NCBI RefSeq assembly: GCF_000143535.2
Contig: NC_037319.1
Coordinates: forward strand, 992,001 to 1,056,000
Direction: 5' to 3'
Source of the DNA: Botrytis cinerea B05.10
Lineage: Eukaryota; Ascomycota; Leotiomycetes; Helotiales; Sclerotiniaceae
DNA length: 64,000 nucleotides
Part shown: positions 1-64,000 of the stretch, piece by piece
Layout of the letters: each line of letters opens with the position of its first letter
Numbering within the stretch: the stretch's first letter is position 1
Made by a program: the position numbers and the translations under genes
Notes under the pieces: model-generated
What the model saw: the letters and a program-made list of their open reading frames with translations, nothing else
Databases searched by the model: none
What the model was told of the DNA's origin: nothing

Positions 1-54
<54 letters not shown>

Positions 55-60
55 ACACAT
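1..60. repeat. (CA)n microsatellite
   Basis: An essentially perfect AC dinucleotide run opens the window and continues as degenerate ACAC/ACATAC tracts to about position 150. It probably extends beyond the left edge. Confidence 0.97.
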
Positions 61-150
61 ACACACCACCCACCATTCCAGCAAAGATAATAAAAAAAAT
101 AACACACAATACATACATATACACATACACACCCACACACACGCCCACAC

Positions 151-1196
151 ACAAGAAATACCATCAGATTTAATCTATCATGGAGGTATGAAAAAAAGAT
201 TTTATTTTCTCTTATTTTCTTTTAATTTCTTTCTTTCTTTCTTTCTACGCACGTTCTACTCCCTTCTTTCTTTTTTAGCCTCTTCCCTCTTCCCTCTTCC
301 TTGAAAGTGAAGAGTAGTTGTTGGCATTCTTTGCGCTCCCGGGGATGTGGTTCTTATCATGAGTGGTACCGATTTTTGATTTTCCTTCAGGCCACGAATT
401 TCGGTCTCTGCTTCTCGACCTTGAATCGAAAATGTGACGAGTGTTGGCTCCACTAGGTACCCCTTTGCGTTTTCTCTTTTCCTTGTAATGTGTATTGTTT
501 TCTTCTTTCCCTTCTTCTTCTTCTTCTTTTGTTCGCCAATCTGGTGATGTGGTAGTACATATCATATACATATATAAGCAAAGCTGAAGTTCCAACGATA
601 TCGAAGGTGTCGATGTTCAATATTGCTGGCTTTTCTTGTCGCCTCATTTTACCATCCTTTACATCTCTACACACATTGGAGTGAAGGATACATAATTCAA
701 GACTCAAACTCTTCGATCAGTGTCACTCAAAGGATTTACGAGAGTTGTTCTCGTGTTAGAATTCTGTGCATACCCGTTTCTAGATTCCTCTATACAATTT
801 CGAATTTGGAAGACCGAGCACAACTTGACACTTATCCGAGACTTTGGTATGAGTGCCGGTTGTTGATGTTGGACAAACAGACGGGGGACTTTGGCTTGGA
901 GCTTTTGATTTTTACTTTGGCAAGGCTGGTGGGATTCTATGAGGAGCTGGGGTTTGAATGATTGTTATGATCTTATGTCCCTTGGGGTATTGATCTTTTT
1001 CGGCAAACAATATCTCACCACATGCAAGAAGCAAATATTGGATTCCATTCAGCTGATATCACATTATCTTTTCACGACTTCATGTTATCACATCTTTTCT
1101 ATCACCTAATTACTCATTCCTGTAATACTCATTTGCAAAGTTGCACTTTTTACTTGTACGATATTGGTTTTATTGTTTCTTTTTAATATTAATCAG
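151..1196. other. Intergenic, low-complexity rich
   Basis: The stretch holds TTTC tetranucleotide repeats near 226-245, CTT trinucleotide repeats near 508-530 and pyrimidine-rich tracts. Short open frames here (for example 623-961 on plus) have no recognisable domain. The part just before 1197 is the presumed promoter and 5' UTR of the following GTPase gene. Confidence 0.6.
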
Positions 1197-2503
1197 ATGT
1201 CTACCTCTCCTACTTCTGTTTTGCAAATTGGGCGTAGACGTACCAAGGAGAATCAAGCCTATAATGGTCCTCCTAGAATGGGTCCCGTTCGACATATTAG
1301 TCCAGCATCACTAAATCTTGAATTTCTTCATGAACAGAATCGTGCCGCTCTCCAAAAGAAGGATGCTACCAAGGTAGTTGATCCAGCACCTGGTGTTGCC
1401 GCAAAAGGCAAACCTAGATTATTATTGATGGGTCAAAGAAGGTGAGTTGCAATATTAGAAATATCGAAATTGAGGACATTGTATACTAATCTTCTTCAGA
1501 TCTGGAAAGTCTTCGATATCTAGCGTTGTATTCCATAAGATGCCTCCAAATGAAACCCTTTTTCTCGAATCTACCGCAAGAATTCAGAAAGATTCTATGC
1601 AGTAAGCCAAATACTTTTCTGTTATGATGCTGCCTGCTAATGTGCTCAAGTTCCTTTATGGATTTCCAGGTTTGGGATTTTCCAGGTCAAATCGATTTCC
1701 AAGATGCTCAATTCGATGTTGATGCTATCTTTGGTGAAATTGGTGCTTTAATTTGGGTTATTGATGCTCAAGATGACTACCTAGAAGCCATTGCTCGTCT
1801 CAACAGTACCATTTACAACCTTCATCAATCTTTCCCAAACATTAACATTGAAGTGTTCATTCATAAAGTAGATGGTTTATCGGATGATTACATGCTCGAT
1901 ATTCAACGCGACATTATGCAACGAATTCAAGATGAACTCTCGGATCAAGGAATGGAAAATGCACCAGTCAACTTTCATCTCACATCTATTTACAATCATT
2001 CTATCTTCGAAGCGTTTAGCAAAGTCATTCAAAAATTGATTCCTCATCTTGCTACTCTGGAAGCTCTTCTCAATGATCTTTGTCGCAATTGTCGTTTCGA
2101 AAAAGCATACCTCTTCGATGTTCTCTCTAAGATCTATATCGCAACCGATTCTTCTCCAGTTGATATGCCTTCCTATGAAATTTGCAGCGATTATATCGAT
2201 GTCATCGTCGATGTATCCGAGATATATGGATATCAGCGGTCCCCTGAATATATTTCGAAATTAGAAGGACCGCCATGGAATAAGAAATTGGAAGATCAAA
2301 TAGCATGTAAGGATGCGGAAAGTGTGATTGTACTTACGGCGGATAAGAGACCAATTATGTTGAGAGAGGTTAATAAGTATTTGGCTTTGGTGGCGATTAT
2401 GAAGGAGGGTAGTTATGAGAAGATGCCGTTGGTTACGATGAATGTGGAGACGGTGGTGGATGGGTTGACGAAGGTTTTTGAGATTACGAGGCAGAAGAAG
2501 TGA
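1197..2503 (+). CDS. GTR2: Rag GTPase Gtr2 (RagC/D type)
   Basis: Subunit of the Gtr1-Gtr2 heterodimer, which with EGO/Ragulator signals amino-acid sufficiency to TORC1 at the vacuole membrane. Model: join(1197..1441, 1500..1601, 1651..2503), 399 aa. The first intron splits the G1/P-loop region, which reads GQRRSGKSS once joined. Exon 2 carries [16 protein letters not shown], typical of RagC/Gtr2. Choosing the acceptor at 1650 gives [13 protein letters not shown], which restores the G3 DxxGQ-like motif; the nearer acceptor at 1669 breaks the frame. HKVDGLSDD is the G4-like NKxD substitute of this subfamily. The C-terminal roadblock fold follows. The N-terminal ~75 residues are basic and low-complexity, making it longer than the yeast protein. 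Family assignment is from sequence; the role is established family knowledge. Confidence 0.93.
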
Positions 2504-3082
2504 GGGGTGGGGCTTAGAGTTTAGGGAGAAGTTTGGAAGGGGGGGAGTAAAATCTTATGGAATTGTGGGTTGAGCCATTGAGATTGAGATTGGGATTATA
2601 GCACCTTGCTTTCTTTTGCTCAGAGACAAGTATTTGTCATTTTGTGATGGAGAGAGAAGAATAGGGAGGAATAGGGAGGAATAGGGAGAAATAGGGAGGG
2701 GATAGCAAGTGAAGCTTCAAAATACATGTGTACGTATATGTGAGATGATCTTACTAATTATTGTCAAGACTGGATAGGAAGTATAAATAACTGCAATGCA
2801 ATAAAACACAATAGATAGCGCAAGCTATGAAATGAAATATTAAGACGCTGGGGTATGATTCGATTGTGATTTTGGAATTGGAGTTGGTGATTGATTGAGT
2901 TTGTGGAGATGGAGATTTGTGAGGATATGGTTGTGTTGGATACTGGGTTGGTAGGTAGGTGGGTAAGTACTTTTTTCTTTCTTTTGATTCTGTCATATCA
3001 CAACTTCAGATGTTCATGATTTATTCTATATTGCTGGGTGTCAAGAATGTATCTGCAGAATCATCGTGTTGGTTTATTCGAA
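2504..3082. other. Intergenic, 3' flank of GTR2
   Basis: G-rich 3' flank with the minisatellite, then AT-rich sequence. No convincing gene on either strand. Confidence 0.5.
2661..2700 (+). repeat. 10-bp minisatellite, four units
   Basis: Four near-identical tandem copies of ATAGGGAGGA lie in the 3' flank of the Gtr2 gene. Confidence 0.85.
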
Positions 3083-3289
3083 ATGGCACTCTCTACTTTA
3101 TGCGATACGCGAAGAAAGCAGAGAAATTCAATTCCATTGCATCGAATTCTAGATATTCGAAGAGTCCCAAGTACAAATCTATTGTATTATAATGGATTGT
3201 ATAAAGTTCCCTGGGAGGTGCGAGCCATCATCTTTTTCTGTCTTCTTTGCGGTTCTTGGTATGTATGGAAAATCGCCAAACTTTTTTAA
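3083..3289 (+). CDS. Possible small single-pass membrane protein
   Basis: An uninterrupted 68-codon frame starting MALSTLCDTRRKQRN. It has a basic N-terminal half and a hydrophobic stretch of about 17 residues (AIIFFCLLCGSWYVWKI) ending three residues before a short basic tail. The pattern fits a tail-anchored mini-protein. I do not recognise a family. It could equally be a chance frame in the GTR2 downstream region; the membrane segment and the preceding segment VPWEVRA are the only support. Confidence 0.35.
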   Translation: MALSTLCDTRRKQRNSIPLHRILDIRRVPSTNLLYYNGLYKVPWEVRAIIFFCLLCGSWYVWKIAKLF

Positions 3290-3941
3290 AGCTTCGAGGG
3301 GGGTAGAAGATCCTCAAGATGCAGACTAGAAATGAGGATGCAGATGAAAAATAGCTCGAAGAAATTACATCTCCAAGGAGCAGAGAACTCGTGCTATTGA
3401 AATGGAAAGTAAAAAAAAAATCTCTATTGAAATACTCGTGTTCGGATTACCAGATGGAAAATATGTATTCAGCATCTCTGTAGCTATGAACTTCAACTCA
3501 CACACAAGGTGCCAGCCAGCTGGTTGAAGATTGAGTACGTTTTCTTTTCAATGACTTTCTTTTAGTTTTTCATGAGAAATAAATTATTTGATAATCTACT
3601 CGAATGCTAGATAGCTTTACGGCAACGACATCCGTATCCTGACAAAGGAAACAGGATCAAATAAGTTACCGGTTATCTATTCGTATTGCATCCTTTCGGC
3701 TTTGGCAATGGAGTCTTTGTAATGGCAGATTATGACTCCTAGCCCAGGCCCAGCCCAGGGTATCGTGAACGACAATGAAATTTTCCTGCTGAACGCCCGC
3801 ACACATATGCACATGACTCGTGAAATCCCCCAGACACATCTCCAAAGTCCATGCGATACTCCGAAATCATCTCTCTGTTATCTTTCCCGTCCCAGAGGCA
3901 AATAATTCCCATACCCGATATCTTCCCCCCCCCCTTCCTAA
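3290..3941. other. Intergenic
   Basis: No gene seen. It lies downstream of the small frame and downstream of the minus-strand gene ending at 3942, and contains a C8 run near 3927. Confidence 0.5.
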
Positions 3942-5662
3942 TCAACGAATAATTTCCGACCTCGCCTTCCCCGGCTCAAACACCAAATCCTCCAACAAAA
4001 CCGTCTCCCCACTCCCTCCACTTTCTGCATACACCCTATCCCTCGCCAAGCGATGATTCCCCTCGCTCTCATCCAGATCCACATCTTCGCCCCTCTCCAT
4101 CCCGGCATCGCTATCCGCACAATTCCAATCACTCGGAAGCGCAGAATGATATTTGTTTCCGCAACGTCGATCGTACTTGACACCCGGCGCGCGCCGCTCC
4201 ACCGTCGGATGCGTCTCTTCTCTCTCCGGACAGGAGAATTCGAGTCCGTCGGCGAAATTCGCGTCTTGGAAATCCGATTCGATGTCTACGTGTGCGGGGT
4301 TTGAAACGTACTGCAGATCGCCCTCCGAACCGCGCTGCGAGGGGCTCCCGTGCATTTCTTGCTTTTGGGCCCATTGGCGTGTGGCTATCAAAGTCTCCTT
4401 GGGGTTGATGGGACATTCGAAGCCTTGATCGTAGAGCCATTTGGTGAGATGGTTTTCTTCCCTTGGCCCCCGGTAGATGAGCAGACCTCTTTCCAATTCC
4501 TCCTCGCAGCGCTTCTTCATGGAAAGCAAAGTATCCATAGAAACCGGTCGCCACATTCCCCAATTCTCATCGAAATGTTTCTCGTCCATTACGATGGGTA
4601 ACTCGGCTCCACTGCCCTGTTGGTAAACCTCCTGGCGTAGATTGTGCGGAGCCGCCCCCGGAAGCAGCAACGTAAAGGGCGAGACGCAACACCTTGGGCG
4701 CATGCCATACATAAACGAATGACCATGTCGAAGTTGCCAGGTTCTTCCTACTTTATAAGACATGATATCGCGTTGGCACATGGCTGCGACTTCCCCGAGG
4801 CTGACTTCGATTCTCGCAGGTGCTTTTCCGTGGTTTCCCCATTTCAATACTCGACCTTTGTCTTTGCCGCGGTGTTTCCATACCCATGATGCTTTGTGTC
4901 CGGTTGATGGCGATTCAAGGTATCCAGGTGTACCAAATACAGTATCAAATTGACCGATGGTCCATTCAACAGCGTGTCTGTATTTTTCAATGGTGTAGAC
5001 TGCCCATGTGAATTTGAGTGTTAGAAGAGCGGGACAGGAATCGGCTGGCCCGATGAGATCGCAGATTAGAGCGAGCCATTGGGTACGACAGCCGCCGTTG
5101 ATTGCGGATTCAATGTGGAGATGTGTGATATTTTGCGCCATGCGGATGATTAGGGCAGTGCGGTCGAAGGTTGGGGAGGTGGAGCGAAGACTATGGGTTT
5201 GTTAGTTTGTGCTGCCAAACTGTGTATACCGAAACTAACGAAGATGAAGTGCAGAAGAGGACGAAATTGAACCTACCCATTAATAGGACCAGAAGTCGAA
5301 GTAGAAAGTGGAACTTCAACATGTACTCTCTGAAAAGTCGACGCCAACGATACAACACTCGTATCCATAAATCTGACACCATCATGTTGAACAAAATATT
5401 GGTTCAGCCAGTGATTTTTATAACTCAAGGAAAATGTGTTGTTTTTGTAAAAGATGGGTAGCGCTTCTTGATAAAGTCCAACATCTGCGCGTAATGCGGC
5501 TAGGAATTTTCGAGCCGCTGGTCGACTATCATGTTCTTCCCATGTACCTTGAAGTAGGAGACGATAGATCATATTTCGAACCTCGACTGGAAAGGTGCGA
5601 AGAGATGTGACAGATGTTGTTTCTTTACAGAAAGCCATATTTGTTGTTGTAGAGAGTGCCAT
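3942..5662 (-). CDS. F-box/2EXR-like protein of unknown function
   Basis: Model: complement(join(3942..5190, 5277..5662)), 544 aa. The 86-base intron has donor GTAGGT and acceptor TAG, and joining preserves frame (PING then LRSTSPTFDRTALIIRMAQN). The start at 5662 (MALSTTTNM) is preferred because the upstream 52 codons look like UTR. Residues ~18-30 read LRTFPVEVRNMIYRLLL, the hydrophobic L/FP-x-E-[IV]-R-x-x-I-[YW] start of fungal F-box-like and 2EXR proteins. The following segment discusses 'young-frame' features typical of these proteins: an ALPIFYKNNTFSL block and an FMDTS...FQRVHVE block. The C-terminal half is charged and acidic with no known domain. It may act as a substrate adaptor, but no Skp1-binding evidence is visible. 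Coding sequence is noticeably more GC-rich than the flanks. Confidence 0.75.
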
Positions 5663-6023
5663 GACTAAAATGGTATGCTTGATGCAAAATGGAAATCTTT
5701 TATGGCTTATGTATTGTTTATTTCGAGGGCAGAAACAAAGTTCATCAATGGGTACGGTTGGGAAGGGAAGAGGCAGTAGGACCCGTTCATTAGCCGAGAC
5801 AGTGATGAAATTGTTCAAATCGAAACTGATAGAAGATTTTCCAAGAAGTGAATGAGAGAGAGAGAATCAAGTTTATGTTGAGACGATGACAGTTGAGGTG
5901 ATAGTGAAATATGTAGTATTAAAGAGGCTTGAATAGCCGTATGACGGGTGGTAGTCAGAAGAGAATACAATCAACTCAGATTGTGTCTATATATATGTTC
6001 GTCCATTACTCTCCCCTGAGACA
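5663..6023. other. Intergenic promoter region
   Basis: About 360 bases between two minus-strand genes: promoter and 5' UTR of the gene ending at 3942, and 3' UTR of PBN1. Nothing else seen. Confidence 0.5.
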
Positions 6024-7611
6024 TCATTGTGCTTTCTTGATATCCACAACCTTTCCTTTTGACACTTTATTAGACCCTTGCCCTCTCCAAACCCCCCATA
6101 AACACCATACAATCCATAAAAATCCCAATGAAACCACGCTAGCAGTTCCAATCTCTACCCAACTACTCTTATTCAAATCTAATACTGGGACATTAACTGT
6201 ATTCATCAATCTACCGTCAGGTACAGCTACTGGCGAGACATGATAGAACATAGTTTGTGGCCCGAATAGACCATCATAACCTAGATTGACCCTATCAAAA
6301 GGGTTACCCGAAAACTTGCTACCCTCATCTGCTGTACATGCCCAGAAGACTATAGGATGAGGAGTCTCTATAGATGTATATCCATTTGTGTTGTTGGTAG
6401 GAGATAGATATCGCAAATGAAGAGGGATTTCTGCCGTGAAAGATTGGGTAGACTCGGGCGGTGCGAGTTCAAGTAAAAGAGTAGAACCCCAAATGTTCAT
6501 TGCATAGTCTGGAGCTTCAAGATCGACTGGAGATGTAACATGGCGAAGAGCCTTTAGGTTCTTGGATGCAAGGAAGAGAGGATCAGATAACTGATATTTA
6601 TCGGGAAAGACAGTACGAGGTAAAGTTAGATGTGTGTGTAATGAACATTCCCGGTCTGAAACAGGTGGTTCGTTGGAGCTGAGCATGAGTTGTAAAGTAG
6701 GATGAAGACCAGAGGGTTCCATGAAGGAAGAAGTGAAGAATGTATCTGTAGTATGGTGTCTAGCTGGGAAAGCGAATAATGTAGGAGACGGTTTTGAATC
6801 TTCGCCGACCACAGTTAAGAAACCAGCCATTGAGAGCTCTTCAGGCTGTAAAGGTGTTTCGACTGAAAGTATACCGACCTCCAAACGATGATTTGATACT
6901 GTGTTTGTGACCTCAAGATCCCAGGTTTGAGGTTCCCAAAATGCAACTATGTTCAACGCATGAGATATTGTGTCAAAATCTATGTCAACGTAAGATGCAT
7001 AATCAAGACGACCGGCTCTTGAACGACACTCTTTATCTGATTTACCGCAAACATTTTGCTGTATATATTGAACAAGTGCTTTGAGATCTTCAAGAGGTTG
7101 ATAATATTGCGTTGCGGCATTTGAAGCAAAGCGTTCCACAGATAGTTTGGTAAAAGACTCCTATAATCATTTAGATAATATCTCATGTTCATTGGCAAAG
7201 TAGAGCTTACTTCAGGGGATACACAATCAACGTTCCCAAATACTCTTTTCAAAGCAGGACATAACAGATCACTACACAATTTTAGCACATGTGATGGATG
7301 GCCAATGTAAATACATACGGGCTTTTGCTATTTCGCTGCGGACTGTAAAACACGTGAAGACCTGGAGAAAGCCTTGACAACAGAGGTGAAGCAGTGTCAT
7401 ATTGATTTGGACTGACCCATCGAATATGAAGTTCATGAGATGCTTTTAATACCTCGTATATCTCTTCTGGAAGCTCGCTAAAGCTAAAGGTAACTCGATC
7501 TTCTCTCGCAGCTTTTACCCGTCCTGCTGTGATAGAGTCTTGAGAAACTTTGATATTTTGGGGGTCAACTGCATCTTGAGGATGTTGAAGGAAAGTTATT
7601 CTTTGACGCAT
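6024..7611 (-). CDS. PBN1: GPI mannosyltransferase I stabiliser Pbn1 (PIG-X)
   Basis: ER membrane protein that, with Gpi14/PIG-M, forms GPI-mannosyltransferase I, adding the first mannose to the GPI precursor; in yeast it is also needed for ER proteolytic processing of protease B. Model: complement(join(6024..7160, 7211..7271, 7319..7611)), 496 aa. Introns are 47 and 50 bases with GTATGT and GTAAGC donors, and joins are in frame (SKSP|DLLCPALKR and VSPE|ESFTKLS). The N-terminal block SHELHIRWVSP and the C-terminal PIG-X block (VNLGYDGLFGP, then QTMFYHVSP) are family hallmarks. A hydrophobic segment at ~450-470 (ASVVSLGFLWIVWCLWGVW) is the single C-terminal membrane anchor, followed by a basic lysine-rich cytosolic tail. 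No N-terminal signal peptide is evident, as in yeast Pbn1. Confidence 0.92.
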
Positions 7612-7995
7612 GATGATTGTTGGAGTTTGTGAGTGTTTTCTGGTACTTGAAGTGAGATCTAATAAATGTTGAGTTTATATACTCGGATTAGGTCTCATAT
7701 ATGTTGAGTTGGCAAGTGCATTCATTCATGTGATTCAATGTGTTTCGGCAGTATGGGACCCTTGCTAGGCGGTGAGATATCTTAGCGCAAGGCTGATTGA
7801 TATCATAACTTCCGCCACCAAAGGAAAATACCTAGGTAACTGGTTTATTACACTCGCCTTGAATGAATATCTATGTTGATGATCTGTCCTTTCGAACGAG
7901 GATTCACTTAATTTGGCATCGCTAGATACTGTGCCTCTTTATTTAAATGCCATGAGAAACTACTTTCAAAAACAACCAAGATCATTACAGCAAAG
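7612..7995. promoter_or_regulatory. Divergent intergenic region, PBN1 / SARAF
   Basis: 384 bases between the start codons of two divergently transcribed genes, both of which act at the ER. A shared promoter is likely from geometry. No specific element was identified. Confidence 0.5.
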
Positions 7996-8910
7996 ATGCT
8001 CTTTTTACCATTTCTTTACCCGGCTCTGCTCACCATCTTCACATTTACCCCTCTCACGACGGCTGCCTCCAAACCCAAGAATGCCATCTTACTATCAAAA
8101 GTAAAATCTCTTACTCTACGCGACAATGCCCAAACCTCTCACCGACGAGTTTCAGCTGTTCCGCAGCTATCATGTAGCGGCCCTGGATGTCGACATTACA
8201 AAGTTGACGTAATGCGTTGTACCAACCAAGGATCTGATTATTCTTCCGAAGATATTCAATGGTCCTGCACTGCGAATCTTCCCGAAGAATTTAAGCTAGG
8301 AAGTACGGATGTTATATGTGAGGGATATGATAGCAAGGATGATGAATATGTGTTGAAGGGAAGTTGTGCTGTGGAATACAGGTTATTATTGACAGAGGAG
8401 GGCGAAGCAAAGTATGGAAAGAACATTTGGGACGATGGAAGTGGAGATAGCTCTGTAGAGAAGGGGATGGGCATACTATTCTGGTTGATATTCGTGGGAG
8501 TTTTGGGATGGATTCTTTACTCGATGGTTCAAAATTGGAGACAAGGTCCCGCTAATGGTCAAGCGGGAAGAGTCGGGGGAGGAGGTTTTGGAGGATGGGG
8601 AGGAGGAGGAGGAGGACCAGGCGATGACGACCCCCCACCACCTTATCCAGGAACTGGGAAACGATCTACAAGAAACTATGGTGCTACTGAACAAGCATGG
8701 AGACCTGGATTTTGGTCTGGTGCGGCGGCAGGTGCTGCTGGCGGTTATTTTGCAGGAAACAGAGCGAATAGACAAAATCAAGGTAGCAGCTGGGGTGGCG
8801 GAGGTGGAAGTAGCTGGGGTGGAGGTTCTGGATCTGGAAGCTCAAGCGCAAGCTCTCCCTCTACCAATACTCGGTCAAATACTGGATTCGGCTCTACATC
8901 GAGAAGATAG
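7996..8910 (+). CDS. SARAF-like store-operated calcium entry regulator
   Basis: Intronless, 304 aa, type I ER membrane protein resembling SARAF/TMEM66. In animals SARAF slows store-operated Ca2+ entry by acting on STIM; the fungal role is not established. Visible parts: signal peptide 1-24 (MLFLPFLYPALLTIFTF...), a luminal domain ~55-135 with six cysteines (SCSGPGC, MRCTNQG, WSCTANL, ICEGY, GSCAVEY) as in the family, and a membrane segment at ~157-177 (GMGILFWLIFVGVLGWILYS). A cytosolic tail follows, rich in glycine, proline and serine, with a DDDPPPPY motif that could bind WW or SH3 domains, and GAAAGAAGGY. Fungal members share this layout. It is divergently paired with PBN1. Confidence 0.9.
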   Translation: MLFLPFLYPALLTIFTFTPLTTAASKPKNAILLSKVKSLTLRDNAQTSHRRVSAVPQLSCSGPGCRHYKVDVMRCTNQGSDYSSEDIQWSCTANLPEEFKLGSTDVICEGYDSKDDEYVLKGSCAVEYRLLLTEEGEAKYGKNIWDDGSGDSSVEKGMGILFWLIFVGVLGWILYSMVQNWRQGPANGQAGRVGGGGFGGWGGGGGGPGDDDPPPPYPGTGKRSTRNYGATEQAWRPGFWSGAAAGAAGGYFAGNRANRQNQGSSWGGGGGSSWGGGSGSGSSSASSPSTNTRSNTGFGSTSRR

Positions 8911-9497
8911 TTGTCCTAGCAATCTGGACTAGGCACCTCGCCTCTAATCGTCCTACTTCCCAACGGAAGGAAATAATTGAAGAACAATTTGATGAAGCTA
9001 TCCAAGTTTCAACTCTTCGGAAAGCACCATGATTACTCTTGACTCCAGTCTCCCACCATTCATTTCATTCCGACTGCGCTAGACATAATGCAAACTGATT
9101 GACTGCAATGACAACTCATATTGAAAACATAGTTATTTCTTTCTATTAGAGCTATTTGATCTGCCAATTCTGCAGCTTTCCCACTGCATCAATAACCAAG
9201 GGAAAGAGCACACACCCTGCCCTGGTCAATCGATTTGCTATCTTAAAATACAAAGTCCATCGCTGTTTGCTTCTATTTCAGAATTTTCCTGATTGAAACT
9301 AGAAAAATGGATTTCATCACAAGTAATGTGAGGGCGAAAAAATGGTATACATGGGGACAAATTCCTCTTTACTCAAGCAAAAGCCAGTCCTCGCTCAAAT
9401 GTGCAGTGCGGCACTTTGGCACGCGTACTGAAACAAAAATCATACAACTTCCCAATAACCTAAATTAAACCCTCGTCTTGAATTCAACACCACCATA
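8911..9497. other. Convergent intergenic region
   Basis: 3' UTRs of the SARAF-like gene and of BRE1 face each other across about 590 bases. No additional gene seen. Confidence 0.5.
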
Positions 9498-12118
9498 TTA
9501 CATATGAGCGGTCATGACATCCAATTTGTCGAAAGGTTTAGCGCAATTGGGACACTTTCTCATACGGTTGGAAATCCGATCATCCACGCATGAATTGCAG
9601 AAGAGATGCCCACATGTCTTTAAAACAGTGTTTTTGAAGTTTGCTCGACAAACGGTACATAATGCAAGAGTCTATATTGTGTCAGCAATAGATCATAGTA
9701 AACAAAGATGATGAAAACCTACTCTGAGCATTTCCTCCTCGCCAGATTGATTACTCAAGCTCTTTTGTTTCCATGTATCTCGATCTTTTTGGATCTGTTC
9801 GCAACGAACCCGAAGTTGTTCATTCTCCAACTCCACAGCGTGAATCTTTTGTTTGGTACCAGAGTTCGCGGAATCCTTGGATTTGAGAAGGTTCGTCAAT
9901 TCTGCTGCTTGGTTCTTTAGGCTTTCACATTTGCTTGTGGCCTCTCTGCTCGATGCCTCCAACTTCTTGTTCTCGGTCATAATAGAGGCGTTGGATTGTC
10001 TCATATCACTTAGTTGTTTCTCCAAATTACTTAACAGAGTTCGATCAGATGTCTCCACATCTTTGAGTTGGGAGATTATCTCGGAACTTTTAGCGTTTTG
10101 ATTCTTCAAAGTTCGGACTTCTGTGAGGCGAATATCCATATCCTTTCGGGCCGCAAAATATTTCTGATCAGCCTTGCTCTTCTCAGCAGCCAAAATCGAA
10201 ACCTTTTCTTCGAGAGCCGTGAAGTCCATGACTTTCTTGCTCGTCAGTGCCTGGACTCGTTTGTACGCGGATTGAAGGGCAGGCAATTCTTTGTTGATCG
10301 AGTCATAACCTTGCTGAAGAAGATCATACTTGACACGCAATTCTTCGAGGTTTAACGAATCTATCTCCGGTCCTGGTGTGGGTTGGCATGATTGCTCGGC
10401 GATTTGTCTCAAACGTTCGACTTCAAGTTCAAGAGATGTAATACGATCATCCTTTGCTCCAACTAATTCTTTCAAATGCTCGACAGCTGCATCATCCTGG
10501 TCCTGTTTAGCCTTTCGCACGCTAAGATCAGCAAGTAACTCATCCCGGGCAGATCGAATCCTCGTCAAATCGGCATCCAAGCGTTGAAGTTGACTTTCTA
10601 GTTCGCCGGCAGTCGTTTCCGCTTCGTTCTCTATTTGTATACGATATGCAGTTCGTTCAGCTTGTAATTTCTCGGCCTCCTCTCGCAGTTGTATATTAGT
10701 GGCTTCGAGGTGATTGATACGTTTGATGACATCTTCATGTTGAATACGAAATTGTTTGAAAAGCTCAGTCCGAGCATAGTCGTCGTCCGAGGGTGCTTGC
10801 TTGATACTGGCCGCAGTAATTTGTTCTGTTAGTGATTTATTCTCTGCAGCCATGGCTTCGAGTTGCTCTTTTTGCTTTTCGACTACGGCTTGTGCCTCTT
10901 TGTATGCTGATTGGTTAGCTTCCTTGTCTTCCGTTATGCCATTCGTCATTTCAGTGTCCACGCCATTTTCGACTTTGGCGCCATTAGCAGTACTATGAAA
11001 CAATGCCTTGGCCTCTTCTTTTCGAACTGTATCACTCCTCAACCTATCTAAACGTTTTTCGGCTTTAACATAACGTAGCGATGCCAATTCGAGAAGCTCA
11101 TTCAGTTCTTCTTTCTCGTTGCGGAGTCTGTCTACTGTGACGAGATATTCTTTCTGAGAAGCCAGCATTTTCGTAACCTTTGCTTGAAGATCTTGCAAGT
11201 CTGCCGAGGGTTTGCCATGAGCGGCTGCAACAGCAGTAAATATTCTATGTAATTTCGATTTTATTTCTCTGCCTTTTGATGCCAATTGATCCGAGAAGGC
11301 TTTGATGCCGTGAAATTGTAAAGAAGTCGAGAAGGATACTATCAAGCGTCAGTCTTAATTCAAACTACATCATGTAAATAACAAACTTTCTGGCTTTTCC
11401 ACATTTGGAATATCATTTTCTGCGAGTAGTGTCACTTCTTCTAATAACTGTTACCCGTAATCAGTTTCGTGTTCCAAATGACTGATAAGGGGCTTATCAT
11501 ACCTGTGTCCACCAAGCATCAATGATTCTCAGATGATCATCATGATCTGTAGACTTCTTTTGTATTGTCTTCAATTGTGATTCCAAAGTTGCCTTCTCTC
11601 GTTTGTACTCGAGCATTTGTCGATAAATCGCATCTTTTTGGTATTTCTATAACGTGACATATCAGCCTGCCATTCCAGCCAGTTTATTCTTTGTTCGAAA
11701 AAGGGAAGGTGTATTGACTACATTGATGCGATGTATTGTGAGAGAGCGGGTATAGGCGTGAAGGTATGCAGGCTATCCATGCTGTTCACAGCAAGCTGCG
11801 CATTAGCAACAGCCACACAGATTTCAAGAGCAATCCCTAGACTCTTGTATGACGTTGATAGATGAGAGAATCCGACGAAATATAAATCAGGAGTGTTTAT
11901 GCGAAAGGAGATATGTCATGAGACTGATTACATACCTCAATGTCTTCAGACCACGGCGCGGTATTTTCAGAATCTGCAGAGGCCTTCCCGGCACCGTTGG
12001 TAGCTTGTCTCTTGGTAGGGGGTGCCAGATCATCGGTGCTCTGGCCAGCTGCCCTCTTCCTATCCTCCATCTTGATGAAGGAAGGGAGAGATGGAGCTGA
12101 TGCGGCGACAGGCGTCAT
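9498..12118 (-). CDS. BRE1: E3 ubiquitin ligase Bre1
   Basis: Nuclear RING E3 that with Rad6 monoubiquitinates histone H2B, a step needed for H3K4/K79 methylation and transcription elongation. Model: complement(join(9498..9671, 9723..11338, 11387..11447, 11503..11646, 11936..12118)), 725 aa. The N-terminus has the Bre1 signature MEDRKRAAG...[10 protein letters not shown], then [24 protein letters not shown], and [14 protein letters not shown] coiled coil of roughly 500 residues follows. The last exon encodes the C3HC4 RING ([19 protein letters not shown]) and ends AHM. The first ATG at 12118 (MTPVAAS) is used; the ATG at 12070 (MEDRKR) is an alternative. The first intron is unusually long (289 bases) for this window. 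It starts 470 bases from BDP1, divergently. Confidence 0.94.
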
Positions 12119-12588
12119 CAGATTGAAGAAGGTGAATGGTTCATAAGATCAAAGACGATAGTGGATTCGACCAGATACGGATATAGCGCGAGAATAGGTG
12201 GTATCGAAGGTTTCCGAATGTGTGGTTTGATTGACCTTGTATCGTCGTTACGGGTTGTAGAGTTGAAAAGTAAATGGAGGTAAAGGCGAAAGAAGTGAGA
12301 AGTTGCAAGCCGCCAATTCCAAAACGGACTAGCGTCAAAATTCCGTCAGAGCGGGAACCGGCTCCAGGTCAATGGAAATAATTATTTCAACCACACCACT
12401 CAGCATGCCTAGGGATACTTTCAAAGGATTCCCATTGTTCAATCAAAGAGAAGTCCATATTTGATTTCGACCTACAAGTTGTCTTCGACATATGAGCAAT
12501 CAGTACCTTTGAAGAGAAACAACACTATACCGCGACTCGGACTACATTCTTTGGATCTCGCCCATCGGGCGCAATAAATTTTGTCGAA
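12119..12588. promoter_or_regulatory. Bidirectional promoter region, BRE1 / BDP1
   Basis: 470 bases between divergent start codons of two nuclear transcription-related genes. It probably carries both promoters and 5' UTRs. No defined motif was recognised. Confidence 0.6.
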
Positions 12589-14601
12589 ATGTCTTCCATG
12601 CTCAGAAAAGGTGGAAAGTCGTTCAAACCCAGTGCTCGTCCTCGACCGAATCCTACCAGACCATCTTCATCACAACCTGCAGCAGCAAGACCAAGTTCCG
12701 AAACTCAATTACAAGCACCAGTATCTGCGACTCAACCATCTATCCCCACACCTACATTAACTGAAGATGTTGCAGGGAGAGAACCATCTCAAACCACAAT
12801 TTCAGAACCAGTCCAAGTAACCCCTCAATCACAACATGCTCCGCCAGCTCAACCTCAGATACCAATCGCCACCTCGAATGATGACACTTCCGCGAGCATA
12901 AATAATACGGCCAAGAGAAAATCTAGAGAAGATGATGTGGACGTCACGCTTCAAGTTGAGCGACCGCCTACAAAAGCCCGAAAATTGACCCCTCCCTCAG
13001 ATGAGGTGCAACATTCTGGAAACAACGCGCCCTCACAACATATTCCAACTGTACCTACGACTATACCCAAAGCAGTGTCGGCACCTTCAAATAATCAAAC
13101 TTTAGCGGAGCCAAGCCGCAATGAACAGCAAGCCGTAGACGACGAAGATTTGCCTCCAATTAGCCACATAACTACGAATAATACTACAACCGCAAAGGCT
13201 GTTCCAGTAAACCCACCTCAAACTCTGAATAGTTTTGCTCCTACAATCTCCAAAGAAATTCCGCGAATAACTACCACAATCGACAGAACAAGAGCACCTG
13301 CGTCTGCACCTACGCAAGTAATTGGTGAAAGCTTACAAACCCCGCCTGCATCGCTTGAGGATGCCGATTTATCTGGAATGGGAGCGGGTGAGGCGAGTCA
13401 GACGTCTCATCTAGTCTCTACAGTAACTCCAACTTCCGAAGAAGCACCTACTCCAGTCGACGGAGAAGCAGCGTCAGCCCTCAAAAAGCCGAGGAAGAAG
13501 GCAGCACCAAGGAAAAAGAAGGTTCAGGTCGAAGACGGCGACGAAGATAGAACTGAAGTTGAAATTCAATTGAACAGGCCCCGTAAGACTGGAGGATCGA
13601 CTCGAGAACGCAGGAACAAGGACGGCGAGGCACCTAAGAAGAGAAGAGATCGAGAAGGCACTCCAGAAGATGCGGAAAACGAAGTCATCGAACCTACGGT
13701 TATGAAAATGGCAGATCTCTGTAAAGATATTCGCATTGGCAAGAAATTCAGTAGACATGACGAAATCAAGCTTAGGCATGCCCGAAAAAAAATTGATGCG
13801 CAATTGGCGGAACGTCCCGAACTTGCAGGTCTAATCAACAACGCGCCACCTGAGAATAACGCCGAGCCTGTTGAAGCGCCAGCTGCTGTCGTTAACAACA
13901 ACGGATTACAAATGCGAGTTATAGACGGACAAATTGTACTGGATGACCAATCTATGCAAGTCGATCGACATAGGCAAGCACGAAATCCAGGTCAAGTGCT
14001 GGAAGAAATAGAAGAAAACGAATTTACACGGGTGGTGAATTCCGGGCAATATATGAAGCGTTCCGCAGCTGTACGATGGGATTCGACTTCGAACGAATTG
14101 TTCTACCAGGGCCTTCGGCAATTTGGTACAGCATTTGAAATGATCGCAGCGATGTTTCCAGACCGCAATAGAAGACAAATCAAACTAAAATTTGTCCGAG
14201 AAGAACGCCAAAATCCAGCTAAAGTCGATCGAGCTCTCAAAGGAAAGACAGACGAGATTGATTTCGAAGAGTATACTCAGCTTACAGGCCAAAAATTCGA
14301 GGATTCAGCAGAGATCAAAGCAGAACAACAACGACTCGAAGATGAGCACAATGCAGAGGAAGAGAAAGTTGAAGCTGCCAAAGCGGCGGCTGACAGGAGA
14401 AAGAAAGAAGCTATTTCCAAAGCTGGAAGAAGAGGCAACGGCGGTGCTAGCGATGGTGAAGATGGGCCAGAGTCACAAAAGGAGAACACTGGTGCTGCTT
14501 TGCTCGGAATGGGAAGGAAAAAACCAGCCAAGTCTAAGAAGTCCAATAAAGCTTCTATGCAAGGTGGTGGAGAAGAGATAGAAATTCTTGGTGAAGTATA
14601 A
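12589..14601 (+). CDS. BDP1: TFIIIB subunit Bdp1 (B'')
   Basis: Intronless, 670 aa. Bdp1 joins TBP and Brf1 to form TFIIIB, which recruits RNA polymerase III to tRNA, 5S and U6 genes. The N-terminal ~300 residues are disordered, rich in P/S/T/Q with nuclear-type basic runs (PRKKAAPRKKKVQ at ~302-315). The conserved extended SANT/Myb region lies at ~480-550: SGQYMKRSAAVRWDSTSNELF, then QFGTAFEMIAAMFPDRNRRQIKLKF and VREERQNPAKVDRAL. The upstream segment VMKMADLCKDIRIGKKFSRH matches the Bdp1 N-terminal conserved helix. The C-terminus is a charged, lysine-rich tail. The start codon MSSMLRKGGKSFKP matches the usual fungal Bdp1 opening. The length is normal for filamentous fungi. Confidence 0.94.
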   Translation: MSSMLRKGGKSFKPSARPRPNPTRPSSSQPAAARPSSETQLQAPVSATQPSIPTPTLTEDVAGREPSQTTISEPVQVTPQSQHAPPAQPQIPIATSNDDTSASINNTAKRKSREDDVDVTLQVERPPTKARKLTPPSDEVQHSGNNAPSQHIPTVPTTIPKAVSAPSNNQTLAEPSRNEQQAVDDEDLPPISHITTNNTTTAKAVPVNPPQTLNSFAPTISKEIPRITTTIDRTRAPASAPTQVIGESLQTPPASLEDADLSGMGAGEASQTSHLVSTVTPTSEEAPTPVDGEAASALKKPRKKAAPRKKKVQVEDGDEDRTEVEIQLNRPRKTGGSTRERRNKDGEAPKKRRDREGTPEDAENEVIEPTVMKMADLCKDIRIGKKFSRHDEIKLRHARKKIDAQLAERPELAGLINNAPPENNAEPVEAPAAVVNNNGLQMRVIDGQIVLDDQSMQVDRHRQARNPGQVLEEIEENEFTRVVNSGQYMKRSAAVRWDSTSNELFYQGLRQFGTAFEMIAAMFPDRNRRQIKLKFVREERQNPAKVDRALKGKTDEIDFEEYTQLTGQKFEDSAEIKAEQQRLEDEHNAEEEKVEAAKAAADRRKKEAISKAGRRGNGGASDGEDGPESQKENTGAALLGMGRKKPAKSKKSNKASMQGGGEEIEILGEV

Positions 14602-15006
14602 TGGGCTGGATTAAGATCAATGGGGCGTTTGAAGGATTACATCAAGGATTAGATGGTCGGTCTGCTTGTTATATTCACGATAAATGAATGGTTGGAAGGA
14701 GTTTGTTTGGTTCTTATACCCGATTTGCATGCATTCTCATGCAAACTATAGAAGGAAAGGTCCTTCGGTCTTAGGCCTATGGGATGGATCTGATCACTAT
14801 AACTTTTCCAAGAATAAATCAATGAAGCAACGAAATAATTTAGACTGCTCTGCTAGAATTTCATAATTCATAGTGACTTTAAGATAGTCGCACTGTCTAT
14901 GCCAACCATTTACTTTGAATACCACATAAACCACCCACTGAGTAAACCCAAAAGATCCATTTCCCTACCCCTCCAGTCTTGTCAGACCCCTATTTTCCCC
15001 ACAATC
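14602..15006. other. Convergent 3' flanks
   Basis: About 400 bases between the BDP1 and beta-glucosidase stop codons; contains UTR only. Confidence 0.5.
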
Positions 15007-16647
<1,641 letters not shown>

Positions 16648-17400
16648 GTTGCTCTCTTTTGAAATTCGATGTTGTTCTGGGAAACGCAAAAGATACCAAG
16701 TCCTTATAGTATCAAAATAGAGAATCAGTTGTTGCGAGAAGGGGATCTACTCGCATATAAGTAGAAATAGAGCGGCTAATTGGAAATTAGTATTGTGTCA
16801 TAACAACCAAATGGAACTAACTCGTATCCCACCCCTCGGACCGTTCATACCGTGATATAATCATTTCCTAATTGAGTGCCTTTGATATCTTCCGCCCCAC
16901 CATGTTATGGCGGGGTAGTAAATGTTTGAACCGGTTAGACGGTACGAAATTCCGGCTGAATTCAATTGATCCGTTTCACGGGATCTGGTGTCGTTTTCGT
17001 GCCTGTGATTAGGTAGCTTGTCTGTATACATAGATGAATCTCGGATGTCAAGCGGATAGATGTGATATAGACATCATAATTGATTGCAAAGAGCTGTTTG
17101 CATTTCTTGGTATGGTAATCTTACATGTACAATGTTGGCACAGCCCATTATCTCATCTGTTAACAAATTCCCGAACTCCCGTTTGACATGAGAAGATAAC
17201 TCTTCCGAGATTGTTGTAAGGATCGGCAACCTTGTTGTGAACTCGCAAAGCTCTCTCGTTTTGTGCCCATCCCAAACCCAAATCTCCCATAAACGACATC
17301 GTCTCTCAACTATAATTCACGATGCTAACCAAACTCAAAACCATACAATCGCGATTTACTATTCCACCTCAGAGGCATTCACTTGCAGATGCTATCGCAC
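16648..17400. other. Intergenic, GH1 promoter side
   Basis: About 750 bases holding the GH1 promoter and the 3' flank of the GFA gene. Two CGG-containing palindrome-like patches near 16910-16985 (for example CCGTTTCACGG) could be regulator sites, but this is speculative. Confidence 0.4.
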
Positions 17401-18170
17401 CTACTGTAGCCCCTCCATGCGAGAACCTTCACCTGGACTTGTAGCATCCAACTTTCTCTTCCCAGTTATAGGTAGCTGTACATCGTCATCTTCGCCAGTC
17501 CACTCTACAATCTCCCATTCTACTTTGATTCGACCATCTTCGGCCGTTCTTCTGCCTCTGCTTGTTTTCATTTTACCCAGCCGGCTTCCTTCAACCAATG
17601 TCTCAAACCATGGTAGGCCTTGTTCCCCTCTGCCATCGTTCCCAGTGTGTGGTATGACAGACTCGATGGTTTGTTTATCATTTTGTGCATCCTCGAGTGC
17701 TTCTCTAGGGAGCAAGCCTAATTCTTCGAGATCTCGCAGATCCGAAGAAGCCAATGATCCTAAAGTTAACGAAATGTAATCTGCATGGTCTGCCGGTTCT
17801 TCCGTCCAAAAGGAAAGAGGTGTTCCACAGAAACCGCAGAAATGTCGTTTCGCATGTTGTTCGGATGGAGGAGTATAGGATCGTCGTATTATGTTGTGTG
17901 ATTCATCATCGAAGAAGGCGTATGTCGTTGAGTGATACCAAGCTAATGGCACACGAAGCCACGCCGAGAGGGGGGCCGCTTGTGATCGTCCTGGTTATGT
18001 GATATTAGCAATCGCCGTCTTGATAATGTAAGAAAGGGGCCATTTCCATTCTACATACGATGAACACTACTGCTATCAAAGAAGACTTGTGCGCCATCTG
18101 CTGAGTTTTGCGGGATTTGGATTGTGTATTTGTTTCGACCACAAGAACAGCCACCGTTAAGCTCACTCAT
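17401..18170 (-). CDS. GFA/CENP-V-fold zinc protein
   Basis: Model: complement(join(17401..17990, 18059..18170)), 233 aa; the 68-base intron has donor GTATGT and joins HR|RSQAAPLSAWLRVPLAWY in frame. GFA-domain proteins bind zinc and include the glutathione-dependent formaldehyde-activating enzyme; most fungal paralogues are uncharacterised. Visible ligands are Cys8 and Cys10 (GGCSCGRN) and Cys89 and Cys92 (HFCGFCGTPLSFW). The middle CxxC pair that completes the catalytic zinc site in formaldehyde-activating enzyme is not present: that stretch reads SSSVHRRSQAAPL. Enzyme activity on formaldehyde is therefore doubtful. The C-terminal ~100 residues are acidic and basic in alternation (SRGRRTAEDGR, TGKRKLDATSPG), which resembles a nuclear extension. 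Confidence 0.85.
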
Positions 18171-18712
18171 GCTGCCGAATCTGAAGCTACCTAGGTAGGG
18201 GGACTTGGGTTGGAAATTCAGATCAGACGTCGGCGAGTCTTGATTGATTATTTAAAATTGTAAATTAAAGAAGATGCTTCTTTTTATTGTATCAGGAAGA
18301 ATAAAGTTTAATCTGTTGTCCCGTGAATTTTTGAGTTGTATTAAAATTATGAAATATAATTGGTTTGCTGTTGGAAACATCTAGATTATTCGCAATGTTT
18401 CCTTCCCTCACCTCACTACCTAACTCTATGACATCGCTATGCAAGCTTTCTCCACAGCAATCACACATCACAACGACAACGACAACATTGACAACAACAT
18501 GAATATTCAATTGGGTGGTAAAGTCTGTCCTGATCTGTTTTTATCCTTAAATTTCTCTATCTACACAATTGATAATTGATAATCGATGATCGATGATCGA
18601 CATCGTTATGTGGAAACAATACCGAAGCTCACGTGAGTTTCGATGGCACATGTCTCACAACATTCATCGACTTGCTCAACCATCGCTTTCCACACACATT
18701 GCTAAATTTCCA
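18171..18712. other. Intergenic, with GATCGAT-type short repeats
   Basis: Contains imperfect TGATAAT/CGATGAT repeats at 18570-18600 and a palindromic CACGTG core in TCACGTGA at 18629. This is the start of the accessory region; no gene recognised. Confidence 0.45.
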
Positions 18713-19108
18713 TCAAGATTCTTTCTCGGATAGCTGCCTGCGTAGTTCATTCAATTCTTCCGCTTGCTGATTATCCTGGCCCCTCAGCTCTTGATCTTGA
18801 ACTCCAAGTTGTTGGGCAACACTCTTCTTGAGTGTCTTTACCTCTTGTCGAATTGCAACAAAGTTTCCTGCTGCCGTCTGAAAACGCAGAAATTTTGCGT
18901 CGATTTCACGGTTAGAGGGATCGAGTTTGTGTTCTAACTCGGCGAACAACGCATCTGTGCTCTGTAATGCCGTTGTCATTGCTCCAGTAATTCCTAAGCC
19001 GGAGCTCCCGCGAGCTTGGCTGTGACTCGCGCTCAGCCCGGAACCTGGAGTTTTGGTTTTGAAATTCTTCTTGGTATCGCGCTCAACATTAGATTGAAAG
19101 GGCAGCAT
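18713..19108 (-). CDS. Small coiled-coil protein, hypothetical
   Basis: Intronless 131-codon frame. Residues ~1-45 are basic/serine-rich and disordered; ~50-131 are heptad-like and highly charged (FAELEHKLDPSNREIDAKF, VRQ-like RQEVKTLKKSVAQQLGV, NQQAEELNELRRQLSEKES). No known domain. The style matches the N-terminal coiled coils of the large neighbouring family, but the shared C-terminal domain is absent, so it may be a truncated relative or an independent small gene. Helical periodicity argues for real coding; there is no other support. Confidence 0.55.
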   Translation of the reverse strand: MLPFQSNVERDTKKNFKTKTPGSGLSASHSQARGSSGLGITGAMTTALQSTDALFAELEHKLDPSNREIDAKFLRFQTAAGNFVAIRQEVKTLKKSVAQQLGVQDQELRGQDNQQAEELNELRRQLSEKES

Positions 19109-20722
19109 ATTTGATAGCTCATTGATACGCTGTGGCGTATATTTGGGTCTCTTGTTGATGCAAGGCTTTAACTGTGCTCACAATTCCTCAATTAGGAAGT
19201 CGTCTCTTAGATTGAGGTACTTGGTTTGTTTCCCACGATATTTGAGCGTAGTTGCTATGAGTTATAAGAACAATGTGTTCAGAAAGGGCTCTGCATGAAT
19301 CGCGATACCAAAGATCATACAAGACTGTGTATTACACAGAAGGAATGAATGTTGCAGAGAGCATCTTATAAACAAGAGGAAACTAAGTGCATGACTGATA
19401 GTACAGCAATTGAAGAACGATAGTCTCCTACGTGGACGTTGGCATGGTAGTATCAGTCAAATACTGCATTCAAAGTCTCGTCTAATTGTTCGCTTGGTTG
19501 AACGACCCCCTTTCTCTGTGCTTTAGTTGCTTGGATGTACGGATGGAGTGGTGAAGTATATAACTTTAGTAAGGATAAAACTCGGTATTGTATATAGATA
19601 CATTTAAACTTGGATCGCAAGTACAATGGTACTCCAAATCAGTTTGTATATATCGACAAACCATCGCTTCGCTCTTCAGACATTTTATCCAATCGATTCT
19701 AGATGGAATCTTCTCTTCTACTTTTATCTCGTCACTCTCGCAACCTGGTCCTGGTATAACACCTATGCACCCTAATCTCACTTCTTCAACGAAGAAAGGT
19801 TAAACAAACCTACATAGCATAGCTTTAATTCAGTCTACTGGCCATCGGGGAAGTTGGAAATTGAGTAGACAGCCAACAATGCGATATATTTGCCGTATCA
19901 AACTTTTGAACGTGAAATTACAACAGCCACCGTATAAAATACAACAGCTTACCTAGCAGTATCACACGCAATCTCACGCTAATAAGCTTGAACAGTATAG
20001 CTAAATTTATTTAGCGGGACAATCAAATGATCACGTGAGGATTCTGATTGAGGGGAAGATGTGAATTATATTATGCGAATATGGTGATGCGGATCTAAGA
20101 TTTTGGAGACAATAATTAGAGTATGTGGATTTTGGGCTGCTGTCGAGATTAAATGCTGTCTCTTTTATGGAATAGATGTCAAGAACGGCAAAACACTACG
20201 ATCTGATCAACTGAGGTCTCGCTTCGCCGAGAGAAAGGGAAAGTATCTTAGATTTGATGAAGAATGCACAAATACCTTCAATGACTTCTTTCGACATACT
20301 CATAGCATCACAATATGCATCCCAATGCGATATATCTGGTTTCACGTCTATCTGGAACATCTTTGTTCAATGTATAATCATTTCTTATCCGCAATATCAG
20401 TTTCATTCAGGGTATCTACTCTGACATATATACGTAAAACCTGTGGCGCACTCCCATTTCCAAGCGCAAGCATCATCATCATTCATCCTAGAAGTGGAGC
20501 TGCATGTCCATGATTGCTCTGGTCATACTCCAAAGAAGAATTGTTGATCAATCGCCCATAGTTCCTCTACCCAGACTACTATGTTCACTAGATCAATCCT
20601 AGCTCAAACCTCGGATCTGAACTCTACATAATCCTCTCGCAATCGCAGGTCGAATTCCCTCCACATATTGTGCTGAGCTCAATACTTGTATCGTGTGACA
20701 AAAGCAAATCGTAGAGGTTTCC
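19109..20722. other. Long intergenic spacer
   Basis: About 1.6 kb, AT-rich, with scattered short frames (the longest, 20103-20513 on plus, starts at a non-ATG codon and shows no domain). A TCACGTGA palindrome lies at 20031-20038. Confidence 0.5.
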
Positions 20723-22762
20723 TCATCTGCGCCGACGACTCAAACGTTCCACGTCCACTATCTCATCAGTCAAACTTTCCAATTTCTCAATCAAACTCAT
20801 CTTATTGTTTGCCGAGCAGTGAACAATCGTATTCCACACCACGCGCCATTCCTCACGCAGAATCGCCGATACACTAGATGTAGTTATTATCGACAATGTT
20901 GCTTCGCAGTCATTTTGTCTTCCGGATATGCTGTCAAAGAATGGGTAGTCGCTTGCTTGATGGTTGTATAGCTTTTGGAATATCTCTTCGGCTTCGTCTT
21001 CGTACTCTTCTGGGATAAAATTTCCGTTGAATAATGTAGCATCGGCAGCTGCGTTTCCCCGGTGGGCAGCAACGTTGCCGTTAGTTCGCAAAGCCATGTC
21101 TGCTTCGCATCGGGAGATTTTGAGGGCTGTGTCTCGTGCTTGGTCTAGAAAACGTAGTCGTATGTCTGCTCCTATCTTCACCAGCGGTCCTACAATATCA
21201 TGTGCATCTTTCAAGTCCTGGTAGTTTTTCCGTATAGCGTCACGGCTGGAGTGCATACTCGCATATTTAGCAGTCATCTTTTGGAGGTCTCCCTCAGCAC
21301 TTTCCAATTCGTCTCGAAGTGCGTTTCGCTTCTTTTTGTAGTACTCGGCATCTTCTTTGTACTCTGCACGCTCGCTTTCATATCTATCCGCATCGTCTTG
21401 AAGCTCATTATGCTTATCTTCGAGACTGTAATGATCACTCTTGAGATTCTCGTACTTCGTTTCTAGCTGTTGCAGACGATTGGAAGTTGAGGCGATCCGG
21501 CGCTGCTCCTGTCTGATCCTATGGTTTTCAACCCTCAGACTCCTCACTTGTTGCTGAAATGTCGCACTATGTTCCTGTACTACATGAAGTTTGAGCTGGC
21601 AGGCTTTGACGTCTTGTGCTGAGCTGCTTAGCGCGATGGACATAAATTTTGCCGATACCAGTGCATCGCTCTTTTGTTCCTCCAAAGTTGAGATTCTCTC
21701 CCCAAGTCTCACCACTTCCTCGCTCATTGTCGCCAACCTCAGATCCAGCTCTCTCCTCTCAGCCCGAACTGCTGAATTTTTCTCTCGAACTTTCCGTAAA
21801 TCAGTCGATGCTTTCTGTCGTGTCGCTTCCACTTCCTCAAGATTCAATTTCATTGCGTTAATTTCCTTCCGATGTCTTTCATTTAGCTGATCCAACTGCT
21901 TTTGAATTTCAAGCCTGTGTTTTTGATTTAGAACTTCGATCTCGGCACGCAAAGAACCGGCTTGTGTCTTCGCAGACTTTAGGTCACGCTCTTGTCGGGC
22001 CAACTTCTCAATCAATTTGATGCTCGAATCTAGTTCCGCCACTGTTGAATTTGTGACGACTGTGTTTCTTGTCACTGTTTCTGAAGATAGAGAGGTGCAC
22101 ATGATGCAAGGATTCCCGACGGAAGTTGTCGACTTGATCACTTTGATATCCTCGGGGACACTTTCGCTAACGAATTGCTCGGGTGTATGACAAGATGCAT
22201 GCAGCGCGGACTCCATACTTTCAGTTTTGACGCAAGTTTTTGTCAGCTTAACAAGTGCGCGGGAGAATCCTACCTTTTGACCCAAAGCCGTGGGGTTTGT
22301 ATCTCGACGAGCTGCTACCGCTACCGCGGCTACTTGAGACTTCTCTTTCTTCAACTTGGCCTTTCTAGCAATTTCCGCTCTTTCCTTATCTTCAATCGAC
22401 TTCTTATCGATTTTCCCCCAACCCATGGGCAAAAATTCCATATCATCGTCGAGAAAACCTTCACTCTCAGACTCTGCATTCGAACCCCACCCAGCGCATT
22501 TCTCATCACAGCTTTTATATTCAATCACAGGCCCATACAACGGCCATGATTATTGTGGTTTTTCGATTTGTTGAGGATTGACCGACGAGTCTGTGATTTT
22601 GCTCTAGTGTCAGTATTTTTACATGTTTGGTTAAAGTATTGCCCTACCTTCGTCTTGCGCAGACGGCGCTCGATCTTCCGCCTCCGAGGCCGGTAGAGAC
22701 ACGGTTCCTGCTGGAAGTCGGGATACAGAAGCTGCAGTTGCTTTCTTCTTTTTGGCTGCCAT
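20723..22762 (-). CDS. Family member A: coiled coil + GNxxAH domain, possibly interrupted
   Basis: A 605-codon open frame (20723-22540) encodes an acidic N-terminus, a coiled coil of ~300 residues and the shared C-terminal domain: IGADIRLRFLDQ, then GNVAAHRGNAAADATLF, then a short C-terminal helix region ending in RRRR. Upstream, a plausible first exon starts at 22762 (MAAKKKKATAASVSR) with donor GTAGGG at 22647 and acceptor CAG ending at 22591. Joining gives DEDSSVNPQQIEKPQ, followed directly by an in-frame TAA at 22550-22552, three codons before the long frame. Either the gene is broken by one nonsense codon, or it starts internally (ATG at 22441, MEFLPMGWGKID) or uses splicing I could not resolve. 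CAA to TAA is one C-to-T change. Function unknown. Confidence 0.6.
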
Positions 22763-23776
22763 TGAAATTAAATTGACGTCTTCACCTGATTGTAAAGAAA
22801 ATCGGGTGTAGTTCGATGGTTTCTGGGATCGGGCGCGTGCCTTATGGGTGTCATATTACAAATCGGAAAATTTTGGATGAAATATTTAACGGATAGGATT
22901 GTTACAACCATTAGAAGATCGGAAGGGATGAATGACTTTGTACTCTCTGTCGAGGAAATAACTTCGCTGAAGATGAGAGGGGGGCATATCCGAGATGTTT
23001 CAAAAGTGAGTCGCCTTACTTGCATATCGGAGAACATGTAGATTGGTATCTGTCCGGAAAAAAGCAAGTCATTTGCATCATACTTCATAATAGTTTAATA
23101 CATGAGGTAAATATTCACTTCTGCAGTAATGCAATGTGGACTTGTAAAAGATTCCTTCAGATTTTGAAGGGTATGAAAGAATCGTGTATGGCTAAGAAGT
23201 AACTCAAATGATTTAGAAACGGAATTTTATCTTGACTCAAGCTAAATTTTATACGTTCAAGGTCAAACGCAGTACTCAATCTTGAAGGCACATCATTCTA
23301 TTGGGGGTTGGAGGAAGGCTGGGAAGTATGAAAAGGAGAATCTGTAAGTGAGACCTTTAGGAGACGGAAGACTATTAGCAGTTGCATGTGTAGCTGTTTC
23401 TTGGAAAATAGCATGGAGATGTTTGATGTGGAATTGGTACATTATAACATGGTATTAATTAAGAGTAGCAAGAGCTTCAGTCTAGTGAAACTAAAATTCA
23501 TATGGCTTTCATACAAACGCCAAGCAACTATCTTCTGATGAAATCTATTACGATACGTGATTTTGCTTGCAACTACAATGTGATCCTCAGTATATGTGAA
23601 TTAAAGTACTTGCGATACGTTCAAACAACTCCCGAGACATAAGTTCTTAACTCAGGTCTGTGAAAATGCAAATGCAAACTTTAGGTACATCTATTCGGAT
23701 GTTCCGAAGACAGTACCCACTCAGAACTATAAGAAAAATTAGCCGCTATTCAGTGAAGATGAGGCGTTTTCCTAGC
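22763..23776. other. Intergenic
   Basis: About 1 kb separating family members A and B. It includes the presumed promoter of A. No gene or repeat recognised. Confidence 0.5.
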
Positions 23777-26543
23777 CTAGTGGGTGCTTCTCCAGTCGCC
23801 AGTGTCTATCATGCCACCAGACTGTCCAGTACACCAATCATCAGCGCCTGCCATATCACCAGGCTCACCAATACCCCAACCACAAGCCTCAGAATGGCTT
23901 GTTTCTTCCCCATCCTATACACGTAATCAGTCTTTATTCTCAATGATTCAGGGAGTATGTACTTACGTTAAATTCCTCGGCATAACCACGATACTCCTTG
24001 CTTCCATCAATTCTTATAATCTGTTTCTCAAGATCATGTAATTGAGACAACCAGCCTGACACCTCCTCATTCGCATCGAATATATCTTCTTGGAGATTCG
24101 CGTTCCAGCATTCAATGATAGAAAAGAACAATTGCTCCGCTTCTGTGCGAAGCTCTTGAGAAGTTATACTATCATTTATGACTCGAACAGTTTTGATACT
24201 AGCATTGCTGTCTAATGCCTGGCACAACTTTAGGGGGAAGTTCATGACAGCTGCGTGCGAATTAACATGGTAGATTTTGTTGTAAATAGCTTCGTTTGTG
24301 GATCCTGATAGATAGAAAAGTTTGAAAAGAGCTGCATCGGTCAAGCAATATGCTCGGTGACAGCGATCGTTCCCCTCTTGGATGATCTTGTGATCGGGAC
24401 GACTAAATATCTCACCTAATGAGACTGCATGTTTGGCTTGCTCAAAAAACCTTTTTCTGACTGCCACTCCGATCTCAATGAGGGGTTCTACTGTAGCACG
24501 CTCCTTCTCAAGCGCTTTGACCTTTCCTTGTAGCTCTTGTATCTTGGAACTGAACCTCTTAGTCTTTGATTGCTCTTTACAAATCGCCTCTTCAAGTTCC
24601 GCGGTTTGGCGCAATTCTCCTGTTGCTGAGTTCTCTAGGAGTGTTTTCTTCGTTTCATTAAGCTTACTGATGCATCGCTTTAAGCTGTAAACTTCATCCT
24701 TGAGCTCGCTTATTGTCAACTCCAAGATACCGAATTTCTTCTGCATGACTTTCTTTTCGATATTCATTATTCGAACTCCTGGGGAACGCTTTCTGATATT
24801 CAAAGACTTCTCAAGATTTCTTATCTGTTCCTTGAGATCAAAAGTTTCTGCTTCATACAAAATGGCGGAATTTTCCATTTTCAGCAGAGACGTCAAAGTC
24901 TTTCTCTTAGCTTGTGCTACCTCATGAAGTTGATTCCAATACCATTGGCATCTTGTGCCAAGAATGGCGTTGCTCACTCGAATCTTCTTCATGACTTTGC
25001 ACAGCTTCCTTGCACCCTCTGACATATAGGGGTAAGTCGTAATGTCCCAAGATGGTTTGCCTTGCGGGGTCTTGAACACAAATTTGAGTCTGGTAGAGGA
25101 CTTCTCGTCGTCATCTTTCTCCTCTGCTCTGTTGACTTCATCCCACATCTCAGGGAAGATCTCGTAAGCTATGATATGACATTGATGACGTATTATAAAT
25201 TCCAATTCCTCTGCATGTCCAGGTACAACTTCTGGTGGTACCCGCGATTCTTCCATTACGACTTTGGATTTCAGCAAATGAAGTTCCGTCCGCAGTTGAG
25301 TCATCTCCTGGTCAAGACCTGATGACCTCTCACGCAATACCAAATTCTCTCTCCGAAGTTTCTCCAGCTCCTTGTTGCGGTCCGCCTTCAGATTTTTGTT
25401 CTCAAACTTGATCGCTTCGTGTTTTTTTGTGAGATCGGCCAAAGTTTTCTGATGCTCAGTTTTTAGATCTCTGACTGACTGCTGTCTTGAATCTTCTATC
25501 GGCATCAATCTTAGCGCTTCAAGAGCCTTTTCCAACTTGAATCTCGAAAATGTTGCATCCAGCCCCCCCGAGGGGGCGGCCCGACCCGCCCCAGAGAACG
25601 TGGTTGTGGCTACTGCTTGACTTGTACTACTCGCTTCAGCGTCCGATGGGGCCATAAGGCGATCTGGCATGAGACTGACCGGTGATACATAGTCTTTTAC
25701 TATCGGAAGGACCAAGGTTGGACTATTACTGATCTCAATTGACGTTAGAATTGCTTCTTCTGTGGCGTCTATAGTCATACTCTTCTTCTTTTTGGATTTC
25801 TTCTTGTTCTTGTTCTTCTTCTCCATCTTAGGGGGCTCATCAGGCTCTGCTGTATAAGTCGTCTTGACATACGTAGTACCCTCGACTCCGTGTGATTCAC
25901 CGTACACAATCGAAGATTCATCTGTATTGGTTGGAATTTCGTCTGAAGTTTTAGTGGGGTCAAGGCTCAGTTGGTTTTCGGAGTGCCGAGTAATAAGATG
26001 ATCTATATCTTCTGATAGACCAACGCTAGATCGAGAACCCGTAAGACTTGGAGTATCTTCCAAGATGGAGTCTTGTTTTTGATCAATTTCCGACCCTAAC
26101 GACAAAGGATCAGCTGGGCTTGCCATTGCATCTTCTGTTGAGAAGGTAGAGTCACTTGTGAGATTCTTAGGGGACATACCTGCAGTATTTGACGCTTGTG
26201 GAACACTGGAGTCTTCAGCATTTTCGAAAACCTTAGATAGCATTTCTGGTTCCGTGTTTGATTTATCGAGTGTATCAATTGCCTCAATTCCGACGCTTTC
26301 GATCGATGAAGTGATAGTTTTAGAGCAATGGAAGAAGGTCTCCAAGAGTTCCTTATTCTGAAGGATATCAAAGTCCATGCAATCGGTAAGAAGGCCATTG
26401 AACCTCCCAAGCATCGCTCCAATTGCCCAGCGCTGCGCAGGCTGTTGCCATGATAATGGATTGTTTTCCAGGTAAGCCTTTAGATCTGCGAGTCCTGTCT
26501 TGATTTCGGGTGGTACTACCATGTTGTGTATAAACTTCGACAT
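23777..26543 (-). CDS. Family member B: large coiled coil + GNDxCH domain
   Basis: Model: complement(join(23777..23914, 23967..26543)), 904 aa. The start ATG at 26543 (MSKFIHNMVVPPE) is used. A GTAAGT...TAG intron near the 3' end joins EEFN|DGEETSHSEACG in phase 0 and gives a 46-codon final exon ending DWRSTH. Residues 1-230 are acidic and disordered. A polybasic run KKNKNKKKSKKKK near 240-255 is a likely nuclear signal. A coiled coil follows at ~330-700, interrupted by a globular insert (HQCHIIAYEIFPEMWDE). The shared domain comes next: IGVAVRKRFFEQ, GNDRCHRAYCLTDAALF, YNKIYHV. This is the longest of the eight members. Function unknown; nuclear location is inference. Confidence 0.8.
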
Positions 26544-29470
26544 TGTTTCCAATGTTGTGGAGAGTGAAAAGGTTGACTGCGATTGAAATCTGTTAACTAG
26601 TTGCCGTTTTGAATTCTAGAAGCACTCTTTGAAATTTGAAACTCCTTAGGACAAATGAAAATTGTTTGTAACAAACTGTTGATAGGGCACATGGGATGAA
26701 TACTATTGCGCGTTGCTAGATTTTCCCATGGCCTTTTCGACAAGGGATCTTGAATGATTGTTGGTATACAAATTGATCGAATGGAGGATGTCGGATAAAC
26801 GTGTTGAAGTCAGATTTTTTCATAGCATTTTTTTGCGCTTGCAACGAAGATATCGAAAAAATCTTCACATAAAGCTGAGCTTCATTCAATCAAATAAAAT
26901 TTGTGCGCGCGATAAGTTATCGTTATAAAGTCACGTTCTAACTTTTCAAACACAGGAAACGCTATACTGGAGCGGCATTAAGTCTCTTTATTACTGATTT
27001 CCATCAACTTCGCATTTGAATCCAAGCACATCCAAATGGTAACTTCAACAAACATTCGTTGAGAGACAGAGACGGGGCCCAGTGGCCGTGATGTATCATT
27101 GCAGTGGTGCGCTCAAAAGTAAGATCCCCGACCTTTCGGTGGCAGATAATACATCTGTCATCTACACGGGCTATCGATATAAATTTTCAGAATGGAAACC
27201 TATCTCATGATTTACTGAGTGGCAAGTGTGTTGAGCGAATGTTTGAACTCGAAAATTGCGGTCTTCTTGCTTGACTTGCCCAACACCATTCTTCCTCCAA
27301 TAGCACACCATTTTCATTATATACCGGGCACCCATACTCCAAGCAATGATGACTTCCTTCACAGAAAAGGAGAGGCTGGAAAGTCCCAGCCTGTTCTCGT
27401 CTTGATGTGGTCGTTGCTGTCCAAGTTGCCAGATCTTCGAGATGCTTTCGTCATAGATTAGCTCACTTAGTATTCAGATAACACTCGCAAACTGAAGCAT
27501 TCATTGTTGTTATTCTGAACGTGGCGTGGCTTCGATGATGGAGATTGCGATATGAAGAGTAACGACGTACATGTACAGAAGAGGCAAGAGCGATAGAGGA
27601 GGAAAGAGAGACAGACATGCAGGAGATCCAAGGAACTGAGATAGAATGAAAATACAGGATTTTAATAACGTAAGGATTCATGATGTAATGTTTACTTTTA
27701 TTTCATTGAGCTATCATTCAAGGTTTCTTGGAACGCAATACTATGCACGATGAGACCTCTAGAAGTTTAGACGAGGAAATCTCTCGCTGTATCATATCTA
27801 CTCATAAGTAGAAAGGGGAAGAAAATACACGAAAGGAATGCAAGCATGGAAATTCCCAAAACTAAGACCTCGCACAGTGTGTCTTTTAAGATCACGTGAC
27901 AGATATAACCTTTTCGGTATCTGTTCGCAAGAGGTAAACTGCCTGTGATGGAGAACTGGATGATCAGCTTCGAGAGATAAATCATTTCCTATTCCTCAAG
28001 AAGATGAAGCACTTGATACACAGGCCAGAAGTGAATTCGCGGCTCTCCCGGGCCATGTAAACTTCGAATCACCCCTCCAAATCCCCTCCGAAAACACATT
28101 GCATGAACTCGTCATGCTGATTCTGAACCAGACGAACCGTTGGGTGGGGCTAAAGCGAAAGGTAGTCGGTAGCCGATCAATTCCCGACATGAGGTTTTCT
28201 GTAAATAAAAATAGACCTTGATACACTTCATCAATGGGATTACTGGAAGGTGTTAGGGACCCATCTCATCATCCCATTTCTGGAGATTCGAGGGTCAGGT
28301 AAGATCTAGAAGAACAGTTTCACATCCTGGCGACATACTTGGAATCAGAAATATCACTGCCAAGGCCGTTGGAAATGAGGTTTGGGATGATTGCATTTAT
28401 CGCGAATGGTTGGTCAAAATTCGAGGGGTAATTCACATCCTTTGCTTGAAGAGCCTCAAACTTGCACGTTGTCTTGAAAATTCTTGGTGGCTGCATGAGC
28501 TGAAGTTTGGCGAAATTGTAAGTCTAGAAATAGGATCCAATTAAAATGCATTGTAATCACGTGAGTTTACGCAATTCCGGGGTTTGACTGGCTCGCTAGT
28601 GCTTGCAACCCACTCCCTCATCCTTCGACTTCCAGTGATAAAGTATGGAGTAAGAACTCAAGCTCGACATCATTATACTCCGATATACCCCAATATTAGA
28701 GAAAGAAAACGCCAACGCACCACTACCGAAGCTGTGGTGGTGATTCAACCCACGTGGAATATTCTGATGCATGAAATGTGAGGCTTCGGTAATGACATGG
28801 ATGCTGGCTTGTGTGGCTTTCTGGGCATTCCTTTTCTGGCAAAAATGGGGGACGAAGTATTGCTTCTCAGTATCTTGGCTTTCCAGTAATAGGTCAGGCT
28901 TTCCTGCTCTCCTCAATGTAGGACGTTGATACACTCATATATCATTATTTAGGCAACGACGTTTAGTTAATCGACGTATGATTGGCTGAATTGGAATCAT
29001 GCGAGAGATTTGTAAAAATAGCATGAGCCGAAGTGTTTTGATATTGCATTCTTATCTCTGAAAAGAAAACATTGGGTGATTACTATGGGAAAAACTTCAA
29101 GACGGGCTAACCCTCCCGCCTTATAGTGCCTGTCATACAGGACACACATCATGGGATAAGTCAGCCTTAAGCCACCTAGAGAATCCTCCATTTCAATAGG
29201 TTTCAACCCTTGCTCTAAAGGTCTAGGCGTCCATCCATTTTTCTGTCACAAAACTTTGTATGCTGTTCCTTTTCTGGAGTTGGTGGAAGATGCTGGGAAA
29301 AGAATTGTGTGTTTCGAGGGATCTTTTCTTTATAACTCCCACTTTCCGCGTCGAATGTTCTGTGCACACGGTTGAAAGGATTTCCGTCATACCTTACTGA
29401 GGATCCTCAACTTCTCATCACAAAAACATTCATTCATCGGTGCTAGTTTGTGCCTGGGCCGTTTTACATC
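26544..29470. other. 2.9-kb spacer between divergent genes
   Basis: No convincing gene on either strand; all frames are short and lack domains. Two TCACGTGA palindromes lie at 27892-27899 and 28557-28564. The part upstream of 29471 is the presumed promoter of the HET-like gene. Confidence 0.5.
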
Positions 29471-31825
29471 ATGTCAACGTCAGTAGATATCAACCACAAC
29501 TTTGATGGACAAAGACATTGGTTTAAACAGTTTACCTACACCAATCCCACCTTGAGAGATGCAGAAAAAGCAGGCCCTCTCGATCCAGTACCCACACATT
29601 TCCACAGAGATATTTTGAATAGGGAGACATGGCGACCTCGAGATCTTCTTAGATATATCTCTCCTTCCTATGGCAAACCATATCATATGCTCGTACAAGC
29701 CGCTTCCAGTCCCGATATTCAACCACAAGGAGAATGGAGAAGACGACGTGTTGGAGGGAATGCGCCCACACTTTTGAGGGTATCCTCATGGGCCATCGGA
29801 AATGAACTCGATTCCGCTCAAAATATTGCCTTGGCTGTTGGAAGATCTATTCTTGTCCTTCCTATCATAATATTCATCGCTGTGTATGGGATTACTAATG
29901 GCGATGGAAAAAACAGTGACAAATATACCAGGTTCCCTCACAAATGCTATGAGTATCCAAAGCATGCTCTGAATCAACTAGACGCTGCTCCGAATGCAGC
30001 GCAATGGATCAAAGGGCAGCGTCAAGATGATGGGGATAAAACTTATATAACCAAGGGTGAACAAAATCGCCTTCTTCGACCTCGTGCCTTGGTTGTATTC
30101 CGTAACAACAAGTGGGAAGTTGTCGAAGATGGAAGCTTTTCCGGTCCATATATCTTCATCAGTTTTGCAGCCGCCCAATACCAAAGACCTGCCCCAACGG
30201 ACCAAAACCCGGGCAAGACTGAGTTGGATCAAGAGGCCATTGATCTAAGAGCAAGAAAACTCACGCTGCATCATGGAATGGAAGCATACTGGGCAGACTT
30301 CCATGTAAGTTTTGATATCAAATAGGTCTAATATTAACCACTGACCTTTTGTTATAGTGTAGAGCAGAACTACAACCCGAAGCCACTGACGATGTTCATC
30401 GATTCTGTGATGTCACCCGCGGGGCCGAAAAGGTCTGTGTTGTATTACCGGATCGTTCCCCTCAAGCCCTAGTGTTCTTTGGTCAACGTCTCTGGTGTCT
30501 ACCTGAAATCTTGCTTGCCCGAGATCATAAAGTTAGCGTTTGCACACCTGACTTCCAGAACAAAGACGGTGTCGATAACATAGAAGTTGTTGATATCATG
30601 GAGTTCACACATCGATCATGGGCAAGGAAACTCACACCAAGCAATGAAATCATACATGATGGGAATGACGAAATTTTCCGTCTGTTAGCCGAACATTATA
30701 CTGGTTCTCTATCGCTAAGTCGGCTTGAGCTGATTCAAGTCGCCCTTAAAGCTTTGAAATCCAGACAGTTCACGGAGTTTCAACGTGGAGATATTGCCTA
30801 TGCTCTCATGACACTTCTCACGAAACGCCCTCGTATGGATCCTTCTGATACAGAAGAGCAGGCTCTTGCCCGGCTTTCACTGGCCAATGATAGTGATCAA
30901 ATTGTCGAACGCATGGCTTGCATGGATGGCATTCGCATGACAGGTAAACCTGCGTGGTTCAATCTCGAAGATGATCTTGGTGCCAATTTATGGGACATCC
31001 AGCCTCTCTGTCAAGTAGCAGGCGTTTGCCATGACGCGTCCTTGATTCTAGATGGTGCCCATGCAATCTCTATTCGCTGGAAGGACATTCCCAGAATTTA
31101 TTCCCTCAGAAGAAGATCTTGGAAAAAGCTCGGCGCTGATTGGGCGTTGGCGTTTGGACCACTTTTATTTATTGTGGGATGCGTTTTGGTGGCTCAAGGT
31201 AGTTCAGTCGGTGGATTGGGAGCTTTCTTCTTAGTCTTGGGACTTATTATATTGCTCTCAGCACCCTTTGCTGTGCTAATTCTCTACGGCGGAAAAGTTT
31301 GTGAGTAATATTCTCCTTCTTGACTCTTTCATACTAACAATAAAATAAGGGGGTGCTACACCTTGGCTTGTCGGCTTCGAAGGAACTCTTCCACTTGATC
31401 AAATTGAGACTCTTACATTCGGTAACTCAATTGGTCGTCTTCAATACACACCGTCTAGCGGTCCATACTGCACTCGTAAAGAAAATGAGAGAATTGGTGG
31501 AGAACCTCAATTCAATGTGTCGGATCTTCCTCTTGGGCATAGATTTTTCACATTGATTGATACCGTAAGCTTTTACCATTCTTCTGGTTTATACAGATAG
31601 TCAAGCTAATCACATACATTTCAGGGCACTATGACTGTTACTGTTTTCTCCGCCGAGCGTCCTCCATCTGTAGCCCTACTCGCTGGTAAAGAAGGAGGAA
31701 TGTTACGAGCAATACTGTGCTCTTACGAAAGATCTAATAATGGATTGCGTAAAGAATGCGTACTGAGAATGGAGACCCCAATGTGGGATGCCAGCGATGC
31801 TATGGGGTGGGTCAAACTCACGTAG
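29471..31825 (+). CDS. HET-like protein with three membrane segments
   Basis: Model: join(29471..30304, 30358..31300, 31350..31564, 31625..31825), 730 aa; donors GTAAGT, GTGAGT, GTAAGC, and all joins keep frame (ADFH|CRAELQ, GKV|WGATPW, LIDT|GTMTVT). The start is ATG 29471 (MSTSVDINHN). Residues ~270-330 read GMEAYWADFHCRAEL, DVHRFCDVTRGAEKVCVVLPD, which resembles the fungal HET-domain core (AYWxDxxC.., IxxxxDVYRxAxxV.VWLG). HET proteins trigger vegetative-incompatibility cell death in filamentous fungi. A hydrophobic segment near 120-143 and two near 560-610 (LAFGPLLFIVGCVLVAQG, AFFLVLGLIILLSAPFAVLIL) suggest a membrane-anchored variant, so it may not be a canonical HET effector. The C-terminus ends in WVKLT. 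Assignment to HET is by motif resemblance only. Confidence 0.75.
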
Positions 31826-33068
31826 TCCTTGACGGTTAGTATCAGAATTCCAATAATAATACTAACAATATTATTATTGACTTTATTTTACTTTATTAGT
31901 TTCTATAATATTTTGATAATAATATAAATAATATCATTCGATTCGTTGAATCAAGAGGAATTGAATTTACTCTAGAAATCCCAAATTTATTTCTTGACTT
32001 TATCTCATATCTAATGTTCAAAATAATTCTAAAATGCTTTTTTGGTATTATAAAATTGAGATAGGAATAATAGAGATTACAAAGTAGTTCGTGTTCTTAA
32101 TTTTTGTTATAAAACACATCTGATACAAGAGATGAATTAAATTTATTATATTTGAGAAAAGATAATCCTATAACATTAATTGCTAGCTTTGATTGAACTC
32201 ATTTACTCAACCTGACTTAACTCTATAAGCTACCTTTGTGCATCAATCTAAGTAATATTAAATTCAAGACTAGAATTCCTTTAATCAAGAACAGAAAGAT
32301 CATTATATAAGGAGTCTATTATACTTTCTCTTTGATTCGAGACATGTTTGATAGTAATAATTTTCTGTACTGTCATCTGATTGAAATTTTTGCCTCCATT
32401 TGAAATATGAGGAGCTTGTACAATCAGCTATCGTAAAACTACGTAATATGAGTAGGTTGTAACATAGTCTATTAGTAAGTGAGATATCTCAGTCAGTGAG
32501 CGGAATACTTCAAAAGATAATAAACTTCAAGCTTTCCTAAAAACATGCTCTATCATCATGTGGGCCACATCATTATCCTCGTCACGAGTCGGCCAGAGGG
32601 GGCATCGAAGGTGCTTAAAAACCTCTAGTGACAGATAAAATTTGCATTCAGGGTACGATGGTTAATGCAGATATTCAGTGGCACATTCGTCAACGGCTTC
32701 AACATGACCGAAAGCTAAAATGGCCTCGGGAGACCCCCCAAAAAATTCAGGAGATACTACTTATAAGGGTACATATCATGTATGAAATTTTCATTGTCCC
32801 CTGGGCTTTGACAACGTTAGACATTAAATTCTGACTTAAGATTTCGAGGAGTTGTGTGCCAATTAGATGTGTTACGGCTGTGCCGATATACAAATGGACT
32901 CCGGGGAGTGTTGAAAGCGTTGCCAGAAACATTGGATGATACATAAGATCGAACATGAAGAACTCATAAGATGTAGACAACAAGGTTGGATCAAAAAGTG
33001 AATACTGAGATTTAATAATAGGTTCACCCGCATTCTCCTCAGTACGAGATGTGCTTTTCCACTTGATC
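31826..33068. other. AT-rich spacer
   Basis: Strongly AT-rich, especially 31840-32560, with TAATAATAT-type runs and no gene. The composition is typical of DNA degraded by repeat-induced point mutation, though no repeat partner is present in the window. Confidence 0.6.
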
Positions 33069-34540
33069 TCACAATCCAGACTTATCCGAATTCGAGTATA
33101 CGAATTCCTCAAACTCTGTCAGGAGCTCGATAGCCTTCTCATCTCCGGTTGGTAAAAGCTGGGAAAGGTATACTCCGGCGACACCATTATTAAGGTCGAT
33201 CCACTAGAGTGAGATAGTAAGCTGGAGTTCATATTCATAGGAAACTGACCTACCCAGTAGCAATTTGCATGACCCGACCAGGTAAGCGAGTTTACTCCAC
33301 GTCGTTTCGGCACCGCAGCTGTATTTATCAGACCACCAATCCCAAAGTTAACAGGGACGTCATTTGGGACGGTATTCTAGATGGCATTGCGGGTCGACAA
33401 AGAGTATTCCTCTGGCTTATCGAGGCCCCCGATATTTTCTAGATGAGGCTGGAACATCTCCTTAATAGTCTCAGGCCGCAGTAGCTTCTCTGTCAGGATG
33501 CCCTGGTATATCTTGAGCAGATCGTTCACAGTTGCAAATAATCCACCCCCTCCGAAATCATCCAAAGTATTCTCTGCATAAACTGGCTTCATCTGCTCTT
33601 TCAGGGTTTGGCCCTCTCGCTCCCAGTTTCTGGCCTTTCGAGCTTGTAGATCTTCTCGCAGTTCGGGGTGGAAGGTGGCATCCTTCGCAGAAACGACGTC
33701 AAAGATATAGCGTTTCATATACTCGCCAAGCTTCATGGAGGTAACTCGCTCGACCTTTACAGTTCGCGATGCGAATTAGTTAGATTCTGTCATGTTAGAT
33801 ATTTCCAGACTTACAGCGAGGCCAGCCCAGTCAAGGCCAGGGGAATACATCCATCGCTCACCGGGTTCGAACACAAGAAATTGGTGGGGAAACTTCTCTG
33901 CCTATAACATTCAGTAAGCTATTGTATTAAGGATTGGAGGGAGTCAACTCACGATGGATCGATTGGCGAAAGTTGGAGTTTTTTGCAACTCTTGGTAGCG
34001 AGTCAAAAGTGGATTCATGAATACATAGGCAATGCCGCTGGAGTGAGTTAACAGGTTCCTAATTTCCATCTTATGTCAGTATAATTCTTCAGCCTTGATA
34101 AAACAGGAGCATCACTTGCCGAAGGGTAACAGGCTTTGTGGAGGGCTTGAAAATAGCTTCATTCTTTTCATCAAAGCCCTTCAAGATCTGTGGATTCTTG
34201 AACTCTGGTATCACTTTTGCTATGTCGCCATTCAAGTCTAACTGTCTCTTCTAGACGCACTGCATTACAGCGATGGTAGTGATGAGCTTGGTGGCAGAGG
34301 CGAGCCAATACACAGAATCGGTGCCGTCAGGTTTGCCAACTTCATCCCCAAAAGCCTGAGTATAGTGAAATGAGCCTGGATCGCGTAGGATTAGCAAGAG
34401 CAAGCACAGAAATAATAAGAGGATTTTGCTGCTAACATACCATCCCTGTTGATGGCCCCTAGTGTAAGCTTTGGGAGTGGCCGGTTATCTTGCTCAAATC
34501 GCCGGCGAAGAGACTGGGCGCGTTTATCGAAAGAGGCCAT
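33069..34540 (-). pseudogene. Beta-lactamase-fold esterase/transferase pseudogene
   Basis: On the minus strand the exons of a serine hydrolase of the beta-lactamase superfamily (EstB/LovD-like, often annotated as a penicillin-binding or 1,4-butanediol diacrylate esterase relative) can be followed from MASFDKRAQSLRRRF at 34540 to YSNSDKSGL at 33069. The nucleophile motif is SxxK in ASATKLITT, and the tyrosine motif is YSP in RWMYSPGLDWAG. HLLTHSSG-like and LEPF-like blocks are present (NLLTHSSGIAYVF, FGGGGLFATVNDLLK). Introns look intact. Two in-frame TAG codons interrupt it: one after IAVMQCV (near 34252-34254) and one after STRNAI (33377-33379). Both could come from CAG by one C-to-T change in a CpA context. 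I leave the reading frame broken. Confidence 0.82.
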
Positions 34541-36643
34541 TGTTGCAAGATTTATTCTCGGCTTTGTGAAGAACTGGATGATTTTGCTGTATGCCATCAG
34601 CAAAGAGATGAAATGTGCTTCGGTCACGGAGATACTTATCATGAGTCATTGAAACCTTAAAAGTGGTTCAGCGTTCTACAGAAAGACGGCGAAATAAACT
34701 TGTCAAGCACCTCTCCAGCGACAATACGAAGGATACCTCGACTGATACCACTCTGTCAAGATTGTATTGGTAAGATTCCCCTCTTCTTTAATATGCTCAT
34801 GGAGGAGTCTGAACTCAAAACGAGGCGTTAAATTAACTACCCCACTGTCTGGCAACCCCTCTTTTAGACTGCCTCAAATAAGCTTATTATGATGTACGGG
34901 AATGGACCTTTTAAGGATAGGTGCAAGGTTAAATATATGATATTCCACGATAGAAGGATAGTGGTCGAAACGAGTAGGTTTCGTGTAAATTTTCCAATCC
35001 CTGTCCCCACGTCATGATTAACGGGGCCATCTGTTATGAGTGACTCAAAATTCTTGTTTATATCTGTGAATACCTACCTATATTAACTAAGCGTTTGTTA
35101 CAAAAAAAATCATATAAAATAGGAATTGCTCCAATTATTGAATTATTGTTCTATTTTAAGTTTCAGAAGTCTATTCATTCACTGGAAGTATTATTAATAA
35201 TAAGCTAGCTCTATATACAAAAAATAGTCGAAAGATAGTAATTCATTGGGTGTCACGGTATCGATTACACAATATTGATCCTACCGGAAAAAGACCGAGG
35301 ATAATAAGCCGCGTCCGGTGTACAGGCAAGCTAGGGCTCAATCGGACTAATAGCTTGCTTACGAAAACTCTATATATCTTCACTAACAAAGGTCCTATAT
35401 TGTAGCTTTTTAAGCTATATCTTAATTCTCACCATGAATCTACTATGATCTTACGATTTTGAGTAAGCTGATCTTAATATACTCTATTATATAACAATAG
35501 TATAGCTTATTAGTGAGACAAGTAATCCAATGTATTTATATAGAATCTCAGAGTAGCGAAATCTAACGTATAACAATCAAATTATTTCTTTATAACATAG
35601 AGCATTGTTTCAAGTATAATAAATAGTAAACTTTCAGATGTAATTAAATGAGCTGAATACTGATAAAAGTGTACTAATGAATTGATGATACCCTAGATTA
35701 TTTTTACTCATAAACATTACTTATAAAACTCATGTTTGAAGTTTCTCATTGTCTGTTCTTGTAAATGACATTCGATAAGCTAAATAAGACACTTATTGAG
35801 CAATCTTTGATGTTTGCGAACATGTATATAATTACTTAAGGACATGAATCTATTGTTGGGAAGTTCCAAATTGCTTATTCAGATGCCTCATATCTTGTCA
35901 TTGTCTCCTTCATAGACACAAAATCAGAAGAAGTTCATAAAAAGAGGATAATCCAGTCTTCTAAAATACCAGTTGATTAGTTATTTGAACAGTCAGTCAT
36001 ATTCACCAGCATTTATACATAGAACTTATTACTCTTGTCCTATCAAATATGTATATTGTTCAATCACATGATGATATCAAAGCAAGTGGGACATCAGGGT
36101 GAATCTAGGCGAAGCTAATTTCAAACTAGATTGAACTACTGGAGTCGTTAAGTTGACGCTTGTATTGTACTAGAAATCTGATTTGCGGATACTGTACCCT
36201 ATTTTCGAGCCTTGTTTGCCAACCTATATGTGAAAGCATGAAATACATCAGTTGCACAATTATTTCAGAATAAAAAAACTTAACAACAAAAGTTTACAAC
36301 AGTCTTCGGAGTTGTGTGGTTGAATTCTTTTGTCTAAGCCTTCCACACATCATCACCACAAAAAGAAATTTCACTGCTTCGAACAGCATTTCATTATACA
36401 CATATATCCACACTTTAAAAATTCCAGCCTTCCCAAAGTCTACTCCTTTCAAATCATTTTTGGACATTATATTCCGGCGATTGATCTAAAAAAATTGAAA
36501 ATTTTCCACCCGTTTTGTGATGGTCACTTTCATCGATTCCGACTACTGACTCTGCCCGCTTCCCTACAATAAATCAGTATCTCAGTCTATACAACGTGCC
36601 TCACCTAACGATCTCACTTTATTGATCTCAAAAACCGCCACCA
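34541..36643. other. AT-rich spacer with a GC-richer patch
   Basis: About 2.1 kb without a gene. AT-rich throughout except 35250-35345, which is distinctly richer in G and C and begins TGTCACGG. It may be a solo-LTR or other transposon relict; target-site duplication not found. Confidence 0.5.
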
Positions 36644-37943
36644 ATGTCTACTCCTGTAGATTCCAGCCATGATGCAGACCAATCTAAGACCAAACCCTAC
36701 TCGCAGATCGTGAAGGACTTGAGAAACGAAATGCACGCTATTTTCATCTGTACCAAATGCAAAACCAAAGGGAAAATAGTGGTAGTCACTGATCATACTC
36801 TACCTATGGGTGAGTCACAAGTAGGGGATTCCTGGGCTTTAATGATGATTAAGCAGAATACTCGCTTTGAGTTGCATCCCTCAGAAGCAGCGTCGGGCCT
36901 CTCAGGAACCGAGTCGGCTACAGAACTAAGGAGGCTCCTGAAGCTAGCTCTCGACGAGAACAAGGAATTGAAAGCGAATCGCGATTCTGCAGTTGTGATC
37001 ATTGAAAAAATGCAGAAAGATCACGAAAAAGAGATTTCACTGCAACTAGATAACTTCAAGGCCAATATCGAAAAGATTGAGAAACAGATACAGAGCGAAA
37101 GGCATGAAGCTAGCGAGCAATTGCGTCTAGCAGATAAAAATTATAAAACGCTATACGATAGGTCTGTCTTGCTAGACTCAAAGTATCAGAATGTTTTACG
37201 GAACTTGGAGGAAGAACAGAAGAAGAATCTTGGCCAGGTGTCTGATCACAAAGAATTGAGCAAAGAACATCAGCAACTACGGTCAAACCACGAAGCACTC
37301 CGAGATATGAGCGAGAGAATTAAGCCCCTTCTAAGTATTGGGATAGCTATGAGACTGAGGTGGCTTGAAAATATCCACTTTATGTTCGAAGGTCACAACG
37401 GCAGAACACTAGACGGACGCGTTGTGGAGTTAGGGAATGTCGCAGCTCATCACCCTGATTTCGAAGTAAGTGGAACATGTGCCAATGCTTCATTGAAGAG
37501 TCCACAATCACTAACATATGATACAGGCAGACTCCTTGCTGTTACAACACGCTGGGCTTACAGTTGAATCTATTGATAGGGTCAATGAAAGTATGCAGCG
37601 AATATACGGAAAGAGACATGTACCAACATCAGCAGACTCCTTAGTTCCACGCACTTACCCTTCTACTCTAATCTTTGTGCTGGATTGCAAGACAGCGGCT
37701 GCAATTCATCAGTCTCGCGAGTTCCTGGTGGACTATGCACACCACCAAAGGCTTCGCTTGATCTTGAAAGAAATGATGGTTATTTGGGAGCTCGTGGAAT
37801 CATACGAGAAGTTTGATAGCATCGCAAGAGTAGGGGAACTACGGAAAGAGGCGGCTCAGATCTGGGAAGCTGTTCAAATTGCATACAGGAGCAGCAAGCG
37901 GAGATTCCGACCTCCAGATTATGTGACGAATAATTCCAGGTAG
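36644..37943 (+). CDS. Family member C: coiled coil + GNVAAHH domain
   Basis: Model: join(36644..37465, 37527..37943), 412 aa. The intron (GTAAGT...ACAG, phase 0) falls inside the shared domain, immediately after HHPDFE, and joining gives ADSLLLQHAGLTVES. The N-terminus MSTPVDSSHDADQSK precedes a short globular part with a CTKCK dicysteine (ICTKCKTKGKI), then a coiled coil at ~95-235. The domain then reads IGIAMRLRWLENIHF, LGNVAAHHPDFE|ADSLLL, MQRIYGKR, followed by ~110 helical residues (IHQSREFLVDYAHHQRLRL). The C-terminus is basic (RSSKRRFRPPDY). Function unknown. The two cysteines alone do not make a zinc site. Confidence 0.82.
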
Positions 37944-38548
37944 GGAATTGCTTGAATGATTAGTTTAGTGGATGCTGTATTGCTGTGTTGAGTTAGAATA
38001 GCGAATAGAATTTTGGCCAATTCTCTGGTCTTTTTAGATGAAGCTCGTGACACAGATCTCCTGTTTAGTGCTAGTTTAATGTAAATGAACAATACTTGAG
38101 TGTCTTCTGCTGTAATATACGTCATGCTCTTGTTCAAATAGCTATGCACGTTGAATAATAAGACCTAAGATCAAAAATGTCTACAGTTGTCTCAAATTTC
38201 ATAAGCTAGTGCACACTAAAAATTGATGTTCTTTGAAAACTATAAACTAGCATACATCACTAAACGATACAAACAATTTGCAATTTATATACCCAGTTTT
38301 TGGAACAATCACCAAACAACCATATACTGTGTCGGCTATTATCCCAACTTCATAAATACCGTAACTCTATTTGAACTGTGCTTGAACTATATGGGAACTA
38401 CATGGGAACAGCTCGGGCTAGTTCCTATATATACCTAGCCATTTTTCATTTCAATATTCCCATCCTCATTCCTGCAGATTCATTAGATACTCTAACCACA
38501 TCATCAGCAGAATATCAATCCATCTCCAGACTCTCACCTCTCAAGACC
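37944..38548. other. Intergenic
   Basis: About 600 bases; 3' flank of family member C and promoter of the next gene. A 57-codon frame extension upstream of 38549 is treated as 5' UTR. Confidence 0.5.
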
Positions 38549-39520
38549 ATGCCTCCTAAAGATAAAAGCCGAGTTACCTCAGGATTAGTCCGAGCTTTAA
38601 CAAACAAATGGCAAGCCGGAGGACCATCATCTAACTCTCAGCAGGCTGATCTCTCGTTGCTAGATGCTCTTCCTGATCGGAATTGCAGTCTTTCAGCTCA
38701 ACCCGCACCTGCACCAGCTCTTGCAGTTGCAATCAACCGATGGGAGAACAGAGCCACGCCAACTCCCGCGCAACAGGCTGTTGTTGGAGCTCCCCCAAGA
38801 TTAACAGGTTCTGGATTTCCCGATTTACCTGCAGAGCTTCGAATCATGATTTGGGAGTTATGCATTCCGGAACCTCAAATCATCAGAGTCACTGACAATG
38901 CGATGAGACATAACGGATCGCATTCCCGTCAGAACCCTGTCGTGCTTCATGTAAATTCCGAATCCAGAGCAGAAGCTCTCAAACATCTCGCGCGACTTTT
39001 TGGTGGCGTCAACAGTAATGGTTATCCTGAACAGTTCAAGTATTTCAATCCAACCTTGGATTTTGTCTACTTCGATGGTGGCAGCACCCGGCTTTTTGCA
39101 TTCCCACCTACTATATTGCCCCCAGTTGCGGATCTCACTCGCGAAGCACCGCACCCACAGGCCGAAAATGTTGTTTTCCTTCAACTTGGCGAATGGCAGA
39201 TGAATTCAGCAGGGCCCGCTGCATATTTTCGAAACGTTGAATGTTTGAGAATTCAATTGGTCCTTTCTCGCTCCTCCGGCAACTTGTTAACACCCGCATA
39301 CGCAAGAAACACTGCAGGCAGCCAATTGTTTGTGCGAGACATACATCATCTGATGTTTTCGGATACAGCGCGTATACGCAGGTGGTATACACGCCGAATC
39401 AATGCCGGTTTGATCAGTAAAATGCCTAGGATTGAGATTTTGCTTACCCGGGTCGACCAACGCTTGGTTGATTTAGCTGGTCAATACGCTATTGACTATT
39501 TTCGCGACAAACCCATGTGA
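38549..39520 (+). CDS. 2EXR-domain protein
   Basis: Intronless, 323 aa from MPPKDKSRVTSGLV. An upstream in-frame ATG at 38378 is less likely, because the intervening codons look like UTR. Residues ~90-190 carry the 2EXR pattern: FPDLPAELRIMIWELCIPEP, then VVLHVNSESRAEALKHLARLFG, then FKYFNPTLDFVYF. The 2EXR name refers to two E-x-R-like motifs in fungal proteins of unknown function that are greatly expanded in plant-associated ascomycetes. The N-terminal 90 residues are low-complexity with A/P/Q. The C-terminus has a conserved hydrophobic block (RIEILLTRVDQRLVDLAG). Paralogue of the gene at 40616. Confidence 0.85.
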   Translation: MPPKDKSRVTSGLVRALTNKWQAGGPSSNSQQADLSLLDALPDRNCSLSAQPAPAPALAVAINRWENRATPTPAQQAVVGAPPRLTGSGFPDLPAELRIMIWELCIPEPQIIRVTDNAMRHNGSHSRQNPVVLHVNSESRAEALKHLARLFGGVNSNGYPEQFKYFNPTLDFVYFDGGSTRLFAFPPTILPPVADLTREAPHPQAENVVFLQLGEWQMNSAGPAAYFRNVECLRIQLVLSRSSGNLLTPAYARNTAGSQLFVRDIHHLMFSDTARIRRWYTRRINAGLISKMPRIEILLTRVDQRLVDLAGQYAIDYFRDKPM

Positions 39521-40615
39521 GTCGTGGCAAGCTTTACTCACATTCTATATGCATGCGTTGTTCTTTCATAATTATTGACATTCAATTCTCATTCTTATTT
39601 CAATACCATATCTCTTTCAATTAAAATCCGTTATATCTTTCCATGTCGAGTGACATTTACTATATATTCTTGTGCTTCTCCCCATTAATATTTCATGTAA
39701 TTATGGGTAGTCCTAACGCTACATTTTAGCTTTTATTTTCCACGCTGCCCTTCCTCATTGTCCCAATGCCTTCGCTTAATAATAGATTCCGCAAGTCTCC
39801 ATGTACACCTCTATAACTGAAGTGACTATATTAAACCTATATATATAAGTGGTCAATTTAAGTCTCTCCCAGCGACAGCTAGTCGTTCAAGCTCCAAAAG
39901 CCATCTACCATACCAAAGTTGATCTCTTCTCCTTGACAGCAGGCCTCGAACTCTAAAGCAGAGAAAAGTCTTGATGTTTATTCTCTTAACCACACATACA
40001 CAAAGGAATAATAAATCCACAAAGGATTGATACCTGAAATTAGTGTGCTTAATCTTTCACATTGGTAAGCCCGCAGATCAATTGATTATTTCAAACCCTA
40101 ATTACCTACTTCTATCTATCTCTTTTTCATCTTTACTTTCATTTCAATTTTGTCTTTAACACCCCCTCCTTTATCATGTCCCTTCCAACTTGCAACTCAT
40201 GGGATATTCTAGCTTGCTATCATTCCACAAGTGACTGCCAATTACAAAAACCATTTTAAAGTAATTGGGTTATATCATTGATGATGATCACAGTTTTATC
40301 TATTATCCTGAATCTCCAGTTTATTCTGCTCGTTTATTTTGCTGTTCTCTCATTGTCTTCATTCTCCTAATTGTATTGGAACAACAAATCATGATTTCCA
40401 AGAACTCTATAGAACCTTCATTGATTGAAAACTACTTGGAAACTATTCCGGAACAATACATTATGATTCGCTATATATTTTCATGTAAGTTTCATTAATA
40501 TTATCCAAACTTCTCATCATAAAGCAATTTAGATAGACAAACACATCATACTACAGTTCATATACTTAGATAGATACTTAGTTGACCTTTGTCAAAAACT
40601 ACCTACCTAGCTATT
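39521..40615. other. Intergenic between two 2EXR genes
   Basis: About 1.1 kb of AT-rich sequence with a short hydrophobic frame (40265-40498) that starts at a non-ATG codon or lacks support. Nothing called. Confidence 0.5.
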
Positions 40616-41332
40616 ATGTCATTCGCCATGCTTCCTGCTGAGCTTCGAAGCTTGATCTGGGAATTTGCACTCCCTAAACCAAGGTTCCACCTCATCAAAT
40701 CAAACAAGATGACAACGAAGAAAAATATTCCTGTTCTCTTTCAGATAAATCAAGAATCTCGCGAATTTGCTTTGAAGCATATGCCACTTATTTTCGATGG
40801 TACTAATCTTGCTGGTTGTGACGATTATCATTTCAATTATTTCAATCCAAGGATTGATACACTCTGTCTTTATGATACCTCTGACAATTTCAAATTCTTC
40901 ATGGGCCCTTGGTATTGGCATGGTATTCCTGAAATTGCACCCATAAAAGAATGCGACATGGTCAAATCCATTGAAATAAAACAGAAGAACGGATTTAGAT
41001 TGCCGCTGGTCTCTAAAACGGGATACTTTCAAAACCTCGAAAGACTGGTCGTACGCTTTCAAGAATCTTTTCAATTGAATACTCGATTGAACGTCGGGGG
41101 CCCAGCTGAGCATGCAAACAGGATAGTAGACTTAGTGGTCCAGGATTCCCGACCTTACTACGCATTTTTTCGGCGACAGGTAGCGGATGGAAAGATAGCT
41201 GTGATGCCAGATATTGTTTTCATCCTCACACGATCCGATGTTCGTTTCATTTTGTCTGCTGGGGTATCAACCCTCGAGTTTTCTGGAACTCGGACCGTCA
41301 TGAACAAGGCTGTTAAGGAACTGTTCGACTAG
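40616..41332 (+). CDS. 2EXR-domain protein, minimal
   Basis: Intronless, 238 aa from MSFAMLPAELRSLIWEF. It shows almost only the 2EXR domain: LPAELRSLIWEFALPKPR, IPVLFQINQESREFALKHMPL, FNYFNPRIDTLCLYD. The C-terminal section (IVDLVVQDSRPYYAFFRRQV, MPDIVFILTRSDVRFIL) parallels the end of the protein at 38549 (RDIHHLMFSDTARIRRWYTRR, MPRIEILLTRVDQRLVDLA). The two are therefore tandem paralogues, the second lacking the low-complexity N-terminus. Function unknown. Confidence 0.85.
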   Translation: MSFAMLPAELRSLIWEFALPKPRFHLIKSNKMTTKKNIPVLFQINQESREFALKHMPLIFDGTNLAGCDDYHFNYFNPRIDTLCLYDTSDNFKFFMGPWYWHGIPEIAPIKECDMVKSIEIKQKNGFRLPLVSKTGYFQNLERLVVRFQESFQLNTRLNVGGPAEHANRIVDLVVQDSRPYYAFFRRQVADGKIAVMPDIVFILTRSDVRFILSAGVSTLEFSGTRTVMNKAVKELFD

Positions 41333-42691
41333 AGAATATCAAATCAATCTTGAAAATTTGCAATTGAAGAGAGCAACTTGTATTCTTAGACATTACGCCC
41401 CCCCCCCCCTTTCAAAAAAAAAAAAAAAACAGAAAGTAAATTTGAAAATTGATAGGTTCCTCTATTCAAGGTTCAAATCAGCAGATATCGATAGATCAGA
41501 AGAAGCCGATCAGAATGACGATTTCTTAGAAGCAACATAAATAACCATACATTAATTATAAGCACCAACCCCCTTAATACTCTACACCAAGTGATACATC
41601 CCTCTTGCAATATTCATATTTACCTTCATCTTGCGTAGCAAGCAACCATCTCATCATCTAACAACCCGTCAATTGTGCTAATCTAGGCCTAATGTAACAT
41701 CTTTCGCAGTCTGTCTCTCTGGATTTTCCTTCAAACTTTCATTTTGTTTTAATCCTGTCTAAATTGCGTTTCCTTAAACAAAAAGCTTTCCACAATATAC
41801 TAACTCACTCTCCTTTCCTTCTATTCATTCTCTTGCTGCTCAGCTGTTTAAAATTCGACGCTGTGAATCTGGTCTCGCTATGTCGTCGTAAATAAGTTAT
41901 AACTGATCGGTGAAGTAATTGGTAGATGTAAAAATGCATAATATTCAAAAATAGTAGCTTCCTAAGAAATAGCAAACCGCCTGCCAAATGATAATTAATT
42001 GTGTCTGTCATTCACTGATAATACTAAATGTTTACATGTATTAATTTCAATAATGAAGTGAGAATACGAGCAAGATTTCTGATGCCTACGAATTGAACTA
42101 TATGGGGGCCTGGCCTACTTCTTGGATTCAGTTGAGAAAATAACCTTATTCCTAAGTCATCGGATGATAGAAGCCGACTCTTTTCCACAGTAGGTTTATT
42201 TTTCGAAAATATGAAGTAGTTAGGGTATGTGGAGACTCGGAATCGGATGCTCTAAATTTCCTCCTTTGACATTGATGATGGGGGGGGGGAAATCTGTGTA
42301 GTATCTCTTTGTCTCGTAGGCTGTTCACAACGATAATTGTGAGAGATCTGAAGGACTTTGCTTGGGTTCTTTTTCTCACTTTCATTGTTGAATAAAGACT
42401 TATAAACAATGCCATTGTCTCCGAGATACAGGATCAAGCTGTTTAGTGCATGACAAAGGCCACACACAATAGCATTGTTCCAAACACTAGAAATTGTGCC
42501 GAAACAATTGATGGTATTCTATTACATATCTGTCGAATATACTACTCAACTATTTCTCCTTCAGTTCACTCCAATCATCCTCAGTCAGTAAAAGCATTAC
42601 CAACAACAGCCTTACTTTCCACATCTTTTCAGAAGTCATTCAAAGAAACATTTCGAAACATCCAAGTCTCGCATTTCCAACTTCCTAAATC
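41333..42691. other. Intergenic
   Basis: About 1.3 kb, AT-rich, with the homopolymer run and G9 tract near 42281. No gene recognised. Confidence 0.5.
41400..41430 (+). repeat. Homopolymer run, C9-10 then A16
   Basis: A poly-C tract followed directly by TTTC and a long poly-A tract, a likely sequencing or assembly weak spot in the 3' flank of the 2EXR gene. Confidence 0.9.
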
Positions 42692-42862
42692 ATGCCTTCC
42701 AGCAACACTCAAGTCAACCTCACCATGGTTGAGGTTAGTCCAGGTGAGTTTAGACTCATGCCAACATTCCCACACCCAACTCCAGCGACTCCTGAATATG
42801 GAAACATCCCGATCAAGCTCGATCAATCTAGCTCCAACAACACTGGTGGCAGCAGGCGCTAG
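42692..42862 (+). CDS. Possible 56-residue protein
   Basis: The ATG follows a pyrimidine-rich, A-ending leader of the style seen upstream of real starts here (TTCCTAAATC-ATG). The frame reads MPSSNTQVNLTMVEVSPGEF then a proline/threonine-rich stretch PTFPHPTPATPEYG and ends GGSRR. The first half has regular, folded-looking composition. It could be the first exon of a longer gene, but no downstream continuation was found. No family recognised. Confidence 0.3.
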   Translation: MPSSNTQVNLTMVEVSPGEFRLMPTFPHPTPATPEYGNIPIKLDQSSSNNTGGSRR

Positions 42863-44148
42863 GTTTTGGATAGAAAAATCCGGGGACGGGAGACGGGGTA
42901 AAAGGCTTCATGAAGCTGGACTTCATGGACTTCGAGCCCTAGTGTTGTTCGCAACTCAAATCAAATCAAACGACTAGACGTCGTCTTTTCCTAGTATCTT
43001 CAACTTTTCCCATCTCAATATCAAGTGATAAACTGCCATTCTATTCCATGTCAGCATACTACTCTTATACAATACTCTTTCAAACTAATCATTGTTTTCC
43101 ACTCTATAATTTCTAGCAGAAAAAGTTAAGCGAGTCACAATCCACCAACAAATGAACCATACCACACTCAATTTACATGATGTAAATTCAGTAACTCAAT
43201 GCCAAAGCTAGAGAGAAAATGAAAAAAACTGCCTTTCTCTCATGTCCCTCCTCTCATTGCTTGCAGATCGTCCAGTTTGAAACGCACTAGCTTATATGTG
43301 ATATCAAATTTGTCTTGTGAAACTTAACCTACCTCCTCTACATGTGCAACATTCCAAATACCACAAAGAGCGTGTTTAATGCCACTTACCTAAAACCCAC
43401 ACTCACTCAGAACTCCTCGATAATTTTTCTGCGATATTTGCGGTGCCATGCTTGGGCGATGATGTCAAGTTAAGTTTCTCATATGATCATTCTCCATTTC
43501 ATCCTTCTAATAAGCTATTTAGTGTCTAGACGTTATCTTACCATCATACTGGACCTCGAAATACTTTTTGGGTCCCATTTTGAGCTCTTTTCCCTCCAAA
43601 AGATAGCTCTTATGTTAAACCTATCAGTTAAACAACTTACTACTTTATCGGGTACATATGAACATCTTATACCGATGTCGTCCCAAATGCTCAGCAGGGT
43701 CAAAAAACTTCAACCATAATAGCATCAAATGAAAAGTAAATGACAAGGGAGCTGATGTTAGATTGATTTCATTAAAACTCTGTAATATTTGTAGTCTCTC
43801 TTATTACTTGAATATATATCCTGTAGGAGCGAACGCAAGGCAAAATGAAGAGTATATTTGCAGTAGCCCTTTTTGTTTCCTGTATCTGAAGGAGAGAAAG
43901 ACTGGGATTTTAAGATGGTTGGGATTAAAAAACACATGTCTCTTTTAAGATTTCGTAGGCTCCCCACGTGATGAATGTTGGCAAATGCACAAACGTGAGG
44001 TCTGGGTCAACGCGTGGCCCCGGGGCCCTTCATAACCATGCTTTTATTCGGTCTATAATTCTGCAAATTTCAAATTCACAGGCACATAATCAAAATTGAA
44101 AGAACCCTTTTCCGACAAATATCCAGTTAAATGATTGCTTAAATTAAC
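42863..44148. other. Intergenic
   Basis: About 1.3 kb. A CACGTG core lies at 43965-43970, and the last part is the presumed promoter of family member D. No gene seen. Confidence 0.5.
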
Positions 44149-44988
44149 ATGGACTCAAAATATTGGATAGAGAGATGTCAGCAGCTGGAAGCCCGCATAA
44201 TCGAGCAAGACCGGGAGATGAAAGACAAAACACAACAATTGGAGGATGCATATGAACATACGAAATTCGTCGAAAGCGAGAGAAAGTCTCTACGGCAAGA
44301 AATAAAGAATATGAGAATTGAAATGGAGATCCAACAAAAAAATACAAACATATTGGCTCGCATTGGCGTTGCCGTACGTGTTCGTTTTCTTGAACATGTC
44401 AAATCTCAGGTTATGGGTCTTCGCAAAAGAAATCTCAATACTAGTTTTATTCGAAGAGGAAACGACGTGGCTCATCGAGCTTATGGGGCTGTAGATGCTG
44501 CTATCTTTGCTGGAAATCATCTCACAGATCTCGAAAAGAGACAACTGGAAGGGGTTTACGGACTTATTTATGATGGCTTATGTCCTCAAAATTATGGAAG
44601 TATGCCACCACGCATGCTTCAGGGAATTAATCATCAGGGTAGTATTGTTTCACTTTACGCCTTGAACAATGGGTCAATGTCAATTCGGGATAAACAAGCC
44701 GCAGGCGACAGCATGGACTTTTTGAAGAATAAGCGCATAGAGCTAGGAGATGAGGCATTTGAGAAATACGAAGACGTTGCACGTCATTTGCAGAGGCTTG
44801 GAGAGTTCTCAGATCTTATTATCGCAAAGTCTCGACGGCAGGGTGCTTTGGCGCATGGTGCCAGCCCAGGGACACTTTCCACCAGTTATGGACCTCCTCA
44901 GACTTCACCATTTCGTCAAAATTGCCCCACTTCTCCCCATTCGCATCTTGACAAGAGTTTCAGAAAGGGACATAATCCGTTCCTTTAA
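44149..44988 (+). CDS. Family member D: shortest coiled coil + RGNDVAH domain
   Basis: Intronless, 279 aa. A coiled coil at ~8-65 (ERCQQLEARIIEQDREM, SERKSLRQEIKNMRIEM) leads directly into the shared domain: ILARIGVAVRVRFLEHVK at ~68-85, RRGNDVAHRAYGAVDAAIF at ~102-120, GVYGLIYDGL at ~135. A helical segment at ~180-225 follows, then a basic, serine/proline-rich tail ending KGHNPFL. This is the most compact member and gives the clearest view of the domain boundaries. The motif here is R-x5-H. Function unknown. Confidence 0.85.
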   Translation: MDSKYWIERCQQLEARIIEQDREMKDKTQQLEDAYEHTKFVESERKSLRQEIKNMRIEMEIQQKNTNILARIGVAVRVRFLEHVKSQVMGLRKRNLNTSFIRRGNDVAHRAYGAVDAAIFAGNHLTDLEKRQLEGVYGLIYDGLCPQNYGSMPPRMLQGINHQGSIVSLYALNNGSMSIRDKQAAGDSMDFLKNKRIELGDEAFEKYEDVARHLQRLGEFSDLIIAKSRRQGALAHGASPGTLSTSYGPPQTSPFRQNCPTSPHSHLDKSFRKGHNPFL

Positions 44989-46100
44989 ATTAATAAATGT
45001 AAGTTCTGAATTGATTTGGCTCAATGTTTCACTGAATTTTACTGACCAGGTGATTTTAGAGACTTTGAAGAGTTTCGTCATCTTCTCGCAACACTTGCTC
45101 GATCAACGAAATGAACATTATCGCCGTCACTTCCTTAAAATATCCATATTCAGTCTTTCTCGGTCTTCAATTATACACAGTGTCCATTGAATTCTGAAGT
45201 TTGCCAAGTATTTGAGAAGGATACATACGGGTTCAATTTCCATATAATGATATAATTGGCAGATATTTCACAGTTCATTAATGTTTCTTCAATTAAAATC
45301 TTTCAGGTAGATATCGGATGATTGACCATTGTATGTATTTGTTCCAGATTCTTAGATGTTATTATCTGAGGTGGGGAGTGAAGTAAGAAAGGGGCCTCGC
45401 TTAATCACTAGCATGAAGTGAATCCATGATTCATTATGATCTATGATCAAGACTGATTGATTTTTCTTTAACTATCTTGCAATTTTCAATTTTCTCATTC
45501 ACTTTGATCCTTTTGCTGGTTTGCTTAGCCAATTGATAAATTTTCACACTCGGCACAGCATTAGTCAAATGGAAATACTGATTAATTTTTGAAACGAAGA
45601 TTTTGCATTTGTATAGTCTAACAGACATGGGGTTTTGATCTGTCTTCCAAGGGGTTTTCTTTGAGCAAAAGCTCAAAGATCAAAATTGATTGTGATGCAA
45701 TCATGGTTATGTCAAGTTCATTGGAAAACTAGTGAAGAGACATCCTCTAGGCAACCTCTCTACACGACCTCTCCAGGCACAGATTAGTTTTAAAATAGTA
45801 GCCATACATTTCAGAGCAGTGAATCTGAATCGAAATAAGAATTGATTTGTGATTAATCATATCAGCTAGGAACAGTGATGAGTGTGAATTATGGTTATTG
45901 GCAAGTAACTAGTGTGAGTAGCCTAGAGCTCGGACCTAATGTGATCGATATGTTCTCTGGAAATCTTTCAACAAGAAGTCACAACTTTAATTTCTCATAC
46001 CTTGATTCCTGTCTTGAAAAATCCTCTAGTTTTCAAAGACACAACACCAATAGCAGACTTACCTTATAATCTACTTCTCTAACTGACCGATTCCGACATC
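44989..46100. other. Intergenic
   Basis: About 1.1 kb of AT-rich sequence with short unsupported frames on both strands. Confidence 0.5.
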
Positions 46101-47799
46101 ATGACTTCTGACCGGGAACTCAGAAGAGACCATGAGAGAGACAGGGCTAAAGTCGTTGAACTCAATAAACAAAATGAGAAGATTGAACTAGTCCAACTTG
46201 AAAATTTTTATCTCATGAAGATTAGTGCTGTAAAGATTCACAATGATAAGTACAGTAGCAAGGACAGATGGAGCAAGATGGTTATCGTTAGTTAATGGAT
46301 AGCTCTGTATGGTCTAAAGATTAATGACTTACAAATATCGTAGGATGCCTCACAGAACAGCACTCTCTTAGCGCCGGCTGAATTTACAGTCCAGGATAAA
46401 CACGGCAAAAGACGCCTGGTTAAGATTGGCCCCAAAACAAGCGCACACGATGTGAAGAAGGCTATTGATATGTATGATGCGACAAAGTACGAAGAGCAGA
46501 AAAAGAGAGAAATGACTGATTGGGAACGGAGTAAAGAGGAGTTTGGCTCTCGTTTGCGTGTAAGTTTTATTAGTATCCTTCCTCATCGTTTTATACCGAC
46601 GATCTATACAGGAAATTTTGAGGCAAAAAAATCGCATTCTAGGCTTCAGTTCGAGAGATGAATCTTTTGACGCATGTTTCAGTGATTTGGACTACATTGC
46701 CCACACAACTCCAGCGCATGTTACCTATCATACGTCGTTTCGTCAGCCGACGCCGGACTTGAAGCTCGAGAGGGAAAATTCTCGACTGTCAGATCAACTT
46801 CGTGCTACACAGCAACAGCTCGCAGAAGCCAGGGAAGAATACAGGACTCTCGAATATGAAAATTATAAACTCATCCAGGAGAATGTCGAGGTTTCTAAAT
46901 CTTTAGATTCAACGCAGAAGCTTCTGGAACAGATTGCAGAGAATAGAGACGATCATGTCAAGACAAATAGAAGATATGCTGAAGAGAACAGAAAGCTGGA
47001 ATTTGAGCTGGAATCGGCACAGGCACAATTGCAAGCACAAACACAAGCTCAGATGAAACCTCAGCCACAACCCCAGCCACGGTCATGGTGGCCATCAGCA
47101 CGCAAAGTTACCTTCGATGAAGCCAGTGAGCAGTTGCGGGAGGAAGTCAAAAGCCTGTCTAAGTCTTTGGAGAACCTGAAGAATAATAGGGAGCCACATA
47201 ATATCCTCCGAGATGTCGGAGTCGAAACTCGCCTTGAATTTCTACAACTTTCTAAGGCGCATGAATATCCTGTTATTCGCAATCACACTCATCATAGAAT
47301 TGTTTCTCGCAGTTCTACTCCAGAGATTAATATGGATCTTGGTGCTAAAAGCCCAAGTATTGATGGAAGTAGTCTATATGGAGGAAACATTCGAGCAGAT
47401 GCAGCTCTTCTGAGCATCAACTCAAGTCATCGAGTCAAGTACGAACAAACATTCAAAGACATCTACGGAGTTGCATTTGGTGAAGTTACAAAGGGCTGTT
47501 CTGACAAGTACGCTCCACAGTGTAAGATTACTGAGATAGCGAACCTAAGAGGAACAATGGCATATCTGGGATGTTTCACGAGACACACGCCTGATAAGGA
47601 CGCTGACGATAGATTTTTGGCTTTGTCGGTCTATTGTGAAAAAGAGTACGAAGATACAGATCGAAGATCAACAACAGCTCTCCAAGCAGCAAAAACGTTC
47701 AGTAGTGATCTTACAGTTGTCGAAGCTTGTAACAAGATGCGGGGAATCTGTGAATCACTCGTCGAAAGAACCAAGAGTGATAGTCGTCGCTCGAGCTAG
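46101..47799 (+). CDS. Family member E: three-exon coiled coil + GGNIRADAALL domain
   Basis: Model: join(46101..46286, 46344..46559, 46612..47799), 529 aa; donors GTTAGT and GTAAGT, both introns phase 0. Exon 1 is highly charged (RELRRDHERDRAKVVELNKQ); exon 2 is helical (YEEQKKREMTDWERSKEEF). Exon 3 has a coiled coil at ~175-285, a glutamine/proline tract (QAQLQAQTQAQMKPQPQPQP), then LRDVGVETRLEFLQ and GGNIRADAALL near 391-401, where the histidine of the usual motif is missing. The C-terminal block (FKDIYGVAFGEV, KITEIANLRGTMAYL, DDRFLALSVYCEKEYE) is shared with members F and, more weakly, H. Function unknown. Confidence 0.82.
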
Positions 47800-48937
47800 T
47801 TCACGGGTGCTGTTCTTGGCAGCAAATATACGTGAGAATTAGGTTGATGAAGGACTAAAGGCTGGAGCCAATGGTGCTGGTGGTAGTGGTGTTAGATGAA
47901 GGTATACATACAGACTGAGAACGACCGTTGATGATTTTACAGAGCAAAATTTTAGCACAGCATAATTTTGGTACATATGTTGTGCTAGCACGAATTTTAC
48001 GGTGATGAGTATAGTTACAGAGTTGCTATCAATCAAGATAACTCGTTTCGTTTAATTCTACCATTATAAAAGTGTATCAAGGTGCCATCCGATGACGTGA
48101 AAGCGAGAGCTAGATCACAGAAACTGAGTTCAAAGTCCCGATGAAACTCTGAAGACGATAAGATTCTTTTGTTTTCGGAAAGAGTTGTTTTTGATATGGA
48201 TCTTTTGCTTTGGTCGTTCATGTTCAACTTAGCAAGACTTACCACAACATGTCTTCTCCATCAGTGCAATCCAAAACTTTTTTCAATCTTAGTACCAAAA
48301 ATTACTGCTCATCAACATTAGTTCGAATGTCAAAGAACCTTCTTGGAGGAATTTGTCTTTATATTTAGAAGGCGCTGACTAATCTCCTTTCCAAATCTGG
48401 AGTAAATTTGTTATCCTACAATTCTACTCATAAATCAATTCGAGGTACGCTGGCTGACATTTCCCTGCAGCAGAACCGCATCATCTCTAGTTTTCATAAG
48501 ATTTTCGTAAGACTGCCGATGCTGAAGCTGCAATCCGCGCTCTCAAAGCACAATTAGGTGCTCAACAAGTCAGCTTCGAGCAGCTATGTGAGACTCACAA
48601 AGATATAGAGACAAAGCTATAACAACTGCTGGATGGGTACAAGTCCAGATTTCTGGAGCTTGAGGGGAGAATATCAGGAGGCTGATAATCTACGAGGTAA
48701 AATGTATGAATGACGAAGGAAATTCTCAAAGACATGATGATCTCTTTATTAGTACCCATCAACATACTACACATATTCATTCTTGTTGAGAAGTTGAAAG
48801 ATGAACAGAATATCTTTATTGCGCTAGGTAACCGAAAGCAGGTAATTGTCAATTCTATCACCTTTGAGTATCTTAAGGAAAACAACTTCAATCCTTCTTC
48901 TCCTTCTTCTCCATCTTCCTCCATAAACTCCGTCAAA
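47800..48937. other. Intergenic with a coiled-coil relic
   Basis: Separates members E and F. Apart from the relic at 48518-48690, only short minus-strand frames (for example 48033-48245) with no domain are present. A CTT/TCC-rich leader precedes the ATG at 48938. Confidence 0.5.
48518..48690 (+). pseudogene. Decayed coiled-coil fragment
   Basis: In one frame the DNA reads DAEAAIRALKAQLGAQQVSF, then EQLCETHKDIETKL, a stop, QLLDGYKSRFLELEGRISGG and another stop. The heptad-like charge pattern matches the coiled coils of the neighbouring family, and the stops and lack of a start suggest a relic. It lies immediately upstream of family member F, consistent with tandem duplication followed by decay. 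Confidence 0.5.
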
Positions 48938-50380
48938 ATGAAGGTCCTCGAGCCCAGCACAGAGGCTTTGCTCGATGAAAATGCTAGATCCCAGTTGCTC
49001 TATGATCGCTATCACCAGCTCGCAGCTATCGATATCAGGAAGTCTCAAGGCTTAGTTTTGTACAAGCAAGAAATCGAAAAAATTGAGGTGCAAAAACCAA
49101 TCTATTACAAACGTATCAATCAGATGCGTGAGGTGAGATCGATCGCATTTACCTTACTTTCGGAATGTACTGACGCCGATCTAGAGGCTTTTCGGATCCT
49201 TGGATGATGACCAAAAAGTCTTGGGCCCAATTCAAGTCTCTCAAGGTGATATCAAAGTGACTTTGGGTACTGAAAATGATCAAAAGAACATCGACAATGC
49301 ATGGGAGGAGTATATGAAGCATGAGATCAATGGTCTTGTAGCCAAAGACGCTCATACAGCTTCTGCTGACGAAGGACAGAGGAAGGTAAGCATGAATGCA
49401 TCACTTTCAATTCACGACCTGGCACATAGAAACGAACTGATATCTGCTGTGTCATGTTACAGAAATTATTGAAGGATATAGAAATATTTCGAGGCTTCGG
49501 TTGGGCTGAAGAAAGCCACGGCAATATCTCTGCTTGTGATCCCGAATCAGCAGATTCTGCTTCTGACAAAATGGCGTCTCACAACATCAAACTCGAGAAC
49601 ACCAAAGGGAAATTGAGACACACCCAGGAAGATAACGCTTCTCTAGTCGCTGCAGAGGCTGAGAAAACTAGGGAGGTAAAAAATGCACTTGTATCTGCTC
49701 AGTCAATGCTCATCCAGGCAAACAAGAGAGTCGCACTACTAGAATTCACATTGAACAACAAAAATCACCCCATGCATGATGTTTTAACCTTTTCCTTCGC
49801 CATCAGCTTACGATTCTTCAACTTGTCGACCCGACACAATAATTTCGGTAACTTCACTCCCATTCCAGAGCGCGGGATCACAGATGTAGGGGCGATTGAT
49901 CGCGGTTCTGCTGCTGCACACAGTGGCAATGTCAGAGCTCACGCATACATGATCATCAAGGATTCTAACGGTCTCTTTAAGAACTGCGGTGAAATTTTCA
50001 AGGCTCATTATGCAGTTACACACGAGGAGGTATTCCAGAGCAAATTCGATAAGTACAGCATGGACTCTAAGAATACCGAGATCGCCAACTACAGAGGCTC
50101 TATGGTACACTGTATGTCATTCTCTAAGCTCACCCATGATTCAAACGGCGATAATCGATTCGAAACTCTCCGGAAGCAGTGCGAAGTGAAGTATCAGTCA
50201 CATCTCAAAAATTCGGCATCAGCAGCCGAGGCGCAGAAGAAGTTCGATAGCGATGGATCTGTGGGCGGAATGGTCATTGAGATGAAGAAGATATCGAAGC
50301 ATATTGCATGGCTGGAGAGAAAAAGAATAAAGGCTCAGTTTTCGGAAAGTGACAGTTATATAGATAGTGATAGTGACTAA
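48938..50380 (+). CDS. Family member F: three-exon coiled coil + RGSAAAH domain
   Basis: Model: join(48938..49132, 49185..49385, 49463..50380), 437 aa, both introns phase 0 with donors GTGAGA and GTAAGC. The start ATG at 48938 (MKVLEPSTEALLDE) is chosen over upstream frame extension because it opens a charged helix. A coiled coil at ~165-235 is followed by the shared domain: FSFAISLRFFNLST, DRGSAAAHSGNVRAHAYMI at ~278-296, FKAHYAVTHEEV. The block KNTEIANYRGSMVHCMSF and DNRFETLRKQCEVKYQ matches member E closely. The C-terminus ends in an acidic SDSD repeat (ESDSYIDSDSD). Function unknown. Confidence 0.82.
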
Positions 50381-51050
50381 GGGTTCAGTACAACCTCATG
50401 AGAATTGCGATGGCATCATCTAGAGATAAACTGGGCAAGGGTCGAGTGCTTCTTGTCGTAGACAGCCAATCTTGCGGGTATGAAACAGAAATAAGTGCAA
50501 TAGAATCTTTAGCTGCAGGAAACTATATTTATGGTTCCTTATCATAAAGAACAATTAAATGAAGCACAAATAAACATGTGGGCGACTAGAGATTTTGTGA
50601 ATGACTGCTCGTCTACTTTTGTGATATACCTATATTTTGTAACATGACTCTAGCACTGTTCAATTTTTGCCTGCCCATTGGAAGCTGGTTTCTTCTGGAT
50701 CTAAAGGTCTAAGTCACATCCTGTGTGCTTTCCAACTACCTCAATGATTTATTGACATATACAGTTGCTATGGTATGTCATTATGAAGATTTCTCAAGAT
50801 ACGGTCATAATGCACGCATTCAATAGCCGTACTTGGAAGCAGTAAGCAATATGCAGCAGTAGATCGCCCATTCTCTATGTATATAAGAGCCATGCAGGAA
50901 CTAAACCCAACTTCCTCTTTCTCACAGTATTTTTGACACCAGCTCATCGACAACAGTTCATCGACAACAGTTCATCGGTACCAACATATCGAGATCACCA
51001 TTTCGACATCGGTACTTTAATCACTAAATACCACGTTAAATCTCCACACC
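50381..51050. other. Intergenic with a short direct repeat
   Basis: Includes a tandem TCATCGACAACAGT repeat (two to three partial copies) at 50942-50980, just before the 5' UTR of member G. Confidence 0.5.
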
Positions 51051-52879
51051 ATGACTTTCCTCTGCTGTTCTACCAATAAGAAAGTCAAGGACACAAAATC
51101 CTCAATTCAAGAAGATATGAGAGTAAGTACCATCTCAAACTTGGCACAAAATCACAAATTTCCAATTTACCAATACTAACCTTTTTCCCAATCCAGAGAC
51201 CACTCGTCCTTCTTAGTCAAAACATTAGCCGCGCCAATCACCCTACTGAGAGACCCAGCTCTGACATAACCGACGAATCTAAGAAAGCCATATCTGCATT
51301 GATAAACCAACATGAGCAAGCAAAGACTGAACTCGAGAACCACAAATCATCCGAGTCAAGAATGAAGAATGAAGTCGAAGAGCTGCGCACACAGATCCAA
51401 GAGCTCCATGATACCGTCAAACATGACCAAGATGATCTGAGGGAATTGAACCGACTCATAGAGGGGGGCGTTCAAGAATCCTCTGCTACTTCCGATACAC
51501 AGGAAGCTCTTCTTGAAAAGCTAATCGCCAGAGAAGCTGTCATCGATCGAGAAATCTTCAATCTCCGGGACGATAAAGTCATTGCGAGAGCCGAACTATG
51601 GTTTTCCGCTGTAGGAAAAGTAGACGAGTCAATCGCGCATCCTGATCAAGCTAGCCGAGACAGGAGCCTAGCAATGCGCAAGGAAATGTACATTAGGACC
51701 AAACGTTCTATTGCTCATGAGACAAAAGCTGCGTTTATATCAGCAAAAGAGGATATCCACAAGCAGAAACTCGAAATATCGCGCGATGACAGTGTAGAAG
51801 GACATGTACCACTTGCGCCTCCTTCTCCTATCTCCATGGATAGCGATCAAATCTCATTTGTAGCAGGAAGTTCACTTGGTGATCCTTTCGTCGAGAATGC
51901 TCTACAAAACCGAGATACCTCTTGGGGTACAATCAATATCGACGGAGCAGATTCCTCCATTGTACTGAGCCAAACCTTTGATGAGGATAACCAGGCAGTT
52001 GCAGACAGTCATAGGGCAACAATTGAAGAGAATCAATCCCTCAAACTTCAAATCCAAACTACTGAGCGGAAACTCCAAGAATGGGAGGGAAATTTCGATC
52101 GCTTTAAACTCGAAACCCGAGCCACTATTGAGAGACTAGCTTCCGAGGTCTCGCTTAGTGAAGAGGCTCTTGAGGCTTATAGAAACGTTATGGAAGACGC
52201 CGATGAAGCTCGTGGGCAACTAGAACATGATCTAGCACAGATAGAAGAAGATAAAGCCCGTCTTTGTGTTATAGTTGAAGAAGTTGGTCTTCCTATATTA
52301 GCACGAAATGCAGAGAACATGAAGAGAATCAAGCGCGATGGCGTTTTTACATCACTCGGTATCAGTCATATTCCATTCAACGAACTCCTTGTGCACAACG
52401 GAAACTATGCCGCAACTGGAGGTCACATCGATGCACATTTTGCATCTATGCTTTTGTGCGAGCAGGAAGTTGTGAGTGGCCCTGTCATCAGTCACGAAAT
52501 GTTTCTCAACATTTATGGCGTTTCTGTTGGTGAATACCGTCACTTGTATAAAGTGTCGGACAGACTGGACGAGATGTTCAATATGCATGCAATGCTTGTT
52601 GAATCTGGTTCTTTTACTGAAAAGACACTCTCTGAGACTCGAGACTCTTTGTTTCAGAATTTGTTCACGCAGGGTTTGCTTCAATTCGAAACAATTGACG
52701 CACTTGACATGGCAGAGAAAGGTCGTATCTTCGATGGGCAGGATGGGGAGGACCAAATTCAAACATTCAATGAAATGTTAGATATTGTGAAGGATATCAA
52801 GCGAATGCAGAGCGATGCAAAATTGGAATCGGTTTCTGAGCAATCGATTTCGGAGCAATCGGTTTCTGATCCTGACTAA
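51051..52879 (+). CDS. Family member G: divergent coiled coil + HNGNYAATGG domain
   Basis: Model: join(51051..51122, 51197..52879), 584 aa, phase 0 intron (GTAAGT...CCAG). The 24-codon first exon MTFLCCSTNKKVKD has adjacent cysteines next to lysines, which could be palmitoylated and membrane-tethered (inference). Coiled coils lie at ~55-105 and ~265-360. The C-terminal domain is recognisable but divergent: VGLPILARNAENMKR, HNGNYAATGGHIDAHFASML near 424-443, MFLNIYGVSVGEY. The tail ends with three repeats of the type SVSEQS/ISEQS/SVSD. Function unknown. Confidence 0.82.
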
Positions 52880-53513
52880 ACCAATCTGCATATATCATGA
52901 GATCTATGTAGATTCTTTCGAACGCTGTTGAGTCTCTCGTCTAACTCTGGTTGGGGAAATAAAGCATGAAAGCTAGTACTAGCAAAATAATAATACAAGG
53001 TCATCCAGAATAATAGCAACACTTGATTACAATGCGCATATTTTCCAGAAACGTGAATGTTTCAATTGTAATAATAAGTGAATATTCTTCGAATTATCTG
53101 ATTACCTACTTGAAGCTGGGACCGCAAGGCTGTTGAACCAAGTGAGAGTGTGCCATGTCCTCCTATCCTATGTAAATGACTTTGTTTTTAACAATTAACG
53201 AAAGATCTAGAAGTAATAGGCAACGACACAGTAAAAAAAATCCAGAATTACTACAAATTTCCAGCTATTATCCAACTAAGTGATGTTTCAGCTTCTCCTT
53301 CAACTTCAAGAGGACCAGCGCCTCTTCTCTGGCTACAATGATATATACAGATACTCTCTAAAAGAATTCTCGCTTAGAATTTTTTTGGAACTATATCCCA
53401 CACGCGACTTTGTAACCAAAACAAACTTTCCTTTCCTCCCACAACAACTTCTGCTTACTTTTCATTTTCCTAAAATCTTTGATTCTCGGGATTCAGCGTG
53501 TCATTCCGCGACC
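52880..53513. other. Intergenic
   Basis: About 630 bases between members G and H; the part nearest 53514 is the presumed 5' UTR and promoter. Confidence 0.5.
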
Positions 53514-54850
53514 ATGGGCGCTCAAGTTATTCCACCAGAGACTACCAGTACCGCTCTTGTAGTGAGCAAGCCTCAAAACACAAATGGTCCTAGAGTGAAA
53601 GATCTTATTCTGATGTTTGAAAAGCTTGGAAAAGAAATCATCTATCTTTGCGAAAGGAAGCACGAGGAGAATATTCAAAGAGCTCTTCCCGAGAAGGAGA
53701 GGGCTTTCACTGATTATCTTTCATCGAAATTTTCTGTAAGTGAAAGTCATCATTTTCTTTCAAAGTTTTGCCCTATCCACTAACAGCCTTGGTTAGGAAA
53801 TTGCCGACAATGCCAATGTGAAGATTCAAGAAATGATCGCCGAACTGGGTCTCGATCTGCCACTGGAGAAACCGAGAGAGATCTCTGTTACACATATTGA
53901 TGAAAACAATCAAAAGTTCATTACCGCAGAAAGGGAGATTAATGCCATCCAGAAGGAACATTTGAGGAGGAATTTCGACGTGAGAAATGATAAAGCTCCA
54001 CGAGATAAACAAGGCTAACTTTTACAAGGAATTTAATCTTGGAGTTTCTACCATTCTTGAAATTTCCGCTATTGAGACAGCACCCTCATTCATCCAACTT
54101 GCAGAGAGCCCGGATGACACAGTCGAAATTGCGCATAGTCATGAAGAAAATTGCTCTCTCAAGAAAGCACTTGAAGACTCAAGACAAACTCTGGTCAAAT
54201 TGAAAGCTGAAAAAGAGGATGAAAATGACGTTCTCAAAAGACAAATTCAACATTACAAAGTGATCGCGAAGTCTTGTTCTCGTGTCCGTCGCGGATTCTA
54301 CAATTCTGGACGCCGTTTCTACCAAGATGGTGAATTCCATAACGTCGAAGGCCGCGCTCCAGCCCTGAGAGAGGTGAACGATCGTCGGAATGATGCATGT
54401 CATAGAGGAGACATCGCGACCGATTATGCGCTGTTCAAGGTTGATCTGGATCATACTGGTTGGAATGTCACAGGCCAGTATTATGTTGATTTTACCAATT
54501 CGTATCACGTCACACCTCACGAATGGGGAAAGATTTACTCAGTCTCCAGATCTGATCCCCACCCGGTTCTTATTGAGGTCTTGAACATGAACGCAACCTT
54601 ATATCACTGCTACTCCAACACGAAGTACAGCCATTGCAAAGCGGATGACGACCATTTCAACGAACAATTCGCAAAGCTTTTCGCTAAATTCAAGCACCTG
54701 TTGGAAAAGATAGACCATTCACAAGCGATCGACCGATACAAATACCTGGTGATTTTTATCAAGAATGCCGCGAAAGAGCGGAAGGTTATGGAGGAAATAG
54801 TTGGAAAAACTATTGCACGCGAGAGAGCTCGGAACTTCAATCGAGCCTGA
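53514..54850 (+). CDS. Family member H: three-exon, RRNDACH domain
   Basis: Model: join(53514..53735, 53797..53979, 54029..54850), 408 aa, both introns phase 0. The second intron contains a GCTAAC branch-site and ends ACAAG, joining NFD|EFNLGVSTILE. Exon 1 starts MGAQVIPPETTST and is helical from ~27. A short coiled coil at ~170-205 precedes the domain: SCSRVRRGFYNSGRRFY, then RRNDACHRGDIATDYALF at ~254-271, with R-x4-H spacing. It continues with YYVDFTNSYHVTPHEW, VLIEVLNMNATLYHCYS and DDDHFNEQFAKLFAKFKHL, which weakly parallel the extra block of E and F. Basic C-terminus. Function unknown. Confidence 0.82.
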
Positions 54851-56048
54851 TCAATTTTTTCACGTAGGCTTTGAAGAATGAGTCGATAGAACACAGAAGG
54901 CTTTTAATTATCGATGACAATATTTTTTAGATGGTGGAAGTTACTCGGCACAAAGCTGGCATGCTTTTTTTTCTTCTTTTGTTTAAATGGATAGTCCCTA
55001 GTTCCTGGAACCAAACCATTCATTGCAGCGAACGTACAGACGGCATGCGTTTTACCACATTAACTTGTACCGAATTAGTTTAATACGAAACAGAAAATCG
55101 AAATTCATTCAAAATGAAACTGCAGAATATTAAGGAAGCCCGACTTCCAAACATAGACACACGCATGCATCAACCGTGACTATTGCCACGGCGATGAATT
55201 CAGGATCTCTGGTACCCTAGATCGGACTTGCCTTCAGATGTACATCGAAAAGTCAATCCTTCTGCTCATCAATCCCTCCAATCTCCTCTCACCACTTCCC
55301 CTATAATCCCATCTCCCATTAAAACATATATACATGCACACACAGCAATAACAAATTCAATTCTATTCAATATCACTACCCACTACCCAAAATATAATAA
55401 AATTTGTTCCTCCTTCTCCTCCCACAGACTCCCCACACATCTACTCAAACATAATCTCTAATCTATTTTATCCTCAATTTCTTATTCATTCATTCATTCA
55501 TTTATACCCAGGTACTTATTATGTTTATCGTACCTTCTACCTCTTCGACCTCAACAATAAATATATTTTAACTATATAACCTAGACCTATCCCACTTTCC
55601 CCTCCTTACTCGTTTTTTTATTACAGCAAATAGGTACACCTCACTGATAGACCCACTCTGCGTTCCGGTCACTTACGCTTAGCTGATGAACGCTAAATAT
55701 ACTGCTAATGGATAGATAGATAGATGATATTCAAAGGAAGGCTTTAGATTATATTCTCCTAGTCACAAATACAGAACAAGATCGTATATGATATACCAAA
55801 CAATGAGTACCGTAAAACATAATCATCTATCATACGAAAGTAATACACATAGACAAACACGCACGCTTCAGCCCTCACAACCTTAGGATAGCTTATACAA
55901 CAAAATACATCTCCTTATGCTATCAATTGTTTGCTCAAGCAGCCTGTAATGATAATAAGACCTACTGAACGCCATGCTTAATTTTCAATGCATCCAGCCT
56001 CTCAATATTCCAAACGATCCCTCGTCGCTATTTTCCGGTATAACGCTC
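54851..56048. other. Convergent intergenic region
   Basis: About 1.2 kb between member H and YTA7. AT-rich with GATA repeats near 55710-55726 and ATTC repeats at 55485-55502; no gene seen. It marks the return to conserved genes. Confidence 0.5.
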
Positions 56049-59000
56049 CTACTGAGTCGAACGAGGCGAATCCGGGTCTTCTTGACTTGGTTTGCCAACC
56101 TTTTGCATTGCCTCGATATCCAATATTGTATCATTGAATACTCTGGTCAATCCGACACAAATTGTACTTCTGTTCCACTCCCCTCTCATCTTCCATATAT
56201 AGTCCATTAACTCACGATATATTTGTTCCAATTGTTCAATTGAACAACCACTTGATCCGTCGGTAAGTTTGTCCAGTAATTCATTCGCAAGAAATTCATT
56301 AAAGATGTATGTCTTTTGAGAAGATGATTGCGTAGAGCTGGCTTCAATAAGCGAATCGTCCGTCACGCCGTTATCTTGGGAATTTCGTGAAGGAGCATTG
56401 AAGGGTGGGACAGGCGGTTTATCTTGTGAATTGCGTGTACTTGGCGTCTGAGATGGAAACCCGAGATGACCGCGCGCAAGGGCATGAGCTTGTGAATGAA
56501 GCCATTCATCATTGCTACTTCTTTCTCCCTCAGCTACATTTGTGTTTTGCGTACTTGGGTTCTGTGAGTACCTCTGTGTGTCCAAAAGATCAGCATCGTG
56601 TCTCTGCCCATCTATCGGACTCGAGGCGCCAGGGCGAGTCCCATTTGTAGCCTGTGTACTCCAATTTGCCGAGGTTCTCTTTGAAGTCGTTCCATCCGAT
56701 GTTTTCTTTCCGGAACTTGTTGGAGAAGCATTGTTCATCAGTGCGCTTATGGGTGTGTCATGTGAAATTTCCTGCCAACCAGACCGCTGAGAATTGAATC
56801 CAGTAGCAACATTCGACATGCTCGATGGTGCCATTGCTGATTTCGGTGGCCATTGCTGACGCGGTAGAGCAGGAGAACTCTGGGAATAATCCGAGGCGTT
56901 GTCGTTTGTCCCACTCATCAAAGAATCTTCGCCACTTGCTCGAGACGGAACAGAAGATCCGTTGATGAAAGATCGTTGGATGGTGGTATTCTGCTCAATG
57001 CTTCCTTGAGTGATATCGGGGTTGAATGCTTGGAAAGGTGGAACAGCAGAACCAGGGCGTCTACCAGGGATAACTTGGTTCAAGTTTATTGCTCCAGAAG
57101 AATTGGATCCCAAGCCGAATTCCTCCGAGAAAATATCCGAACGCACTAGATCTGTCCCGACGATCCCTTGAGCCTTCTTTCCATATTTTAACTTTATTTC
57201 CTTGGCTCGTTGTAGCTGGCGCTGGTGTAAATTCTCACAATCTGCGAACTTAGGATCTTGCTCGTACGCGTAAAGGTCAACTTCAACATTAGCAAGCATT
57301 TCCTTAGCCCTCAGCAAACGATCTTTGTCGCCAATAGCTTTGGAATCTCTAACAAGAGTTTTAATATCGAATACGAAATCCTTTGGTCGAGCGTAAAAAC
57401 CATTAACTAATCGCTCCTCGATCGTAGTGGTATCTAAATTGTAATATATCTTTCCACTCGCAGTTTCACGAAGACATTTGTGTCCTTTTTTGTCAAGAGC
57501 CAACTCAAATGGTCGGAATTGAGGTATGTCTGGTTGGACGTAGTTGGGATCTTGCTCATCAAAAAGGTATTGGAACTGACTGTTCTGAAGAACTGGCGTT
57601 CGGAACTTCCTGTACTTTCTATGGATTTGATCCATGATGGGTTGAATTTGTACCTTTAAAAGATTCAATATGTGGAGATCAGCCTTCAATCGTGCCTTGA
57701 TTTCCTCTTTGGAAGGTCCTTTTGGTGGCGGTGGTGGTGGGGCCAGCTCGAGCGGTTCAAGCTTACGCTTCTTACGATTGGCTGGGTCAGGAAATTCGTT
57801 TGGTGTTTTGCTCAAATACGAAATAATGGTCTGAAAGAATTCCTTTCTTAACTCCTGTGGATTTTGTTAATGGTTTGCTAACAACAGCCATACAATTCTA
57901 CTTACATTCCGTGGTCGATTGATTGTGAAGCGATTACGTCTTGAAAAGCCAAATATATCACGCAGCATATTTGGATTATGCTCATCCGAACCAGTGTTTG
58001 TTATACCGAGAACTAAAACAGGATCTGAAGATGGGATCGCATTGAGCAAGCCCAGGAATGTGGTAATCACATTTTCTGGAAGAGTGCGATACCAAGTATC
58101 AATAGCTGGCAGATAAATAACACTTGGTTTATGGCGTTTGACTTCTGCAAATAATTGAACGATAGCTGTCTCCGCGGACTAATTTTACGTCAGCATACAA
58201 ATCAAAAAAAAAATCAAAAAAACAATGGAAATGAATACATACCCTAGTCGAATCCAGATATATAGTTGGAAGGTCAAAACTCTGAACATGTAGTCCCTCG
58301 AAATGGTTCAACAAAGCACCCCCAATGTATGCTTGTCCCATGCCAGGCTCACCGTCAATGAGTAATCTTGGGCGGAATACTCGTGACTTCTCAAATTCCT
58401 GTGCCATTTCTTCTCTACTAAATCCTCCATCCTCGTCTTCGTATTGTTCATACATTGCTTCCTCCAAGGCAGTTGTCTTCTTTTTAATGGGAATTAAATT
58501 ATCAACAATGTCTTCGATGGATTTGAGTTGGTCTCGAAGGAGAGGCTCAACATTCTTCGGCAATGGTTTGGCTCCCGAAGAAGTTGAACGCTCAGATGAT
58601 GGTACAATCTTCTTGACTGAGATCATGAAATCCTTGGCCGTGACCTTAATTTTCGAGGTGTCCACCTTGAGCTTATCGTTAGAAGAATAGATTTGAGGAT
58701 ATGAACGTTGGATCGAATTGAGAGCAGCTTGCGTACACAAAGCACGAAGATCAGCACCACCGTATCCCTTAGTAACTTGAGCTAAAGAAGTCTTGAAATT
58801 ATCATCAATACCCCAATCTTTTGTATGGATGTTGATGATTGATTTTCGACCCTCGATATCAGGCAATGGAAAATAGAATTCTCGATCGAATCTACCTGGT
58901 CTTCTTAAGGCTGGGTCAATGTTATCGGGTCTGTTTGTTGCTCCAATAACGATGACTTGTCCTCGACCATCCATACCATCCATAAGTGCCAAAAGCGTAG

Positions 59001-61254
59001 AAACAATAGAAGCATGAATCTGCTCTTGCTTACTTGATCGAACGGGGGCGAGACCATCGATTTCATCAAAGAAAATGATACTTGGCTGTGTTCTCCTCGC
59101 CTCTTCGAATAACAATCGAAGCTGTCTCTCGGCTTCACCGACCCATTTACTTAATGCATCAGCACCTTTCCGCATATAGAATGTGACTTTCTGTCCACCT
59201 GATCCCACGGTCGCTGCTAGAGCCCTTGCCAATAGTGTTTTACCAGTACCAGGAGGACCATGAAATAGCACACCACGGGGAGGTGTTACGTGGAATTTCT
59301 GGAAAAGTTCAGGATACAATAAGGGCATTTGTACCATTTCCTTAAGTTGTTCAATATGCCCTTCGAGGCCACCGACTTTGCTAAAATCAACGTCTTGATC
59401 GACGCCGAGAGGGTCTGCATCTGCAAGGGCTTTCTGGCTTTTGACTTTTCCAACTTGTGCACCAACGCCGGCTGGAGTTTGATCGAGTTGATTTGCTTGT
59501 GGCATGAATGGGAGCAATCCATGCCTTGCAGAGGTGGGTGTCATCGCGACACCTGGAGCAGTTGGATGTTGCATATTCTCATCATCGCTATCATCCGAAT
59601 CAGCGCCAATAGCTCCGCTGCCCCACGGGCCACCAATGAGGGGAGCTGGTCCAATTCCACCTCCAAAAGGACCATAAGTTGCATGTAAGTTATGTTCCCA
59701 TGGTTTACTTGCACCACCACGAACGGCACGACCTCTAGCAGAAGGGGCTGGCGCCGACTCTTCTAAATCATCATCCTGGGCATATATCTGATCCATTGGC
59801 TTGATTGTATAGTCCACTTGTTTCCGTTCACGGCGGCCTTTTGGCTCATAGGCAATTTCCGGTTCGTGATTGCGGCGTCTTCGAGATGGTCTGAGTTCTT
59901 GAAGCTCATCTGCCAATTCTTCTGCATCTAGCTCATCTTCCTCGTCCGATATATTACCACGTCTGCGAGAAGTACTCTTCGATTTTGCTCGCCTTGCATT
60001 CCTCCCAGGTCTTGATGAGCTCGAGTACTCGCCATCGTCATCTCCTCCCTTCTTCGGCGAGGCATCAGATCCGGACATCTCTTCCTCGGAAGCTTCACCT
60101 TCAGGTGTAAAGTCACTACCATCATCTTTATTTCTCTTCGAACCTCGAGTTCTTAGGCGTCGAGAACCAGCAGCTAAATCTTCGGTCGTTTCAACTACTT
60201 CTGTTGCTTCCTGTCCCGCATTACTTGACCTGGAGGCTCTTGCACGAGTTCTAGTGACTGGTTCGTCATCATCATCGTCATCATGGGCGACTGGTTGTTC
60301 TACTAGCGCATCAACGGCGAGTTCGTCCACCATATCATCATCGGCCGGTGCACTAGCAGGAGGATTGAGTGACTCGGTATTGTCATCCTCTCCATCGTCA
60401 GTTCCAATTATCTCAGGCTGTGGTTGCATTATTATATCCTCGTCCTCGCCTTCAGCATCTAGCTGCGGGTCTTCATATGAGCTTGTCTCGTGTGTCTCTT
60501 CTTTGATAGTAGCGGCCGCAGGTTGTTTGAGACCTTTCGCTCCTCTACTGGCTCTCATGCGACCGATCGGTTCAGGTGATCTCGAAGCCCGAATTACGTG
60601 TCTTCCAGAATTTGATAATGAAGGGAAATCTTCACCTTCCTCGGTACGAGCGCGAGTGCTTCTTCGAAGTCCAGCCGATGTAGGTTCTGCGCTTGCTCGA
60701 GTTCTTGCGGCACTTCCTGCCCTTGTATTTCGAGCAGGCGTGTTCCCAGTTGGCATCTTGAGTTTGAGCAGAAACGATTTCTTTTCCGATGCTTTTTCCA
60801 CTGACTTGTTGCGCTTCGAAATGGGTTCTACTATCTCATCTTCGTCCTCCTCATCATTATCTACCACGCGCGTTCGCTTATTCGATTTCTTTGGACGAAC
60901 TTCTTCTTCCTCGGATTCCTGGATCAAATCTTCCTCGCTTTCACTCTCTTCGTAAGTGACGGCTTTTTTCGCAGCCTTTCGCACAGCTCTTCCGGTCTTT
61001 TCATTCATTTCAAAGTCCTCTTCCTCTTCTTCTGATTCTATAAAAGATTCTTCCGACACACTTTCATCCTCGTCATCAATGTCTGAATCTCTATATTTAG
61101 TCTTCTTTCGTGGGCCTCCTTTCTTCTGCGGCTGGGACCTAGACTTCTTCGGGGACTTTCGTGACGGAGCGGCTTCGGTAGGAGAGAAATCGTCGTCGTT
61201 CGAGTCGGACTTATTAGGGTCAAAGGTTTCGAATTTGCGGTACTTCGCTGGCAT
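56049..61254 (-). CDS. YTA7: Bromodomain AAA-ATPase, Yta7/Abo1 (ATAD2) type
   Basis: Nuclear histone-binding ATPase that controls nucleosome density and histone-gene transcription. Model: complement(join(56049..57854, 57906..58178, 58243..61254)), 1696 aa. Two short introns with GTATGT and GTAAGT donors join LDSTR|SAETAIVQLF and RPRN|ELRKEFFQ in phase 0, linking what would otherwise look like separate frames. The N-terminal ~550 residues are acidic/basic low-complexity (ESESEEDLIQESEEEE). AAA1 has Walker A GPPGTGKT at ~665 and Walker B IIFFDEIDG at ~725, with NRPDNIDPALRRPGRFDR. AAA2 is degenerate, as in the family. A divergent bromodomain-like segment follows (~1190-1340, including PKDFVFDIKTLVRDSK), then a serine/asparagine-rich tail. 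It is one of the longest genes in the window. Confidence 0.94.
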
Positions 61255-62579
61255 AGCGGTGGACCAATATTAAATGAAGCTTCGAATTCGAGAGGGAACC
61301 GTAGAGAAATGGCTTAGAGCGATGGTGATTCGACGGAATTCACTGTTTGTTAAAACATGGATAGTTTCGCGCGCTGTGGTAAATAAAGTTCCAAGTAATG
61401 TTCAGTTAATGTTGAACCACAAACAACAAGATTGATTGGAGTGAGGATCCAATCTTGAAACGATGAATGAATGATGAATGAACTTCCCTATGAAGTTATT
61501 CTCATGGAATTATGATGAATGAATTGATATCTTTCTTGGGTTAATGTTGACATCTTGAGGGGGAGCTGATTGATTTCTCACCAAGCGCGTTTGGATCCCA
61601 AGGCGGTCGCTTAGCTAACCACGCTAATAAAGCGCCACACCAAAAAAGTGACCGGAGCCACCAATATGCGAAAATCATGGGGGGATCCATCTTTGAACCA
61701 CTTGGAATGGAAAATTGATTTGCATCTTCTCAACCCGGTTTCATCAACCACCACGCTCTCAACGTGTATGTCGATAGGAAACTTCTCTGCTGCTGCAAAA
61801 TGAGATGTTCGAGATTTATAAGTAACATCGGGATAAGATGAAATCGGGTGGGAAAAAAAGATGATTGATGAAGGAAAAGGACGATGTTTTGTTAAGGGAC
61901 AGAAGAGAAGTTTGACAAGACTCACTACCGATCGTGATATACAGTAGTTTCCATGCGGCTTAAAAGCTTATCTCGATTGGAGAACTGGTACCTTTTGGAC
62001 CCCTTATTTTGGAAAGTATGGGGAAAACACGTGAGGCTTCTCGTGTCTTTATCACGTGATTACATTCATGAAGGGAATATTTGAGTTGTTGGACTTGTGT
62101 TTTTGCTACACCACCGATCTTCTATCACTTGAGATTTGAGGCCAAGAATCTAACCATTTGTTGGATATGTGGTTCTCATCATTACGGTATGCATGGGATC
62201 CCAATCTCTTGTAGAGCATGGATATAAGCAGAGCTCCTACTGTGTGGATTCTTTCCTTATTACTTCTGTAATTGTTGGAATAACTTCATATCCTCGACCC
62301 CATGCTTCCAATATCACCCTGTGAATATTCGCAGTCTTAATATTACGTTTACTTGTGTTACTTCCCTCGCAAGAGTGTATAGACGAGCAAATGGATCTAC
62401 TTTTTCCCCCTAGAGAATAGTGTAGCTTAAGAACTCATGAAAAGCCATCCATCAAGATTTCCTCCCTCACCGTTCCATAATATCATCTCCTCTTTCTCCC
62501 TCCTCCCCACAGACCTTCTCCTCCCAGTTCCATAATACAATTTCCTCCTTCTCCCTCCCTCCCCCTCTCCTTCATCTCC
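61255..62579. other. Intergenic, YTA7 promoter and GSTK 3' flank
   Basis: About 1.3 kb. A TCACGTGA palindrome lies at 62052-62059 with an ACACGTGA 23 bases upstream. Pyrimidine-rich, partly duplicated sequence fills 62455-62575. A 104-codon minus frame at 61611-61925 has no recognisable domain and was not called. Confidence 0.5.
62455..62575 (+). repeat. Imperfect pyrimidine-rich direct repeat
   Basis: Two copies of a segment beginning GTTCCATAATA and continuing through CTCCTTTCTCCCTCC-type sequence lie about 55 bases apart immediately 3' of the GSTK stop codon. Confidence 0.6.
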
Positions 62580-63554
62580 TCACAGCTTCGCCTTCCCCTC
62601 CCCTCCCACTGTCGCCCCCCTCACAATCTCCAAATCCCTAAACTCCACCCCCAAAAACATCCACATAAAATGAAATCTATCACTCCCAAAAAACGGTTCT
62701 TCCTTTCCTTCCGCATTCCTCACCCACATCCACGGCGCCCCAAATGCACCTTGCTCCAACGCCACTTTCGTATTCTCCAAAAGCTTGTCCTTCCACTCTT
62801 TCTCTGTCGCTTTCTGCATAATCTCCTCTACCTCCTTTTCATCGAACGTTCCCAACGCATTCAAGAATTCCTTCAAGATCTCCGGAATCGTGATGTTCTT
62901 CTGCGGAGGAACCCACAAAGCGTGAAAGATTTCCAAATATGTTTTCTCAAAGACCTCAACAGAGTATCGAGACTTGATAAAACAGAGTGCTCTTTGAGGC
63001 TTCACAGTCCCACGTATCACATTAGCTACCATTGCGATACACACACCCTCAACCGAACATGAAAAAAAACATAAAACACAGAACCTACAAGAAGCGTGAC
63101 GGGCGGGAAAAATTCCGGCGCTTGTAGATTCGGCAATCCATGATACGCAGTCGTTCTCGCAGAATCGAGTTTACCATATGCTGCCTTTGCAGGAAGAGTC
63201 CAAGGGGGTTTGTTTCCCGAGCCGTGATTTATACCCCCGAGGAAGACGGGGATGAGACTTTGGGGGTAGAGTTCGTGTTAGATTTCATTCCCATAGACAT
63301 ACATATGCAACTACCATGACATAAGGATCAAGAAAGAGCAAACTCACTTAACAGTAACACCATGAGAAAGAAGAATTTCCCGATTCTTGCGGAGGTGAAC
63401 CAAAGCTGCGCAGCTATAGAATGAAGCTTCAAGACGAGATAAGGGGGTTCAATCAGCACGGTAAGATAATGTGGAGAAGAGAACATGGGGAAAGCTTAAG
63501 AAGAGGAATTCTACACTTACAGCAATCAAGATAACAATCTATGTGGCCCGGCAT
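62580..63554 (-). CDS. Glutathione S-transferase kappa (DsbA-like)
   Basis: Kappa-class GST, a thioredoxin-fold enzyme of mitochondria/peroxisomes. Model: complement(join(62580..62999, 63089..63257, 63348..63426, 63521..63554)), 233 aa, normal for the class. Exon 1 plus 2 give MPGHIDCYLDCSSFYSCAAL and LRKNREILLSHGVTV, the strand-helix opening that carries the catalytic serine region (SSFYS). Exon 3 supplies IPVFLGGINHGSGNKPPW, a kappa hallmark, and FFPPVTLL. The final intron is ambiguous: the acceptor at 63000 gives TLL|PQRALCFIKSRYS, which matches the family best; nearer acceptors also keep frame but insert extra residues. The C-terminus has GAFGAPWMWV and FFGSDRFHFMWMFLG. It is divergently paired with the SDR gene. 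Confidence 0.88.
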
Positions 63555-63935
63555 GATGAAGATGTCAAAGTTCCAATTGCAATCAAAGTGATCAAGTGTC
63601 GTGATTTTGAAGATATTGGCAAAATACTTAAGTTACATACAATCAATACATGCAACCTTACATGTCATACACGTTCAAGTTGTGGGAAACTTTCCCGCTC
63701 CAACTTTCATGTGCCTCGGTTCAGGAAGAAGCTCAACCCCGGAATTCTTGATCACTAAACACAAGCATCATTCCATCTCTCACTCCTCGTCAAACAAACC
63801 AACTTCATCATTGATCACTAAACCACAACTTTCCACAAGTTCCGAGATATGGATTCCCGAACATATATTGTTCCAAGTGATGGAATATCTTGACACCCAT
63901 TCAATCAACATTCTCCATCCATACCTAAATCCACC
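63555..63935. promoter_or_regulatory. Bidirectional promoter region, GSTK / SDR
   Basis: About 380 bases between divergent start codons of two redox-enzyme genes, suggesting shared control. No specific motif was recognised. Confidence 0.5.
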
Positions 63936-64000
63936 ATGACATCTCAAAAGGTAGCACTCGTAATCGGCGCATCTCGAGGAATCGGTCGTCAAATCGCCAT
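63936..64000 (+). CDS. Short-chain dehydrogenase/reductase, 5' fragment
   Basis: The frame starts MTSQKVALVIGASRGIGRQIA and runs off the right edge after about 21 codons. GASRGIG is the glycine-rich NAD(P)-binding TGxxxGIG motif of classical SDRs, with Ala for Ser/Thr context. Substrate cannot be judged from this fragment. It stands head-to-head with the GSTK gene. Confidence 0.85.
   Translation, partial: MTSQKVALVIGASRGIGRQIA

What the first reader, a model, noticed from the sequence alone, without database searches (positions are those of the whole stretch)
20723..54850. Clustered family of eight coiled-coil proteins with one shared C-terminal domain
Eight genes (A at 20.7 kb, B 23.8, C 36.6, D 44.1, E 46.1, F 48.9, G 51.1, H 53.5) each have a variable coiled-coil N-terminus and the same order of C-terminal blocks. 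Block 1 is a hydrophobic/arginine helix (IGADIRLRFLDQ, IGVAVRKRFFEQ, IGIAMRLRWLEN, IGVAVRVRFLEH, VGVETRLEFLQ in E, weaker in F-H). Block 2 is GN-x-x-[AC]-H-x-[GA] followed by D-A-x-[LI]-[FL] (for example GNVAAHRGNAAADATLF, GNDRCHRAYCLTDAALF, GNDVAHRAYGAVDAAIF). Block 3 is [FI]-x-x-[IL]-Y-[GV]. Lengths run from 279 to 904 aa. I cannot assign the domain to a named family. Repeated duplication of a coiled-coil scaffold with a constant domain in a gene-poor accessory region suggests a fast-evolving, perhaps self-recognition or defence, system; that role is inference.
Basis: partly seen in the sequence, partly recalled or inferred. Interest (0 to 1): 0.88.

Follow-up and report, generated by a model that had tools for sequence, protein, structure and literature searches.

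The report
Fungal coiled-coil family, HEPN-like motif
A grey-mould fungus carries, at one place in its genome, nine related genes that share an unnamed end-domain whose most conserved spot resembles the active site of HEPN RNA-cutting enzymes; the gene family looks real and old, but its function is not known.

Summary
HMMs built without a given gene recover each of A-H from 507 window ORFs (worst E 6.2e-5, best outside ORF 0.069). No curated family covers the domain. Database hits point to Botrytis cinerea. Single-sequence genome searches with nine members find copies only at this locus, including a ninth 29 kb beyond the window with a split frame. 'Fast-evolving' is not supported: orthologues of A, D and E occur in many Sclerotiniaceae, and in 15 of 16 species with two or more members hit, two share a contig.

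The core motif is [G/R]-N-x-x-x-H. H and the ninth copy have R-N-x3-H, the HEPN RNase signature; gene A has the R-x-x-G-N-x-A-A-H of DUF4145, a HEPN family. The evidence is motif-level only: best DUF4145 hit E 0.028, under its cut-off, and the signal falls to control level when 12 motif columns are masked. Proposed: coiled-coil-tethered HEPN-like ribonucleases, with members (E, G) lacking the histidine. A catch-all rival, a non-catalytic helical domain, is about as likely.

The parts
20723..22762 (-). Gene A: coiled coil plus shared domain; block 1 21140-21175, motif LRTNGNVAAH (GNVAAH at 21062-21079), block 3 20963-20980
   Evidence: ORF; a 660-aa annotated B. cinerea protein maps to 22762-20726; leave-one-out E 1.2e-12; motif
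23940..26552 (-). Gene B: long protein with a lysine-rich stretch; block 1 24438-24473, GNDRCH 24357-24374, block 3 24267-24284
   Evidence: leave-one-out E 1.4e-25
36644..37943 (+). Gene C: two exons read here, intron 37466-37526 just after motif GNVAAH (37433-37450), exon 2 from 37527 (ADSLLLQ), block 3 37593-37610
   Evidence: leave-one-out E 6.2e-5 for exon 1
44149..44988 (+). Gene D: shortest member; block 1 44362-44397, RRGNDVAH (GNDVAH 44458-44475), block 3 44557-44574
   Evidence: leave-one-out E 1.1e-16; 13 database hits
46101..47799 (+). Gene E: block 1 47215-47247, degenerate motif region DGSSLYGGN 47362-47388 (no histidine), block 3 47452-47469
   Evidence: leave-one-out E 1.2e-6
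49454..50380 (+). Gene F (ORF; any upstream exons not resolved): weak block 1 49790-49822, RGSAAAH (GSAAAH 49904-49921), block 3 49997-50014
   Evidence: leave-one-out E 1.9e-17; genome search with E finds it, E 6.0e-16
51299..52879 (+). Gene G (ORF): weak block 1 52274-52309, GNYAAT 52400-52417 (no histidine), block 3 52502-52519
   Evidence: leave-one-out E 1.3e-5
53514..54850 (+). Gene H: three mapped stretches (53514-53735, 53797-53988, 54023-54847); R-N-x3-H motif RNDACH 54386-54403, block 3 54491-54508
   Evidence: 408-aa annotated B. cinerea protein mapped; leave-one-out E 1.2e-11

Best explanation
The locus is an old tandem family, found only in Sclerotiniaceae and Rutstroemia as far as searched, of proteins with coiled coils and one C-terminal helical domain. 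I propose that the domain is a divergent HEPN-like RNA-binding or RNA-cutting domain. The coiled coil would bring two or more domains together, because HEPN active sites are usually formed between paired domains (recalled). The motif histidine, helped by the nearby R and N, would cleave RNA without metal, as described for HEPN enzymes. E and G, which lack the histidine, would act as non-catalytic partners or RNA binders. Shown here: family, motif, conservation, single locus within search reach. Inferred: fold, RNase activity, oligomer, role.
For: Shared domain. The motif is the best-conserved part: over 48 rows the nearly invariant columns are G, H, D and Y. The histidine is kept in 44 of 48 rows (14/14 D, 23/23 A, 1/1 B, 1/1 F, 2/2 H, 3/6 E, 0/1 G); 11 of the 52 database hits were left out of these rows, 9 of them E, and in the E alignment only 3 of 11 keep it. 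H and its orthologue read RNDACH and the ninth copy RNIACH: R-x4-H with N after R, the HEPN signature in PMC3710099 section 6. DUF4145, a HEPN family in that paper, is the only Pfam family hit by more than one of 15 domain sequences (2 of 15, best 0.028), on the motif. A DUF4145 HMM made from 30 loci ranks gene A first of 507 window ORFs (E 0.056); the fungal HMM's top four of 849 bacterial ORFs are DUF4145 proteins, hit on the motif (best E 0.018; three are near-copies). hhalign score 27.9 against at most 13.2 in 100 column shuffles. AUC 0.893 against at most 0.798 in 30 shuffles. Crude propensities give mostly helix in block 1, after the motif and in block 3, with some strand calls.
Against: No HEPN match reaches a curated cut-off: DUF4145 14.8 bits against 23.1. 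With 12 motif columns masked the AUC falls to 0.615, inside the shuffled range 0.541-0.798, so only the motif supports the link. In the DUF4145-against-window search an unrelated ORF is second (0.087), and D, E, G and C rank 28th, 39th, 21st and 64th. DUF4145 has 38-48 residues between its first-helix acid and the motif (30 of 30), the fungal domain 21-22 in 37 of 47 rows and 27-38 in 10. The strict R-x4-6-H holds in 4 of 9 B. cinerea members (D, F, H, I); A has R-x7-H, B and C lack a near R, E and G lack the H. PDB sequence search gave nothing meaningful (best 0.36, a designed protein). NCBIfam gave five single-member hits, one of them Cas13e (0.076; a HEPN nuclease, recalled) but two unrelated ones were better (0.022, 0.031). 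PHROGs gave ten single-member hits, best 0.0029 to an unnamed family; PADLOC none. No fold could be predicted.
Confidence: 0.36

Rival explanations
1. A lineage-specific, non-catalytic helical domain that ends coiled-coil scaffold proteins (a catch-all rival). The GNxxAH and DAxLF parts are structural (helix cap and packing), and the proteins assemble into homo- or hetero-oligomers.
For: Sub-threshold matches to coiled-coil families in several members, clearest in A, E and G. The histidine is absent in E and G while the rest is kept. No curated enzyme family matched. Similarity to HEPN limited to the motif.
Against: 37 of 37 A and D rows keep the N and H of the motif, and H and I have the exact R-N-x3-H, which packing alone does not explain.
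Confidence: 0.42
2. A fast-evolving self-recognition or incompatibility system, with variable N-termini as recognition parts.
For: Clustered paralogues with unlike N-termini. Two 2EXR genes lie among them.
Against: Orthologues are stable and usually on a shared contig. N-termini are about as conserved as the domain in D and E (A is less so). No HET or NACHT hit in A-H or in the four ORFs scanned between them.
Confidence: 0.08
3. A true DUF4145 domain acquired from bacteria by horizontal transfer.
For: Motif R-x-x-G-N-x-A-A-H shared by A and DUF4145.
Against: Below the Pfam cut-off, no similarity above controls outside the motif, shorter helix-to-motif spacing. Weak scores alone do not exclude it: E. 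coli HsdR also falls below that cut-off (19.9 bits).
Confidence: 0.06

Closest known systems
HEPN superfamily RNases (PMC3710099; sections 6 and 9 and 12 of 32 search passages read)
   Same: R-N-x3-H motif in H and I; a conserved motif histidine in most rows examined (44 of 48); members with and without it side by side; lineage-specific expansion in a eukaryote, as that paper describes for Daphnia, Oikopleura and Caenorhabditis
   Different: Most members have G instead of R before N; Ex3[KR] acid not recognised; fold not tested; no HEPN profile passes a cut-off
DUF4145 (PF13643)
   Same: R-x-x-G-N-x-A-A-H in gene A; in some bacterial copies (L070) also an acid seven residues after the H
   Different: 38-48 residues between first-helix acid and motif against 21-22 in most fungal rows; no similarity above controls with the motif masked
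Lineage-restricted coiled-coil gene families of fungi (general kind, recalled)
   Same: Unnamed, clustered, taxonomically restricted, coiled coils
   Different: A constant C-terminal domain with an enzyme-like conserved motif, and a shared contig in many species

Membership tests
HEPN superfamily | R-x4-6-H motif with a polar residue after R | tested here: inconclusive
   4 of 9 B. cinerea members have R-x4-6-H (D, F, H, I), 2 of them with N after R (H, I); A has R-x7-H; B and C lack a near R; E and G lack H
HEPN superfamily | Four-helix fold of 100-120 residues | not testable with these tools
HEPN superfamily | Conserved acid in Ex3[KR] (many, not all, families) | tested here: inconclusive
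   Looked at block 1 by eye only: FLEHVK or FLDQAR, an acid with two residues between it and K/R
HEPN superfamily | Significant profile match to a HEPN family | tested here: inconclusive
   DUF4145 E 0.028 to 0.1; reciprocal HMMs best 0.056 and 0.018; motif-only
HEPN superfamily | Metal-independent RNase activity | not testable with these tools
   Needs protein
DUF4145 (PF13643) | Score above the Pfam gathering cut-off (23.1 bits) | tested here: not met
   Best 14.8 bits
DUF4145 (PF13643) | Spacing between the first-helix acid and the GN..AH motif | tested here: not met
   38-48 residues in 30 of 30 bacterial copies; 21-22 in 37 of 47 fungal rows, 27-38 in the other 10 (assumes the two acids correspond)
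Fungal heterokaryon-incompatibility genes | HET, NACHT or similar named domain | tested here: not met
   No such Pfam hit in A-H or in the four cluster ORFs scanned
One shared domain family (the finding itself) | Each member recovered by an HMM built without it | tested here: met
   8 of 8, E 6.2e-5 or better

The most novel reading that the evidence does not exclude
A previously undescribed eukaryotic HEPN family: nine tandem, coiled-coil-assembled fungal ribonucleases and pseudo-ribonucleases, kept at one locus throughout Sclerotiniaceae, acting as an RNA-level immune or growth-arrest system against mycoviruses or other selfish RNA.
Probability: 0.13. Interest if true: 0.78.

Novelty: new variant of a known kind. 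Interest (0 to 1): 0.42.

Why it matters
The family has no Pfam name and has been kept at one locus for long in a group of plant-pathogenic fungi. If the domain is HEPN-like, it adds a coiled-coil-tethered branch to a superfamily of RNases used in conflict systems and RNA processing, and gives a concrete histidine to test. If it is not, it is still a clear unnamed domain that a single solved or predicted structure would place.

Tried and rejected
Pfam, NCBIfam, PADLOC and PHROGs scans gave coiled-coil noise, single weak hits or nothing. PDB by sequence gave nothing meaningful. Literature listings showed no paper that by title or abstract start concerns this family: DUF4145+HEPN (4 papers), HEPN+fungal+heterokaryon incompatibility (1), HEPN with RNase, fungi, domain and coiled-coil (4), Botrytis cinerea+HEPN (12, of which 8 listed), Sclerotiniaceae+lineage-specific gene+coiled-coil (0), HEPN+fungal genomes+ribonuclease (0). 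A guess at gene identifiers gave seven papers, none opened. Only PMC3710099 was opened. The reading as a plain DUF4145 member was set low on cut-off, spacing and masking.
Full report
What the window is. The window is bases 992001-1056000 of contig 10 in an 18-contig, 42.6 Mb genome. Database proteins named Botrytis cinerea are 97-99% identical to members A, D and E (one further E hit of that name is 90%), so it is that species or very near it. Conserved genes flank the cluster: a Gtr1/RagA GTPase and a Myb_DNA-bind_7 protein on the left, an AAA ATPase at 58-61 kb on the right.

The observation. All eight genes are present. Pfam and NCBIfam give only matches under the curated cut-offs, largely to coiled-coil families. 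The domain is shared by all eight: an HMM built without a given member and its orthologues recovers it from 507 window ORFs in 8 of 8 cases, the weakest being C (E 6.2e-5, exon 1 alone; exon 2 alone only 4.2), while the best ORF outside the family over all runs reaches 0.069. The two subgroups, A-D and E-I, find each other in part (F 3.2e-5, H 1.5e-4, B 1.9e-5, A 1.3e-4; but G 0.13, E 4.6 and D 0.14). Profile comparisons agree (A-E and D-E alignments include coiled coil); E-H is weak (0.023). Gene C has a 61-base intron just after its motif.

Copies in the genome. Each of nine members was used as query on the whole genome (at E 0.01; at E 1; at E 10). All hits below E 1 lie on contig 10 between 1.0127 and 1.0855 Mb; one hit elsewhere (contig 9) has E 1.84. 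These searches are insensitive: D finds only A and B of its seven sisters, E only F, so distant copies elsewhere may be missed. The ninth copy lies at 1084990-1085460 (-), 29 kb beyond the window, best match H (E 4.3e-10). Its domain reads in two frames, so it may be a broken gene; it was not mended.

Age and spread. D gave 13 hits, in Botrytis/Botryotinia, Sclerotinia, Ciborinia and Stromatinia. A gave 23 hits, adding Monilinia and Rutstroemia, and two proteins without a name. An alignment of E-H gave 16 hits, 14 E and two H, with only the 8000 best candidates scored. Examples: Stromatinia cepivora A 000418, D 000425, E 000426; Ciborinia camelliae 005596, 005602, 005603; Botrytis fragariae A 005449, D 005445, H 005442. 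In a tree of 49 rows A (23), D (14), E (6) and H (2) are each one clade (several long branches, so the deeper order is unsure; 11 of 52 database hits were left out, 9 of them E). So the duplications are older than these species and the locus looks stable. N-termini are about as conserved as the domain core among orthologues of D and E and less in A. This argues against rapid turnover.

The motif. Over 48 rows the nearly invariant columns are G, H, D and Y. The histidine is kept in 44 of 48 rows and the asparagine four residues before it in 41 of 48; N is missing in E and F, H in G and half of the E rows. In the fuller E alignment only 3 of 11 rows keep the histidine, none of the six Botrytis/Botryotinia rows. 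H and its orthologue read RNDACH and the ninth copy RNIACH. The HEPN review gives R-x4-6-H, with N, D or H after the R, as the RNase signature, and lists DUF4145 as a HEPN family (PMC3710099: sections 6 and 9 and search passages read).

Testing HEPN. Scans of 15 domain sequences gave DUF4145 as the only Pfam family hit by more than one (2 of 15, best E 0.028; on residues 39-55 of the A piece); with 15 sequences tried this is not significant alone. I took 30 of 36 listed DUF4145 hits from a search of 299 genomes, 32 with hits. hhalign of the fungal profile against them gives score 27.9, E 3.1e-4 over 20 columns, against at most 13.2 in 100 column shuffles and 8.5 reversed. Reciprocal HMM searches put gene A first of 507 window ORFs (E 0.056; an unrelated ORF second, 0.087; H, B and F at ranks 5, 6 and 10, G, D, E and C at 21, 28, 39 and 64) and four DUF4145 proteins first of 849 bacterial ORFs (E 0.018 to 0.13; three are near-copies; the hits lie on the motif). 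With 19 non-redundant DUF4145 against 305 background pieces the AUC is 0.893, against 0.541-0.798 in 30 column shuffles and 0.648 reversed, but 0.615 with 12 motif columns masked. So the resemblance is above controls at the motif and not elsewhere. Spacing differs too: 38-48 residues between first-helix acid and motif in 30 of 30 DUF4145 copies, 21-22 in 37 of 47 fungal rows and 27-38 in 10. The fungal domain is therefore not a plain DUF4145 member.

Mechanism. The coiled coils would pair the domains; the motif histidine, with N and R, would cut RNA; E and G would be regulatory or binding partners. Only the family, motif and conservation are shown. I put the HEPN-like reading at 0.36 and a catch-all non-catalytic helical domain at 0.42, so the question is open; I lead with the first because it is the most probable specific mechanism, makes a direct testable claim, and explains the exact motif in H and the ninth copy.

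Noticed in passing
G000:C10:1084990-1085460 (locus L017), outside the window: Ninth family member with the R-N-x3-H motif; its domain is split between two reading frames, so it may be broken.
   Followed up: partly
38378-39520 and 40589-41332 (+): Two 2EXR-family genes (PF20150) inside the cluster.
   Followed up: no
29450-31308 (+): Two neighbouring ORFs with apparent membrane stretches (by eye) and no Pfam match, between B and C.
   Followed up: no
33377-33775 (-): ORF that by eye resembles part of a serine-hydrolase (beta-lactamase-like) protein; not scanned.
   Followed up: no
47362-47388: In E the motif histidine is absent here and in the other Botrytis/Botryotinia rows, but present in Monilinia vaccinii-corymbosi, Ciborinia and Sclerotinia nivalis, suggesting decay of the motif.
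   Followed up: partly
5273-5866 (-): ORF with a DUF7730 match just over its cut-off (27.5 against 27 bits).
   Followed up: no
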